From Ilex aquifolium (Eukaryota > Streptophyta > Magnoliopsida > Aquifoliales > Aquifoliaceae), in contig OX637405.1 in assembly GCA_951799425.1 (NCBI GenBank), positions 18,759,089-18,823,088 of the forward strand: a DNA stretch of 64,000 nucleotides. The letters are read 5' to 3'. Shown here one piece after another: positions 1 through 64,000 of this stretch. The position numbers and the translations under genes are program-made. The notes beneath the pieces are model-generated. The model made no database searches. It was not told where the DNA came from and was given only the letters and a program-made list of their open reading frames with translations. Numbering within the stretch: the first letter of the stretch is position 1; each line of letters begins with the position of its first letter.

Positions 1-44
1 TTTTTCTAAATCAGTTTTCTATTTTGAAAACATAGGTTGAGTCA
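1..44. other. Left flank of element A with target-site duplication
   Basis: The first 39 bases are flanking DNA, and positions 40-44 (AGTCA) are the left target-site duplication of element A. The right copy lies at 27266-27270. The flank is probably the upstream part of the same decayed copia LTR that resumes at 27271, but it is too short to prove this. Confidence 0.75.
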
Positions 45-181
45 TGTTGAGACTTCAACATTGCATTATTTCATATCTTAACATATTCACTTTAGGTTTG
101 CTAATATACAAATTCACTTTATTTAGTATAGTTTGCGTGTTAAGCTTTGATTTTTGTGATTGCAGGTGAATTGGGTGTAAC

Positions 182-465
182 TGATAGGTGTTGTACTGGT
201 AGGAAGGCAGAAAAAAGAAGGTTCTATCAGTAGCAAAACTCACAAAACTTTGCACTTTATCATAAGAGAAGTTCTACCGGTATTTAAACATGTTCTACCT
301 GTAAAAAAACTTATAATACATTTGTTAGAGAAGTCCTACCAGATGTTCTACCGGTAGGAAAAACCACAGAAGTTTAAGAGATTTTATCAGACAAAATTCT
401 GCAAGTAGGTAAAGGATGTTTTACCAGTAGGTCGTGCTACAGAGGGAGTTGCTGTCGGTAGATTG
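182..465 (+). repeat. CCGG-palindrome cluster in LTR A
   Basis: This cluster holds at least eight perfect or degenerate copies of the ctaccggtag motif: tactggtagg, tctatcagta, ctaccggtat, ctacctgta, ctaccggtag, accagtagg and gtcggtag forms. Units are spaced at roughly 20-60 bp. The equivalent cluster in the 3' LTR is 12212-12455. Confidence 0.75.
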
Positions 466-998
466 AGGTAAATTTTCACTGCAAGCTCAATTAAAGATCA
501 AATCTCACCATATCTTTTGGGGATTCTCGACCAATCAAAGAAGGAGATGATTTTGGGGAAGATATTTACCAAAGATATGAAGATTCTCCTTACAACCAGA
601 ATAAATAGAGACCCTTTGGGGGAATACGAGCATCACGTTGTAGAAGACGTTTAGAAGTTTTTCTTCTAGTTTTTCATTCTCTTTACGTCAGAGAGTTTTA
701 GGGTTATTTTATAGAGTTTTTCATTATTCTTCTTTTAAGTTCAGTTCTTTTATTTGTTCAAGCAATATTAAATTTAGTTGTCTTTACTTTCGAAACCATG
801 TTATTTACATTCAGTTTTTCAATACAAGCAATTAGTTTTAATTCAATCTTTACTTTTCTGAATTCAATTATGTTTTCTTTAATGCTTTGTGCTATTTCCA
901 TTATCATGAGTGAGTAGTCATCCTTTGGATAATCTAAGGAAGGAGTTCCAACCTATGAAGTAGGGCATATGGTCTAAACTAGGGTTTTAACGTTTATG

Positions 999-1083
999 TT
1001 TTTTTTTTTTTGGTGAATCTCGATAGTACGAGGGAATTTTATTGATTTTAAAAATAAATTACACCTAGTTAGGGGGGGGGGGG
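999..1083 (-). mobile_element. Short antisense poly(A)-tailed retroposon fragment
   Basis: The 5' LTR of A contains a poly-T stretch, then ggtgaatctcgatagtacga and an AT-rich stretch ending in a G12 run (1072-1083). The 3' LTR of A reads straight across this site (near 12960-12975), so this is an insertion that occurred after A integrated. On the minus strand it would end in poly(A), as a 5'-truncated LINE or SINE-like fragment would. Family assignment is uncertain. Confidence 0.5.
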
Positions 1084-1576
1084 TATGAATATGTTATGTT
1101 TTCGAAAGCCTAATTGGTTTCCATACTTTCCAATTATCTATATAAAATTAGTTTTTGTATAGATAGTTGTGTTTTTTTCTGCAAACTTTAGGGTATTGAT
1201 TCTTCCATCATAAACCATCTTTCAATTGTTACATTAGTTCTTTCAAAGTTTTTAATTGAAAATCATCCGTCTATAGTAGTTTGAATATGATAGGAGATGA
1301 GTTATAGATTTTGGGTAGAAACTCTTATTCATAGGTGGGACGAATTCTGAAGATTATCCAATTTTCCATTTATTGAATTTCAATTTCATTAGTAGTTAAC
1401 TCTCAAAATTCTCAACTTCCAAGAGCTTTTTGCTTTTATTTTTCATCAACTTGGATTTACAATTCTTTCCCTGAGGAGAGGACCTTGGACTTTTTGTTCG
1501 AGTTACTACACGATAACTTTTGCTTACACTTGGGAGCTTTCGTGAAAATACAACTCCTTAGGAGGGCAAACATTTT

Positions 1577-1594
1577 TGATGCCATTGCTGGGGA
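1577..1594 (+). other. Primer-binding site of A (tRNA-Asp-like, decayed)
   Basis: The sequence tgatgccattgctgggga, 4 nt after the LTR, matches the Athila primer site tggcgccgttgccgggga seen intact in D and G, with four substitutions. Confidence 0.85.
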
Positions 1595-1622
1595 AGTTAG
1601 ATTTAAACATGATTTACCAGGT

Positions 1623-3200
1623 ATGGCTTCCCAGAATAACAACAATGACATTGATCCACCCATTATTATACCAGCAGGGAGTAATGGTTGGAATAATTCG
1701 GTTATAGTTTCGCCTGGTCGGACTACGAATGATTATCTTCAACCAACCCGCTCTTCCTCGCCATCATGCATTGTACTTTTAGTGTAGGCACACCAATTCA
1801 TTGTTAAACCAGGGATGCTCCAATTGCTTCCTCAATTCCATAGAATGACAAGTGAAAATTGTTATCTTCATCTCAAGGAATTTAAGGGAGTAATTAGTAT
1901 ATTCCTGGAACCGAATGTGCGGGGAGAAATGGCTAGAATAAAACTTTTTCCTTTCTCACTTAAAGATAAAGTAAAGATTTGGCTAAATTCCTTGAAGCCA
2001 TAGATGCTCGCTACTTGGGATGAAATGCAAAAAAAATTTTTGTTGGGAAAGATTTAAAGGGCTCTTAAACTTTGTTCCACGTCATGACTTTGAACTGTGG
2101 CAGATGGTAACTTTTTTCTATGAGGGAATTACCCCTACACATCGTCAGTTCATTGACATGATGTACAATGAAGAGTTTCTACATAAAAATCATGAGGAGT
2201 CTCTTGATTATTTTGATTATTTGGCAAAGAGTGCCCAGTCTTGAGACATCTCAGACCCTGCTGAGCAATCAATATCATCAGCAGCCCCTCAATCATCCGG
2301 TGGAGAAAGATATTTGTTGGGAGATCAAGATGATCTCCTAGCCAAGATTGTTAAACTTTCAAGGAAGGTATAGAGTTTAGAGTTTCAAAAGGTTAATGAG
2401 GTGATTAGTGTGCCCAAGGTTGATGACCCTTGCTCAATTTGTGAGTCCATTGAGCACCCTATGAATGAGTGCCCAACTCTTCTTATGTGTAGGGAAATGC
2501 AGCAGGAGCAGGTTAATGCATTTAATTAGCCAAAGTAGTCATTTTATTCAAACTCTAATACTTATAATCCAGAGTGGCGATACCATCCCAACTTTAGTTG
2601 GAGATCCGACAACACTGCCCTACCTCAACAATACCCTACTGCCATACATCAACCATCATCAAATTATTTCGGTCCTTCTAATGCTCAATAGGTTCCTCCG
2701 CAAGGACCTCAATAACACAGGTTTGTTCGGAACCCAACACCACCACCATAGCCACAAGCTCAAGGGTTTGGTCCTCAAGGTCCACCCGTAGTACCTCCTT
2801 ACCGACCACCTCACAAAAGGAGAAAAGAAGAATTATTACAGGAACACATTCAAACCCAAAACAACATTAAAAATCAGATAGCTCAGGCTCTGAATGAAAT
2901 TAGGTCACAAATCACAAAGATCAACACGACCTTAGGGGCAATGCAACCAGAGAAAGTAAAATTTCCTGCTCAACCTCAAGAGAACCCCAAAGGTCAACAC
3001 ATAATTGAGACCACTGAAAATGTTGAACAACTAAAGTCCATTACTACTCTTAGGAGTGGTAAAGAAGTAGATAAGACTATCCCACCAAAGGTCTCTAAGC
3101 CTACAAAAAAAGAGGCCTCAGGTGATTTAGAAGAGACCAAGCTACTTGACATTACTGAAAATAGTTGTCCTATCCTTGCTCCTTACCCTTATGGACTATG
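1623..3200 (+). pseudogene. gag: Athila Gag, element A
   Basis: This is a broken Gag gene for the capsid and nucleocapsid of the retrotransposon particle. The ATG at 1623 opens a frame similar to element D Gag. A TAG at 1785-1787 interrupts it within the motif leading into GMLQLLPQFH (about 1815-1845). A second stop after NSLKP (about 2003) and frameshifts follow. The zinc knuckle CSICESIEHPMNEC (about 2430-2475) keeps C-X2-C-X4-H-X4-C spacing. The Gag-protease linker with TTLRSGKEVDKT lies at about 3040-3080. The gene cannot give a full-length product. Confidence 0.85.
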
Positions 3201-5383
3201 AATGTATGCTAAGTTATCTGATACATCTAAAATTCTTGAGATTTTTAGGCAGGTAAAAATTAACATCCCTATTTTGGATGCAGTTAAACAAGTACCATCT
3301 TATGCCAAGTTCTTTTAAAGAATTATGCATAGTAAAGATGAAGATTAATGTGCAAAAGAGAGCTTTCCTCATACAGTAGGTAAGCTCCATCTTAAGGATG
3401 AACACTCCACCCAAATATAAAGATCTCAATTGTCTCACCATCTCAATCATCATTGGGGATTGTTGGGTAGAGCAAGCATTGCTAGATTTACGTGCAAGTG
3501 TGAACCTCCTTCCTTATTCAGTATATATGTAGCTTGGATTAGGAGAATTGAGGTCGACATCCATCGTAGTCCATTTTATTGACAGAAGTGTAATGATGTC
3601 ACGCGGAATAGTGGAGGCTGTTCTAGTCTAAGTGGAGAAATTTTACTTTTCAGTTGATTTTATTATTCTTGATACTTGTCCTGTTGTTAACCCATCTGTT
3701 CAGATCCCTGTTATTTTTTGACGACCATTTCTTGCAACCTCTAATGCCTTAATTAATTGTAGGAATGGATTTATAAAGCTGGGAATATGAATTTGAAGCT
3801 AAATGTGCTCAATATTGGAAGGCTACCCGGGGATGATGGGTAGTTACATCAGTTAAATTTCATTGACACCATCATGGAGAAACAAGTAGAAGATTCAGTT
3901 GACAAATACTTGGAGATCCTATATGAGAAAATAACTGTTCAAGAAGAAGAAGCTTTTGTTTTGGGCTTGTGGGAGCCTAAGTTTGAAGAATTACCACCAA
4001 TGGAGAAGCATGCTCTACCATCGACTGTTCAACTATCCAAACCTGATTTGAAACCACTTCTATCTACTTTGAAATATGCTTATCTGGGGAGTGATGGTAC
4101 TTTTCCAGTGGTGATTAGTTTATTCTTGCTACCTGAGCAAGAATCAAGGTTGTTACAATTGTTGAAGGCCCGTATCGGAGCTATTGGGTGGGCCATAATA
4201 GATTTAAAAGGGATCAGTCCTCTCATATACACCCACAAGATCTAACTAGAAGAAGATGCCAAGCCTTCCTACCAACCATAGCGGAGATTGAATCCTATAA
4301 TGAAGGATGTGGTACGAGCTGAAGTTCTAAAGTTGTTTGATGTAAGAATCATCTTCCTTATTGCTGATAACAAGTGGGTGAGTCCTACATTGGTAGTTCC
4401 GAAGAAGTCAGGAGTGTCTGTGGTTACTAATGAGAAGAATGAGTAGATTCCAACAAGGACAGTGACCGGGTGAAGGGTTTGCATCAATTATAAGAAGCTG
4501 AATTTGTATACCAAAAAAGACCATTTTCCATTGTAATTCCTTGACCAAGTCTTGGACCGAGTTGCGGGGCATGCGTTCTATTACTTTTTAGATGGGTATT
4601 CGGGTGACAACCAAATTGAGATAGTCCTTGAAGATCAAGAAAATACAACCTTCATGTGTCCCTCTAGAATGTTTGCCTACAGAAAGATGCCATTCAACCT
4701 TTGCAATGCTCTAGGCATGTTTCAGAGGTGTATGTTGGGGATTTTTAATGATACAATAGAGAAAATTGTCGAGGTTTTTATGGGTGATTTCTCTATATTT
4801 GGTGATTCATTTGAGAGTTGCTTGAAGAATTTGGGGTTGATATTTCAGAGGTGTGAAGAAAAAGGATTGGTTCTTAACTGGGAAAAGTTCCATTTTATGG
4901 TGACTTAGAGGCTAGTCCTTGGTCACATTGTGTCAAAGAAGGGGATATAGGTAGATAAAGCTAAGGTTGAGTTGATTTTTAACCTCCTTACTCTCAAGAT
5001 TATTAAAGATGTCCGACCATTTCTTGGTCATGCCGGGTTCTACAAGCGATTCATAAAGAGTTTTAGTGCCTTGGTACACCTGTTATGTCATCTTTTGGCC
5101 AATGATGTTCCTTTTGAGTGGAGAGCTGATTGTGAGACAACTTTTAAAACTTAAAGAATATGCTTATTTTGCCTCCAATCATGCAACTACCCAATTGAGA
5201 ATTTTTGTTTGAGCTCATGTGCGATGTGAGTGATTACATGGTTGGCGTAGTGCTAGGCCAACGACATGATAAAAAACCTCATTTCATCTACTATGCTAGC
5301 AAGACATTGAATGAAGTTCAGATAAACTACACTACCATTGAAAAGGAATTGCTAGGAGTAGTTTTTGCCCTTGATAAAGTTAG
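3201..5383 (+). pseudogene. pol: Athila Pol part 1: protease, RT, start of RNase H (element A)
   Basis: The protease region (about 3240-3850) keeps a degraded form of the L-D-x-x-A-S-V-N-L-L-P active-site block near 3480-3515. The RT spans about 4260-5150. It keeps the PFNLCNALGMFQRC block, but the catalytic FMDD reads F-M-G-D (about 4776-4787), so an aspartate is lost. The RNase H domain starts at about 5200 (FELMCDVSDYMVGVVLGQ) and is cut within the R-S-Y codons by the solo LTR; the reading resumes at 7288. Stops and frameshifts are frequent. It is a dead gene by both frame and active site. Confidence 0.85.
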
Positions 5384-5623
5384 GTCATTTATGAGTGCGT
5401 AATATTGCATATTTAACGGCTTCATTACATGTATTTTAACTTAACTTTGCATTTAATTACTTAGAGTTCGTCATATTTGTGAATAATTTGAAATTTTTTA
5501 TGTTACAGGTAATCATAGAGTAATTGATGGCTTTTGGAACCCTGTAACTATGTGTGGATTAGTGGTGAAGATATGGATACATTACATGAAGATTTGGAGG
5601 CTTAAAAGTGAAAGAAATCAAGG

Positions 5624-5968
5624 AGGTATCGGTACTTGGTAACATAGGTACCGGCACCCACACCATTTGGTATCGGTACCTCGGTATTCCCCATTTTCTA
5701 CCATGATCCACTTCGAATATGAAAAAGTGAAAAACATGAAAGTTGTAGATCTGGATGTCCTCTGTCTTGTGTCAAAATTTCAGCTCAATCGGCGGTGGGA
5801 TCAAAAGTTATGGCAAAGTTAAAAAAACTAGTCCTGAGCTTGCATCCCCATTACGACCTACCGGTAGAAGGAAACTAAAACCTACCGGTAGGTTTTGCAC
5901 ACTGGAGTTGGACCTATTTGAAACCTACCGGTAGGTTTTGTCATCGACCTACCGATAATTTTTGCTGA
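5624..5968 (+). repeat. CCGG-palindrome cluster in the solo LTR
   Basis: Two subclusters are seen. Positions 5624-5687 hold ggtatcggtac and ggtaccgg forms. Positions 5850-5968 hold perfect cctaccggtagg at 5881-5892 and 5924-5935, with cacactggag between them. Confidence 0.8.
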
Positions 5969-7130
5969 CACATGCCAGGACCTACAACTCAGACTCTACT
6001 AGCTTGGGGGGTCTACCTCTGCTTCTCTAACACATCCCCTAACATATTCTACATACAAGCATGCCTCCCTAAACCTAGGATTGGACTTTGGAAGAAAAAT
6101 CATGGAAGAGGAAGAGAGAGAAAGAGGGAGGCATGGTGGGTTGCAAGCTAGGCTTGTCCTAGCTTGTGCAAGTGTCAAATCACTTCCCATTGATGGGAAG
6201 TCAGTTCACACAGGCTAAGGGAAGAGGGATGGACGAAATTTACTTATTCTTACACCATTTATATAGATTTTGATAAGCTTTTGGAAGGTAGAGGCAACCT
6301 AAGCATAGGAATAGTTTTAGAGATAGAAAGCTCAAGGAAGAAGATGAAGTTAGAGAGAGAAAGCGGGGTTTTCATATTTCTTTACCATTTTCAGTGTTGT
6401 AAGCTTTAAACTAGTTGTAATCTTTCCCCTTTTCACCTTCAACTCTTTCATTCAAGTTGTATGCAAGCTTAGCTAAGTATTTCTAGCATTTCAAATTCTA
6501 CATTTGGGTATTTGTTTCCAATCTTTGTATTTTGACTATGAATGTCATTTCTCTTGTAGTTTAGCTCTTTTCTTGCATTAATACAAGTTCCATTTCTCAT
6601 TTCTTCATCATGTCTCTTTACATTATGCATGTTTTTGCTTTGGTTATGGATAGCTAAGTTTTTAGTTGGCTAATCCAAGGGAGATTTCCTCTTGGGTATG
6701 CTAAATCAACTCTCCTCCATTCTTCCTCGTAGTGTAAAGTGCTTGGTTTGACTAGGTTGAGTGCGGACGTGATTGTGAGCTCTTGATATACCGTAGACTT
6801 ATCACGGGGTATGCTTGAGCCTACACCTCCACATTAGTCCCTCACTTCCTACGAATCAATCAAACCGAGGCACCATCGGTGGAATGTTTGGAGTTGATTT
6901 GGTATTCCCATTGGAATGACCTCGTCGGATTAGCCAACCTTGTTTTCATTGCATTTTTATCAAAAAATCCACACACCAAAACATAAATTACAAGATTTTT
7001 CATTTTTCCTTTTCACAAATCAGTTCCGAAAACACTTGACCTTTCCTTCCCTAAGGAGACGACCTTGAAATACCCATTCCAAGTAAAACACGACAATTTC
7101 AAGTCTCTCTTCGCTTGGGGAGCACTTTTG

Positions 7131-7154
7131 CACACACACACACACACACACACA
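7131..7154 (+). repeat. (CA)12 microsatellite
   Basis: This is an uninterrupted CA dinucleotide run inside the solo LTR, just downstream of the conserved LTR hairpin block. The related LTR of G has only gtgcacaccgc at the matching place, so the run expanded in this copy. Confidence 0.95.
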
Positions 7155-7287
7155 TTTCCATTCACACACACGTTTTTCCCATTTCTAACATCAAACCTGA
7201 GGGAGAATGACACTCATTTACTCGTATAAGCCATATACAAACACTCGAGGGTTTGTGTTTGGAGATTAGGGTGAACGTAATCAAGCA

Positions 7288-8838
7288 GTCATACATTATA
7301 GGGTCACCTATTATTGTTTATTCTGACTATGCTGCTTTGAAGTATTTGTTGACTAAGTAGGAGGCCAAGCCAAGATTGATTAGGTGGATCCTTCTCCTCC
7401 AAGAGTTTTCATATCATTATCAAAGATAACAAATGAGTGGAGAATGTGGTGACTGACCATTTATTGAGGTTCTTGATTGAAGACATAGATGCTCACATTC
7501 CTATTCTTGACTTTTTTCCTTTTGAACATTTATTTACTTTGAATATAAATGTACCATAGTACGTTGATATTGTAAATTATCATGTTACAGGAAAGCTACT
7601 AAGTCATTGGAATCCAAGGGACAAGAAAAGATTCTTGGTCGAGGTGAAGCAGTTCTACATTGAGAATTCATATTTGTTCAAATACTGCCCCGGTCAAGTG
7701 AAAAGGAGATGTGTGCCCAATGAAGAGCAAAAGGACGTGATTTTTTTTGTCATTCAGAAGCTTGTGGAGGCCACTTCTCATCCAAGAAGACATCAACAAA
7801 GATTTTACAATGTGGTTTTTATTGGCCTACCTTATGTAAAAATTGTTTTACATTCTGTAAGTATTGTGATAAATTTCAACGATTAGGATGTGTGATATGT
7901 AAGAATATGATGCCACTTACAACTATATTTTTAATGGCAATCTTTGACTGTTAGAGTATTAATTTTATGGGTTCCTTTCCTATATTTTTTAGATATGCTT
8001 ACATTCTTTTGGCAGTTGACTATGTATCTAAATGGACAGAAGCTATCCCAACTAGGACCAATGATCACAAGGTTGTGATCAAGTTTTTGAAAGAGAATAA
8101 TTTTTTTTAGCTTTGAGATGCCTAGGATAATAATCAGTGATGGTGGCTTACGCTTTTGTAATAAGTCATTTGCTAATCTCATTCATAAATATGGACTTAC
8201 ACACAAAGTGTCCATGACTTACCACCCATAGACCAATGACCAAACTGAATTGGCCAATAGGGAGATCAAACACATCTTAAAAAAGACAGTTAATCCTGAT
8301 AGAAATGATTGGTCACTTAAATTGACCGATGCTCTTTGGGCTTATAGGACTGCTTTTAAGACACATTTATGTATGTCTCCCTATAGGCTAGTGTATGAGA
8401 AAGCTTAGAGATGGAACGTAGAGCATATTGGGCCATCAAAACCTTTAACTTCAATTTAAAACTTGCTGGTAGCAGTAGAAAATTGGACTTAAATGAATTG
8501 GGAGAGATAAGAAGAGATGCTTATAAGAGTACTTAGATTTACAAGGAAAAAGTAAAAAAATTTCATGATAAATCTATTTTGAGAAAGACCTTTAAGCTAG
8601 GACAGAAGGTGCTTTTATACAATTCTCATCTTCATCTTCTCCAACGTAAGCTACGCTCGAGATGGGCCGGCTCTTACATAACGCGTAAAGTTTTTCCGCA
8701 TAGAGTAGTGGAACTAGAGAATCGCAAACATTTAAAGTGAATGGTCAGCGATTGAAGCCATTCTTGGGGATTTTCCATTAGAGGAGGTTGTAGAGGAGCT
8801 AGTTGATCCTGTTTATCAGGATCTTCTGGATGATTGAT
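7288..8838 (+). pseudogene. pol: Athila Pol part 2: RNase H end and integrase (element A)
   Basis: Reading resumes at SYIIGSP (7289) after the solo LTR. The RNase H end reaches about 7480. The integrase runs from about 7540 to 8838. The segment VEVKQFYIENSYLFKYCPGQVKRRCVPNEEQ is spread over 7635-7730. The zinc-binding region is degraded (7740-7900), and the core with the D, D and E blocks is still recognisable (7950-8300), including the region homologous to [15 protein letters not shown] (8225-8270). The C-terminal part similar to LLYNSRLHL and to the NGQRLKPF end lies at 8615-8770. Several stops and at least three frameshifts make it non-functional. Confidence 0.85.
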
Positions 8839-9002
8839 TCTTCTTTCCTACATGTTTTGTTGTATATTAGTTGTTTCATGTTTTCCTTTACTTTTAGTTT
8901 TGCAGTTGAATTCTTTTCGGAGCACTCTTTTCAAGTGACCTCACCCCCTTATCTATTTTATTAGTTCTTTTGCATATAGTTGTTTCTGTTGTATTGAGGA
9001 CA

Positions 9003-9041
9003 GTGTATGATTTAAGTTCCGGGGGGGGGGGGGGGGGGTGA
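9003..9041 (+). other. Polypurine-tract-like site after pol, element A
   Basis: A G18 run (9021-9038) follows tgtatgatttaagttcc directly after the end of pol. Element D has caagttggggggtgagg in the same place (about 40849-40863). It resembles the terminal polypurine tracts of both elements, so it may be an internal plus-strand primer site. Confidence 0.5.
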
Positions 9042-10917
9042 GGGTTTATACTGCTGTTTTGTTTGTTTTCTTATTTTTATGTTTCTTTTTGTTTGTTGGT
9101 TGATCCTAAAATGAAAAACAAATTATGCTTTAGCTATATTTTTTTTGTTCATTTGCTTTACCTATTTTTAAAGTATGATGCTCGAGTTGAATTCTTTGAG
9201 AACTTTGATATGTAGACAACAATTTGAGTTGATTGCACATAGAATATTGGATGAAATTTATTATATGCTTGAGTATTATGCATTATTGTCATAAAAAACT
9301 CAAATTTTATGCACCATTATTGGCTAGTTCTTGTGATTTTTTGAAATAGGTTTTTTCTTTCAAAGCTTGACATGTATCAGAGAAAAATATATTACCTTGT
9401 GAGGTTAGAGCCTATCATTTTGGAGAGTTATATGACAATTACTCAAGAAATAGTTCTTTCATCACTTCTTTCAATAGTCTCATTATATTTGTTTTGGTTA
9501 AAGTATGAGGAATGATTAGTTGATTGTATCCCTATCAATTAAAATTTGCCATTGTTCTTGGAAAAGAATTTTAGGCCATCTTTTGGATAATTTTGAGCCT
9601 TAGCCTATTTTTTTGCTAAAAAGTTTCCCTCGAAGCCATGATTGAGCCTATTTGAATGTTCAATTCCTAGCCATAAAGTTAACCAAGCCAAGTAAAAGAA
9701 TAAATGTATATACCGTACCTTGGTTATCCCTTGAATTACTAAATTTTTATCAAGGAAGTTGGGAGAGTTATGGCAAAATCTCAAACATGGGCAACATGAG
9801 AAAAAAGGGAATGAAGCTAAAAAGAAAATGAAAGAAAATCAGCAAGATTTAGAATGTTTGAAAAAAAGAGAAGCCAAAGGCTTTGGAAAGAAAAGGGGGT
9901 GTAAAAATTAAAAAAAAAAAAGAGGAAAAGAGAATGAAGTGAAAGTAAAGAAAAAATGTGCAAAAGGAGGAGTCAATTGTGCAAAAAGTATTTTGTGATA
10001 ACTCTTTCTGAATTCCTTAATCCTTTGTTTCTTTTACCCTTAGCCTTAGCCCCATTATAACATTGATAAAGTCCTAATTGATTCTGAGAATGATGGGGAA
10101 TTAAATTACATGGATAGGGAGATATATCAATGGTGTCATCCTTATTACTTTAGCATTTTTTCATGAGATTATGTCAATATTGATTCGTTTCATAATGTTT
10201 TTTATTGTTGGAAATCTGTGGGATATACTTGTTTTGTTAACATAACTTCTGGTCACATATATCTTGAGTGAAACAGTCATGATAATCAGAGAGATATATT
10301 CTGAGTGAAATCGGGGAGAATTGGTGTCAAAGCTAGTTTTAGATAACTTAAAATAGATGAGAGTTCGATTTCATAAATTTCTTGAACTAGCTGATGTGAC
10401 ACATAACCAAGAGTTTTTGATGATAATATGATTAAATAATTTTTTATACCGTTTAGGTCTGAAAATAGGTCTGGGTGAATAAGCTTAAATTCTATTGACA
10501 TATTGTTGTTTTTGTTGAGTTTGATAAGAGCAATGCGATTGCAATAGGCAAAATAGAGAAGTTTGTAGGTATCTTTTCTGGAAACCTTCATGAGATAAAA
10601 CTCGTCCACTAGGAATCACCTAGAGGTTTAAAGGCATATTGCATAGACTAAATGCAATCGTGATTGCCTACGAAAAAGGTCTACTTTTGTTTAGTTTTTT
10701 TAGGTTGTGTTTTTAAATTCCAAGGTAAGAAATTTTGGATTTTAATTGAATCAAGTTTTATTGCATAATTTTTAGGAATTGGGCATGAAATTATATCATT
10801 AGTTTTTGATTAGGTATTAGTCGAATTTAGGTTTTGCTTTAATAAGAAAAAGAAGAGAAGAAAAAATTGAAAAAAAACATAGAAAATAGAAAATTTTCAG
10901 GAATTGTTTAGTTATAC

Positions 10918-11000
10918 TGGTAGGTCGTGTATGTACTACCGTTACGTTGTGAACATAAAGTCTTTCTACCCGTAGGTCGTGTATGTTCTACTAGCAGGTG
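10918..11000 (+). repeat. Internal CCGG-palindrome half-site cluster, element A
   Basis: Degenerate units actggtaggtcgtgtatgt, ctaccgttac, ctacccgtaggtcgtgtatg and ctactagcagg precede the ORF3 remnant. Element D has a better preserved cluster at the same relative place (42735-42865). Confidence 0.6.
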
Positions 11001-11099
11001 ATAGATTTGAAGCGTTAAAATGAGGATTTTTTTTTGGGAATTCCAAAAGTTTTTCTAAATTTTTCACTAAAAAATCCTCTCTTTCTCGCAAGGAACAGG

Positions 11100-11639
11100 T
11101 AGAGACCTATTCCCTAAGCCTTGTGCCCCAAGTAACCTTTGATATTGCTTTGATCATTGCGATAATCGCCTCAAGAAAGGTTTTGTCTCTCGCTCACTCT
11201 TCTATGCAGCTTTATGTATTCTCTCTCCTCGCTTGGGTGCCCTTAGTGGCCATGGTCACTTTGTTCGTGCGAAAGATGGCCAACACACTATTGGGGGAGA
11301 GAAACCTCGACTAGCACTCCAGGTGCCTCTTCATCCAAGCGTGCATCTGAGAAAGAGAAGGAGAAGGAAAAGGGAAAGGGGAAAAATAAGAGGATTGAGC
11401 CAGAATCCAAGGAAGACGAACACGAAGTCCCTTCCATACTCAAGAAGGAATGGCATGAGGATCCTGAGGATAAAAAGGAGCATTGTTTAAAGGTTTTGAC
11501 TTGGATCATGTTTGCTAAGGCATTGGATCCAGAGAAGGAGGATTCAGTGTTGGAGGCCACTTGGTCTCGTGGTGAAAAGCCAGAGTTTGCAAGCACTAGT
11601 GTTTATCATCCAATTACCTTCTCTGATTCCGATGATTAA
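11100..11639 (+). pseudogene. ORF3 remnant of element A (Athila third ORF)
   Basis: Only the end of the third ORF remains. An open frame of about 110 codons ends in TAA at 11637-11639. It starts around 11310 without an ATG. It is Ser-rich, then Lys/Glu-rich (EKEKEKEKGKGKNKR), then acidic, ending SDSDD. This is the same layout as the end of element D ORF3. An upstream piece in another frame (11123-11314) may belong to it. The central PF20167-like domain of D is missing, so A lost about 0.6 kb here. Function of this ORF in Athila is unknown; an envelope role has been proposed, but I see no membrane segment. Confidence 0.55.
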
Positions 11640-11946
11640 GCTAAAATTTGATTGTAGTTGTCTAGATTGGGAGTTTTAGATCGAGTCTAGTAGTTTTTGT
11701 CTAAGCCTAGTAGAAGAATCTTTAGGAGTATAGGCTTAATTTTGAGCCTTTTTGAGTCAACATGTACTTAAAAGACTATGACTAATATCAATGGAACACA
11801 TCTTTTGAATTTTGTGCCTTGTCTTCTTTTTAATTTATTCTTTATAACTTGAATATTTATTTATGTTCTCTTGCCTTGGATTTTTGTAAAATTATTTTAT
11901 GTGTTTCTTAGTTTAATGTTGGCTAGAGACTAGCAAAGCCTAAATT

Positions 11947-11960
11947 GGGGGGGGGGGGGG
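11947..11960 (+). other. 3' polypurine tract of element A
   Basis: A G14 run immediately precedes the 3' LTR (starts 11963) and would prime plus-strand DNA synthesis. It follows actagcaaagcctaaattg, matching the text before the D polypurine tract (actagcaaaactcaagttg). Confidence 0.85.
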
Positions 11961-11962
11961 CA

Positions 11963-13403
11963 TCTTGAGACTTCAACATTGCATTATTTTATAGCTTAAC
12001 ATATTTTATTTATGTTTGCTAATGCACTAATTCGCTTTACTTAGTATAGTTTGTGTGTTAAGTCTTGATTTCTGTGATTTCTGTGATTGTAGGTAAATTG
12101 GGTGTAAATGTTGAGTTTAAGCATTAATAAGATGACAAGAGACAAGTTGGGATTTAGTTTCCTTGGGAGAAGATGAAGCCGGGAGCTGTAGAAGTATTTT
12201 GGAAGAACAGAGAAGTTCTACCGGTAGGTGTTGCATTGGTAGGAAGGTACAAAAAGGAAGGTTTTACCGGTAGTTAAACATGTTCTACCAGTAGCAAAAC
12301 TCATAGTACTTTGCACTTTTTCATTTGTCCTATTGGATGTTTTATCAGTAGGAAAAGCCATAGAAGTTTCAGAGATTTTATCAGACAAAGTTCTATCGAT
12401 AGGTAAAGGATGTTCTACCGGTAGGTCGTGCTACAAAGGGAGTTACTACCGATAGGTCGAGGCAGATTTCCACGGGAAGCTCAATTAAAGATCAGATCCC
12501 ACCATATCTTTTGGGGATTCTCGACCAATTAAAGAAGAAGATAATTTTGGGAAAGATATTTACCAAATATCTTATGATTCTCCTTCCAATGGACATCACG
12601 TTGTAGAATACGTTTAGGAGATTTTCTTCTATTTTTTCATGTTCTTTACGTTAGAGAGTTTTAGGGTTATTTTTACAAAGTTTTGCATTATTCTTCTTTT
12701 AAGTTTAGTTATTTTATTTATTCAAACAATATTTACATTCAGTTGTTTTTACTTTTGAAACCTTGTTATTTACATTTAGTTTTTCAATACAAGCAATTAG
12801 CTTCAATTCAATCTTTACTTTTCTAAATTCAATTATGTTTTCTTTAATGCTTTGTGTTATTTCCATTATCATGGGTGAGTATTCTTCCTTTAGATAATCT
12901 GAGGAAGGAGTCCCAACCTATGAAGTTGGGCATATGCTCTAAACTAGGGTTTTAACGTTTATGTGATTGATTGAATAGGTTATGGTTTCGAAAACCTAAT
13001 TGGTTTGCATACTTCCCGATTATCTATATACAATTAGTTTTGGTATATGTAATTGTGGTGTTTTCTATGACCTTTAGGATTCTGATTCTTCCATCATAAA
13101 CTATCTTTCAACTACTACATTGGTTCTTTCAAAATTTTTAGTTGAAAATCATCTGTCTGTAGTAGACTAAATACGAATATAGATGTGTTATAGACTTAGG
13201 ATAGAAACTCTTATTCATCAGTGGGACGAATTCCGAAGATTATCCAGTTTTCCATTTTATTGAATTTCAATTTCATTAGTAGTCAACTCTCAAAATTCTC
13301 AACTTCAAAGAGTTTTTTCTTTTTATTTCTAATCACCTTAGATTCCAATTCTTTCCTTGAGGAGATGACCTTGTACTTTTTGTTCGAGTTATTACAAGAT
13401 ACT
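11963..13403 (+). repeat. 3' LTR of element A, first part
   Basis: It matches 45-1480 or so of the 5' LTR with many substitutions and lacks the 999-1083 insertion. TG at its start reads TC. The CCGG-palindrome cluster is at 12212-12455, with a perfect ctaccggtag at 12218-12227. It is interrupted by element B at 13404. The last five bases (13399-13403, ATACT) are the duplicated target. Confidence 0.9.
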
Positions 13404-15778
13404 TGTAAAACCCGGGTAAATTTGAACTTTTGTGAAAAAGGGCAAAACGGTAATTTGCCACTATGGCAAAGGTTGTAAACCTGAATTTTTCTAGAGCTCG
13501 GATGACGAAACGGACATCACCGTTGGATTCGTCTCGCGAAATCTGGTTACCCTGTCAAATTTCGTTGAATTCCGAGTTAGTCAGATTTTTCGCGTTTTAC
13601 GAGGCGATCGGGCCTCGGGAGACCCAAAAACGAAATTCTAAATCAAATTTTAAAATTTGGAAAATAAATGACGGCAAGTTAAAATAAAAATATTTTGAAC
13701 TTGAACCGGAGCGAAATTTAATCGTTTCGGGGCTAAAACGGACCCGGGAAATAAGGGTCGTGTGGCGCATTGTGGGCCAAGTATTTAAAGGGGAGAAAAT
13801 CAGATTTCTCACCCATTTTGCTCAGCCGGTTTTAACGTGAGAGAGAAGAGAGGGAAAGGCTTGAGTTTCTCCACCTTCTCTCTACGATCTACAAAGATTG
13901 GAAGCTCAAATCCACTCGGGCCAGAACAAAGATTGTTCTACACGTCAAGGGCTACAAAACCATACCAAGGAGGTCGGGTTTGGGCAAAATTCCAAGGACG
14001 GGATTTTGGGAAGCTAGGGCTTAGAGCTTGATTCAGGTCTTGGAGTTTCCTATGGTCGTTCCTTACGCTTCAAGAGGTAGGGTTCCCTCCTACCAAGGTC
14101 CATTCCACACCTAGAATGCTTAGGTGAAATGGATAGATGGATATATATATATACCATTTGCCTATTGTTGTTAAATGGGGTGAAATGAGTATTGAAAAGG
14201 GTAAAGATGAATCCTAGCATGGATTGATAATTAGAAATTACAAGTTGTGACTTCTAGAATTGGGTATGTGAGAATAGCTCAATATGATTCTTGTGTTATA
14301 TGGAATTGTGGGCATGTTATGTGTTTATATATATGCCTTGAGAATTTAAAATGTTGATAGCATAATTATGTGACAACATGCTTGGAAATTATTTTATGGG
14401 AATTATATGCTTATGATATGATTTTGCCATGAAGTATATGAAATGTGTCGTAAATGTTCATATGTCACTCACGCCATATTGAACATTGTATTATGGTTGC
14501 AATGAGACATCATATTGCATATGCACGGGAACATCGCTTTTAGTGGGTGTGTGCATGGTGGTTGTCTTCACCTCGTTGGTGGATGACTAGTGGGATCGGG
14601 TGAGCTGGGTCGACGACCTAGTCGAGTCTCACGGTTTGCATGGTGGATAGGGTTGGGGTAGCAAGAAGGGCTAGAAGATCCCTCGGGTGCAAGACCCGGT
14701 GATTGGGATACGCACTCCCTTAGCTCGGTCCATGAAGTGTGTGGGTGTACGCGGAACCCTCGGTGGAAGTCCGTCAATTCCGTGTGGGTTGGGTGACCCT
14801 TGGTGTGAGTCCATGAACATCCACCCCTATAAAGACCCTAGAATGAAATGTCATTTGATGTGCAACATAGATGACGGGTAATACACATTGGCACTTGCAT
14901 GTGTTGAGGAGTCGGGAAGGGCTCGGGATGATGTGCGTGAGTGAGTCTCATCTCATTTCATGGCATGTCATGGTAGATTCCAACATGGAGTGCATATTCT
15001 AAATTGGAATGTTGTGAGTTGTTGATTTGTGGCATGTGAACATTTCATATGCATATAGGTTGGGGAGTAGCCTCTTTAGGAGATACCCTATTGAGCGTGG
15101 CTCACCCTTTGTGAGAAAAACATTTCAGGTGCGGGGTTTACACCGGCGGACGGCTCCCATTTCGAGCCCCAAGGTTGAAGAAAGCCAACTTGTGGCTTTT
15201 ATGGTTATTTCTATAAAGTTTTTGTGAAAATTCCATTTTGATGTGTAAATATATGGAATCAATTGTAATGAAACTTGTACAAATCATGTTTTATATGGGA
15301 AACCTTATTACTCATGTATAGGATGATTTGGGGAAGGTTTGGAATGAATTGAAAATGAAAAACAGATGAAAAAGGGAAAACTGGGCAGAGGGTACCGGTA
15401 CTGGGTACCGGTACGCATTTTCCAGTAGGCAAACCGTACCGGTACTGCATACCGGTACGCATTTTCCAGTAGATAGACAGTACCGGTACGCAGTACCGGT
15501 ACACTTTCAAGAGATTTCAAATTTTCAAACTGCTTTGCCCTATTTTCGGTCTATGTTTTTCCTTCCCTCCAATGATGTAAATGGAATATAAAACATGGTA
15601 TGTTGGATCTTGGTTGAGCCCAGTGAATAATTGAATCCGGTTTACAATTGTGGGTTATGATTCCGGTCAAGTGGATACTATCGACGTGGTGTTGGGTTGA
15701 GCGACATCCACGGGTACTTCCGCGGGTTGAAGGAGGATCAACGGTTAATATAGGACCCCCGAAAATTGGGGCGTCACA
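13404..15778 (+). repeat. 5' LTR of element B (2375 bp)
   Basis: Its boundaries are TGTAAAACCC and GGGGCGTCACA. It matches 48743-51060 (minus strand, E) throughout. A TATA-like tatttaaag lies at about 13784-13792, and an AT microsatellite (tatatatata) near 14143. The gtaccggtac cluster (15390-15505) lies about 275-390 bp before the LTR end. Confidence 0.92.
15390..15505 (+). repeat. CCGG-palindrome cluster in LTR B
   Basis: Six close copies of gtaccggtac or taccggta are separated by gcattttccagtag spacers, so each palindrome pair is followed by a ccagta half-motif. The truncated 3' LTR keeps fewer copies (26890-26932). Confidence 0.85.
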
Positions 15779-15781
15779 GCT

Positions 15782-15793
15782 TGGTATCAGAGC
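15782..15793 (+). other. Primer-binding site of B
   Basis: The sequence tggtatcagagc, 3 nt after the LTR, is the standard plant primer site complementary to the 3' end of initiator tRNA-Met. An untranslated leader follows up to the gag ATG at 16144, with no other recognisable feature. Confidence 0.92.
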
Positions 15794-16143
15794 CTAGGTA
15801 TGCGAATTACCTAGGGCTTGATGGGGCATGGGTCTAGACCATTGCATTCATTGTGCATTACACATTATGTGATTAAATTGCTACATGTTATGTGGTATGT
15901 GTTGTGTAAATTATATGCATGGTAAAATGTGTATGGAAAATGAGCACCCTAGGGTTAGAGAACTTAACCTTGGGAGTGAGAAAGTGAATAAACGGGATAG
16001 TTCAAGGTGTAGATGTCTACTATTGGAGGCATACGCTTTACTAGTGAGACAATGAGAAAAAAAAATTTTTTTTGAACGTTTTAACTTTGGTCCCTATCTC
16101 GGGATACTAAGTTTTGTGCCATTGCCACTTAACGTGTGTGTAG

Positions 16144-16705
16144 ATGGCAAGTGGAAGAAGAGGACGTCGAGGCGGTGGGCGGAACAATAATCAACCACCA
16201 CCGGTTTTCGACCAACAAGCGTTTACGGAAACCATGGGCATGATGGCGGCTACTGTTGCACAAGCTAGTGCAAATGCCGGGCATAGAGGCACGAGTAACC
16301 TCCAACAGTTTAAAGCACACAAACCTCCAGTCTTCGTGGGAGGGGCGGATCCGATGATGGCAGACCATTGGTTCCGGCAAGTTAATAAGATCTTAGGGGC
16401 AATGGAGGTCACCTCAGACGCTACTAAGATAAGACTAGCTGCATTACAGTTAGAGGGAGAAGCCCAATTGTGGTGGGATTGGGTGACGACCTCGAAGAAC
16501 TTAGAGGCCATGACATGAGGAGCATTTAGGGAGCTCTTCATGGGTAAATATTTCCCAACAGCCGTTCGACATGCAAAGGCCCTGGAATTCCTAGATTTGA
16601 AGCAAGGGTCAATGACTGTAATGGAGTATGTGGCTAAGTTCACCGAATTAGCCCGATTTGCTGATGATTACGTGGTCACGGATATGGCCAAGGTAAGAAG
16701 GTTTG
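16144..16705 (+). pseudogene. gag: Tekay Gag, N-terminal half (element B)
   Basis: The ATG opens MASGRRGRRGGGRNNNQPPP, an Arg/Gly-rich N-terminus, followed by the retrotransposon Gag core with the conserved EGEAQLWWDW block (about 16450-16482). A TGA at 16516-16518 replaces a tryptophan codon that is still TGG in element E. Reading then continues through FTELARFADDY until element C cuts it after GTTTG (16701-16705), the likely target duplication. The remaining gag resumes at 25399 after a deletion. Confidence 0.9.
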
Positions 16706-16883
16706 TGTAACACCCCGCATTTTTTTCTTTTATATATATATGTACATAGATATATAATAAATAATTGTTGTAAAAATGTGGATATGTGTAGAAATATGTG
16801 TTGGAAAGGTTTGGGATGGTTTTGGTTGGCTTAGGAATGGATTGGAAATAAAAAATAAAGGAAGTAGGCAAATCTGGGATCAA

Positions 16884-17034
16884 CTACCGGTAGTCAAGTG
16901 CCCAGTGTACTCGGACTACCGGTAGTCAACAGGTAGTCAAGTGCCCAGTGTACTCGGACTACCGGTAGTCAACAGGTAGTCGAGTGCCCAGAATAGTCGA
17001 ACTACCGGTAGTCATAGTTTAACTACCGGTAGTC
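16884..17034 (+). repeat. CCGG-palindrome cluster in 5' LTR C
   Basis: Five copies of actaccggtagt alternate with gtcaagtgcccagtgtactc spacers, giving a tandem unit of about 43-47 bp. The cluster ends about 55 bp upstream of the TATA box, a position fitting an enhancer or regulator site. The 3' LTR has a shorter version (23325-23449). Confidence 0.88.
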
Positions 17035-17087
17035 ACTGTAAAAAAATCAGACAATTTTAGTTCGCGAACAGCCGGTTTTTCCCCCAC

Positions 17088-17095
17088 TATAAATA
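17088..17095 (+). promoter_or_regulatory. TATA box of LTR C
   Basis: Tataaata lies in a C-rich context (cccccactataaatactt), with the palindrome cluster just upstream. An identical copy is at 23509-23516 in the 3' LTR. Transcription would start about 30 bp downstream, near 17120. Confidence 0.75.
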
Positions 17096-17586
17096 CTTCT
17101 TGCCATCCCCTTAGCCTTCATTACACACCTTAAAACCCTAGAAAACATTAGAGAGAAAGAGGGGAAGAGAAAAACACAAGATCAAAGGTGAAAAACAAGG
17201 AATTTAAGGGTGATTCAAGATCCAAGCCCTAGATTTCCAAGAACATCAAGGTAGGGGTTTTATCTCACTCACTTACATTGAGGCTAGGGTATTTATATAT
17301 GTATGTTTTGGCTATAAATGGTATATATATGCTATGAAAGCATCCTCTCTTAGGCTTTTTGGCAAAGATTACATGTTTTGAACAAAGCTAGGGTTTAATA
17401 CCCATGAAATCTCTTCTCTTATTTTAAAACCCTCATTTTTTTTTGAGAGTGATGTAATTCTTTCTTAAATGCTTTCTTTATTATGGATTTTTGAAACCTT
17501 AGTGCTTTGTGTTGGGTTGAATAACGATGTTATTGTGATCTCATGTATTTTTCTTAGTTGGTTGTGAAATGGTTACATATTATATT

Positions 17587-17790
17587 TTGGGGGTGGAGGT
17601 TACCCTAAAGTATGCCACCTACCATTTGTGAGAGGTTCCTTGTAAGGATGCTCATCCATTCTCAAGAGGTTCCTTGTAAGGATGCTTGGGAAGCAAAGAT
17701 GATCTAACGGGGGGTGGAGGTTACCCTAAAGTATGCCACCAACCGAAAGAATGGGGGTGGAGGTTACCCTAAAGTATGCCACCTACCGAA
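17587..17790 (+). repeat. Minisatellite in 5' LTR C
   Basis: Three copies of ggtggaggttaccctaaagt atgccacc are mixed with two copies of gaggttccttgtaaggatgc. The matching region of the 3' LTR (23999-24362) has four of the first and four of the second, so the array varies in copy number between the two LTRs. Confidence 0.9.
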
Positions 17791-18402
17791 AGAATTATTG
17801 GAAATTGTTTATGGCAATTAATCGTGATTATTGGCATATGGTACTCGTTTATTCATTTAAGTAATGTTTTACATAAACTTGAGATCCTCTTTAAATGTCA
17901 CTGTTTTATTTCAAACTATGTATCTATGTTATGTTAAAAAAATGCGACCGACCGTTTTAAATGCTTTTCTAAACCTTGTATGGGTTTGAGAGGATTTTTC
18001 TACAGAGCTTTGTGCACACCCCCTACCGCTAACATTTTTCAGATTTCCTGCCTGAGGAGGACGTAAGGGTCGAAGAGCCCGCTACTTGGGAGACTCCACT
18101 TGACGGGAGTGTGGATCCTGAGATGGACGCATAAAGCGACCTCCTTTCCTTTTTGTACTAGACTAGGATATTCATTCTGAACCTTGTAAAGTCTAGTTTC
18201 CTTTTTTTATTTCCGCTGCGCTACTTTATGTGATTTTTGGAATGTAAAGGCCAAAATGGGTCTATTCTTTTGGATCACTATGTAAGTATTTATGGATGAC
18301 TTCATGAAGTCTTATTTATTGATGGATTATTTTAGTGCTCTCATGATGTGAATGTTAAAGAATGTAATGCCGTCCAGGGGGTGTTTTGGGGCGTTACAAA
18401 GT

Positions 18403-18414
18403 TGGTATCAGAGC
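18403..18414 (+). other. Primer-binding site of C
   Basis: The sequence tggtatcagagc lies 4 nt after the 5' LTR. The 185 nt leader to the gag ATG (18600) shows no other element. Confidence 0.92.
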
Positions 18415-18599
18415 CTAGGCTTTAGGTCTTACATGGGAGCTGTAGGTTATGGATCCCCACTAGAGATGTAGGTTTAGGGTGAAGGAAATTGTTAAGTTAA
18501 ATTTTGTATATGCCTTGGGCTTAAATCAAGACATCCTATATATTACTTTAGTTTATATCATGCACATCAAGGAAACTAAATTGTGGATTGATGTGCAGG

Positions 18600-21500
18600 A
18601 TGGACGGTACACGAGGACGAGGACGTGGTCGTGGCCGTGGAGGTTAAGCAAATCCACCACCACCACCACCTCCGGATGCCATGCAAGGCATTTACCAATG
18701 CTTGAGGGAGCTCACCACTTTGGTACAAAGCCAAAATGGTAACAACAACCACAATGGTGGAGCTCATCCTCTCGCTCAAGTACCGGGCAATGAGAACGGA
18801 GACCGAAGGATGATAGCTCTTCGGGAATTCTTACGACAACGACCACCCAACTTCCAAGGGAGCTCCAATCCTTTGGAGGCGGATAGATGGATCCGCTGAG
18901 TGAAGAAGATCTGTGGCGGCATGGGAGTTGCCGAGGAGTTGAGAGTGGGTTTGGCGACCTACCTATTTGAGGGGGAGGCCGACTATTGGTGGGATGCCAT
19001 AAAGAGGAGAAGGGACACCGACACACTCACTTGGGAAGAATTCGATCAACTTTTCCAAGATAAATATTTCCCTGAATCGGTCAGAGACCGAATGAAGGCG
19101 GATTTTCTTGCATTACGACAAGGTGGTATGACCGTGGCGGAGTATGAGAGGCGGTTCGACGAGCTCTCCCGTTATGCTACGGGATTTATATCCACTGAGG
19201 CCGACAGGGCCAAGCGCTTCGAGCAGGGTCTGAGGCCCGTCATTAGGGAGAAGTTGGTGGCTCTCAGGATCCGTGAGTTTGGGGACTTAGTGGACCGAGC
19301 CGCACTTGTGGAGAGAGACATGGAGTATACTCAGCGGCGACAGAGCCTTATGAGGGGAGGTCCGATCAGGACGGGTGCTAGCGGCAGTGGAGTGCAGCGA
19401 GCGGCACCTTACCGGCGCCCAGATCAGGCAGGGGAACAGAGACCCCCGATAGCTCGAGGAGTAGGAGGTGTACCGGGGGGGACAGCCACAGACCCTCGTC
19501 AGTGCTTTGCATGCGGAGGTGTAGGACATTTTCGGATGCATTGCCCAGTTTTTCCACCTCAGGGGCCTATCCAGACCAGACAGGTACCAGCAGCCCAACC
19601 CCCACCACCGAGGCCTGCACCGCAGCGACCGATACAGGCTCAAGCCCCCGGCGGCGCCAACCAAGGGCGAGTATTTGCTTTGACTCAGCCGGAGGAGGAC
19701 ATCGCCAATCCCGTTGTGGAAGGTATCGTCCTTATTTATAATTCTTGGGCCCGAATATTATTTGACCCCGGTGCAACACACTCATTTGTACGCACGACAT
19801 ATGCACTTGATTTGGGATTGAGTTTTGCGAAGCTAGAGCATGTGATGAATATTAGCTTGCCCACGGGAGAACGGTTAGATACTAGCCGAGTCTGCAAGGG
19901 TTGCGTGCTTCACATTGGGGAGCACGAATTGATAGTTGATTTGATTGCTTTAGAGATAAAGGGGTATGATGTGATTTTCGGGATGAACTTGTTGTCTGCT
20001 TTCCGGGCGGTAATGGATTGTTTCCGCAAGCGGATTACATTTCAGTTACCGGGAGGAGTCGTTTTTAGTTTCGTGAATAACCGAGATTCTTTCCATCCGT
20101 TTCCTACTACGGGTAGTAGATTCTTAAAAGCAAAAGCGGGAAGTCAATTGAGTTTCTTAGCGAGCTTGATGGGAGATGACCGGGATAAACTCCACACGGA
20201 TGTGGTGTTCATTGTATCGGAGTTTTCAGATGTTTTTCCCGAAGAATTACCCGGATTACCGCCACATAGGGAAATTGAATTCAAGATCGATCTCTATCCG
20301 GGAACCGAACTCATATCTATTGCTCCCTACCGGATGACACCTTTGGAGTTGAAGGAGCTAAGGAAGCAATTGGATCAGTTGTTGGCGATTGGGTTTATCC
20401 GTCTAAGCACTTCACCCTGGGTAGCCCCGGTCCTCTTTGTGAAGAAAACGGATGAGACACTACAGTTGTGCACGGATTACCGGAGGTTGAATCGGGTTAC
20501 CGTGAAGAATAAGTATCCGTTGCCGAGAATTGATGACTTATTTGATCAGTTGAAGGGTTCAAAGTATTACTCCAAGATTGATCTTCGCACGGGGTATCAT
20601 CAGCTGCGGATTAAGGAGGAGGATATTCCTAAGACTGTTTTCCGTACCCAGTATGGTCATTTCGAGTATACGGTGATGCCGTTCGGATTGACTAATGCCC
20701 CCGCAGCCTTCATGGACTTGATGCACAGAGTCTTCCGGCCTTACCTCGACCAATTTGTCATTGTGTTTATTGATGACATATTGGTTTACTCACAGACACA
20801 GGAGGAACATGCTCGTCATCTCTCTATGGTGCTACAAACATTGAGAGAACATAAGTTATATGCGAAGATGAGCAAGTGTGAGTTCTGGATGAAGGAAGTG
20901 AAGTTCCTTGGCCATGTTGTGTCCGAGCAAGGAGTAGCGGTTGATCCCGCAAAGATTGAGGCCGTGATGAAATGGGAACCACCGAAGAACGTAACGGAAG
21001 TCCGGAGTTTCTTGGGGTTAGCCGGCTATTATCGTAGGTTTGTGGAAGGGTTCTCCAAGCTTGCGATGCCGATGACTCGACTTACAAAGAAGGGGGAGAA
21101 ATTTTTCTGGACTCAAGCGTGCGAACTAGCTTTTCGCACCTTGAAGGAGAAGTTGATGACGGCACCTATCCTCATTATTCCGAGTAGTGGGGAAGGCTAT
21201 GATGTCTACACTGATGCTTCACTACGAGGTTTGGGATGCGTTCTAATGCAAGGAGGGAAGGTAGTGGCTTATGGCTCGAGGCAATTCAAGGTGCATGAGC
21301 AGAATTATCCCACACACGACTTGGAGCTGGCCGCGGTGGTATTTGCTCTTAAGTTGTGGAGATGTTATTTATACGGGGAGAAATTTCAAGTGTTCTCGGA
21401 CCATAAAAGCCTCAAGTATATCTTCACACAGAAAGACTTGAACCTCCGGCAGAGAAGGTGGATTGAGTACTTGGAAGATTATGAGTTCACGCTCAACTAC

Positions 21501-23105
21501 CATCCGGGGAAGGCCAATGTAGTTGCCGACGCTCTAAGCAGGAAATCTCGGGGTGAAATCAATTCCCTTGCGGTAGGTAGGTGGAAAATGGTGGATGCAT
21601 TGGAGGAGTACGAGCTATGGGTGGATGGATCGGAGTATCAACCATATCTATTCAACCTTGTAGCTCAACCGACGCTTTTGCAACGGGTGGTGGAGTTACA
21701 ATGCCTGGATTCAGAACTCGATTTGATTAGAGCCCGATTAGAGAATGGAGAAGCGATGGAAGGATGGTCTTGGAAGAATGGAGAGTTGAGATATGGGGAG
21801 AAGCTATGTGTCCCCAATGATTCGTCCCTAAAGGAGGAAATACTTGGGGAGTGTCATCGCTCCAAGTTTGCTATCCACCCCGGTAGCACAAAGATGTATA
21901 GGGACATGAAGCGTCAATACTGGTGGAGGGGAATGAAGCGAGATGTGGCCAAGTATGTGGCAAAATGTACGGTGTGCCAGCAGGTGAAGATTAAGCACCA
22001 AAGGCCAGGAGGAGTCCTACAATCTTTGCCTATCCCAGAGTGGAAGTGGGATCACATCACCATGGACTTCGTATCTGGCTTTCCACGGACTTCACGAGGG
22101 CATAATGCCGTATGGGTCATCGTTGATAGACTCACCAAGTCCGCTCACTTCTTGGGTATGAAGACCACCGACACGTTAGAGACCCTGAGCAAGCTCTATA
22201 TTCGCGAGATAGTGAGATTGCATGGAGTTCCACTATCCATTGTGTCGGATCGTGATTCTCGTTTCGTAGCGCAATTTTGGCAAAGTCTTCAAAGAGCTAT
22301 GGGGACAGAGTTGCACTTCAGCACCGCTTTTCATCCCCAAACGGATGGCCAATCCGAGAGGGTAATCCAGATTCTAGAAGACATGTTGCGGGCTTGTGTG
22401 TTGGACTTCACGGGAGGTTGGAGCGACCATTTGCCGTTGGTGGAATTTGCATACAACAACAGCTATCAGGAAAGTATTGGGATGGCACCGTATGAAGCGT
22501 TGTATGGAAGACCATGCCGATCACCGACTTGTTGGTTAGAAGCCGGCGAGAGTAGTTTGTTGGGACCGGACATTGTTCGAGAAACTACGGAGAAGATTCA
22601 ACTCATCCGAGAGAGACTACGGACGGCGCAAAGTAGACAGAAAAGCTATGCGGACCACAGAAGAAGACCCTTAGAATTCAAAGTGGGAGACTACGTGTTC
22701 CTCAAAGTGTCGCCCAAGAAAGGAGTATTGAGATTCGGCAAGAAGGGAAAATTAGCACCAAGATATACTGGGCCATTCGAGGTAATTAAAGTGGTGGGCA
22801 AAGCGGCATATCAGTTGTGGTTACCAGCTCAGTTGTCTGGGGTGCATGACGTGTTCCACGTGTCGATGTTGAGAAAGTGTCAATCGGATGCAACTCCAGT
22901 AGTGAACTTGGAGGAGATTGAAATCCAAGACGGAGCAACCTACGAAGAACAACCGGTAGAAATTATCGACACCAAGGAAAAAGTGCTTCGCAACAAAGTT
23001 ATCAGATTGGTAAAGGTTCGGTGGCAACACCATGGAGTGGAGGAAGCTACATGGGAACCGGAGCAAGAAATGTGGGAGAGGTATCCATATTTGTTCGCTA
23101 CTTGA
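18600..23105 (+). pseudogene. gag-pol: Tekay Gag-Pol polyprotein, near-complete (element C)
   Basis: One frame of about 1500 codons encodes all proteins for particle assembly, reverse transcription and integration. Order by residue from the 18600 ATG: Gly/Arg-rich N-terminus, Gag core (about 110-230), zinc knuckle [14 protein letters not shown] (from 302), protease (about 375-470), RT with FIDD (D725, D726), RNase H (about 866-960), integrase with H-H-C-C and D-D-E blocks (about 1080-1320), and a chromodomain ending [17 protein letters not shown] (about 1440-1490). Two stops break it: TAA 18645-18647 (CAA in the second copy at 25222) and TGA 18897-18899. The protease triad reads D-P-G (from 19764) instead of D-S/T-G. 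From 18900 to 23105 it is open for 1401 codons. Confidence 0.93.
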
Positions 23106-23130
23106 GGTAAGTTTGGAGGACGAAACTTTC

Positions 23131-23146
23131 CTTAAGGGGGGTGGAT
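23131..23146 (+). other. Polypurine tract of C
   Basis: The sequence cttaaggggggtggat sits directly before TGTAACACC of the 3' LTR and is preceded by ggaggacgaaactttc. It would prime plus-strand synthesis. The E and F elements have an equivalent before their LTRs. Confidence 0.85.
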
Positions 23147-24975
23147 TGTAACACCCCGCATTTTTTTCTTTTATATATATATGTATATAGATATATAATA
23201 AATAATTGTGGTAAAAATGTGGATATGTGTAGAAATATGTGTTGGAAAGGTTTGGGATGGATTTGGTTGGCTTAGGAATGGATTGGAAATGAAAAATAAA
23301 GGAAGTAGGCAAATCTGGGATCAACTATTGGTAGTAACTACCGGTAGTCAAGTGCCCAGTGTACTCGGACTACCGGTAGTCAACAGGTAATCGAGTGCCC
23401 AGAATAGTCGAACTACCGGTAGTCATAGTTTAACTACCGGTAGTCACTGTAAAAAAATCAGACAATTTTAGTTCGCGAACAGCCGGTTTTTCCCCCACTA
23501 TAAATACTTCTTGCCATCCCCTTAGCCTTCATTACACACCTTAAAACCCTAGAAAACATTAGAGAGAAAGAGGGGAAGAGAAAAACACAAGATCAAAGGT
23601 GAAAAACAAGGAATTTAAGGGTGATTCAAGATCCAAGCCCTAGATTTCCAAGAACATCAAGGTAGGGGTTTTATCTCACTCACTTACATTGAGGCTAGGG
23701 TATTTATATATGTATGTTTTGGCTATAAATGGTATATATATGCTATGAAATCATCCTCTCTTAGGCTTTTTGGCAAAGATTACATGTTTTGAACAAAGCT
23801 AGGGTTTAATACCCATGAAATCTCTTCTCTTATTTTAAAACCCTCATTTTTTTTTGAGAGTGATGTAATTCTTTCTTAAATGCTTTCTTTATTATGGATT
23901 TTTGAAACCTTAGTGCTTTGTGTTGGGTTGAATAACGATGTTATTGTGATCTCATGTATTTTTCTTAGTTGGTTGTGAAATGGTTACATATTATATTTTG
24001 GGGGTGGAGGTTACCCTAAAGTATGCCACCTACCATTTGTGAGAGGTTCCTTGTAAGGATGCTCACCCATTCTCAAGAGGTTCCTTGTAAGGATGCTTGG
24101 GAAGCAAAGATGATCTAACGAGGGGGTGGAGGTTACCCTAAAGTATGCCACCAACCAAAAGAATGGGGGGTGGAGGTTACCCTAAAGTATGCCACCTACC
24201 ATTTGTGAGAGGTTCCTTGTAAGGATGCTCACCCATTCTCAAGAGGTTCCTTGTAAGGATGCTTGGGAAGCAAAGATGATCTAACGGGGGGTGGAGGTTA
24301 CCCTAAAGTATGCCACCAACCGAAAGAATGGGGGTGGAGGTTACTCTAAAGTATGCCACCTACCGAAAGAATTATTGGAAATTGTTTATGGCAATTAATC
24401 GTGATTATTGGCATATGGTACTCGTTTATTCATTTAAGTAATGTTTTACATAAACTTGAGATCCTCTTTAAATGTCACTGCTTTATTTCAAACTATGTAT
24501 CTATGTTATGTTAAAAAAATGCGACCGACCGTTTTTAATGCTTTTCTAAACCTTGTATGGGTTTGAGAGGATTTTTCTACAGAGCTTTGTGCTCACCCCC
24601 TACCGCTAACATTTTTCAGATTTCCTGCCTGAGGAGGACGTAAGGGTCGAAGAGCCCGCTACTTGGGAGACTCCACTTGACGGGAGTGTGGATCCTGAGG
24701 TGGACGCATAGAGCGACCTCCTTTCCTTTTTGTACTAGACTAGGATATTCATTCTGAACCTTGTAAAGTCTAGTTTCCTTTTGTTATTTCCGCTGCGCTA
24801 CTTTATGTGATTTTTGGAATGTAAAGGCCAAAATGGGTCTATTCTTTTGGATCACTATGTAAGTATTTATGGATGACTTCATGAAGTCTTATTTATTGAT
24901 GGATTATTTTAGTGCTCTCATGATGTGAATGTTAAAGAATGTAATGCCGTCCAGGGGGTGTTTTGGGGCGTTACA
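23147..24975 (+). repeat. 3' LTR of element C, shared with the partial second copy (1829 bp)
   Basis: It matches 16706-18398 almost base for base, with scattered single differences (for example tgtacata versus tgtatata). The palindrome cluster is at 23325-23449 and the TATA box at 23509-23516. The minisatellite (23999-24362) is larger by one block of about 170 bp. The LTR is followed by another primer site (24980-24991) and gag start, so it also acts as the 5' LTR of the second copy. Confidence 0.93.
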
Positions 24976-25521
24976 AAGTTGGTATCAGAGCCTAGGCTTT
25001 AGGTCTTACATGGGAGCTGTAGGTTATGGATCCCCACTAGAGATATAGGTTTAGGGTGAAGGAAATTGTTAAGTTAAATTTTGTATATGCCTTGGGCTTA
25101 AATCAAGACATCCTATATATTACTTTAGTTTATATCATGCACATCAAGGAAACTAAATTGTGGATTGATGTGCAGGATGGACGGTACACAGGGACGAGGA
25201 CGTGGTCGTGGCCGTGGAGGTCAAGCAAATCCACCACCACCACCACCTCCGGATGCCATGCAAGGCATTTACCAATGCTTGAGGGAGCTCACCACTTTGG
25301 TACAAAGCCAAAATGGTAACAACAACCACAATGGTGGAGCTCATCCTCTCGCTCAAGTACCGGGCAATGAGAACGGAGACCGAAGGATGATAGCTCTTCA
25401 AGGACAGCAAGGACAGGGCCGCGGCTATCAAGGCCAAGGTCAAGGGCAACTTTCCCAAGGCGGGAGAAACTTCAGGACTACCTACCAGGCAAGCCAGAAG
25501 ACATGTTTCCATTGCCACTAA
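24976..25521 (+). pseudogene. gag: Chimeric Gag: C N-terminus fused in frame to B Gag
   Basis: After a second primer site (24980-24991) and leader, the ATG at 25177 starts MDGTQGRGRGRGRGGQANPP, the Gag start of C without its 18645 stop. At about 25398 the sequence switches, inside ctcttcaagga, to the Gln/Gly-rich Gag region of B (GQGRGYQGQGQGQLSQGG) with the frame kept. The frame reaches the zinc knuckle CFHCH and stops at TAA 25519-25521. It is about 114 codons long from the ATG. The join arose by deletion between a second C copy and flanking B, not by selection as far as can be seen. A product from the upstream LTR promoter is possible but unproven. Confidence 0.85.
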
Positions 25522-26100
25522 ACGGGGCATATGAGGCGGGATTGTCCTCAGAGGCAAGGATCCCAGAGCTATGGGACATCTCAGTCCCAGTCATCAGTGG
25601 GACAGCCACAGACACATTTTGTTCCTCCCTACCCCACCATAGGCCAGGGAAACCAATATCAGTTCCAGGGTGCTACTTAGGCCCCTACCACTTTTCGAGC
25701 GGGGACTCCGCAGTCAGGCCAGATGGGCCAGGGCATGGGTCGAGGCCGGGGACAGGGCATGCAAGCTGGGACTTCGGGGACCCAAGGGCGTGTCTACGCC
25801 ATTACACCTCAGGCTGAGCTAGTGGACCAGTCGGTCATTCAGGGTACATTTCTACTCTCTCGCTTATGGGCTAGAGTGTTATTTGACTCTTGTGCATTGC
25901 AGTCATTCATTTCTGCATCATGTGTGTGGGATTTGGGCTTAGCGATTGATACCTCGGAAGAGCCGTTGTATGTGAATTCACCCTAGGAGCTAGGGTATGT
26001 GTGAATCAGATATGTCGGGGTTGTGAGTTAGAGATCTCGGGGATTCTACTCACCGTGGACCTTAGGGTTATGGACATGTCGGAGTTCGATGTCATCCTTG
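25522..26100 (+). pseudogene. gag-pol: Tekay Gag end and protease (element B)
   Basis: This is the same frame as the chimera. The end of the zinc knuckle (GHMRRDCPQRQGSQS) is followed by a Gln/Gly/Met-rich linker and the protease start ([28 protein letters not shown]). A TAG at 25678-25680 is shared with element E (54704-54706), while F has a Gln codon there. The protease triad reads D-S-C rather than D-S-G, with a frameshift soon after (about 25980). At 26100 the sequence jumps from [11 protein letters not shown] into the middle of the 3' LTR. RT through integrase are gone. Confidence 0.88.
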
Positions 26101-27208
26101 GGTTTGCATGGTGGATAGGGTTGGGGTCTCACGGTTTGCATAGTGGATAGGGTTGGGGTAGCAAGAAGGGCTAGAAGATCCCTCGGGTGCAAGACCCGGT
26201 AATTGGGATACGCACTCCCTTGGCTCGGTCCATGAAGTGTGTGGGTGTACGCGGAACCCTCGGTGGAAGTCCGTCAATTCCGTGTGGGTTGGGTGACCCT
26301 TGGTTTGAGTCCATGAACATCCACCCCTATAAAGACCCTAGAATGAAATGTCATTTGATGTGCAACATAGATGACGGGTAATACACATTGGCACTTGCAT
26401 GTGTTGAGGAGCTGGGAAGGGCTCGGGATGATGTGCGTGAGTGAGTCTCATCTCATTTCATGGCATGGCATAGTAGATTCTAACATGGAGTGCATATTCT
26501 AAATTGGAATGTTGTGAGTTGTTGATTTGTGGCATGTGAACATTTCATATGCATATAGGTTAGGGAGTAGCCTCTTTAGGAGATACCCTATTGAGCGTGG
26601 CTCACCCTTTGTGGGAAAAAAATTTCAGGTGCAGGGTTTACACCGACGAACGGCTCCCATTTCGAGCCCCAAGGTTGAAGAAAGCCGACTTGTGGCTTTT
26701 ATGGTTATTTCTGTAAAGTTTTTGTGAAAATTCCATTTTGATGTGTAAATATATGGAATCAATTGTAATGAAACTTGTACAAATCATGTTTTATATGGGA
26801 AACCTTATTACTCATGTATATGATGATTTGGGGAAGGTTTGGAATGAATTGAAAATGAAAAACAGATGAAAAAGGGAAAATTGGGCAGAGGGTACCGGTA
26901 CGCATTTTCCAGTAGACAGACAGTACCGGTACACTCTCAAGAGATTTCAAATTTTCAAACTGCTTTGCCCTATTTTCGGTCTATGTTTTTCCTTCCCTCC
27001 AATGATGTAAATGGAATATAAAACATGGTATGTTGGATCTTGGTTGAGCCCAGTGAATAATTGAATTCGGTTTACAATTGTGGGTTATGATTCCGGTCAA
27101 GTGGATACTATCGACGTGGTGTTGGGTTGAGCGACATCCATGGGTACTTCCGCGGGTTGAAGGATGATCAACGGTTAATATAGGACCCCCGGAAATTGGG
27201 GCGTCACA
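26101..27208 (+). repeat. Truncated 3' LTR of element B
   Basis: It matches the 5' LTR from about 14633 to 15778 and lacks the first 1.2 kb. The join with the protease region shares GG. The first 32 bp unit (ggtttgcatggtggatag...) is tandemly repeated (26101-26160), with a shared tctcac. It ends GCGTCACA followed by target duplication ATACT (27209-27213). The palindrome cluster at 26890-26932 has two perfect taccggta sites. Confidence 0.9.
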
Positions 27209-27213
27209 ATACT

Positions 27214-27265
27214 TTCTTTTATGCTTGGGAGTTTTTGTGAAAATAACCCTTTTGGAGGGCAAGCA
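27214..27265 (+). repeat. 3' LTR of element A, last part
   Basis: It continues the LTR of A after element B: tgcttgggagtttttgtgaa, then ggagggcaagca. It matches 1510-1572 of the 5' LTR. It is followed by AGTCA (27266-27270), the right target duplication of A. Confidence 0.9.
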
Positions 27266-27270
27266 AGTCA

Positions 27271-28412
27271 GAATCAGATCACTCTTTGAGCAATACCCTT
27301 TAGTTCTCAAGAGAACAAATTTTTACATGGTTTTAGGCTTAAAAAACTTGTAGGGACCACCCTATGCTCGCTAGCCTTCGCTAGAGTGGTCTGTTGATAA
27401 CTTAGGAGAAAATGGGGAAAAGTCCACGGAAATAAGCACAGGGCTTGCTCTATGAGCTCGCTTGAGCGGTATCCATGGTTGCTCAAGCAATGCTCATAGT
27501 CACTCAAGCAGTGCTTGGCTTATTCCGAACCTATAAATAGGGAATGCCTTTCCCACATCTAGGTCAAGCGTCTAGAGAGATTTTAGAGAGATTTTTGGAG
27601 AGGAAATCTATCTTTCAACCTTGAGAGCTTGCCCCACAACCTAGATCACTAAGAACCCAGAGGTTACCACTAGTGATTCTTTCCATCCTCACAAAATGGA
27701 GTAGGAGAGTTTGTTGGTGAACAAACTCATTGGTGTGTGCATACTGAGGATTATTGGTGTGCCCATAATTGCTCGAGGCCTAGACGAACAATGCGAAGGG
27801 GAGGTCCAAGTGAAGCTACACCAGACGTCGAAATGGGAGTTTCGACGGAGAGATATAAGAAGGAAATGAGCATCTAGTCATGGAGATTGGTTGAGGTATA
27901 AGATTCAAATACATGTATGTTGACTTCGCGCGTAGTAGATTAGGCTTTGGGAACCCCGAGTGGTTCCCTGCAATTTTTCTCCAGGAGGGTTTTCCATGTC
28001 AACAAATTGCACGAGTCTCTTATTGATTATTGTACACACTTGTATTTTTTAGCACACAACCGCACTACATGTTTGATATTTTGATTGTTAGATTTCATAT
28101 GATCCATAGTTGTGCAATTGGGTTTGTAGGATTTGGGATTCCCGTGAGAGTGATTGTGAGTAAGTTAATTGCATATTAATTAAAATCAATCGTTATGGTT
28201 AATTGGGTTGGTGGTGTTTCAAAAGGAGTTCTCACATTCATTGTTGCATCTTTGTGAGAAAAGGTCATTGAGGTAGATATAGGTTTCAATTTGTAATCCA
28301 TTTGGGCTAAAATTGAAAAACCTATTCACCCTTTTCTAGGTTAAGTGTCTTGGTCTCCACATGTATAATCGTGAGGGAAGATCCACATAGAGTTTCCCTT
28401 CCCGGAACAACA
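27271..28412 (+). repeat. LTR-like region of a decayed copia element
   Basis: No ORF is present. The region ends cccggaacaaca directly before a copia-type primer site, which marks it as an LTR. The start is not resolved; element A may have inserted within this LTR. It has a TATA box (tataaata, 27532-27539) with a cluster of gcttgag/ctcaagc repeats just upstream (27440-27515). No second LTR was found in the window. Confidence 0.55.
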
Positions 28413-28414
28413 AT

Positions 28415-28426
28415 TGATATCAAAGC
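28415..28426 (+). other. Primer-binding site of the copia remnant
   Basis: The sequence tgatatcaaagc differs at two positions from tggtatcagagc. It lies 2 nt after the LTR-like end, the usual spacing. Confidence 0.55.
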
Positions 28427-28532
28427 GTGGTTGCCCTTAGAGCATAAGACACTAAGTAGGCATATCTTATTTATTTACTTGTTTGCCTAGGTTACCTTCA
28501 AGAGATCTATCATTATTATAAGTTAGTTTTTA

Positions 28533-29190
28533 ATGGAGTCCCAAAATTAAGGAGGATCAATTGCATGACCGCCTCTCTTTGATAGTTCTAACTTTGCATA
28601 TAGGAAAACTTGGATGAAAGTATTTCTAAAATCAATTGATGAGAGTGTATGATTAAGCGTGCAAGAGGGTTGGAGCCCTCCCACTGCCACCACACAAGTC
28701 GAAGGTGGTGAAGCAGTGGTTGAAGTGAAATCCCCAACTACTTGCTCGAAGACCGAGATTGAATCGGTAGGCTGGAACTCAAAAGGCTTGAATGCGATTT
28801 TCAATGCTGTGACACTAAATGAGTTCTGAAGAATCATAAATTGTGAGACCTCCAAAGCAGCTTGGACAACTTGGTTGTTTCCCATGAAGGGACTTCCATG
28901 GTGAAGATATCTCAACTCCAAAGGTAGAACTCTTAGTTCGAGACTTTGAGGATGCAAGATGATGAAACATTTAGTGAATTTTATGCTAAATTGTGTGATA
29001 TCATAAATTTATCATTTGCATTAGGTACCAAGGTTGATGATGTGGCCATCAAGTGAAAAATCTTGAGATCTCTAGCCGAGAGGTTTCATGCTAAGGTCAC
29101 TATAATGACCTGGTTTTTGGAGAACGAAAATTTGGACAAGAACGAGTGCAAGTGTGATTAGGGGTTCAGAGTACGAATAGCCAGACTATA
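28533..29190 (+). pseudogene. gag: Ty1/copia Gag fragment
   Basis: The reading from the ATG near 28533 has the copia (UBN2-type) Gag start: GGS, then PPLFDSSNFAYRKTWMKVFL, KSIDE, EGWSPPT, then GLNAIFNAVTLNEF and DDETFSEFYAKLCDI, and KILRSLAERFHAKVT. At least five in-frame stops and one frameshift break it. After about 29100 the match fades (ENENLDKNECKCD), and the LTR of element H begins near 29208. It is a fossil with no coding capacity. Confidence 0.8.
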
Positions 29191-29207
29191 AACTGATGAC
29201 TCTGGAG

Positions 29208-30696
29208 TGATGTATTGAGAGTGTAGAGTTGCATAATTAATGAGTGATTCATCCATTTTGTGTTTTTGTTTGATGTTTAATATATTGGAATTATGTTTAG
29301 ATTAATTGTTATGTCTGTGTTTGTAGGTGCAAAGGAGATGAAGAGGAGCATTTTAGAATTGAGTTAAAAGATCATGGAAAGCATAGGAAAAGAATAAGAT
29401 TGGAATCTGGAGGAGAAAAACAGAAAGATGGGAAAAAGCTACCGGAACCGGTTCTTCTACGTAGAACATAAGGCCTAGAACTAGTTCTCAACAGGTTCTA
29501 GGAAGGAAAAAAAGTCTAGAACTGGTTCTCAACAGGTTCTACGAAGGCCAGAAAGCATAGAACCAGTTCTACACAGGTTCTACACACTAAGTCGGTTACA
29601 AACTCCCGGGTTTCCATATCTTCTTCATGAAGTTACTTCCATCCACTTGCACACTTGATGGGAGGCTCATAACTCCTGAGCAAGCACTCTCATTGGACGG
29701 CTTCACCTCCCAACAATAAAACAAGCATATTCATTGGTTGACACCGATAGAGGGGAATTCTTCGGGGAAGCTTCCACCACCCAAGCATCTCATCTTAGCC
29801 AATGGGAAGAAGGAATGAAGATGATATATACATGCATATATTTACACATAGGGGGACTTTTGCTGAGATTTAGAGTGGTAGTTTTTAAGTTTTTCTTAAG
29901 CTTTTGTATTGTCGGGTTGCGGATAAGACAACGGAGGAATTTTATTTTCATTTTCAAAAGATTTTTTTGAATGGTTTTTCTTTGTATTTGAACATACTAC
30001 ATTGAGTCTAATCTACTGGAGGCTTTTTCTTTTCATCTTGTTGTTTATTTTCATTATTTCTACATGTCGTTTTACCCCATATTCAACTTGATGGGCTTGA
30101 TTTTCGACTAAGGTTTGGCGCGATCTAAGGGATGATTTTTATTTGTGATTAATCCTTGTTGATCCTCTAACATATTCTTACCATTTAGTATGCTTTTCAA
30201 ATGGTAAAAATCACTGTTGAAAACTAGTGTATATTTATGCATTTTGATTAGTCGTTGACGGATTTCTGGCACGATTAATGCTAAAAGTATAGATTTACAT
30301 CTACATATTTATCGTCATAGATTCTATTACCTATCTTCAAAGTTACACATCTTCCATCTTGGGTTTTTATTGAATATTTTTTGTCCGAATGAATTTGATT
30401 ATGAGTTTGCATGAGTTGTAAATGAGGATCAATAAGCTTGATTTCGACGAGATAATTTCTGAGGATTGACCGATTGTTTTCTTATTGATTTCATTACATT
30501 AAAACCCATTCCACCATTTTTACACAAACCAAGGGATTTTTACTTTATTCTTGAACCCATCACCAATCAAATTGTGTTTGTCCCTGAGGAGATGACCTTG
30601 GATTTATCCAAGTTACTATACTACAAAACTTTTCTACGCTTGGGAAGCCTATTGTTATACCTTAAGGACAACTAATTCATCAAAAAGTGACAAGTA
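29208..30696 (+). repeat. 5' LTR of element H
   Basis: It ends CAAGTA, 4 nt before the primer site. It has the conserved Athila end block ccctgaggagatgaccttgg with a perfect hairpin cttggatttatccaag (30597-30612). Its palindrome cluster (29435-29590) is built on gaaccggttc (29445-29454) and tagaactggttc/agaacc variants. Confidence 0.8.
29435..29590 (+). repeat. CCGG-palindrome cluster in LTR H
   Basis: It holds gaaccggttc (29445-29454) plus five degenerate units of agaac(c/t)(a/g)gttct separated by about 25-35 bp. It has the same site in the LTR as in the other elements, but different outer bases. Confidence 0.75.
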
Positions 30697-30700
30697 TTTT

Positions 30701-30718
30701 TGGCGCCATTGCTGGGGA
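30701..30718 (+). other. Primer-binding site of H
   Basis: The sequence tggcgccattgctgggga matches the Athila tRNA-Asp site with two substitutions. The leader hairpin block ggtaagtcatgtgattttca follows at 30757-30780. Confidence 0.9.
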
Positions 30719-30864
30719 CCAGTAGTGTATTTGAAAGATGATTCGGACAGACGTAAGGTAAGTCATGTGATTTTCATCACAAGCTCTAGTACATTTTTCC
30801 ACTATGAATATTATTTTTATTTTTTTTGTTTGTAATATATTTGCATTTTATTTAATCTGGCTAC

Positions 30865-32551
30865 ATGTGGGCACTTGATAATAACAATAGACTTGTTAGA
30901 TAAGGCCAAGACCCATATAAAGAAATGGATGACATTAATCTAAATGAGGGGCATAATCTGAGAGAGGGACAAAATCTAGGAGAAGGGCAAAAACCCAGAA
31001 ATCTAGTAAATGTTGTACCATTAGTTTCACCTGTTAGAACAATGAGAGAGTTCCTTTAACCCCCATGGAATATGTCTCCATCATGCATTATATTGCCTGT
31101 TCAAACTCATGCATTTTTCATTAAACCAGGAATGCTCCAACTATTGTCGCAATTCCATGGAGTAGATAGGGAATATACTTATTTACACATTAAAGAATTT
31201 GAGGAGGTGGTTGGAACATTGATTGATCGGGATATACGTGAGGAAGTAGCAAGGATGAAATTGTTTCCATTTTCTCTAAATGACAAGGCTAACACTAGGT
31301 TGAATTCTTTGAAACATTGATCGATTGGGACATGGGCGGATATGCAAAAGGAGTTTTTGAAGAAATTTTTTCCAGTACACAAATCCAGATCTTTGAGGAA
31401 ATTTATTCAAAATTTTTCAGAAATGGAACACGAACAATTTTATGAATGCTGGGAAATGTTTAAAGATAGTTTAAACTCTGTTCCACATCATGGATTTGAG
31501 CCTTGACAACTGGTCAGTTTCTTCTATGAAGGAATTAACCCTAAAGATCGCTAGTTCATTGATATGATGTGCAACAATGAATTTTTGAATAAGGATCCTA
31601 AAGAAGCATTGGAATACTTTGATCCCTTGGCAAAAAATGCACAATCTTTGGATATTTCCAACCTTGCCGAGAAATCAAGGTCATCTAATATGTCCTAACC
31701 GACTGGAGGAGGAAGGAATGTACTAAGTTACCAAGATGACCTTCATGCCAAAATTACTAAATTGTCTAGAAAATTGGAGGACTTGGAAGTAAAAAGAGTT
31801 AATGAGGTGAGCAGTATTCCTAAGGTTGATGAGCCATGTACGATTTGTGATACTAATGAGCATTCCACTCAGGAATACCCCACTATCCCGGCTTTTAAAG
31901 AAGTTTTACATGATTAGGTTAATTCATTTCATTAGCCTAGGCAGTCATTTTCTCCATATTTGAATACATATAATCCTAGATGGAAAAACCATCCTAACTT
32001 TAGTTGGAGAAACGACAATACTACTTCACCCCATGCATCTGTACCAAATGGCCCTCCCATCTAACATAATAAAAAAATTTATGGTAAGGGTTTGTCTACG
32101 AGTTTTTATTATCCCACTAATGCATACCAACCTCCTCATAGAAGAAGTTTAGAGGATACATTGCATCAGTTCATACAAAGCCAAACGACAATCAATAACC
32201 AAAATACTCAAGCCTTTGGTGACATTAGAACTCAAATCACCAAGCTGAAAAATTGTTTGGGTATTTACAACAAGAAAAAGGAAAATTTCTACCAAAACTC
32301 CAAGAGAATCCAAAAGGTCAACATAGTGTTGAGGGATCTAATGCCAACCAAGGAAATGTGTTAGAAATCAAGGCTATCACAACTTTGAAGGGTGGAAAGG
32401 TGATTGACAAGACTATTCTACTAAAAGTCCCTAAACCTACAGAAAAAGAGACTAAGGAGGAAGAAGAGGAAATAGATAACCTTGATAATTCAGAGATTGT
32501 CAACTCTGATGAAAATAAATGTCCTATCCCTGCCCATACCCCTATCATCTG
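30865..32551 (+). pseudogene. gag: Athila Gag, element H
   Basis: The start MWALDNNNRLVR matches the D Gag start. A stop follows at the next codon (TAA, 30901-30903). The capsid core holds GMLQLLSQFHGVDRE and MKLFPFSLNDKA (31130-31320). The zinc knuckle reads CTICDTNEHSTQEY, with the last Cys replaced by Tyr (about 31837-31880). The linker has HQFIQSQTTINNQ (32165-32210) and an acidic stretch (EEEEEI, about 32455). At least six stops and several frameshifts are present. Confidence 0.82.
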
Positions 32552-33223
32552 AAAACACCTGCTAAGATTTCTAATTTTGAAATTCTTGATGTTTTTAAGC
32601 AGGTAAATATTAATATTCCCTTGCTGGATGCTATTAAATAGGTACATGCTTATGCTAAATTTTTGAAGCACATTTGTACCGTAAAAAGAAAGATGAATGT
32701 GCAGAAGAAGGCCTTCCTAACAGAGCAGGAAGTTCTATCATATGGAAAAACACTCCACTGAAGTTCAAGGATCCAGGGTGCCCTACAATTTCTATTATCA
32801 CTGGAGATCGCTGGGTGGATTCTACATTGTTGGACTTAGGAACAAGTGTCAATCTATTGTCATACTCGGTATAACAACAATTGGGCTTAAGAGAGTTGAA
32901 GTCAACACCGATTACTCTCCAACCGGTGGACCATTAAGTTAAAATGTCAAGAGGAATCATGGAGGATGTTTTGGACATAGTAGATAATTTCTATTTTCCT
33001 GTAGATTTCACTATTTTAGATACATAGCTTGTTGCTAACCTTCTGCATAGATTCTAGTTATTTTAGGTAGACCTTTCCTTGGAACTTCTATACTATTATT
33101 AATTGCAGGAATGGTTTAATGAAACTAGCATTTGGAAATATAACGTTGGAGCTGAATGTGTTCAACATCAATAGACAGCCATGAGATGATTGTGAAATAT
33201 AGAAGGTGAGTATGATTGATACT
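32552..33223 (+). pseudogene. pol: Athila protease region (element H)
   Basis: This is the protease of the polyprotein, cutting Gag-Pol. The reading passes VNINIPLLDAI, then LKHICTVKRKMNVQKKAF, then LLDLGTSVNLLSYSV (about 32830-32875), where the Athila active-site form D-L-G-A-S reads D-L-G-T-S. The VDFTILDT block is near 33000. Multiple stops follow. Element D is inserted at 33224 after ATACT within I-D-T. Confidence 0.8.
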
Positions 33224-34851
33224 AGATTAGCACAAAACATTGTATATTTAATGTGCTTTTGCATCCTTATTTTATGCTAGCTTTTGTGGATTGAATGAGT
33301 TGTTATGCATTGTCTGCGCTATTTATGGAATGTCGGTATGGTTACAGATAAAAGGTGATAAATGGTGCTTCTTAAAGCCTTCTCATAGTGTTCGAGATGA
33401 ATGATGATGAAAGGATGGCTTGATGATAGCTCAGGAGGCAAGGAAACCAAGAAATCAGCAAAACAAGGGAAAACTTACCGGTAGGTTTTAGCTACTGGAT
33501 CTGCACCTACCGCCAGATATATCGGTATCTTTTGCCTACTGGAGTGAAACCCACCGATAGGTTTTACTGATAAGTGCCAGATTTTGAATCTCAAGCTCTG
33601 CAGTCTTGGGGGTCCCACCAGAAATTATCCTACCTGCCCCTGCCACTCCCAACACCATGGACATCCCTCTTACACCTCTCCATGGACTTTTGGATGGTTG
33701 ATCATAAATGAGGAAAGAGGAGAGAGAAGGTGTTGGGTGTGGAGACAAGGCTTGCACCAAACCTGTCTAGCCCATCCCTTCTCAGTCCTAGGCTTGGAGA
33801 TCCTACCAGGGGTTAGAACAGCACTCCATGGACGTTTTTGGAGGGGAAAGACTCATTTATTCTGGATTAGTGGATATAAATTTTAATATAGAGAGGGAGA
33901 GAGTCTAGGAAGAAGATGAATAATGTTAGAGAGAAAAGTTGAGATTTTTGCATTTTCTTCCACACATTGTCTTGTAATTGCATGTAAGATCTTTCTAAGC
34001 TTTGTTTGAAGTCATTAATTCTAGTTATTTCAAGTTGCTTTTAAGTTTAATTGTCTATTCAAGCTTTTACCATTAATGCATTCATGTTCTTCAATTTCTT
34101 AGCTTAAAATGGGTAGTGAATGCATTCTCTTTTAGTTTGTGTTTCTTGCATTAACTTAGCTACAATCTTCATCTCTTTATAATGTCTTCTTATTATATTG
34201 TTGTCTTTACTTTAAGTATGAGTAGCTAAGCTTTTTAGTTGGCTAATCCAAGGGAAACCTCCTCTTGGGTATGTCTTTACAACTCATTTTCTTTCCTCCT
34301 CTCAGAGTACGATAGCATGGTTTGACTGGGATGCGGTTGTGAGTCTTTGATATCCTGTAGGCCTGGTCACGGGTTATGCTTGGATCCTCACTTTCATCTC
34401 ATCCCTAGCTTCCCACGAATCAATTGTACATCTATGCTCTATTGGAGGAAAGACTCGAGATGTCTTGGCATCCTCATTGGAATGAACCCTTTGGATTAGC
34501 CAACACTTATTTTCCCATCTTAATTTCATTACAACTCAAATCACAAACCAATTCCAAACAACAAAAGATTTTACACTTTTCTTTCACCAAAATCACCTTC
34601 TACAGGATTCACATCCTTCCCCGAGGAGACGACCTTGGAGTACTCTCCAAGTAAAACACGACATACACAAGTCTTCTTGCACTTGGGAAGCATTTTTGTT
34701 TACTCACACATTTCATTTTCCACCATTCCCTTGCCCTTTCTTTTGACATCATTCCAAGGGAGAGTGACACTCCCCCCTTTCACACATATATCATACATAC
34801 CTTGAGGGATGATGTTAGGAGGTTAGGAACAACAAGGTAATAAGCCAAGCA
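33224..34851 (+). repeat. 5' LTR of element D (1628 bp)
   Basis: The start TG is mutated to AG (agattagcacaaaac). It ends CCAAGCA. The palindrome cluster is at 33477-33562 (ttaccggtagg, accgccagatatatcggta, ccaccgatagg). The conserved end block with hairpin cttggagtactctccaag is at 34634-34651. Confidence 0.93.
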
Positions 34852-34855
34852 TTTT

Positions 34856-34873
34856 TGGCGCCGTTGCCGGGGA
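34856..34873 (+). other. Primer-binding site of D (tRNA-Asp)
   Basis: The sequence tggcgccgttgccgggga is a full 18 nt match to the known Athila-type primer site. The leader block cggaggtaagtctcgtgata (34911-34930) follows. Confidence 0.93.
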
Positions 34874-34914
34874 AGGCAAGCGTTGAGTCAAGAAGGTGAT
34901 TTCAGGACAACGGA

Positions 34915-34938
34915 GGTAAGTCTCGTGATATTCATCAT
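34915..34938 (+). promoter_or_regulatory. Leader splice-donor-like and hairpin block, element D
   Basis: The sequence ggtaagtctcgtgatattca is followed by tcat. The same block is at 30757-30780 (H) and 63092-63115 (G), where gtgattttcatcac can pair with itself. It is a consensus 5' splice site plus a small stem. Possible roles are splicing to a downstream ORF, packaging or dimerisation; none is shown. Confidence 0.55.
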
Positions 34939-35008
34939 GGGATGAGGTACGTTGATCCTTGTACATACTTTTATTGTTTACATTTTCATTTGTAGATAGT
35001 TTTGTTAT

Positions 35009-36590
35009 ATGTGGGGTCGGGACGAACAAAATCGACTAGTTAGACAACCCTTGGGCCCCAACATGAACATTGACCAAGACCCACCCGAGGATGCAGGTGA
35101 TAACTTTGAGAATGTAGGTGTCAACCCAAACATGCAATGGGGTGGGGGAGTGCCAGAACCTAGAATACCCAATCCACGAATGCAATTTCCCCCTCCCGGA
35201 AATGAAGGGAACAATCTCCCAATTGATCCTCCGGCGAGGTCAATGCGGGAATTTCTTCAACCAACCCGCAGCACTACACCCTCATGCATCCTCTTACCAG
35301 TCGAAGCTCAGCTCTTCCAAGTTAAGCCCGGGATGTTGCAACTACTTCCTAAATTCTACGGAATTGAAAAGGAAAACCCTTATTTGCACATAAAGGAATT
35401 CGAGGATATAGTTGCAACCTTCAATGCTAATTATGCTATGGAGGACATAGCTCGCTTAAAATTGTTTCCCTTCTCCCTTAGAGATAAAGCCAAATCATGG
35501 TTGTATTCCTTGTGACCTCGATCCATTACCTCTTGGGCTCAAATGCTTTCGGATTTTTTGAATAAATTTTTTTCCAGTTCATAGGACCACTACTTTAAAA
35601 AAGGAAATTCAAAACTTTTCGGAGAAGCCCAATGAGCAATTCTACCAATGTTGGGATCAGTACAAGGAATTACTACAATCTATTCCACATCATGGCTTTG
35701 AATCGTGGAAATTGGTAAGTTTCTTCTATGAAGGAATCACACCGAGTCATAGACAATTCATTGACATGATGCGCAATGGCGAGTTCTTAAACAAAGACCC
35801 CGATGAGGCCCTTGACTACTTTAGAACATTAGCCCATAATGCACAATATTGGGACATTAGAGATCCCAACGATGTACCTAGGATGTCTCCGGGTAGTAGT
35901 CAATCACAAGGGGGAGGGATGTATGACTTGAGAGACCGGGAAGACTTGCTTTCCAAAATTGCCAAATTGTCTAGGAAGGTTGAAAGTCTTGAAGTCAATA
36001 AGAGGCACGAGGTATCAAATGTTTCAAAGATTGAGGAGGGTTGCTCAATTTGTGAGAGTGTGGAACATTCCATATCGGAGTGCCCCAACATTCCGGCGCT
36101 TAAGGAGGTATATCACGAGCAAGTTAATGCCTTTAACCAAATGAGGCAATCATTTTCTCCACATTCAAACACCTAAAATCCGGGTTGGAGCAATCACCTG
36201 AACTTTAGTTAGAGAAATGAGAACCCCATTCCTCATGATTCTAATGCATACACAACCCCCGTGCCCCCTAGGCAAAATCAATTTCAGTCCCCAGATCAAG
36301 CGTCTAGCTCCCAATACCCCCGGTCCAATCCGCAAGGTTATTCGTCAAACCCACCACCACAAAATTTTTCACCAAGTCCACCTCCACAAAGCTTCTCCCA
36401 AGGGTCATCCAATCCTCCCACCTACCAAACTCCCCATAAGAGGAACTTGCAGGATGTGCTTTACAATTTCATCCAAAGCCAAACCACCTTTAACAAAAAT
36501 ATTTCGGCTCAACTCACAAAAATTACCAATCACATAGGGTTATCACAACAAGAGAATGGGAAATTCCCAGCTCAACCCCAAGAGTCAAAA
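35009..36590 (+). pseudogene. gag: Athila Gag, element D
   Basis: The ATG at 35009 begins MWGRDEQNRLVRQPLGP, 136 nt after the primer site. The capsid domain holds GMLQLLPKFYGIEKENPY and LKLFPFSLRDKAKSWLYSL. It then has TGA (35513-35515, from an Arg codon) and a one-base shift in the T-run at 35569-35576. Reading continues with EQFYQCWDQYKELL and FYEGITPSHRQFID. The zinc knuckle is CSICESVEHSISEC (about 36041-36082). TAA at 36174-36176 follows in the Y-N-P-G-W motif, then a Pro/Gln/Ser-rich stretch and a coiled segment NFIQSQTTFNKNISAQLTK. A frameshift near 36585 leads into the protease frame. Confidence 0.9.
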
Positions 36591-39500
36591 TGTGATTGAG
36601 TCATCCGAGCCCACCAAAGAGAGTTGTGAGCAACTCAAGGCGGTCACCACCCTACGAAGTGGTAAGGAAATTGATAAGACCATTGTGCCAAAGATCTCAC
36701 CCAAGACTACCTTGCCAATAGAAAAAGAGACCATGGGTGACACCAGGGGTGGTGAGGTGAGTGTTGAGGTGGTTGAGAAAAAAAACTTGAGTGATGGAAA
36801 TGTGCATGCCTTCCCTATTTCTGCTCCTTTTCCTAATCGTTTGTAGCCACCTTCACAGGTGGTTAATTATGTTGATATACTTGAAATGTTTAAGCAGGTA
36901 AGGATCAACATTACACTCCTTGATGCCATTAAGCAAATTCCATCTTGTGCTAAGATTTTGAAAGATTTGTGCACCGTGAAGAGGAGGCTCAATGTCCACA
37001 AGAAGGCATTCCTCACCGAGCAAGTAAGCTCAATCTTGAGGACCAACACGCCACCCAAGTTCAAAGACCTCGACTGTCCTACCATTGCCATAACCATCAG
37101 AAATTGCCTGGTAGAGCAAGCACTCCTCGATTTGGGAGCTAGTGTGAATCTCCTTCCATACTCGGTGTACCAACAACTTCATCTTGAGGAGTTAAAGCCT
37201 ACTTCAATCACACTTCAACTGGCAGACCGTAGTGTCCGAACACCGAGGGGAGTAGTTGAGGATATTTTAGTTCAAGTTGATAAATTTTACTTTCCAGTTG
37301 ATTTTATTGTGCTTGACACTCACCCTGTTGCAAATCTTAGCTCCCGAATCCCTGTAATCCTTGGTAGACCTTTCCTTGCTACATCTAATGCTGTAATTAA
37401 TTGCAGGAATGGTCTCATGAATCTTGCATTTGGAAACATGACTATGGACCTCAACGTGTTCAACTTATCCAAGCAACCGGGGGATGATGAGGAGGTGCAT
37501 GAAGTCAATAGGATTGACACTTTGGCGGAAGAACACTTGAAACTTTTGGGCATGTTAAAGTTGAAAGAAAAAGAGAATGTTGATCTAGGTGGAGTTGATA
37601 AGCAAGAGGACTTAGAGAGTTTGAAAGGGGTAGACGAATGGATCCCGACATTTGAGAAACTTCTACATCAAGAAAAGAAGATCTTTCCATCGGACGTACA
37701 AAAGCCAAATTTGGAGTTGAAACCACTACCATCCCATCTGAAGTATGCATATCTTGGGGAAGATGAGACATTCCCGGTGGTAATTAGTTCAACATTGGAG
37801 GCATAGCAAGAAGATAAGCTTTTGGAAGTGTTGAGAAGGCATAAAGGGGCAATTGGTTGGATCATTGCCGACATTAAAGGGATAAGCCCCATCATTTGCA
37901 CACATCGGATCTATCTTTAGGAGGATGCCAAACCGTCTCGACAACCACAAAGAAGGTTGAACCCAATCATGAAAGATGTGGTGAGGGACGAGGTGTTGAA
38001 ACTACTTGACGTGGGCATCATTTTTTCGATTGCTGATAGTAAGTGGGTTAGCCCCACGCAAGTAGTACCCAAGAAGTTGGGAGTCAATGTTGTGGAGAAT
38101 GAAGAGAATGAGCTTATTCCAACAAGAGTGATCACCGGGTGAAGAGTGTGCATTGATTACCGCAAGCTCAACCTGTGCACACGGAAAGACCACTTCCCAA
38201 TGCCATTTCTTGATCAAGTGTTGGAATGAGTAGCGGGGCATCTATTCTATTGCTTCTTAGATGGATACTCCAACTACAATCAAATCGAGATTGCATTGGA
38301 AGACTAAGAGAAGACCACCTTCACTTGTCCCTACGGTACCTTTGCTTACCGTCGCATGCCTTTTGGGCTATGTAATGCCCCTGGAACCTTTCAACGTTGC
38401 ATGATGGGGATCTTTAGTGATACGGTGGAGAATATTGTTGAAGTGTTTATGGATGACTTCTCAGTCTTTGGGGATTCTTTCAGTGGGTGCTTGGAAAATT
38501 TGGAGAAAGTTTTGGAAAGATGTGAAGAGAAGAGTTTAGTCTTGAATTGGGAGAAGTGTCACTTCATGGTGACACAAGGAATTGTTCTCAGCCATATAGT
38601 GTCGGCAAAGGGTATTGAAGTTGACAAATCAAAGGTGGAGGCCACCTCCAACCTCCTTATGTCGAGATTTGTTAAGGATATTAGGTCGTTTCTGGGCCAT
38701 GCTGGATTTTACCGTCGTTTCATAAAAAAATTTAGTGCATTGGCCCGCCCTTTGACCAATTTATTGTCTAAGGATGTCCCATTCGAGTGGTCGGATGATT
38801 GTGAGGCATCTTTTACAAAACTCAAAAGCATGCTTGTCATGCCTCCGATTATGCGACCACCCAAGTGGGATTTACCTTTGAGCTTATGTGCGACGCGAGT
38901 GATTACGCGGTCGGTGCAGTGCTCGGTCAAAGGGAGGATAATAGACCTTATGTAATATACTACGCTAGCAAGACACTCAATGAAGCCCAAATGAATTACA
39001 CCACCACAGAAAAAGAGCTGCTAGCGATAGTATTTGCATTAGATAAATTCCGTTCTTACATCATTGGTTCACCAATAGTAGTCTATACTGATCACTCTGC
39101 CTTGAAGTATTTATTGTCTAAGCAGGATGCCAAACTGAGACTTATCAGGTGGATCCTCCTACTCCAAGAGTTCAATCTTACAATCAAAGACAAAAAGGGA
39201 GTGGAGAATGTGGTGGCGGATCATTTATCTCGACTAGTGGTGCACGAGGCCGATGAGCACATTCCTATCCCATATTTCTTCCCTGATGAACATTTACTCT
39301 CAATTCATTTTGTGTGTCCTTGGTATGCTGACATATGTAACTATCTTGCAATATGACAAATACCACCGCAGTGGAGCCCAGATGATAGAAGGAGATTCAT
39401 GGCAGATGTGAAGTACTTTTACTTCGACAACCCGTATATGTTCAAGTGCTTCCCTGACCAAGTCATGCGGAGATGCGTACCAGAGACTGAACAACGGGAA

Positions 39501-40621
39501 GTCCTTGCATTCTGCCATTCACAAACATTCGGTGGCCACTTCTCAGCGAAGAAAACTTTGGCAAAGATCCTACAATCAGGTTTTTACTGGCCCTCTCTGA
39601 TAAAGGACTGTATTTCATCTTGCAAGGAATGTGATAGATGCCAACGTTTGGGTAGTGTAACCCGAAGGAACATGATGCCCTTCTCCCCTATATTTGTTAT
39701 AGAAATATTTGATTGTTGGGGCATCGACTTCATGGGTCCTTTCCCTACGTCATTTGGCTATCTATACATTTTACTGGCTGTGGACTACATGTCTAAATGG
39801 GTGGAGGCTATCCGAACCAAGACTAATGACCACTGGGTCGTGGTCAAATTCTTGAAGGAGAACATCTTTTCGAGGTTTGGGATGCCTCGTGCAATGATAA
39901 GTGACGATGGATCACATTTCTGCAACAGACCATTTGCGTCTTTAATGCACAAATATGGTGTCACACATAAGGTATCCACCGCATACCACCCACAAACCAA
40001 TGGCCAAGCCGAGTTGGCCAATAGGGAGATCAAAAACATCTTGGAAAAAACGGTTAACCCAAATAGGAAAGATTGGTTAGACAGAATGATTGATGCCCTA
40101 TGGGCTTACCGCACCGCCTACAAGACTGTCTTAGGCATGCCTCCCTATCGGCTCGTCTATGGAAAGGTTGCCATTTTCCAGTTGAAATGGAACACAAGGC
40201 CTATTGGGCCATAAAGACTTTGAATTTCAATTTGAGAATGGCCGGAGAACATAGGAAGCTACAATTGAATGAATTGGAAGAGATTCGAAGAGAAGCGTAT
40301 AAAAGCTCTAAAATTTCAAAAGAATGGGCTAAGATCTTTCATGAAAAATCCATTGTACGGAAGTCATTCGAGCCCGGCCAAAAAGTGCTCTTGTATAACT
40401 CTCGTCTCTCGATTTTCCAAGGCAAACTCCGATCCCGTTGGGATGGTCCCTATCTTGTCAAGGTGGCCTACCCCAATGGAGCTGTGGAAGTCACAAACCC
40501 CGAGAATGGCCAGACATTCAAGGTCAATGGCCAAAGACTTAAGCAATTTTTCGAGGGTTTTGAAGGACAAGGAGTGGAGGAGGACTTGACGGATCCGGTG
40601 TATCCAGAAGTTGTGGAGTAA
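36591..40621 (+). pseudogene. pol: Athila Pol: protease, RT, RNase H, integrase (element D)
   Basis: All catalytic domains are present. The protease has ALLDLGASVNLLPYSVY (37116-37166). The RT has PFGLCNAPGTFQRC and VEVFMDDFSVFG (aspartates at 38452-38457). RNase H starts [17 protein letters not shown] (38875) after a frameshift near 38870. The integrase has the zinc finger H-H-C-C (39515-39645) and the core D (GIDFMGPF), D ([10 protein letters not shown]) and E ([10 protein letters not shown]), then a shift near 40165 and an end at NGQRLKQF. Stops: TAG 36844, TAG 37804, TAG 37918, TGA 38140, TGA 38227, TAA 38305, TGA 39354. The catalytic residues are intact, so decay is by nonsense and frameshift. 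Confidence 0.92.
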
Positions 40622-43231
40622 CAAGTTTTTATGCTTTTTAAGTGTACAGTTTTTTTATTTTTACTTATGTTATTTTCATTTTCATGGTACTTACTTTACT
40701 TGGTTGTATAACATTGTTTTTCTTAGTTTCAGATGTTGGTGCTTTTGTCAAAGCTCAAGTGCGAGGTGTTCTCTAACCCTAATCATCTTTTTATTGTCCT
40801 TCATTGCATATTATATATTTTTGTTGCATTGAGGACAATGCATAAATCAAGTTGGGGGGTGAGGTGCACCATTTGCATGTTACACCAATGTTTGTGGAAA
40901 TTTTTATGGATAATAACAATTTTTGGGGTGAAAATTCACCTTTCACATATCATAAAGATTTTTGTTTACATTAGTGTAAATTATGTGAAAAAAGTGAAAA
41001 TTTTTGTGAAAAAAAAAATTATCTGAATGTTGATCTGTATTCCCTTATTCAGAGTGCTTGGGTTAGATGATATGTTGATCTTTGTTTTGAACCTTGAGCA
41101 CATGAGCATACTATAGAAGTTAATCCTATGCATGAGTATCACATATGTATCTGCTTTTGAACTCAACTGTAGGTGCTTCTTGAATGTGTAATTTTAGCAA
41201 TTTACGAAGTAAATTCATATTTTAGGCTTGACATAAATAGTGGAGATGAGTAAGGACCTGTGAGAGCTTTAGTGCCAATCCTTTTTGGAGGGATCTTACA
41301 TTTACTTAATGAACAATTTTTCAATGTCAAATCCGTTCAATAATCTCATTATGTTTGTCTTGGCCAGGTGCATTTTGGTAGTAGACTGATTTCGTCCTGA
41401 TAATGTACAATGCTTCCCCATGCTATTTAGAATTGATCTTAGGCCATCATTGATTTATTTTGAGCCTTAAACTTGTTCTTGAAATTTTTTTATTCCTAGT
41501 GCCGTGATTGAGCCTCAATTGAAATTCATTTCTATGCCACACATGTGACCAAGCCAGTGAAAATGAAATAAATTTACCTCACCTTGGTTGTTCCTAAAGT
41601 TGAACAAGAGTAATCGCAAAAGCGACGGAAGTGTGGTGTGGAAATTCAAGCAAAGGGATAACAGATGTTGGAACTCAAAGAGTTCAATGGAAAAGAATGA
41701 AAATTCAATAAAAGGAAGAGAAGGGGTGAGAATAAGAAAAGAATGATCAAAAGGAAAGGAAAATGTTAAGGAAAAGAAAGAAAAGAAACAAAGAGTGTGG
41801 TGACGGTGTAAGAATGAAAATTCCATGAAAAAGGAGATGCTTTTGAAATAAAAGTCTTTCACTCGGAACAACCCTCTTTGTTATCCTATACCCTTCGTTT
41901 CTTTTGCCTAAAATATCACTCCCAAGGCCCCATTACAGCCCTTGAAGTCCTAAATGATCTAGAGAAGCATGGGAGATGCATAATTTTAAAGGAAATGACG
42001 AGTCAGTTTTGCTACCCCATGCCCTAGCATTCTTTTCATGAGATTATGTCAAAGTTGCTTCATTTTCATACATGAACTTCATTTTTGGATTACATGTGAG
42101 CATACTTTGTTTTGTGCACAAGATTCTATCTCACATGTACACATGGAGTGCATGCCAGGATAACTAGACTGTATTTCATTGTTAAGAGTGACCTTTAGTG
42201 AGTTTGCATCAAAGCTTAACTTGGCTAGCCATTCAAATGTGAATTCTGTTGCGTAAATACTCAAATTACTTGTTCAATTCACACACACACGAGTTCGAAA
42301 ATGAATGTGTAGGTGCATACTTTAGATTAGTATTTGAGACTATAGTGATGCTCATGTGTGCTTAGTTCGGCCATATGAATAATATGTCAAATTGATCCAC
42401 ACTTGTAGAATAGGGGAATATTGTTCAAGTTTTTGATATTAGAATGAATGGGGAATGCCCTTGTTAATTGCATGTGTGTTTTACATTGTGGGTGTTCATT
42501 TTGGTAGTTACAAGTTATCCATGATTTGTTTATTGAATGCATCAAAGTTTTAAATCATGTTTCAATTTCGGTAATGACTTGGGGCATGATGGTTCAAATT
42601 GTGGTTTACAAGTTTAGTACATGCTTAGGGTGGAGAATAGGTCATAAAGAGAGTCTTAGAATGTATAGGGTAGGTCCTGAATTGAAGTGGAGTGATAGTT
42701 TGTTGGACAGCAGGTTCATTTTGCAACTAAGGCAAAGCCTACCAGTATGCCATACCGGTAGGTTTTGGCCACTGGTCCTGCACCTACCGCTCAACCTAAC
42801 GGTATTTTTTGCTCACTGGAGTGCAACATACCGGTAGGTTTCCATCGACCTACCGGTAGGTTTTACCTTGAATGCTAAAATTAGGGCTTTTAATCGAATT
42901 TTTTCGGTGAACCCTTTCATCTTCCTCCTCAATTACAGACTCTTTTTCATTTCTCTCTCACTCAAAATCCTCCTAGGTTTCCAAATCACCCTCTTTCCCC
43001 ATCAATCTCTCAAATCTCAATCCCTTGTTCTGTGATTTTGTGGATTTCAACCTTGTAACCCTAGAATTGCCGAAAATCCCTAAAGCCCTAATCCTCTTTC
43101 ATCTATTCAAATTCTCCAAAAATCTCTCAATGGCTCTTCATATGGAGATCATTCATGAGGATTTGGACCTAATTGAGGGTCTTTTCTTGATCTTTTTCAC
43201 ATGCTTGACTATAGGGGCACTATTGCTTTGC
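40622..43231 (+). other. Non-coding region between pol and ORF3 of element D
   Basis: This stretch of about 2.6 kb has no convincing ORF. It opens with a polypurine-like site (caagttggggggtgagg, about 40849-40863) after ttgaggacaatgcataa. Short blocks recur in the same order in element A (8839-11099): ttaggccatc, tgattgagcct, accaagcca and catgagattatgtcaa. A G/A-rich tract (41620-41830) and a CCGG-palindrome cluster (42735-42865) lie within it. It ends in a pyrimidine-rich leader before ORF3. Confidence 0.7.
42735..42865 (+). repeat. Internal CCGG-palindrome cluster, element D
   Basis: The cluster reads accagtatgccataccggta, then accgctcaacctaacggta, actggagtgc, ataccggtaggtttcc, and a perfect cctaccggtagg (42849-42860). 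It has the same text order as in the D LTR (33477-33562), but lies inside the element about 370-500 bp before ORF3. It may be a second promoter or regulatory module. Confidence 0.8.
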
Positions 43232-44486
43232 ATGGCCCGAACCAAGAGAGCCGCACCCGACTCCTCTCAACCCGAGGAGCCAAGCTGTTGCAAGAGAACG
43301 AGCAGAGAAAGAAGGCCAAAAACGAGGCAAGGATCCAGTTGATCCAGGAGAAGAATGTAACGTGTGAGCGGCATCTTGACCACATCTCACTTGGCCCAAG
43401 GAATGAAATTGTCAGGCTCCTTGATGCACATGGTATGAGATTTTGGTTCGAGCCTATGGTCGGCTACAATTTGTCTATGTGTCGAGATTTCTACCAAACA
43501 CTCAGGGTGGTGGAGGTGAACGAGGTTGAGATTTTGAGGACAAATGTCAGGGGAAAGATGTTTGAGGTAACCCCCACTATCATTGCCACTCTCCTAGGAA
43601 AATATGAGAGACCACCCTCCTTCGTGCCTGTTTATCCTCATAACATCACCCGAGCCAAGTCCATTGCTGAGTTGGTAGTTTTGATGTATGATGATCCTAA
43701 TCAATTCAAGGGGACAGTCCATGTTGGGGGATTGAAGCACTCGTATGGACTTCTGAATAAACTCACTACAATCTTCTACCAAGGGGTGCAGAAAAGACAC
43801 CGAATATTGAAAAGTTGGCTCTTTTGGATGCTATCATGTCTGGAAAGACAGTTGACTTTGCTCTCTTCATATGGGAGGTGATGAAAGATTTTGCCGAGAC
43901 ACAGAAACCCAAGGCCAATTTACCTTTTGGGAGTTTGGTGACCCAGATGTGCGGGCATTTCAAGGTGAAAGCGTATGCATTTGACAAGCTCACTCCCCCC
44001 GAGACTGGGGCAATTAGAAAAGCAAGCAACAAGAAAAGGAAAGTGATGAGCTGGGGGGAGCGAGCTGGGGCTTCAAGACCAGGCCCTGAGGATGTTGGGC
44101 CTTCACCTTCTGTGTCCTCCACTGATCTTGTCTTCCCGAGACCCTCCGTTGCTGGACCTTCTACTGGACCCCCTTCATCAGCCCCATCCTCTTCTACATC
44201 AGAGCGCTCAATAGCTCAGCGCCTTGATGCATTAGAGGCAACTGTGCATGGTATTTATGTGATGATGACGGAGCTGTTCATGCATACATTCCCGGGGAGG
44301 TCTGTCCCGGGTGGACCACCACATTCAGCTTCTGGTCCTAGACCCTCTACTTTTGCCCCCTCAGCGTCCACAGTGGTTGAGTTGGGTGATGATGAAGAAG
44401 ACACAGATGAGGATGTGGAGGGAGAGAGTGATTTTGATATAGCTGATGATAGTGATGATGATGATGGAGAGGGTGATGAGGAGTAG
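43232..44486 (+). pseudogene. ORF3 of element D (PF20167-like plant transposon protein)
   Basis: The protein starts MARTKRAAPDSSQPEEP (43232). A shift near 43285 moves to the frame of QENEQRKKAKNEARIQLIQE, then HLDHISLGPRNEIVRLLDA and MVGYNLSMCRDFYQTLRV, EVNEVEILRTNVRGKMFEVT, resembling the 'putative plant transposon protein' domain (PF20167). A second shift near 43805 leads to a C-terminal part open from 43815. That part has a basic KKRK segment, a Ser/Pro-rich linker, a short helix (QRLDALEATVHGIYVMM) and a very acidic end (DDSDDDDGEGDEE). No signal peptide or clear membrane segment is seen, so an envelope role is not supported. Function is unknown. Confidence 0.75.
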
Positions 44487-44804
44487 GGTGATGTAGTGCC
44501 TGTCTCTTCTTTTTGTTTTGGAATAGTATACAGTTAGGTTGGAGTCACTGGCCTAGTAGAAGAGTCTCTAGGAATTGTGGGCCATTTTGTCTCTTTTTTT
44601 TGTCTTGACTCCATGTACTCCAACCTTGAATCACATTAATGCAATACCACAGTTTGTGTTCCATTTGATCCATGTTCATTACTTTAATTGTATTATGATT
44701 TTGATATTTTTATTTTTTGATGGATGAGTTGTGGAAATGATTTGTTTTGGTATTATACTTGTTATTTTATTTTGAAAATAAATTTTACTAGGGACTAGCA
44801 AAAC

Positions 44805-44819
44805 TCAAGTTGGGGGGTG
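44805..44819 (+). other. 3' polypurine tract of element D
   Basis: The sequence tcaagttggggggtg is directly followed by the 3' LTR start TGATTAGC. The near-identical aagttggggggtgagg occurs after pol (about 40850). Confidence 0.88.
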
Positions 44820-46597
44820 TGATTAGCACAAAACATTGTATATTTAACGTGCTTTTGCATCCCTATTTTGTGCTAGTTTTTGTGGATTGAATGAGTTGTT
44901 TTGCATTGTCTACGCTATTTATGGAATGTCGGTATGGTTGTAGATAAAAGGTGATAAATGGTGCTTCTTAAAGCCTTCTCATAGTGTTCGAGATGAATGA
45001 TGATGAAAGGATGGCTTGATGATAGCTCAGGAGGCAAGGAAACCAAGAAATCAGCAAAACAAGGGAAAACCTACCGGTAGGCAATACCCATAGGTTTTAG
45101 CTATTAGACATGCACCTACCGCTAGACATACCAGTATCTTTTGCCTACAGGAGTGAAACCTACCGGTAGGATTCCGTCGACATACCGGTAGGTTTTAGCT
45201 ACTGGACTTGCACCTACCGCCAGATATACTGGTATCTTTTGCCTACTGGAGTGAAACCTATCGGTAGGTTTTACTGATAAGTGCCAGATTCTGAATCTCA
45301 AGCTCTGCAGTCTTGGGGGTCCCACCAGACATTCTCCTACCTACCCCTGCCACTCCCAACACCATAGACATCCCTCTTACACCTCTCCATGGAATTTTGG
45401 ATGGTTGATCATAAATGAGGAAAGAGGAGAGAGAAGGTGCTGGGTGTGGAGATAAGGCCTGCACCAAACCTGTCCAGCCCATCCCTTCTCAGTCCTAGGC
45501 TTGGAGATCCTACCAGGGGCTAGAGCAGCACTCCATGGACGTTTTTGGAGGGGAAATACTCATTTATTCTGGATTAGAGGATATACATTGTAATATAGAG
45601 AGGGAGATAGTCTAGGAAAAAGATGAATAGTGTTAGAGAGAGAAGTTGAGATTTTTGCATTTTATTCCACACATTGTCTTGTAATTTCATGTAAGATCTT
45701 TCTAAGCTTTGTTTGAAGTCATTAATGCTAGTTATTTCAAGTTGATTTTAAGTTTAATTGTCTATTCAAGCTTTTACCATTTTTTTTTTTTTTTTCAAGC
45801 TTTTACCATTAATGCATTCATGTTCTTCAATTTCTTAGCTTAAAATGGGTAGTGAATGCATTCTCTTTTAGTTTGTGTTTCTTACATTAACTTAGCTACA
45901 ATCTTCATCTCTTTATAATGTCTTCTTATTATATTGTTGTCTTTACTTTAAGCATGAGTAGCTAAGCTTTTTAGTTGGCTAATCCAAGGGAGATCTCCAC
46001 TTGGGTATGTCTTTACAACTCATTTTCTTTCCTCCTCTTAGAGTACGATGGCTCGCTTTGACTGGGTTGAGAGTGGATGCGGTTGTGAGTCTTTGATATC
46101 CCGTAGGCCTGGTTACGGGTTATGCTTGGATCCTCACTTCCATCTCATCCCTAGCTTCCCACGAATCAATCGTACATCTATGCTCTATTGGAGGAAAGAC
46201 TCGAGTTGTGTTGGCATCCCCATTGGAATGAACCCTTCAGATTAGCCAACACTTATTTTCCCATCTTAATTTCATTACAACTCAAATCACAAACCAATTC
46301 CAAACAACAAAAGATTTTACACTTCTCTTTCACCAAAATCACCTTCTACATGATTCACATCCTTCCCCGAGGAGACGACCTTGGAGTACTCTCCAAGTAA
46401 AAAACGACATACAAAAGTCTTCTTGCGCTTGGGAAGCATTTTTGTTCACTCACACATTTCATTTTCCACCATTCCCTTGGCCTTTCTTTTGACATCATTC
46501 CAAGGGAGAGTGACACTCCCCCCTTTCACACATATATCATAGATACCTTGAGGGATGATGTTAGGAGGTTAGGAATAACAAGGTAATAAACCAAGCA
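44820..46597 (+). repeat. 3' LTR of element D (1778 bp)
   Basis: Same LTR as 33224-34851. It is longer by a duplicated palindrome segment (45070-45190) and by a duplication around a T-run (caagcttttaccatt twice, 45764-45808). It ends CCAAGCA before ATACT. The hairpin cttggagtactctccaag is at 46380-46397. Confidence 0.93.
45070..45272 (+). repeat. Expanded CCGG-palindrome cluster in 3' LTR D
   Basis: Two tandem units of roughly 110-120 bp each read ccggtaggnnttagctantngacntgcacct then accgcnagatata and cctacnggagtgaaacct. The 5' LTR has one unit. Perfect ctaccggtag copies are near 45071 and 45162. Confidence 0.85.
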
Positions 46598-46602
46598 ATA
46601 CT

Positions 46603-48742
46603 ATCATTGAGCAACAGATTGAGCAAGTAGAAAAGGAAATTTTGGAGGACATAGATTTGTTAGAGAAAGTTGAAGATGAAGTTGTATATGAGACAGGCAA
46701 GTGGTTGCCTAAGTTCGAGGAATTGCCAGCAATTGAGAAGAGTATTGTACCCTCCACCATTCAGCCACCAACAATGGATTTAAAGCCACTCCCAAACACC
46801 TAGAAATATGCATTCTTGGGAAGTGGTGAAACATTTCTGATGGTAATCAATTCAGTGTTAAATCCAAAGCAAGAAAAAGAGTTATTGAGTGTATTGCGAG
46901 CACATGAAAGAGCAATTGGATGGACGATAATAGACATTAAGGGTATAAACCTCCTTATTTGTACGCATCAGATATATATGGAAGACAAAGCTAAACTGTC
47001 CCAACAGCCACAAAGAAGATTGAATCCCATAATGAAGGAAGTCATTTGAACTGAGATTTTAAAACTACTTGATATGTGAATTATTTACCCTATTGTAGAC
47101 ACCAAGTGGGTGAGTCCTATTCAGGTGGTTCCTAAGAATTTGGGTTTACCATTGTGACCAATGAAAATAAGGAGCTAATTCCAACTCGGGTGGTAATGGG
47201 GTGGAGAGTGTGCATTGATTATAGAAAGCTCAATTCCTGCACCCAAAAGGATCACTTTCCATTGCCCTTCATTGATCAAGTTTTAGAAAGGGTGACAGAT
47301 CTTTTGTTCTATTATTTCTTGGACGGATATTCAGGTTACAATCAAAATAAAATTACTTTGAAAGATTAGGAGAAAACCACATTCATCTGCCCTTTTGGGA
47401 CATTTGCTTATTGACGTATGCCATTCGAGCTATGCAATGCCCTTGGGACGTTCCAAAGGTGCATGGTGGAAATTTTCAGTGATATGGTGGAAAAGATAGT
47501 GGAGTTATTCATGGATGATTTTTTAGTGTTTGGAGATTCATTTGAAGATTATTTGGAGAATTTAGAGAAGGTGTTAATGAGATGTGAAGACAAGAATATG
47601 GTATTGAATTGGGAAAAATACCATTTTATGGTAACAGAAGGAATAATGTTGGGACATATTGTTTCTGCAAAGGGGATAGATGTTGATAGAGCAAAGATTG
47701 AGTTAATCTCCAATCTACCTACCTCGAAAATGGTAAAAGATTCGTGTTCGTTTCTTGGCCATGCTGGATTTTATAGACGATTCATAAAGGGATTTAGTGT
47801 TATATCTAGCCATTTATGTAATCTTTTAGCAAAAGATGCTCTATTTGTGTGGTCACCTAATTGTGAGGCTGCTTTTCAAAAACTTTAAAATATGTTAATT
47901 TTGCCTCTAATCATGCAACCACCTAATTAAGACCTCCCATTTGAACTTATGTGTGATGCAAGTAACTATGCAGTGGGAGTTGTATTAGGTCAAAGGCAGG
48001 ACAAGAAACTGCATGTTATTTATTATGCTAGCAAAACCCTAAATGATGCACAAATGAATTACACAACTACGAAAAAGGAATTGTTAGCTGTTCTCTTTGC
48101 ACTAGATAAATTTAGATCTTATATCATTGGTTCACCTATTGTTGTCTATACTGATCACTCTGTTTTGAAGTATCCGTTGTCTAAGCAGGATGCTAAACAG
48201 CAACTCATTTGGTGGATCCTCCTCCTACAAGAATTTCACTTGATCATTAAAGATAAAAAAAAGAGTTGAGAATGTGGTAGTGGATCACCAATCTCGGCTT
48301 GTGTTTTAAGACCCACAGGAGCATTTGCCCATTTAGGGTACTTTTTCTGATGAATATTTAATTTTTATTAATACATTTTGTCCTTGGTATGCTGACATTG
48401 TTAATTTTCTTGTCACAGGACATATATTATCTCACTAGAGTCCACAAGATAAAAAGAAATTTTTGGTAGAAGTAAAGAAATTTTATTTTGATGACCCTTA
48501 CTTATTCAAATACTGTGCTGACTAGGTTATGCAAATGTGTGTACCTGATGATGAACAACATGATGTCATCTCTTTTGCCATTCATAAGTTTGTGGAGGCC
48601 ATTTCTTGTCAAAGCAGACTGCTGTGAAGATCTTGCAGTGTAGTTTCTATTGGTCCGCCCTATTCAAAGATTATTTCCAATATTGTAAAATTTGTGACAA
48701 GTGCCAAAGGTTGGGTGTAGTGACTCGAAGGAATATGATGCC
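46603..48742 (+). pseudogene. pol: Athila RT, RNase H and integrase start (element H)
   Basis: It continues H after element D: TIIEQQIEQVEKEILEDID, then KWLPKFEELPAIEKS. The RT has LIPTRVVMGWRVCIDYRKLN and PFELCNALGTFQRC, with VELFMDDFLVFG intact (aspartates 47514-47519). RNase H has [18 protein letters not shown] (47940-47995) and VVYTDHSVLKYPLSKQDA. The integrase start LFKYCAD, with a degraded zinc finger, reaches TRRNMMP at 48742, where element E is inserted. Stops include TAG 46801, TGA 47047 and TAG 47367. At least two frameshifts are present. Confidence 0.85.
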
Positions 48743-51060
48743 TGTGACGCCCCAATTTCTGGGGGTCCTATATTAACCGTTGATCATCCTTCAACCCGCG
48801 GAAGTACCCATGGATGTCCCTCAACCCAACACCACGTCGATAGCATCCACTTGACCGGAATCATAACCCACAATTGTAAACCGGATTCAATTATTCATTG
48901 GGCTCAACCAAGATCCAACATACCACGATTTATATTCAATTTACATCATTGGAGGGAAGGAAAACATAGACCGAAAATAGGGCAAAGTAGTTTGAAAATT
49001 TGAAATCTCTTGAGAGTGTACCGGTACTGCGTACCGGTACGGTTTGCCTACTGGAAAATGCGTAACGGTACGGAAGTGTACCCGTACCCTCTGCCCAGTT
49101 TTCCCTTTTTCATATGTTTTTCATTTTCAATTCATTCCAAACCTTCCCCAAATCATCCAATACATGAGTAATAAGGTTTCCCATATAAAACATGATTTGT
49201 ACAAGTTTCATTACAATTGATTCCATATATTTACACATCAAAATGGAATTTTCACAAAAACTTTACAGAAATAACCATAAAAGCCACAAGTCGGCTTTCT
49301 TCAACCTTGGGGCTCGAAATGGGAGCCGTTCGCCGGTGTAAACCCCGCACCTGAAATGTTTTTCCCACAAAGGGTGAGTCACGCTCAATAGGGTATCTCC
49401 TAAAGAGGTTACTCCCCAACCTATATGCATATGAAATGTTCACATGCCACAAATCAACAATTCACAACATTCCAATTCAGAATATGCACTCCATGTTGGA
49501 ATCTACCATGTCATGCCATGAAATGAGATGAGACTCACTCACGCACATCATCCCGAGCCCTTCCCGGCTCCTCAACACATACAAGTGTCAATGTGTATTA
49601 GCCGTCATCTATGTTGCACATCAAATGACATTTCATTCTAGGGTCTTTATAGGGGTGGATGTTCATGGACTCACACCAAGGGTCACCCAACCCACACGGA
49701 ATTGACGGACTTCCACCGAGGGTTCCGCGTACACCCACACACTTCATGGACCGAGCCAAGGGAGTGCGTATCCCAATCACCGAGTCTTGCACCCGAGGGA
49801 TCTTTTAGCCCTTCTTGCTACCCCAACCCTAACAACCATGCAAACCGTGAGACTCGACTAGGTCATCGACCCATCTTGCCCGAGCCCACTCGTCATCCAC
49901 CACGCGTGGTGAAGACAACCACCATGCACACACACCCACTAAATGCGATGTTCCCGTGCATATGCAACATGATGTCCCATTGCAACCATAATACAATGTC
50001 CAATATGGTATGAGTGACATATGAACATTTACGACACATTTCATATGCTTCATGGCAAAATTATATCATAAGCATATAATTCCCATAAAACAATTTCCAA
50101 GCATGTTGTCACATAATTATGCTATCAACATTTTAAATTCTCAAGGCATATATATAAACACATAACATGCCCACAATTCCATATAACACAAGAATCACAT
50201 ATCCAATTCTAGAAATCACATTTAGCAATTTCTAATTATCAATCCATGCTAGGATTCATCTTTACCCTTTTCAATACCCATTTCACCCCATTTAACAATA
50301 ATAGGCAAATGATATATATATATCCATCTACCCATTTCACCTAAGCATTCTAGGTGTGGAATGAACCTTGGTAGGAGGGAACCCTACCTCTTGAAGCGTA
50401 AGGAACGACCGTAGGAAGCTCCAAGACCCGAATCAAGCTCTAAGCCCTAGCTTCCAAAAATCCCGTCCTTGGAATTTCGCCCAAACCCGACCTCCTTGGT
50501 ATGGTTTTGTAGCCCTTGACGTGTAGAACAATCTTTGTTCTTGGCCCGAGTGGATTTGAGCTTCCAATCTTTGTAGATCGTAGATAGAAGGTGGAGAAAC
50601 TCAAGATTTTCCCTCTCTTCTTTCTCACGTTAAAACCGGCTGAGCAAATGGGTGAGAAATCTGATTTTCTCCCCTTTAAATACTTGGCCCACAATGCGCC
50701 ACACGATCCTTATTTCTCGGGTCTGTTTTAGCCCCGAAACGATTAAATCTCGCTCCGGTTCAAGTTCAAAATATTTTTATTTTAACTTGCCGTCATTTAT
50801 TTCCCAAAATTTAAAATTTGATTCAGAATTTCATTTTTGGGTCTCCAGAGGCCCGACCGCCTCATAAAACGCGAAAAATCCGACTAACTTAAAATTCAAT
50901 GAAATTTGACAGGGTAACTAGATTTCGCGAGACGAATCCAACGGTGATGTCCGTTTCGTCATCCGAGCTCTAGAAAAATTCAGGTTTACAACCTGTACCA
51001 TAGTGGCAAATTACCGTTTTGCCCTTTTTCACAAAAGTTCAAATTTACCCGGGTTTTACA
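48743..51060 (-). repeat. 3' LTR of element E (2318 bp)
   Basis: On the minus strand it begins TGTAAAACCCGGG (51060) and ends GGCGTCACA (48743). It aligns with the 5' LTR of B along its whole length. The gtaccggtac cluster is at 49018-49085. The polypurine tract precedes it (51061-51076, ttaaggggggaag on the minus strand). Confidence 0.92.
49018..49085 (-). repeat. CCGG-palindrome cluster in LTR E
   Basis: The units gtaccggtac, cgtaccggtacgg, a degenerate cgtaacggtacgg and gtacccgtacc are spaced by tgcctactggaaaatg. It is the same array as in LTR B with mutated copies. Confidence 0.82.
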
Positions 51061-51154
51061 TTCTTCCCCCCTTAAAAGAATTTCGTCCCCGAAATTCACA
51101 CACGCATGCACATACCACCACATGCATATGCAACATTCATATAATACTACGTGA

Positions 51155-54100
51155 CTATAAGAATGTACATCCATCCTCAAATAAGAAAGGATAATTGGCA
51201 CGTATGGTATCCTCACGCTCCCATGTTGCCTCCTCCACTCCTCGGTGCTGCCATAACACCTTCACTAGCCTCACGGTCTTGCTTCGCAAAACCTGCTCCC
51301 AGCTATCCATGACACACACTGGTCCCTCCTCGAAGGTCCCATCCGCATCAACAACAAGCTCGTCCCAATCCACAACATGCGTCGGATCTGGAGTACACTT
51401 CTGGAGCATGGAGAGATGGAATACTGCGTGAACGTCCGATAAAGTCGGCGGTAACACCAACATGTAGGCCACAGTGCCAACTCTCTCAAGTACCTCAAAT
51501 GGCCCAATATACCTCGGCGACAGCTTTCCCCGCTTGCCGAATCTGACCACTCATCTCTTAGGCATCACCTTCAAGAAGACATGATCTCCCACCTCAAACT
51601 CCAGAGGTCGTCGCCGTCTATCGGCGTAGCTCTTCTGCCGGCTTTGAGCCGTGAGAAAACACTTCCTTATCAGGTCCACCTTCTCCGAGGCGTCTCTTAT
51701 CAAGTCTAGACCCGTAAAGGGTCTTTCTCCAACCTCTGTCCAACAAACCGGAGAACGACAAGGCCTCTCATAAAGTGCCTCATAGGGTGCCATCTGTATG
51801 CTCGCCTAATAACTATTGTTATAGGCGAACTCCACTAAGGGTAAATGCTCTTCCCAGCTACCCTTGAGGTCTAGGACGCATGCCCGTAACATGTCCTCTA
51901 ATGTCTGGATGGTCCTCTCTGACTGACCGTCCGTTTGGGGAATAAAGGTTGTACTCATCATCAACTGAGTCCCCATGGCTCACTGGAAACTCTCCCAAAA
52001 TTGAACCGTAAACCTGGGATCCCGATCCGATACTATAGATACGGGCACCCCATGCAACCGGACTATCTCCCGTATGTACAACCTGCAGAATTCCTCCAGC
52101 GTGAAGGTCATCCGCATCGCCAAAAAGTGTGCCGATTTCGTAAGCCGGTCCACTATCACCCACACCGCATCATGTCCCCGCGATGTCCGTGGCAAGTGGG
52201 TCACAAAATCCATCGTGACGTGCTCCCACTTCCATTCAGCCATTTCTAACAACTGGAGCAAACCAGCTGGTCTTTGGTGTTCAGCCTTAATCTGCTGACA
52301 TGTGAGGCATCTACTGACAAAGTCGCCAATCTGCCTCTTCATCCCGCTCCAATGATACTGGCGACGAAGATCATGATACATCTTCGTGCCGCCTGGATGC
52401 ACCGCAAAACGAGGGCAATGGAACTCCCTCAGGATCTCCTCTCTCAGATCCGCCAACTGGGGAACCACAACCCTTCCCCTAAACCGAAGACTGCCATCCA
52501 AGTGAATGGCCCAGCCCTCTTCACTAGTACCCGTCTGCACTCGGTCCCTTATGGACGATAACTCTTGGTCCTGCCCCTGGGACTCAATCACTCTGCTCAG
52601 TAGGGACGGTGTAGCTACCAAGCTCCCTAAAACACCCTGAGTCTGACCCCAATAATGCAGCCCAAACTGTCCCACTGCCTCGAGCATTCGCCACTCTCGG
52701 GAAGCCACACTAGCCACAACTTCTCGTGACCTCCGGCTAAGTGCATCAGCTACCACATTTGCCTTACCGAGATGGTAATGCAAAGTGAAATCATAGTCCT
52801 CTAGATACTCCATCCACCTTCGTTGCCTCATATTGAGGTCCCGTTGAGTAAAAATGTGCTTCAGACTTTTGTGGTCCGAAAACACCTCAAACTGCTTACC
52901 GTATAGGTAGTGGCGCGAAGCCTTCAAGGCAAAAACTATGGCCGCCAACTCCATATCATGCGTGGGGTAATTCTGCTCGTGATTCTTCAATTGTCAAGAA
53001 CCATAAGCCACCACTCTCCCGGACTGCCTTAAGACACAACAAAGTCCGTCCTTGGAGGCATCGCAATACACCATGTAGTTTTGTCCCCTCTCCGGAACAA
53101 TCAAGATAGGAGCTGAGGTGAGCCTCCTCTTTATCTCCTGGAATGCCTTCTCACACGAATCATTCCACTCGAACTTGACCTCCTTCCGGGTCAATCTAGT
53201 CATAGTTGCGGCTAGTCGGGAGAAGTCCTCGATGAATCTCCGGTAGTACCCTGCCAATCCCAAGAAACTACGTATCTCGAAGACTGACTTTGGCCTCTCC
53301 CAACTCATAACTACCTCAACTTTCTCCAGGTCAACTGACACCCCCGAAGCCGACACCACGTGTCCCAAAAATTTCACATTTGTAAACCAAAATTCACACT
53401 TACTGAACTTGGCGTACAACTGGTGGTCCCTCAAGGTCTGGAGAACAATCCTCAAGTGACCCTCATGCTCCTCCTTTATCTTGGAGTAGATCAGGATGTC
53501 ATCAACAAACACCACGACAAACTGATCTAAATAGGGTTGGAACGTCCTATGCATGAGATCCATGAATGCCACTGGGGCATTCGTCAATCCAAATGGCATC
53601 ACTGTGAACTCGAAATGCCCATACCGCGTTCTGAACGTCGTCTTAGGGATATCTGCCTCCCTAATCCTCAACTGATGGTAGCCCGTGCGGAGATCTATCT
53701 TAGAGTAGACCCGCGCTCCCCTCAGCTGATCAAACAGATCATCAATCCTCGGCAAAGGGTACCTATTCTTGATGGTAACCCAGTTCAACTGCCGATAGTC
53801 TATACACAATCGAAGGGTCTTATCCTTCTTCTTGGCAAACAATACCGGAGCACCCCAAGGTGAAGTGCTCGGTCTAATGAAACCTTTGTCCAATAATTCT
53901 TGTAATTGGACCTTGAGTTCTTGCAACTCAGCTGGAGCCATCCTATGTGGAGCCATAGAAATTGGAGAAGTATCCGGATGCAACTCGATGCTAAAGTCCA
54001 CATCCCTATGGGGAGGTAATCCCGGTAGGTCGTCCAGAAAAATGTCCTCATACTCACATACTACCCGAGGTAGACCCAATTCTTGTCTCGCCTCGTCCTC

Positions 54101-55750
54101 CAGGGAAAGGCTCGCAAGCCACCCCATCAACTGCCCATGCCATCGAGAGTCATACACGGCTTGGGGCAAAGGGTCATGCTTTTCCCCTTGAAACTTGAAA
54201 CAAACACCATCTGGTGTATAGGCAGTGACCCTATTCCTATCACAATCAATGAAGACCCGATGCGCCGTCAACTAGTCCATCCCAAGGAGGACATTGAACT
54301 CCGACATGTCCATAACCCTAAGGTCCACGGTGAGTAGAATCCCCGAGATCTCTAACTCACAACCCTGACAAATCTGATTCACACATACCCTAGCTCCTAG
54401 GGGTGAATTCACATACAACGGCTCTTCCGAGGTATCAACCTCTAAGCCCAAATCCCTCACACATGATGCAGAAATGAATGAATGCGATGCACCAGAGTCA
54501 AATAACACTCTAGCCCATAAGCGAGAGAGTAGAAATGTACCCTGAATGACCGACTGGTCCACTGGCTTAGCCTGAGGTGTAATGGCGTAGACACGCCCTT
54601 GGGTCCCCGAAGTCCCGGCCTGCATGCCCTGTCCCCGGCCTCGACCCATGCCCTGGCCCATCTGGCCTAACTGCGGAGTCCCCGCTCGAAAAGTGGTAGG
54701 GGCCTAAGTAGCACCCTGGAACTGATATTGGTTTCCCTGGCCCATGGTGGGGTAGGGAGGAACAAAATGTGTATGTGGCTATCCCACTGATGATTGGGAC
54801 TGAGATGTCCCATAGCTCTGGGATCCCTGCCTCTGAGGACAATCCCGCCTCATATGCCCCGGTTGGTGGTAATGGAAACATGTCTTCTGGCCTGCCTGGT
54901 AGGTAGTCCTGAAGTTTCTCCCGCCTTGGGAAAGTTGCCCTTGACCTTGGCCTTGATAGCCGCGGCCCTGTCCTGGTTGTCCTTGTGGAGCAGAAGTCCT
55001 CTGCTTCTTCCCCGAACTAGAAGAAGAGGATTGGCCCTCCTTCTTCTTATCCTTAGCACCCGCCTCACGGATGCTTCGTGCATCGTCAACCTCTCTCTGA
55101 ATAGCCATAGCTGTCTCGACCATAGAGTCCAAGTCTTGCAGGCGGAGACCCACAATCTTTCCCCCGATGGATAGTTTCAACCCATCCTCAAACCTTCTTA
55201 CCTTGGCCATATCCGTGGCCACGTAATCATCAGCAAATCAGGCTAATTCGGTGAACTTAGCCACATACTCCATTACAGTCATTGACCCTTGCTTCAAATC
55301 TAGGAATTCCCGGGCCTTTGCGTGTCAAACGGCCGTTGGGAAATATTTACCCATGAAGAGCTCCCTAAACTCTCCCCATGTCATGGCCTCTAAGTTCTTC
55401 GAGGCCGTCACCCAATCCCACCACAATTGGGTTTCTCCCTCTAACTGGAATGCAGCTAGTCTTATCTTAGTAGCATCTGAGGTGACCTCCATTGCCCCTA
55501 AGATCTTATTGACTTGCCGGAACCAATGGTCTGCCACCATCGGATCCGCCCCTCCCACGAAGACTAGAGGTTTGTGTGCTTTAAATTGTTGGAGGTTACT
55601 CGTGCCTCTATGCCCGGCATTTGCACTAGCTTGTGCAACAGTAGCCGCCATCATGCCCATGGTTTCCATAAACACTTGTTGGTCGAAGACCGGTGGTGGT
55701 TGGTTATTGTTCCGCCCACCGCCTCGACGTCCTCTTCTTCCACTTGCCAT
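51155..55750 (-). pseudogene. gag-pol: Tekay Gag-Pol polyprotein (element E)
   Basis: The ATG at 55750 begins MASGRRGRRGGGRNNNQPPP. Order: Gag core with WWDWV, zinc knuckle CFHYHQPGHMRRDC (second Cys now Tyr), protease with LFDSGASHSFIS, RT with [12 protein letters not shown] (aspartates at 53498-53503), RNase H, integrase with D-D-E blocks, and a chromodomain ending [17 protein letters not shown]. The frame is kept except for nonsense codons: TGA 55325-55327, TAG 54704-54706, TAG 54272-54274, TGA 52994-52996, TGA 51980-51982, TAG 51806-51808 and TGA 51551-51553, plus a short disrupted stretch near 51935. Most fit single C-to-T or G-to-A changes. Confidence 0.92.
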
Positions 55751-56093
55751 CTACACACACGTCAAGTGGCAATGGCACAATAACTTAGTATCCCGAGATA
55801 GGGACCAAAGTTAAAACGTTCAAATTTTTCTCATTGTCTCACTAGTAGAGCGTATGCCTCCAATAGTAGACATCTACACCTTGAACTATCCCGTTTATTC
55901 ACTTTCCCACTCCCAATGTTAAGTTCTCTAACCCTAGGGTGCTCATTTTCCATACACATTTTTACCATGCATATAATTTAAACAACACATACCACATAAC
56001 ATGTAGCAATTTAATCACATAATGTGTAATGCACAATGAATGCAATGGTCTAGACCCATGCCCCATCAAGCCCTAGGTAATTCGCATACCTAG

Positions 56094-56105
56094 GCTCTGA
56101 TACCA
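56094..56105 (-). other. Primer-binding site of E
   Basis: Minus-strand tggtatcagagc lies 3 nt inside the shared LTR end (56109). The leader between it and the gag ATG (55750) has no other feature. Confidence 0.92.
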
Positions 56106-56108
56106 AGG

Positions 56109-56939
56109 TGTGACGCCCCAATTTCCGGGGGTCCTATATTAACCGTTGATCATCCTTCAACCCGCGGAAGTACCCGTGGATGTCCCTCAACCCAACACCA
56201 CGTCGATAGCATCCACTTGACCGGAATCATAACCCACAATTGTAAACCGGATTAATTATTCATTGGGCTCAAACAAGATCCAACATACCATGATTTATAT
56301 TCCATTTACATCATTGGAGGGAAGGAAAACATAGACCGAAAATAGGGCAAAGTAGTTTAAAATTTTGAAATCTCTTGAGAGTGTACCGGTACTGTCTGTC
56401 TACTAGAAAATGCGTACCGGTACGGTTTGCCTACTGGAAAATGCGTACCGGTACACAGTACCGGTACGGAAGTGTACCGGTACCCTCTGCCCAGTTTTCC
56501 CATTTTCATCTGTTTTTCATTTTCAATTCATTCCAAACCTTCCCCAAATCATCTAATACATGAGTAATAAGGTTTCCCATATAAAACATGATTTGTACAA
56601 GTTTCATTACAATTGATTCCATATATTTACACATAAAAATTGAATTTTCACAAAAACTTACAGAAATAACCATAAAAGCCACAAGTTGGCTTTCTTCAAC
56701 CTTGGGGCTCGAAATGGGAGCCCGACCGCCTCGTAAAACGCGAAAAATCCGACTAATTCGGAATTCAACGAAATTTGATAGGGTAACTAGATTTCGCGAG
56801 ACGAATCCAACGGTGATGTCCGTTTCGTCATCCGAGCTCTAGAAAAATTCAGGTTTACAACCTGTACCATAGTGGCAAATTACCGTTTTTCCATTTTTCA
56901 CAAAAGTTCAAATTTACCCGGGTTTTACATTCTTCCCCA
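56109..56939 (-). repeat. Shared, internally deleted LTR between E and F (831 bp)
   Basis: Both ends are intact (TGTAAAACC at 56939, GGCGTCACA at 56109). About 1.5 kb of the middle is missing compared with 48743-51060; the join lies at about 56719-56725 and shares gcc. The gtaccggtac cluster is kept (56383-56485). It has F polypurine tract on one side and E primer site on the other, so it serves both copies. Confidence 0.9.
56383..56485 (-). repeat. CCGG-palindrome cluster in the shared E/F LTR
   Basis: Five gtaccggtac-type sites, including the close pair gtaccggtacacagtaccgg, are interspersed with tactagaaaatgcg and tactggaaaatgcg spacers. Confidence 0.85.
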
Positions 56940-59900
56940 CTTAAAAAAATTTCGTCCCCGAAATTCACACACGCATGCACATACCACCACATGCATATGC
57001 AACATTCATATCATACTACGTGACTATAAGAATGTACATCCATCCTCCAATAAGAAAAGATAATTGGCACGTATGGTATCCTCATGCTCCCATGTTGCCT
57101 CCTCCACTCCTCGGTGCTGCCATAACACCTTCACTAGCCTCACGGTCTTGCCTCGCAAAACCTGCTCCCGGCTATCCATGACACGCACTGGTCCCTCCTC
57201 GAAGGTCCCATCCGCATCAACAACAAGCTCGCCCCAATCCACAACATTCGTCGAATCTGGAGTATACTTCCGGAGCGTGGAGACATGGAATACTGCGTGA
57301 ACGCCCGATAAAGTCGGCAGTAATGCCAACCTGTAGGCCACAGTGCCAACTCTCTCAAGTACCTCAAATGGCCCAATATACCTCGGCAACAGCTTTCCCC
57401 GCTTGTCGAATCTGTCCACTCCCCTCTTAGGCATCACCTTCAAGAAGACAAGATCTCCCACCTCAAACTCCGGAGGTTGCCGCCGTCTATTGACCTAGCT
57501 CTTCTGCCGGCTTTGAGCCGTGAGAAGACGCTTCCTTATCAGGTCCACCTTCTCCGAGGCGTCTCTTATCAAGTCTGGACCCGTAGAGGGTCTTTCTCCA
57601 ACCTCTGTCCAACAAACCAGAGAACGACAAGGCCTCCCATAAAGTGCCTCATAGGGTGCCATCTGTATGCTCGCCTAATAACTATTGTTATAGGCGAACT
57701 CCACTAAGGGTAAATGCTCTTCCCAGCTACCCTTGAGGTCTAGGACGCATGCCCGTAGCATGTCCTCTAATGTATGGATGGTCCTCTCTGACTGACCGTC
57801 CGTTTGGGGATGAAAGGCTATACTCATCATCAACTGAGTCCCCATGGCTCGCTGGAAACTCTCCCAAAATTGAGCCGTAAACCTGGGATCCCGATCCGAT
57901 ACTATAGATACGGGCACCCCATGCAACCGGACTATCTCCCGTATGTACAACCTGCAAAATTCCTCCAGCGTGAAGGTCATCCGCACCGCCAAAAAGTGTG
58001 CCGATTTCGTAAGCCGGTCCACTATCACCCACACCGCATCATGTCCCCGCGATTTCTGTGGCAAGTGGGTCACAAAATCCATCGTGACGTGCTCCCACTT
58101 CCATTCAGCCACTTCCAACGGCTGGAGCAAACCAACTGGTCTTTGGTGTTCAGCCTTAATCTGCTGACATATGAGGCATCTACTGACAAAGTCGCCAATC
58201 TGCCTCTTCATCCCGCTCCAATGATACTGGCGACGAAGATCATGATACATCTTCGTGCCACCTGGATGCACCACAAAAGGAGAGCAATGGAACTCCCTGA
58301 GGATCTCCTCTCTCAGATCTGCCAACTGGGGAACCACAACCCTTCCCCTAAACCGAAGACTGCCATCCGAGTGAATGGCCCAGCCCTCTTCACTAGTACC
58401 CGTCTGCACTCAGTCCCTTATGGATGATAACTCTTGGTCCTGCCCCTGGGACTCAATCACTCTGCTCAGTAGGGACGGTGTAGCTACCAAGCTCCCTAAA
58501 ACACCCTGAGTCTGACCCCGATAATGCAGCCCAAACTGTCCCACCGCCTCGAGCATTCGCCACTCTCAGGAAGCCACACTAGCCACAACTCCTCGTGACT
58601 TCCGGCTAAGTGCATCAGCTACCACATTTGCCTTACCGGGATGGTAATGCAAAGTGAAATCATAGTCCTCTAGATACTCCATCCACCTTCGTTGCCTCAT
58701 ATTGAGGTCCCGTTGAGTAAAAATGTGCTTCAGACTTTTGTGGTTCGAAAACACCTCAAACTGCTCACCGTATAGGTAGTGGCGCGAAGCCTTCAAGGCA
58801 AAAACTATGGCCGCCAACTCCATATCATGCGTGGGGTAATTCTGCTCGTGATTCTTCAATTGTCGAGAACCATAAGCCACCACTCTCCCGGACTGCATTA
58901 AGACACAACCAAGTCCTTCCTTGGAGGCATCGCAATACACCATGTAGTTTTTTCCCCTCTACGGAACAATCAAGATAGGAGCTGAGGTGAGCCTCCTCTT
59001 TAGCTCCTGGAATGCCTTCTCACACGAATCATTCCACTCGAACTTGACCTCCTTCCGGGTCAATCTAGTCATAGGTGCGGCTAGTCGGGAGAAGTACTCG
59101 ATGAATCTCCAGTAGTACCCTGCCAATCCCAAGAAACTACGTATCTTGAAGACTGACTTTGGCCTCTCCCAACTCATAACTACCTCAACTTTCTCCGGGT
59201 CAATTGACACCCCCGAAGCCGACACCACGTGTCCCAAAAATTTCACCTCTGTAAGCCAAAATTCACACTTACTGAACTTGGCGTGCAACTGCTGGTCCCT
59301 CAAGGTCTAGAGAACAATGCTCAAGTGACCCTTATGCTCCTCCTCTGTCTTGGAGTAGATCAGGATGTCATCAACAAACACCACGACGAACAGATCTAAA
59401 TAGGGTTGGAACATCCTATGCATGAGATCCATGAATGCTGTTGGGGCATTCGTCAATCTAAATGGCATCACTGTGAACTCGAAATGCCCATACCGCGTTA
59501 TGAACGCCGTCTTAGGGATATCTGTCTCCCTAATCCTCAACTGATGGTAGCCCGTGCCGAGATCTATCTTGGAGTAGACACGCGCTCCCCTCAGCTGATC
59601 AAACTGATAATCAATCCTCGGCAAAGGGTACCTATTCTTGATGGTAATTCGGTTCAACTGCCGATAGTCTATACACAATCGAAGGGTCTTATCCTTCTTC
59701 TTAGCAAACAATACCGGAGCACCCCAAGGTGAAGTGCTCAGTCTAATGAAACATTTGTCCAATAATTCTTGTAATTGGACCTTGAGTTCTTGCAACTCAA
59801 CTGGCGCCATCCTATGTGGAGCCATAGAAATTGGAGAAGTACCCGAATGCAACTCGATGCTAAAGTCCACATCCCTATGGGGAGGTAATCCCGGTAGTTC

Positions 59901-61130
59901 GTCCGGAAAAATGTCCTCATACTCACATACTACCCGAGGCAGACCCAATTCTTGTCTCGCCTCGTCCTCCAGGGTAAGGCTCGCAAGCCACCCCATCAAC
60001 TGCCCATGCCATCGAGAGTCATACACGGCTTGGGGCAAAACGTCATGCTTTTCCCCCTGAAACTTGAAACAAACACCATCCGGTGTATAGGCAGTGACCC
60101 TCTTCCTATCACAATCAATGACGACCCGAAACGCCGTCAACCAGTCCATCCCAAGGATGACATCGAACTCCGACATGTCCATAACCCTAAGGTCCACGGT
60201 GAGTAGAATCCACGAGATCTCTAACTCACAACCCCGACATATCTGATTCACACATACCCTAGCTCTTAGGGGTGAATTCACATACAACGACTCTTCCGAG
60301 GTATCAACCTCTAAGCCCAAATCCCTCACACATGATGCAGAAATGAATGAATGCGATACACTAGAGTCAAATAACACTCTAGCCCATAAGCAAGAGAGTA
60401 TAAATGTACCCTGAATGACTGACTGGTCCACTGGCTCAGCCTAAGGTGTAATGGCGTAGACACGCCCTTGGGTCCTCGAAGTCCCGACCTGCATGCCCTG
60501 TCCCCGGCCTCGACCCATGCCCTGGCCCATCTGGCCTGACTGCGGAGTCCCCGCTTGGAAAGTGGTAGGGGCCTGAGTAGCACCCTGGAACTGATATTGG
60601 TTTCCCTGGCCCATGGTGGGGTAGGGAGGAACAAAATGTGTCTGTGGCTGTCCCACTGATGACTGGGACTGAGATGTCCCATAGCTCTGGGATCCCTGCC
60701 TCTGAGGACAATTCCGCCTCATATGCCCCGGTTGGTGGCAATGGAAACATGTCTTCTGGCCTACCTGGTAGGTAGTCCTGAAGTTTTTCCCGCCTTCGGA
60801 AAGTTGCCCTTGACCTTGGCCTTGATAGCCGCGGCCCTATCCTGGTTGTCCTTGTGGAGCAGAAGTCCTCTGCTTCTTCCCCGAACTAGAAGAATAGGAT
60901 TGGCCCTCCTTCTTCTTATCCTTAGCACCCGCCTCACGGATGCTTCGTGCATCGTCAACCTCTCTCTCAATGGCCATAGTTGTCTCGACCATAGAGTCCA
61001 AGTCTTGCAGGCGGAGGCCCACAATCTTTCCCCGGATGGATAGTTTCAACCCATCCTCAAACCTTCTTACCTTGGCCATATCCGTGGCCACGTAATCATC
61101 AGCAAATCGGGCTAATTCGGTGAACTTAGC
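56940..61130 (-). pseudogene. gag-pol: Tekay Gag-Pol, 5'-truncated (element F)
   Basis: The start lies beyond element G; the visible part opens in the Gag core at AKFTELARFADDYVATDMAK. Zinc knuckle CFHCHQPGHMRRNC (near 60725-60765), protease with D-S-S-V in place of D-S-G-A (about 60368), RT with [12 protein letters not shown] intact (59367-59372), RNase H, integrase and chromodomain follow, to the last codons TFL near 57024. The polypurine tract is 56940-56956. Breaks include a Gag frameshift near 60840, TAG near 59308, a stop near 58566 and TAG 57675-57677. The last is in the same codon as in E. Confidence 0.9.
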
Positions 61131-63027
61131 TGATGAGAGCAAAATATTGCATATTTGATGGCCTCATTATATGCATTTTAACTCAACTTTTGCATTTAAG
61201 TACTTAGTGTTAGCCAAAGTTGTGAATAATGTTGATATTTTGATGTTGCATGTTTTGATAGCTTAAATGATGGATTTTAGGACTTTGCAACTATGTTGGA
61301 TGTGAGGTGAAGTGGTGGACTCATGAAATGAGGATTGAGAGGCTTGGAAGGTAAAGAAATCAAGAAAAATGCATTTTGGATGAAGACCTTCCGGAAGGTT
61401 TATGAAGACCTTCCGGAAGGTTTAGCCCACTGGAATTTCGTAATTTTGACACTGTACCACTGTTTTTCTAAATTTTGACCATGATCTACTTCGAATTTGA
61501 AAAAGTGCAAAACATGAAAGTTGTAGATATGGATGTCCTTTTTATTGTGTCAAAATTTCAGCTCAATCCAACGGTTGGATCAAAATTTATTATTTTTCTA
61601 CCAAAACTGGTCCAGAGCTGTCACCAGATTCCAGTAGGTTAAACCTTCCGGAAGGTTGTCATCGTTCTTCCGGAAGGTCTTGCCCAGAATGCGAAAAACA
61701 GCCTGCAACTCAACTTTGTGGCTTGGGGGTCCCACCTAATCTTCTCCCACTTGCTCCCCAACATTATCTTACACAAGCACATGCTTCCCTTACACATTTG
61801 GAGGACTTTGGAGGCTTTGCATTGAAGAAGGCATGGGAGGGAAGTGGGCTACCATGGGGGGTGTTGTCCTAGCTTGTCCAAGGCAATCAACTCAGCCCCT
61901 CTTTGGTGTAAGACCTGCACACACCTAGGGGGACCCTCCATGGACGAAATTCAAGGCTCTCACTCTCCATTATACATTCAACATTCAACACACAAGGAAA
62001 GGGGGTTGGCTACCTAAGCTTAGGAGTAGATGTAGAAAGCTCCAAGGTTGAAGATGATGAATAGTAATTTCGTTTTTGCATTTTCTTCATCCATGTCATT
62101 GTTGTAAGCTACATTCCTCTTGTAATCTTCATTTCTTACATTGTAATCTCCTTTATTTCAAGTATATTGCAAGTTAGTTACATGTTCTTCATTTCACCAT
62201 TTATGCTTTCAAGTTCTTCATTTTCATGTTTTAAATTGGGTATTGTATTTCTTTCTTCTTAGTTTAAGATTTCTTGCATTTAGTTAAGTTCCATGCTTCA
62301 TTTCTTCTACATGTCTTCCATTTACATTAATGTCTTTCCTTTCAAGCATGAGTAGCTAGATTTAAGTTGTTTAATCCAAGGGAAAATTCCTCTTGGGAAT
62401 ACCATGTTCAAATCTTCTTCATTCCTCCCTTTAGAGTCAAATGGTTCGGTTTGACGGGGTTGAGAGTGGATGAGTTGGTGAGCCTTTGATATTCCGTAAG
62501 CCTAGTCACGGTTTATGCTTAGATACTCACCAATCTCGTCCCTAGCTTCCCCCGAATCAATCGTTCATTCATGCTCAATCGGAGGAAGGCTTTGAGTTGA
62601 TTTGGTATTCCCATTGGAATGAACCCTTTGGATTAGCCAACACTTGCTTTCTTGCATTTTCATTTTGAACAAAACTCACCAAAACACAAATACAAGATTT
62701 TACACTTTCTTTTCACTTTTGCAAAATCACTTTCACAAAACTCCCTTTCCTTCCCTGAGGAGACGACCTTGGAATATTTTCCAAGTAAAACACACGACCA
62801 CAAAAGACTCCTTTCGATTGGGGAGCATTTTTGTGCACACCGCATCTCATTCCATCTATTTTGTTCATCACATTTCCATTCACATTCACATTTGTTGTTG
62901 CTCCTATATCTCTTGCATTATCCGGAGGGAGAGTGACACTCCCCCATCACTATAAGCCACATACACACATTGAGGGTGAGGGTGATGTTTAGGGGTTAGG
63001 GAATACAACACGGTTTTCATTCAATCA
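61131..63027 (+). repeat. 5' LTR of element G (1897 bp)
   Basis: Same family as the solo LTR at 5389-7287. It has a cluster of ccttccggaagg sites (61387-61682) and the conserved end block ttccctgaggagacgacctt with hairpin cttggaatattttccaag (62768-62785). It ends TCAATCA. Confidence 0.9.
61387..61682 (+). repeat. CCGG-palindrome cluster in LTR G
   Basis: Perfect ccttccggaagg at 61387-61398 and 61409-61420, then agcccactgg, and a second pair (aaccttccggaaggtt and cttccggaaggtc) at about 61645-61680, preceded by ccagtagg. The related solo LTR has ctaccggtag at the matching sites, so the outer bases changed together while the palindrome stayed. Confidence 0.88.
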
Positions 63028-63031
63028 ATTT

Positions 63032-63049
63032 TGGCGCCGTTGCCGGGGA
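63032..63049 (+). other. Primer-binding site of G (tRNA-Asp)
   Basis: The sequence tggcgccgttgccgggga is a full match, 4 nt after the LTR. The leader block ggtaagtcttgtgattttca (63092-63111), ending in catcac, follows. Confidence 0.92.
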
Positions 63050-63160
63050 AGGTTAAGCGTCGAGTTCGAGGGTGATTTTGAGACGGCATAAGGTAAGTCT
63101 TGTGATTTTCATCACGGGCCAAGGTATGTCATCTAGCTTGTAAATATTTTTTTTTATATA

Positions 63161-63952
63161 ATGTCTTATAATTATTATGAAAATGTATCAAATGCCCCTT
63201 ATTATGAAAATGTGTGTGAGATTTGTGATAACCTTGGGCTCATCTCTTGTATGTGCCAAATAAATTATCCGGTTCAAGACTTTGCATGCGAAAACTTTTA
63301 CCCCAACCATTATGTTTCACCGAGTTATCCGAGTTATGGTTGGGAGAATGAACCATATAATTTTCCATCCAATCTCACACCACCAAATGAATTTTGCCAT
63401 TATCCAACGTATGAGGACTTAACCGAACAAGCATTGGAAAATACTTTTTGCGAGTTTATGCAATGCCAAATGGAATTCAATGCCCAAATAACTCAACAAC
63501 TTGATACATTGACTAATGCTATAATTGTTATGCATGAAGAACAACACCTTGAGCATAGTCAATGTATTGAGAATGATCCCCCCATTGAAATGCATATTGA
63601 TGTTGAATCTCCCACCACTCTAGATTGTGAAACATTTAATGAAGTTATTATCTCACCTGAGGCTAATGAGCCCAAGGTCATTTTGCCATCTTTGAGTGGT
63701 GTTGAGATTCACATTTCTCAACTTGGGGAGGGCATTGAAATGGAGTCAAGTGTTCTTAATGAGAAATTGCATATTCCATTTGTTGCATTGCATAAACTCG
63801 CATACATCTTGGTTCGGTTGAGATTTTTGAATTATTATCCCTTGTATTGTTGGATAGATTGGATAGAAAGGGCATTGATGCAACAAAAAAAAAAATTTAA
63901 AATCAAGAAAATCCATGGGCGCAAGGTCATATCCGAATTGAAGCCGGATTGA
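63161..63952 (+). CDS. Reduced Gag-like protein of element G (263 aa)
   Basis: This intact ORF sits where gag starts in D and H (112 nt after the primer site). It lacks the capsid core. Residues 19-32, CEICDNLGLISCMC, keep the spacing of the Athila knuckle CSICESVEHSISEC, with His replaced by Leu. Then come a Tyr/Pro/Asn-rich stretch and a segment (about 92-123, ENTFCEFMQCQMEFNAQITQ) similar to the D linker NFIQSQTTFNKNISAQLTK. An acidic middle, a hydrophobic LAYILVRLRFLNYYPLYCW stretch and a basic end (QQKKKFKIKKIHGRK) follow. I infer a Gag shortened to its nucleocapsid-like and linker part, in an element that would need other Athila proteins. A cellular or unrelated ORF is the alternative. 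Confidence 0.6.
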   Translation: MSYNYYENVSNAPYYENVCEICDNLGLISCMCQINYPVQDFACENFYPNHYVSPSYPSYGWENEPYNFPSNLTPPNEFCHYPTYEDLTEQALENTFCEFMQCQMEFNAQITQQLDTLTNAIIVMHEEQHLEHSQCIENDPPIEMHIDVESPTTLDCETFNEVIISPEANEPKVILPSLSGVEIHISQLGEGIEMESSVLNEKLHIPFVALHKLAYILVRLRFLNYYPLYCWIDWIERALMQQKKKFKIKKIHGRKVISELKPD

Positions 63953-64000
63953 CAAGAGCCCTCTTTGTTTGTTTTAATGTACATAGTAGTTAGCCCTCTT

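Follow-up and report, generated by a model that had tools for sequence, protein, structure and literature searches.

A CCGG-centred palindrome followed at a fixed distance by ACTGG recurs in the LTRs of two gypsy groups of Ilex aquifolium

We have analysed a stretch of 64,000 nt of the Ilex aquifolium genome (contig OX637405.1, positions 18,759,089–18,823,088; hereafter, the window) and found that long terminal repeats (LTRs) of its Athila-like and Tekay-like gypsy elements share a two-part motif, namely a CCGG-centred palindrome followed on the same strand, after a gap of exactly 10 nt, by the word ACTGG. Across the 800 Mb of the host genome, TACCGGTA and ACTGG stand in this arrangement at 12,390 places, against 21 for the reversed pattern, these places being transposon copies and not independent events. 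Palindrome and partner word together look like a docking site for one common protein complex and, judging from the sequence, the clusters that they form are probably promoter-proximal enhancers in the U3 of gypsy LTRs, read by a dimeric protein and a partner. Two types of primer-binding site are present among the elements of the window, and the labels Athila and Tekay rest on what we take these types to be, together with pol similarity within the window. Element C has the domain order gag, protease, reverse transcriptase (RT), RNase H, integrase, which is that of Ty3/gypsy and not of the Ty1/copia Sireviruses.

A scan of the whole window revealed 119 perfect palindromes of at least 10 bp, of which 38 have the core CCGG (approx. 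2.9 expected); the core with the next-highest ratio of observed to expected numbers was CGCG (3 vs 0.6). The original prediction of an excess in LTRs was confirmed: CCGG centres a perfect palindrome of at least 10 bp at 36 of its 70 sites within the 13 LTR copies (22,105 bp; the start was estimated for LTR H, and the outer ends for some others, from repeats and primer-binding sites) and at 2 of its 101 sites in the remaining 41,895 bp (Fisher P = 3.5e-15), while dinucleotide shuffles (200 per LTR) contained on average 0.00–0.12 perfect CCGG palindromes. One of the two palindromes outside LTRs belongs to an internal cluster of element D (42848–42861). All palindrome variants previously named for the individual families were present; TTCCGGAA and AACCGGTT are among the palindrome variants. 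The claim that every LTR carries two to eight copies held for most LTRs, with perfect palindromes numbering three in the solo LTR, two in A 3', five in B 5', five in C 5', four in C 3', two in B 3', two in D 3', two in E, five in F and four in G, but not for A 5' and H (one each) or D 5' (none). The D 5' LTR does have a 14-mer with a single mismatch, and 8-mers with at most one mismatch were counted seven times in the D 3' LTR and five times in the internal cluster of D. Copies of the same family are not independent, and the 13 LTRs represent about five families (A; D, solo and G; H; B, E and F; C). Genome-wide, CTACCGGTAG was found 22,728 times, compared with 353 for the reversed pattern. In each of the 12 LTRs examined, the observed-to-expected CpG ratio of the cluster exceeded that of the remaining LTR sequence, by a small margin in A 5', F and H, a richness that is partly circular because every palindrome contains a CpG. 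No match was obtained in an Rfam search of the window.

Half-motifs at fixed short spacings had also been predicted, and these reduce to the one rule given above, which applies in 11 of the 14 cluster regions (13 LTR copies and the internal D cluster). The families with the composite are solo, D, G, C and B/E/F, with both Athila-like and Tekay-like LTRs of the window among them; among the window clusters scanned, those of A 5', A 3' and H are without it. In start-to-start distances (P, palindrome; P', imperfect palindrome; H, half-site), the solo LTR cluster (5858–5957, plus strand) reads P-24-P-16-H-27-P-24-P', and the array of the D 5' LTR (33476–33572, plus), with no perfect 10-bp palindrome, reads P-16-H-16-P'-12-P'-16-H-16-P'-13-P'. 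In the D 3' LTR (45070–45279, plus), the module lies in a 98-bp tandem duplication that is absent from the 5' LTR, and the internal copy of the D array (42740–42861, plus) is situated between pol and an open reading frame (ORF) at 43177; the match of this ORF to PF20167 falls short of the curated cut-off, and two of its relatives in the database carry PF20167. Among the Tekay types, the composite of the B 5' LTR (15392–15502; GTACCGGTAC type) is on the minus strand with P-13-P-16-H-15-P repeated, and that of B 3' (26892–26932, minus) reads P-16-H-15-P; the C 5' cluster (16883–17033; ACTACCGGTAGT type) consists of 43-bp units with the composite on the minus strand, and the C 3' cluster occupies 23337–23444 (minus). 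The clusters of E (49018–49086) and F (56383–56483) are given on the plus strand, both elements being on the minus strand. In the A 5' LTR (272–357, plus), a perfect CTACCGGTAG at 348–357 accompanies a near-palindrome at about 277, and the palindromes of A 3' (12218–12424, plus) have decayed relatives alongside. The H LTR cluster (29445–29583, plus) is looser, with one perfect GAACCGGTTC, 41-bp repeats and arm-matched sites (AGAAC-NN-GTTCT) centred, as judged by eye, on CTAG, CTGG and CCAG. Some CTGG/CCAG sites (in A 3' and at locus L144) look like products of C>T decay. As a general account, the half-site as a decayed palindrome was rejected, since it retains its own offset and its own flank.

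The G LTR keeps the offset although its palindrome is a different one: cluster 1 (61386–61434, plus) reads TTCCGGAA-22-TTCCGGAA-16-CCACTGGA, and in cluster 2 (61630–61676, minus) the composite recurs on the other strand, with CTACTGGA, so that both orientations are represented. It had been proposed that the outer bases changed on both arms together between solo and G; this was not borne out, as no base-to-base alignment of the two clusters is possible. At the place of the first TTCCGGAA cluster of G, solo shows an apparently decayed sequence of GTACCGGTAC type, and the two observations together point to a module that was swapped out, rather than to paired point mutations.

Around the window palindromes, the offset of +16 gave 14 matches to the half-site, and the next offset six; the chance of at least one match at +16 was 0.001–0.01 per cluster. 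An unbiased scan of 5-mers by offset placed ACTGG at one offset on top, in five of seven families, with a score reached by none of 300 spacer shuffles; some 5-mer common to three lineages was not rare in the shuffles (mean 0.37 features), and the lineage count alone is therefore weak. With gaps of 0–30 nt, TACCGGTA and ACTGG form 27,819 pairs genome-wide (802 reversed), 45% of them at gap 10 and more than half at other gaps. The gap is fixed in length and nearly free in sequence: its information content is 0.05–0.41 bits at positions 2–8, 0.74 bits at position 1 and above 1 bit at positions 9–10, as calculated from 51 distinct gaps, some differing by only one base, among the initial 100 places in each of two listings for contig C1. 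In agreement with the original prediction, Athila and Tekay LTRs are otherwise dissimilar (no blastn match above 100 bp, the range listed), and the notion of one module common to dissimilar LTR families is upheld by the same spacing in both groups and by its genome-wide number.

In an independent 200-kb sample, all three arm pairs were matched at 37 of 300 CCGG sites (approx. 5.4 expected), so that the dyad symmetry is well above chance, as had been suggested; a dimeric DNA-binding factor would fit these symmetry data best. [AT]CTGG, a relaxation chosen after locus L141 had been seen, was found at +16 in five of nine clusters (1000 shuffles gave a mean of 0.098 and at most 2), and strict ACTGG at +16 in three and at −16 in four of the nine. 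The 33 palindromes of the types CTACCGGTAG and GTACCGGTAC are confined to five loci, each of which also contains a Tekay- or Athila-like pol, the likeness being weak in L141; lone sites away from such elements are TACCGGTA in L129 and TTTCCGGAAA in L128. None of the eight CCGG sites in four 1.5-kb stretches downstream of copia RT was palindromic; copia was covered by these stretches and by L129, and a general absence from copia is not implied. In viral contigs, like the copia stretches a negative control, a loose form of the composite had its gap of 10 in 3 of 123 among the matches listed, with no peak there; matches extended over all gaps, and the highest number was at gap 8 (12 of 123 among the matches listed). 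The same contigs held no relative of the C RT and no match to the longer composite.

In the Tekay types of the window, the composite lies 54–84 bp upstream of a TATA-like box. The box of B (15586–15593, plus) starts 84 bp after the cluster; the TATA box CTATAAAT of C (17087–17094, plus) starts 54 bp after it, in line with the approx. 55 bp originally predicted, and CTATAAAT likewise starts 54 bp beyond the C 3' cluster. In E (48928–48935) and F (56293–56300), the boxes are 83 bp downstream in these minus-strand elements. Overall, TATA-like boxes were located 54–94 bp downstream in C, B/E/F, L123, L137, L140 and one L141 cluster, with the strands at the four latter loci deduced from pol or from resemblance to C. 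A, D, solo and G showed none within 260 bp after their clusters, nor did the two L135 clusters and two of the three L141 clusters in the 160 bp on the side presumed to be transcribed.

In the mechanism that we propose, a dimeric DNA-binding protein would occupy the palindrome (TACCGGTA, or TTCCGGAA in G), and a second subunit or a partner the asymmetric half-site (mostly CYACTGG), the start of which, 16 bp or 1.5 helical turns from that of the palindrome, would be held in a fixed register along the helix. A further palindrome is often met 15–16 bp on, with module repeats at 11–13, 21–22 and 43–44 bp, and the complex may draw transcription to the downstream TATA box. A point against this model is that spacings between palindromes of 12–13 and 16 bp misfit whole helical turns. 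We infer protein binding, host encoding and activation, as well as convergence of, or module exchange between, unrelated LTR families. More tentatively, and at lower confidence than the enhancer role itself, this may be a lineage-independent LTR promoter code, in which one host complex would use P-N10-ACTGG as the entry point for driving unrelated gypsy lineages, the cassette being gained, lost or swapped, with TTCCGGAA and the H family as re-tuned versions. Lateral-organ-boundary, MYB AC-element, SPL and LEAFY sites are, we assume, possible part-readers, none of which seems to fit palindrome and half-site in all families.

The composite could also serve the host as a silencing address, bound by, for example, a B3/REM-type factor through which Pol IV and RNA-directed DNA methylation would be brought to gypsy LTRs. 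Arabidopsis REM factors with GDE1 are described as binding spaced short motifs, with spacing being of importance, and as recruiting CLSY3/4-Pol IV (PMC12270911); each palindrome contains CG and CHG sites, and C>T was seen in 13 of 21 single-mismatch relatives near palindromes vs 15 of 60 elsewhere (Fisher P = 0.003), an excess to be expected of methylated sites and the one observation here that bears on the methylation-sensitive switch of the original prediction. We nevertheless regard this role as unlikely, as an element would gain nothing from retaining such an address in unrelated families, the site just upstream of TATA-like boxes in Tekay types suits a promoter, and the published REM motif differs (PMC12270911). 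Hairpins formed by palindrome pairs in LTR transcripts, giving rise to small RNAs or RNA dimerisation, have a precedent in the palindromes of maize Sireviruses (PMC10760457, PMC5311732), and 10 of 11 cluster stretches had RNA folding z-scores between −2.6 and −9.2; however, any repeated palindromes fold well, the A 3' stretch folded no better than shuffles (z = −0.62), and hairpins need neither the half-site nor exactly 10 free bases. The RNA stem of the original prediction thus leaves the fixed gap of free sequence unexplained, and we find it quite unlikely.

Neutral turnover, by which tandem duplication, gene conversion and inter-LTR recombination would have spread a functionless sequence, is compatible with the tandem units of 43–44 and 98 bp in the window, with the duplication private to D 3', and with the partly similar gaps of D (GGTTTTAG or TCTTTTGC) and B/E/F (CGGTTTGC). 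Yet copying would bring the gap sequence along, whereas gaps vary at constant length; G has another palindrome at the same offset, and the genome sample has more symmetric arms than expected, which makes this explanation very unlikely. More improbable still is a protein supplied by the elements themselves that would bind the motif and hold their chromatin open, in the manner of VANC of VANDAL transposons; VANC recognises short motifs that occur in clusters and tandem repeats and are particular to each family (PMC5735166, PMC10398659). The extra ORF of D with its weak PF20167 match might encode such a protein, but a single factor would have to act on both gypsy groups, the domains seen in the long ORF of C are those of gag-pol only, and VANC motifs vary by family, while here the spacing is common.

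The closest known case to the putative enhancer clusters is that of the RM boxes (CGG-CCG repeated motif) of Ty1/copia Sireviruses (Bousios et al. 2010, PMC2829016), which, as described there, are likewise short CGG/CCG-rich palindromes, several per LTR, variable between families with symmetry kept, CpG-rich and upstream of TATA (here in the Tekay types B/E/F and C). Extra RM copies precede the envelope gene (PMC2829016), as the internal D cluster precedes the extra ORF with its sub-cut-off PF20167 match. RM boxes were, however, called Sirevirus-specific with respect to classic copia, the order in their core is mostly CGG..CCG, in many cases with a spacer between (in CCGG here, CCG comes first and overlaps CGG), and the excerpted text describes no second half-site at fixed spacing (PMC2829016). 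RM boxes number at least eight per element, imperfect ones and the linker included (PMC2829016); the counts here are 0–5 perfect palindromes per LTR and, in D, seven 8-mers with at most one mismatch in the 3' LTR plus five in the internal cluster. The maize Sirevirus palindromes (Bousios et al. 2016; motif CACCGGAC-NNN-GTCCGGTG) also cluster in the LTR regulatory region and are RNA-foldable, the evidence there being small-RNA mapping and here sequence alone (PMC10760457, PMC5311732). VANC targets are similar in being short motifs tandemly repeated in noncoding transposon DNA, and differ in belonging to DNA transposons, in their element-encoded reader and in the non-palindromic YAGTATTAY (PMC5735166, PMC10398659), with no fixed two-site spacing in the excerpts of PMC5735166. 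At the REM-GDE1 siren loci, host factors recognise multiple sites at siRNA loci in a spacing-dependent manner, but these are few, are direct repeats of TTTTGCTTAT one base apart and have a silencing role (PMC12270911). Barley STARR-seq data on repetitive LTR/Gypsy enhancers indicate that gypsy LTRs are able to enhance, and the excerpted account describes no LTR palindrome or spacing rule (PMC12016029). Relative to RM boxes, what is new is thus the presence in gypsy elements and the rule on the spacing of two sites. In the literature on gypsy LTR palindromes, mainly open-licence papers and hence weak evidence, no title or abstract opening names the motif or the spacing, and the matches listed in a search by motif letters were not about LTRs.

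Little is known, to our knowledge, about how different retrotransposon families of plants come to be active in the same cells. A rigid two-site code present at thousands of places and in LTRs of two gypsy groups would offer one probe for isolating the reader protein, with a built-in control, as a few bases can be added to or taken from the gap. Should the reader be an activator, the co-activation of unrelated elements would be explained; if it is a silencing factor, the code would be a sequence-based alarm of the plant. In either role, a phenomenon of Ty1/copia Sireviruses would reach Ty3/gypsy.

The window is made up of nested LTR retrotransposons and belongs to a host assembly of 800,232,872 bp in 103 contigs. 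Its plant origin is borne out by the relatives of its reverse transcriptase (RT): among the top hits listed, those with a name come almost all from plants. Self-comparison, LTR ends, primer-binding sites and Pfam domains separate its gypsy elements (A to H; suffixes 5 and 3 denote 5′ and 3′ LTRs) into two groups, for which the names Athila and Tekay are provisional labels taken from the original prediction. Primer sites that we take to be tRNA-Asp-like occur in A, H, D and G, and presumably tRNA-iMet-like ones in B, C and E/F; a solo LTR is similar to G and D. The start of LTR H, like some of the other LTR boundaries, is an estimate. The B/C complex is flanked by ATACT (13399–13403 and 27209–27213), likely a 5-bp target-site duplication, and its presence on both flanks suggests that the 3′ LTR of A was the insertion site of the complex. 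In self-comparison, E/F (48743–61130) and C (16706–25399) look like multi-LTR elements (LTR-internal-LTR-internal, one end cut), perhaps formed by unequal recombination. The 3′ LTR of C contains a 166-bp tandem repeat of approx. 2.2 copies (23999–24364), which the tandem-repeat search did not reveal as a tandem array in the 5′ LTR.

A search for perfect palindromes of 10 bp or more found 119 across the window; CCGG forms the centre of 38, where approx. 2.9 are expected. Within the 13 LTR copies, 36 of 70 CCGG sites are centres of such palindromes, against 2 of 101 elsewhere in the window, and dinucleotide shuffles, LTR by LTR, gave means of 0.00–0.12; the predicted excess over shuffled and non-LTR sequence was thus confirmed. 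The claim of two to eight copies in every LTR failed for D5 (no perfect copy), A5 and H (one each). In a 200-kb sample from 20 fixed genome positions, with the window left out, CCGG showed the highest enrichment among 16 palindromic cores (37/300, 6.85 times expectation), followed by ATAT (3.74 times); GTACCGGTAC or CTACCGGTAG accounted for 33 of these 37 palindromes, spread over five of the 20 loci. The enrichment is genome-wide: CTACCGGTAG was found at 22,728 places and its reversal at 353, genome-wide counts here and below being of copies in one genome, not of independent origins.

Direct inspection of the clusters revealed TACCGGTA (the palindrome, P) followed by the half-site ACTGG at one distance, in families of unlike sequence. 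When every 5-mer was scored without bias at every offset from the palindromes, ACTGG at this same offset ranked first, being shared by five of seven families, a result matched by none of 300 spacer shuffles; since some 5-mer common to three lineages was not rare in these shuffles, the scan on its own is modest evidence. Checked cluster by cluster, the composite P-N10-ACTGG (offset +16, start to start) was present in 11 of 14 regions of the window, with per-cluster chance probabilities of 0.001–0.01 (2000 shuffles), and absent from A5, A3 and LTR H; the fixed spacing anticipated for the half-motif proved to be a single offset. The start-to-start grammar is P-16-H-15/16-P (H being the half-site), with modules joining at 11–13 or 21–22 bp and periods of approx. 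43–44 bp.

Among the nine clusters of the 200-kb sample, strict ACTGG occurred at +16 in three and at −16 in four, and [AT]CTGG, a relaxation adopted only after inspection of locus L141, at +16 in five (shuffles: mean 0.098, maximum 2, 1000 runs). Two of the nine (L129 and L144) are single sites, both without the offset. Related arrays at L141:4222–4398 and L141:8496–8630 (minus strand, period 42–43 bp) have CTTCTGG in place of CTACTGG at the same offset. Genome-wide, P and ACTGG were paired at gaps of 0–30 in 27,819 places versus 802 reversed; a gap of 10 was found in 47 of the first 100 pairs listed, the runner-up being 15 nt (11 pairs). Exact P-N10-ACTGG matched at 12,390 places versus 21 reversed, and an analogous search of viral contigs gave no gap-10 peak (3 of 123 among the matches listed).

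In the sample, CCGG arms matched at none, one, two or all of three positions in 119, 109, 35 and 37 cases, the last number marking an excess of full symmetry. Four palindromes of G have TTCCGGAA and keep the half-site offset. Paired arm substitutions, proposed for the solo LTR and G, could not be shown; the clusters of the two do not align, and a decayed-looking GTACCGGTAC-type sequence occupies the place of G's first cluster in the solo LTR. Single-mismatch relatives are C>T in 13 of 21 cases near P versus 15 of 60 elsewhere, in keeping with post-insertion deamination of methylated sites.

The composite is sense in D and the solo LTR, antisense in B, C, E and F, and on both strands in G; its orientation is therefore free. 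In C, the TATA box CTATAAAT follows 54 bp after the end of the cluster, in agreement with the predicted distance of about 55 bp; in B, E and F the cluster lies 83–84 bp ahead of a TATA-like box. The corresponding distances in the sample are 54 bp (L123 and one L141 cluster), 75 bp (L140) and 94 bp (L137), on strands inferred from pol for L137 and L140 and from likeness to C for the others. No TATA-like box is present on the presumed side of the L135 clusters or of two from L141 (in the latter two, a TATA-like word is 78 bp off on the opposite side), and none was found within 260 bp of the clusters of A, D, the solo LTR and G. Tekay- or Athila-like pol is likewise present in each of the five sample loci that contain CTACCGGTAG or GTACCGGTAC, the match being weak in L141, and L144 having one perfect site. 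No such cluster was seen in L128 and L142, which have only more distant gypsy pol (a lone TTTCCGGAAA and nothing, respectively); in L129, a lone TACCGGTA lies at a distance of 7.6 kb from a copia RT. In four stretches downstream of copia RT, none of eight CCGG was palindromic, a sample too small to exclude copia.

Element D has a further copy of its LTR array (42740–42861) between pol and an extra ORF (43177–43881). The ORF weakly matches PF20167 (plant transposon protein; Pfam), below the curated cut-off, and has only two relatives in the database at E≤0.001, both with PF20167. LTR H has a different variant of the dyad repeat: 41-bp repeats (29445–29583) with AGAAC-NN-GTTCT sites, whose centre varies (TA, TG, CA) and whose arms remain matched.

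In 51 distinct 10-nt gaps from among the composite matches listed, positions 2–8 carry 0.05–0.41 bits and position 1 carries 0.74; positions 9 and 10 exceed 1 bit each and add to the half-site, which then mostly reads CYACTGG. Gap length is constrained, gap sequence hardly so, the pattern that a pair of protein contacts held a set distance apart would produce, and evidence against simple copying of one sequence. Neutral spread of the clusters, in conflict with a free gap of fixed length, seems quite improbable to us. From the sequence pattern, we consider it probable that the clusters are LTR enhancers, in which a predicted dimer would bind P and a putative partner protein the half-site. That the clusters are a silencing address for a host reader ranks second but is unlikely; REM-GDE1 is an example of spaced motifs serving silencing (PMC12270911). 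RNA hairpins, for which better folding than shuffles in 10 of 11 cluster stretches speaks, require neither half-site nor gap; they are doubtful as the explanation and may be by-products. Least probable is an element-encoded reader like VANC, one of which would need to serve two gypsy groups.

Sirevirus LTRs have palindromic CGG-CCG boxes upstream of the TATA box and of the envelope gene, with no common binding factor identified in the portion of that work drawn on here (PMC2829016). The Ilex clusters resemble these boxes in look, and the internal array of D, ahead of the extra ORF, echoes the additional boxes that precede the Sirevirus envelope gene. However, the clusters lack one defining feature, a copia host, and the outcome of the copy-number criterion varies with how imperfect copies are counted. 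No description of gypsy elements with such clusters was found in the literature searched, most subscription journals being outside it. To boxes of the Sirevirus type, the Ilex clusters add a second site at a fixed distance.
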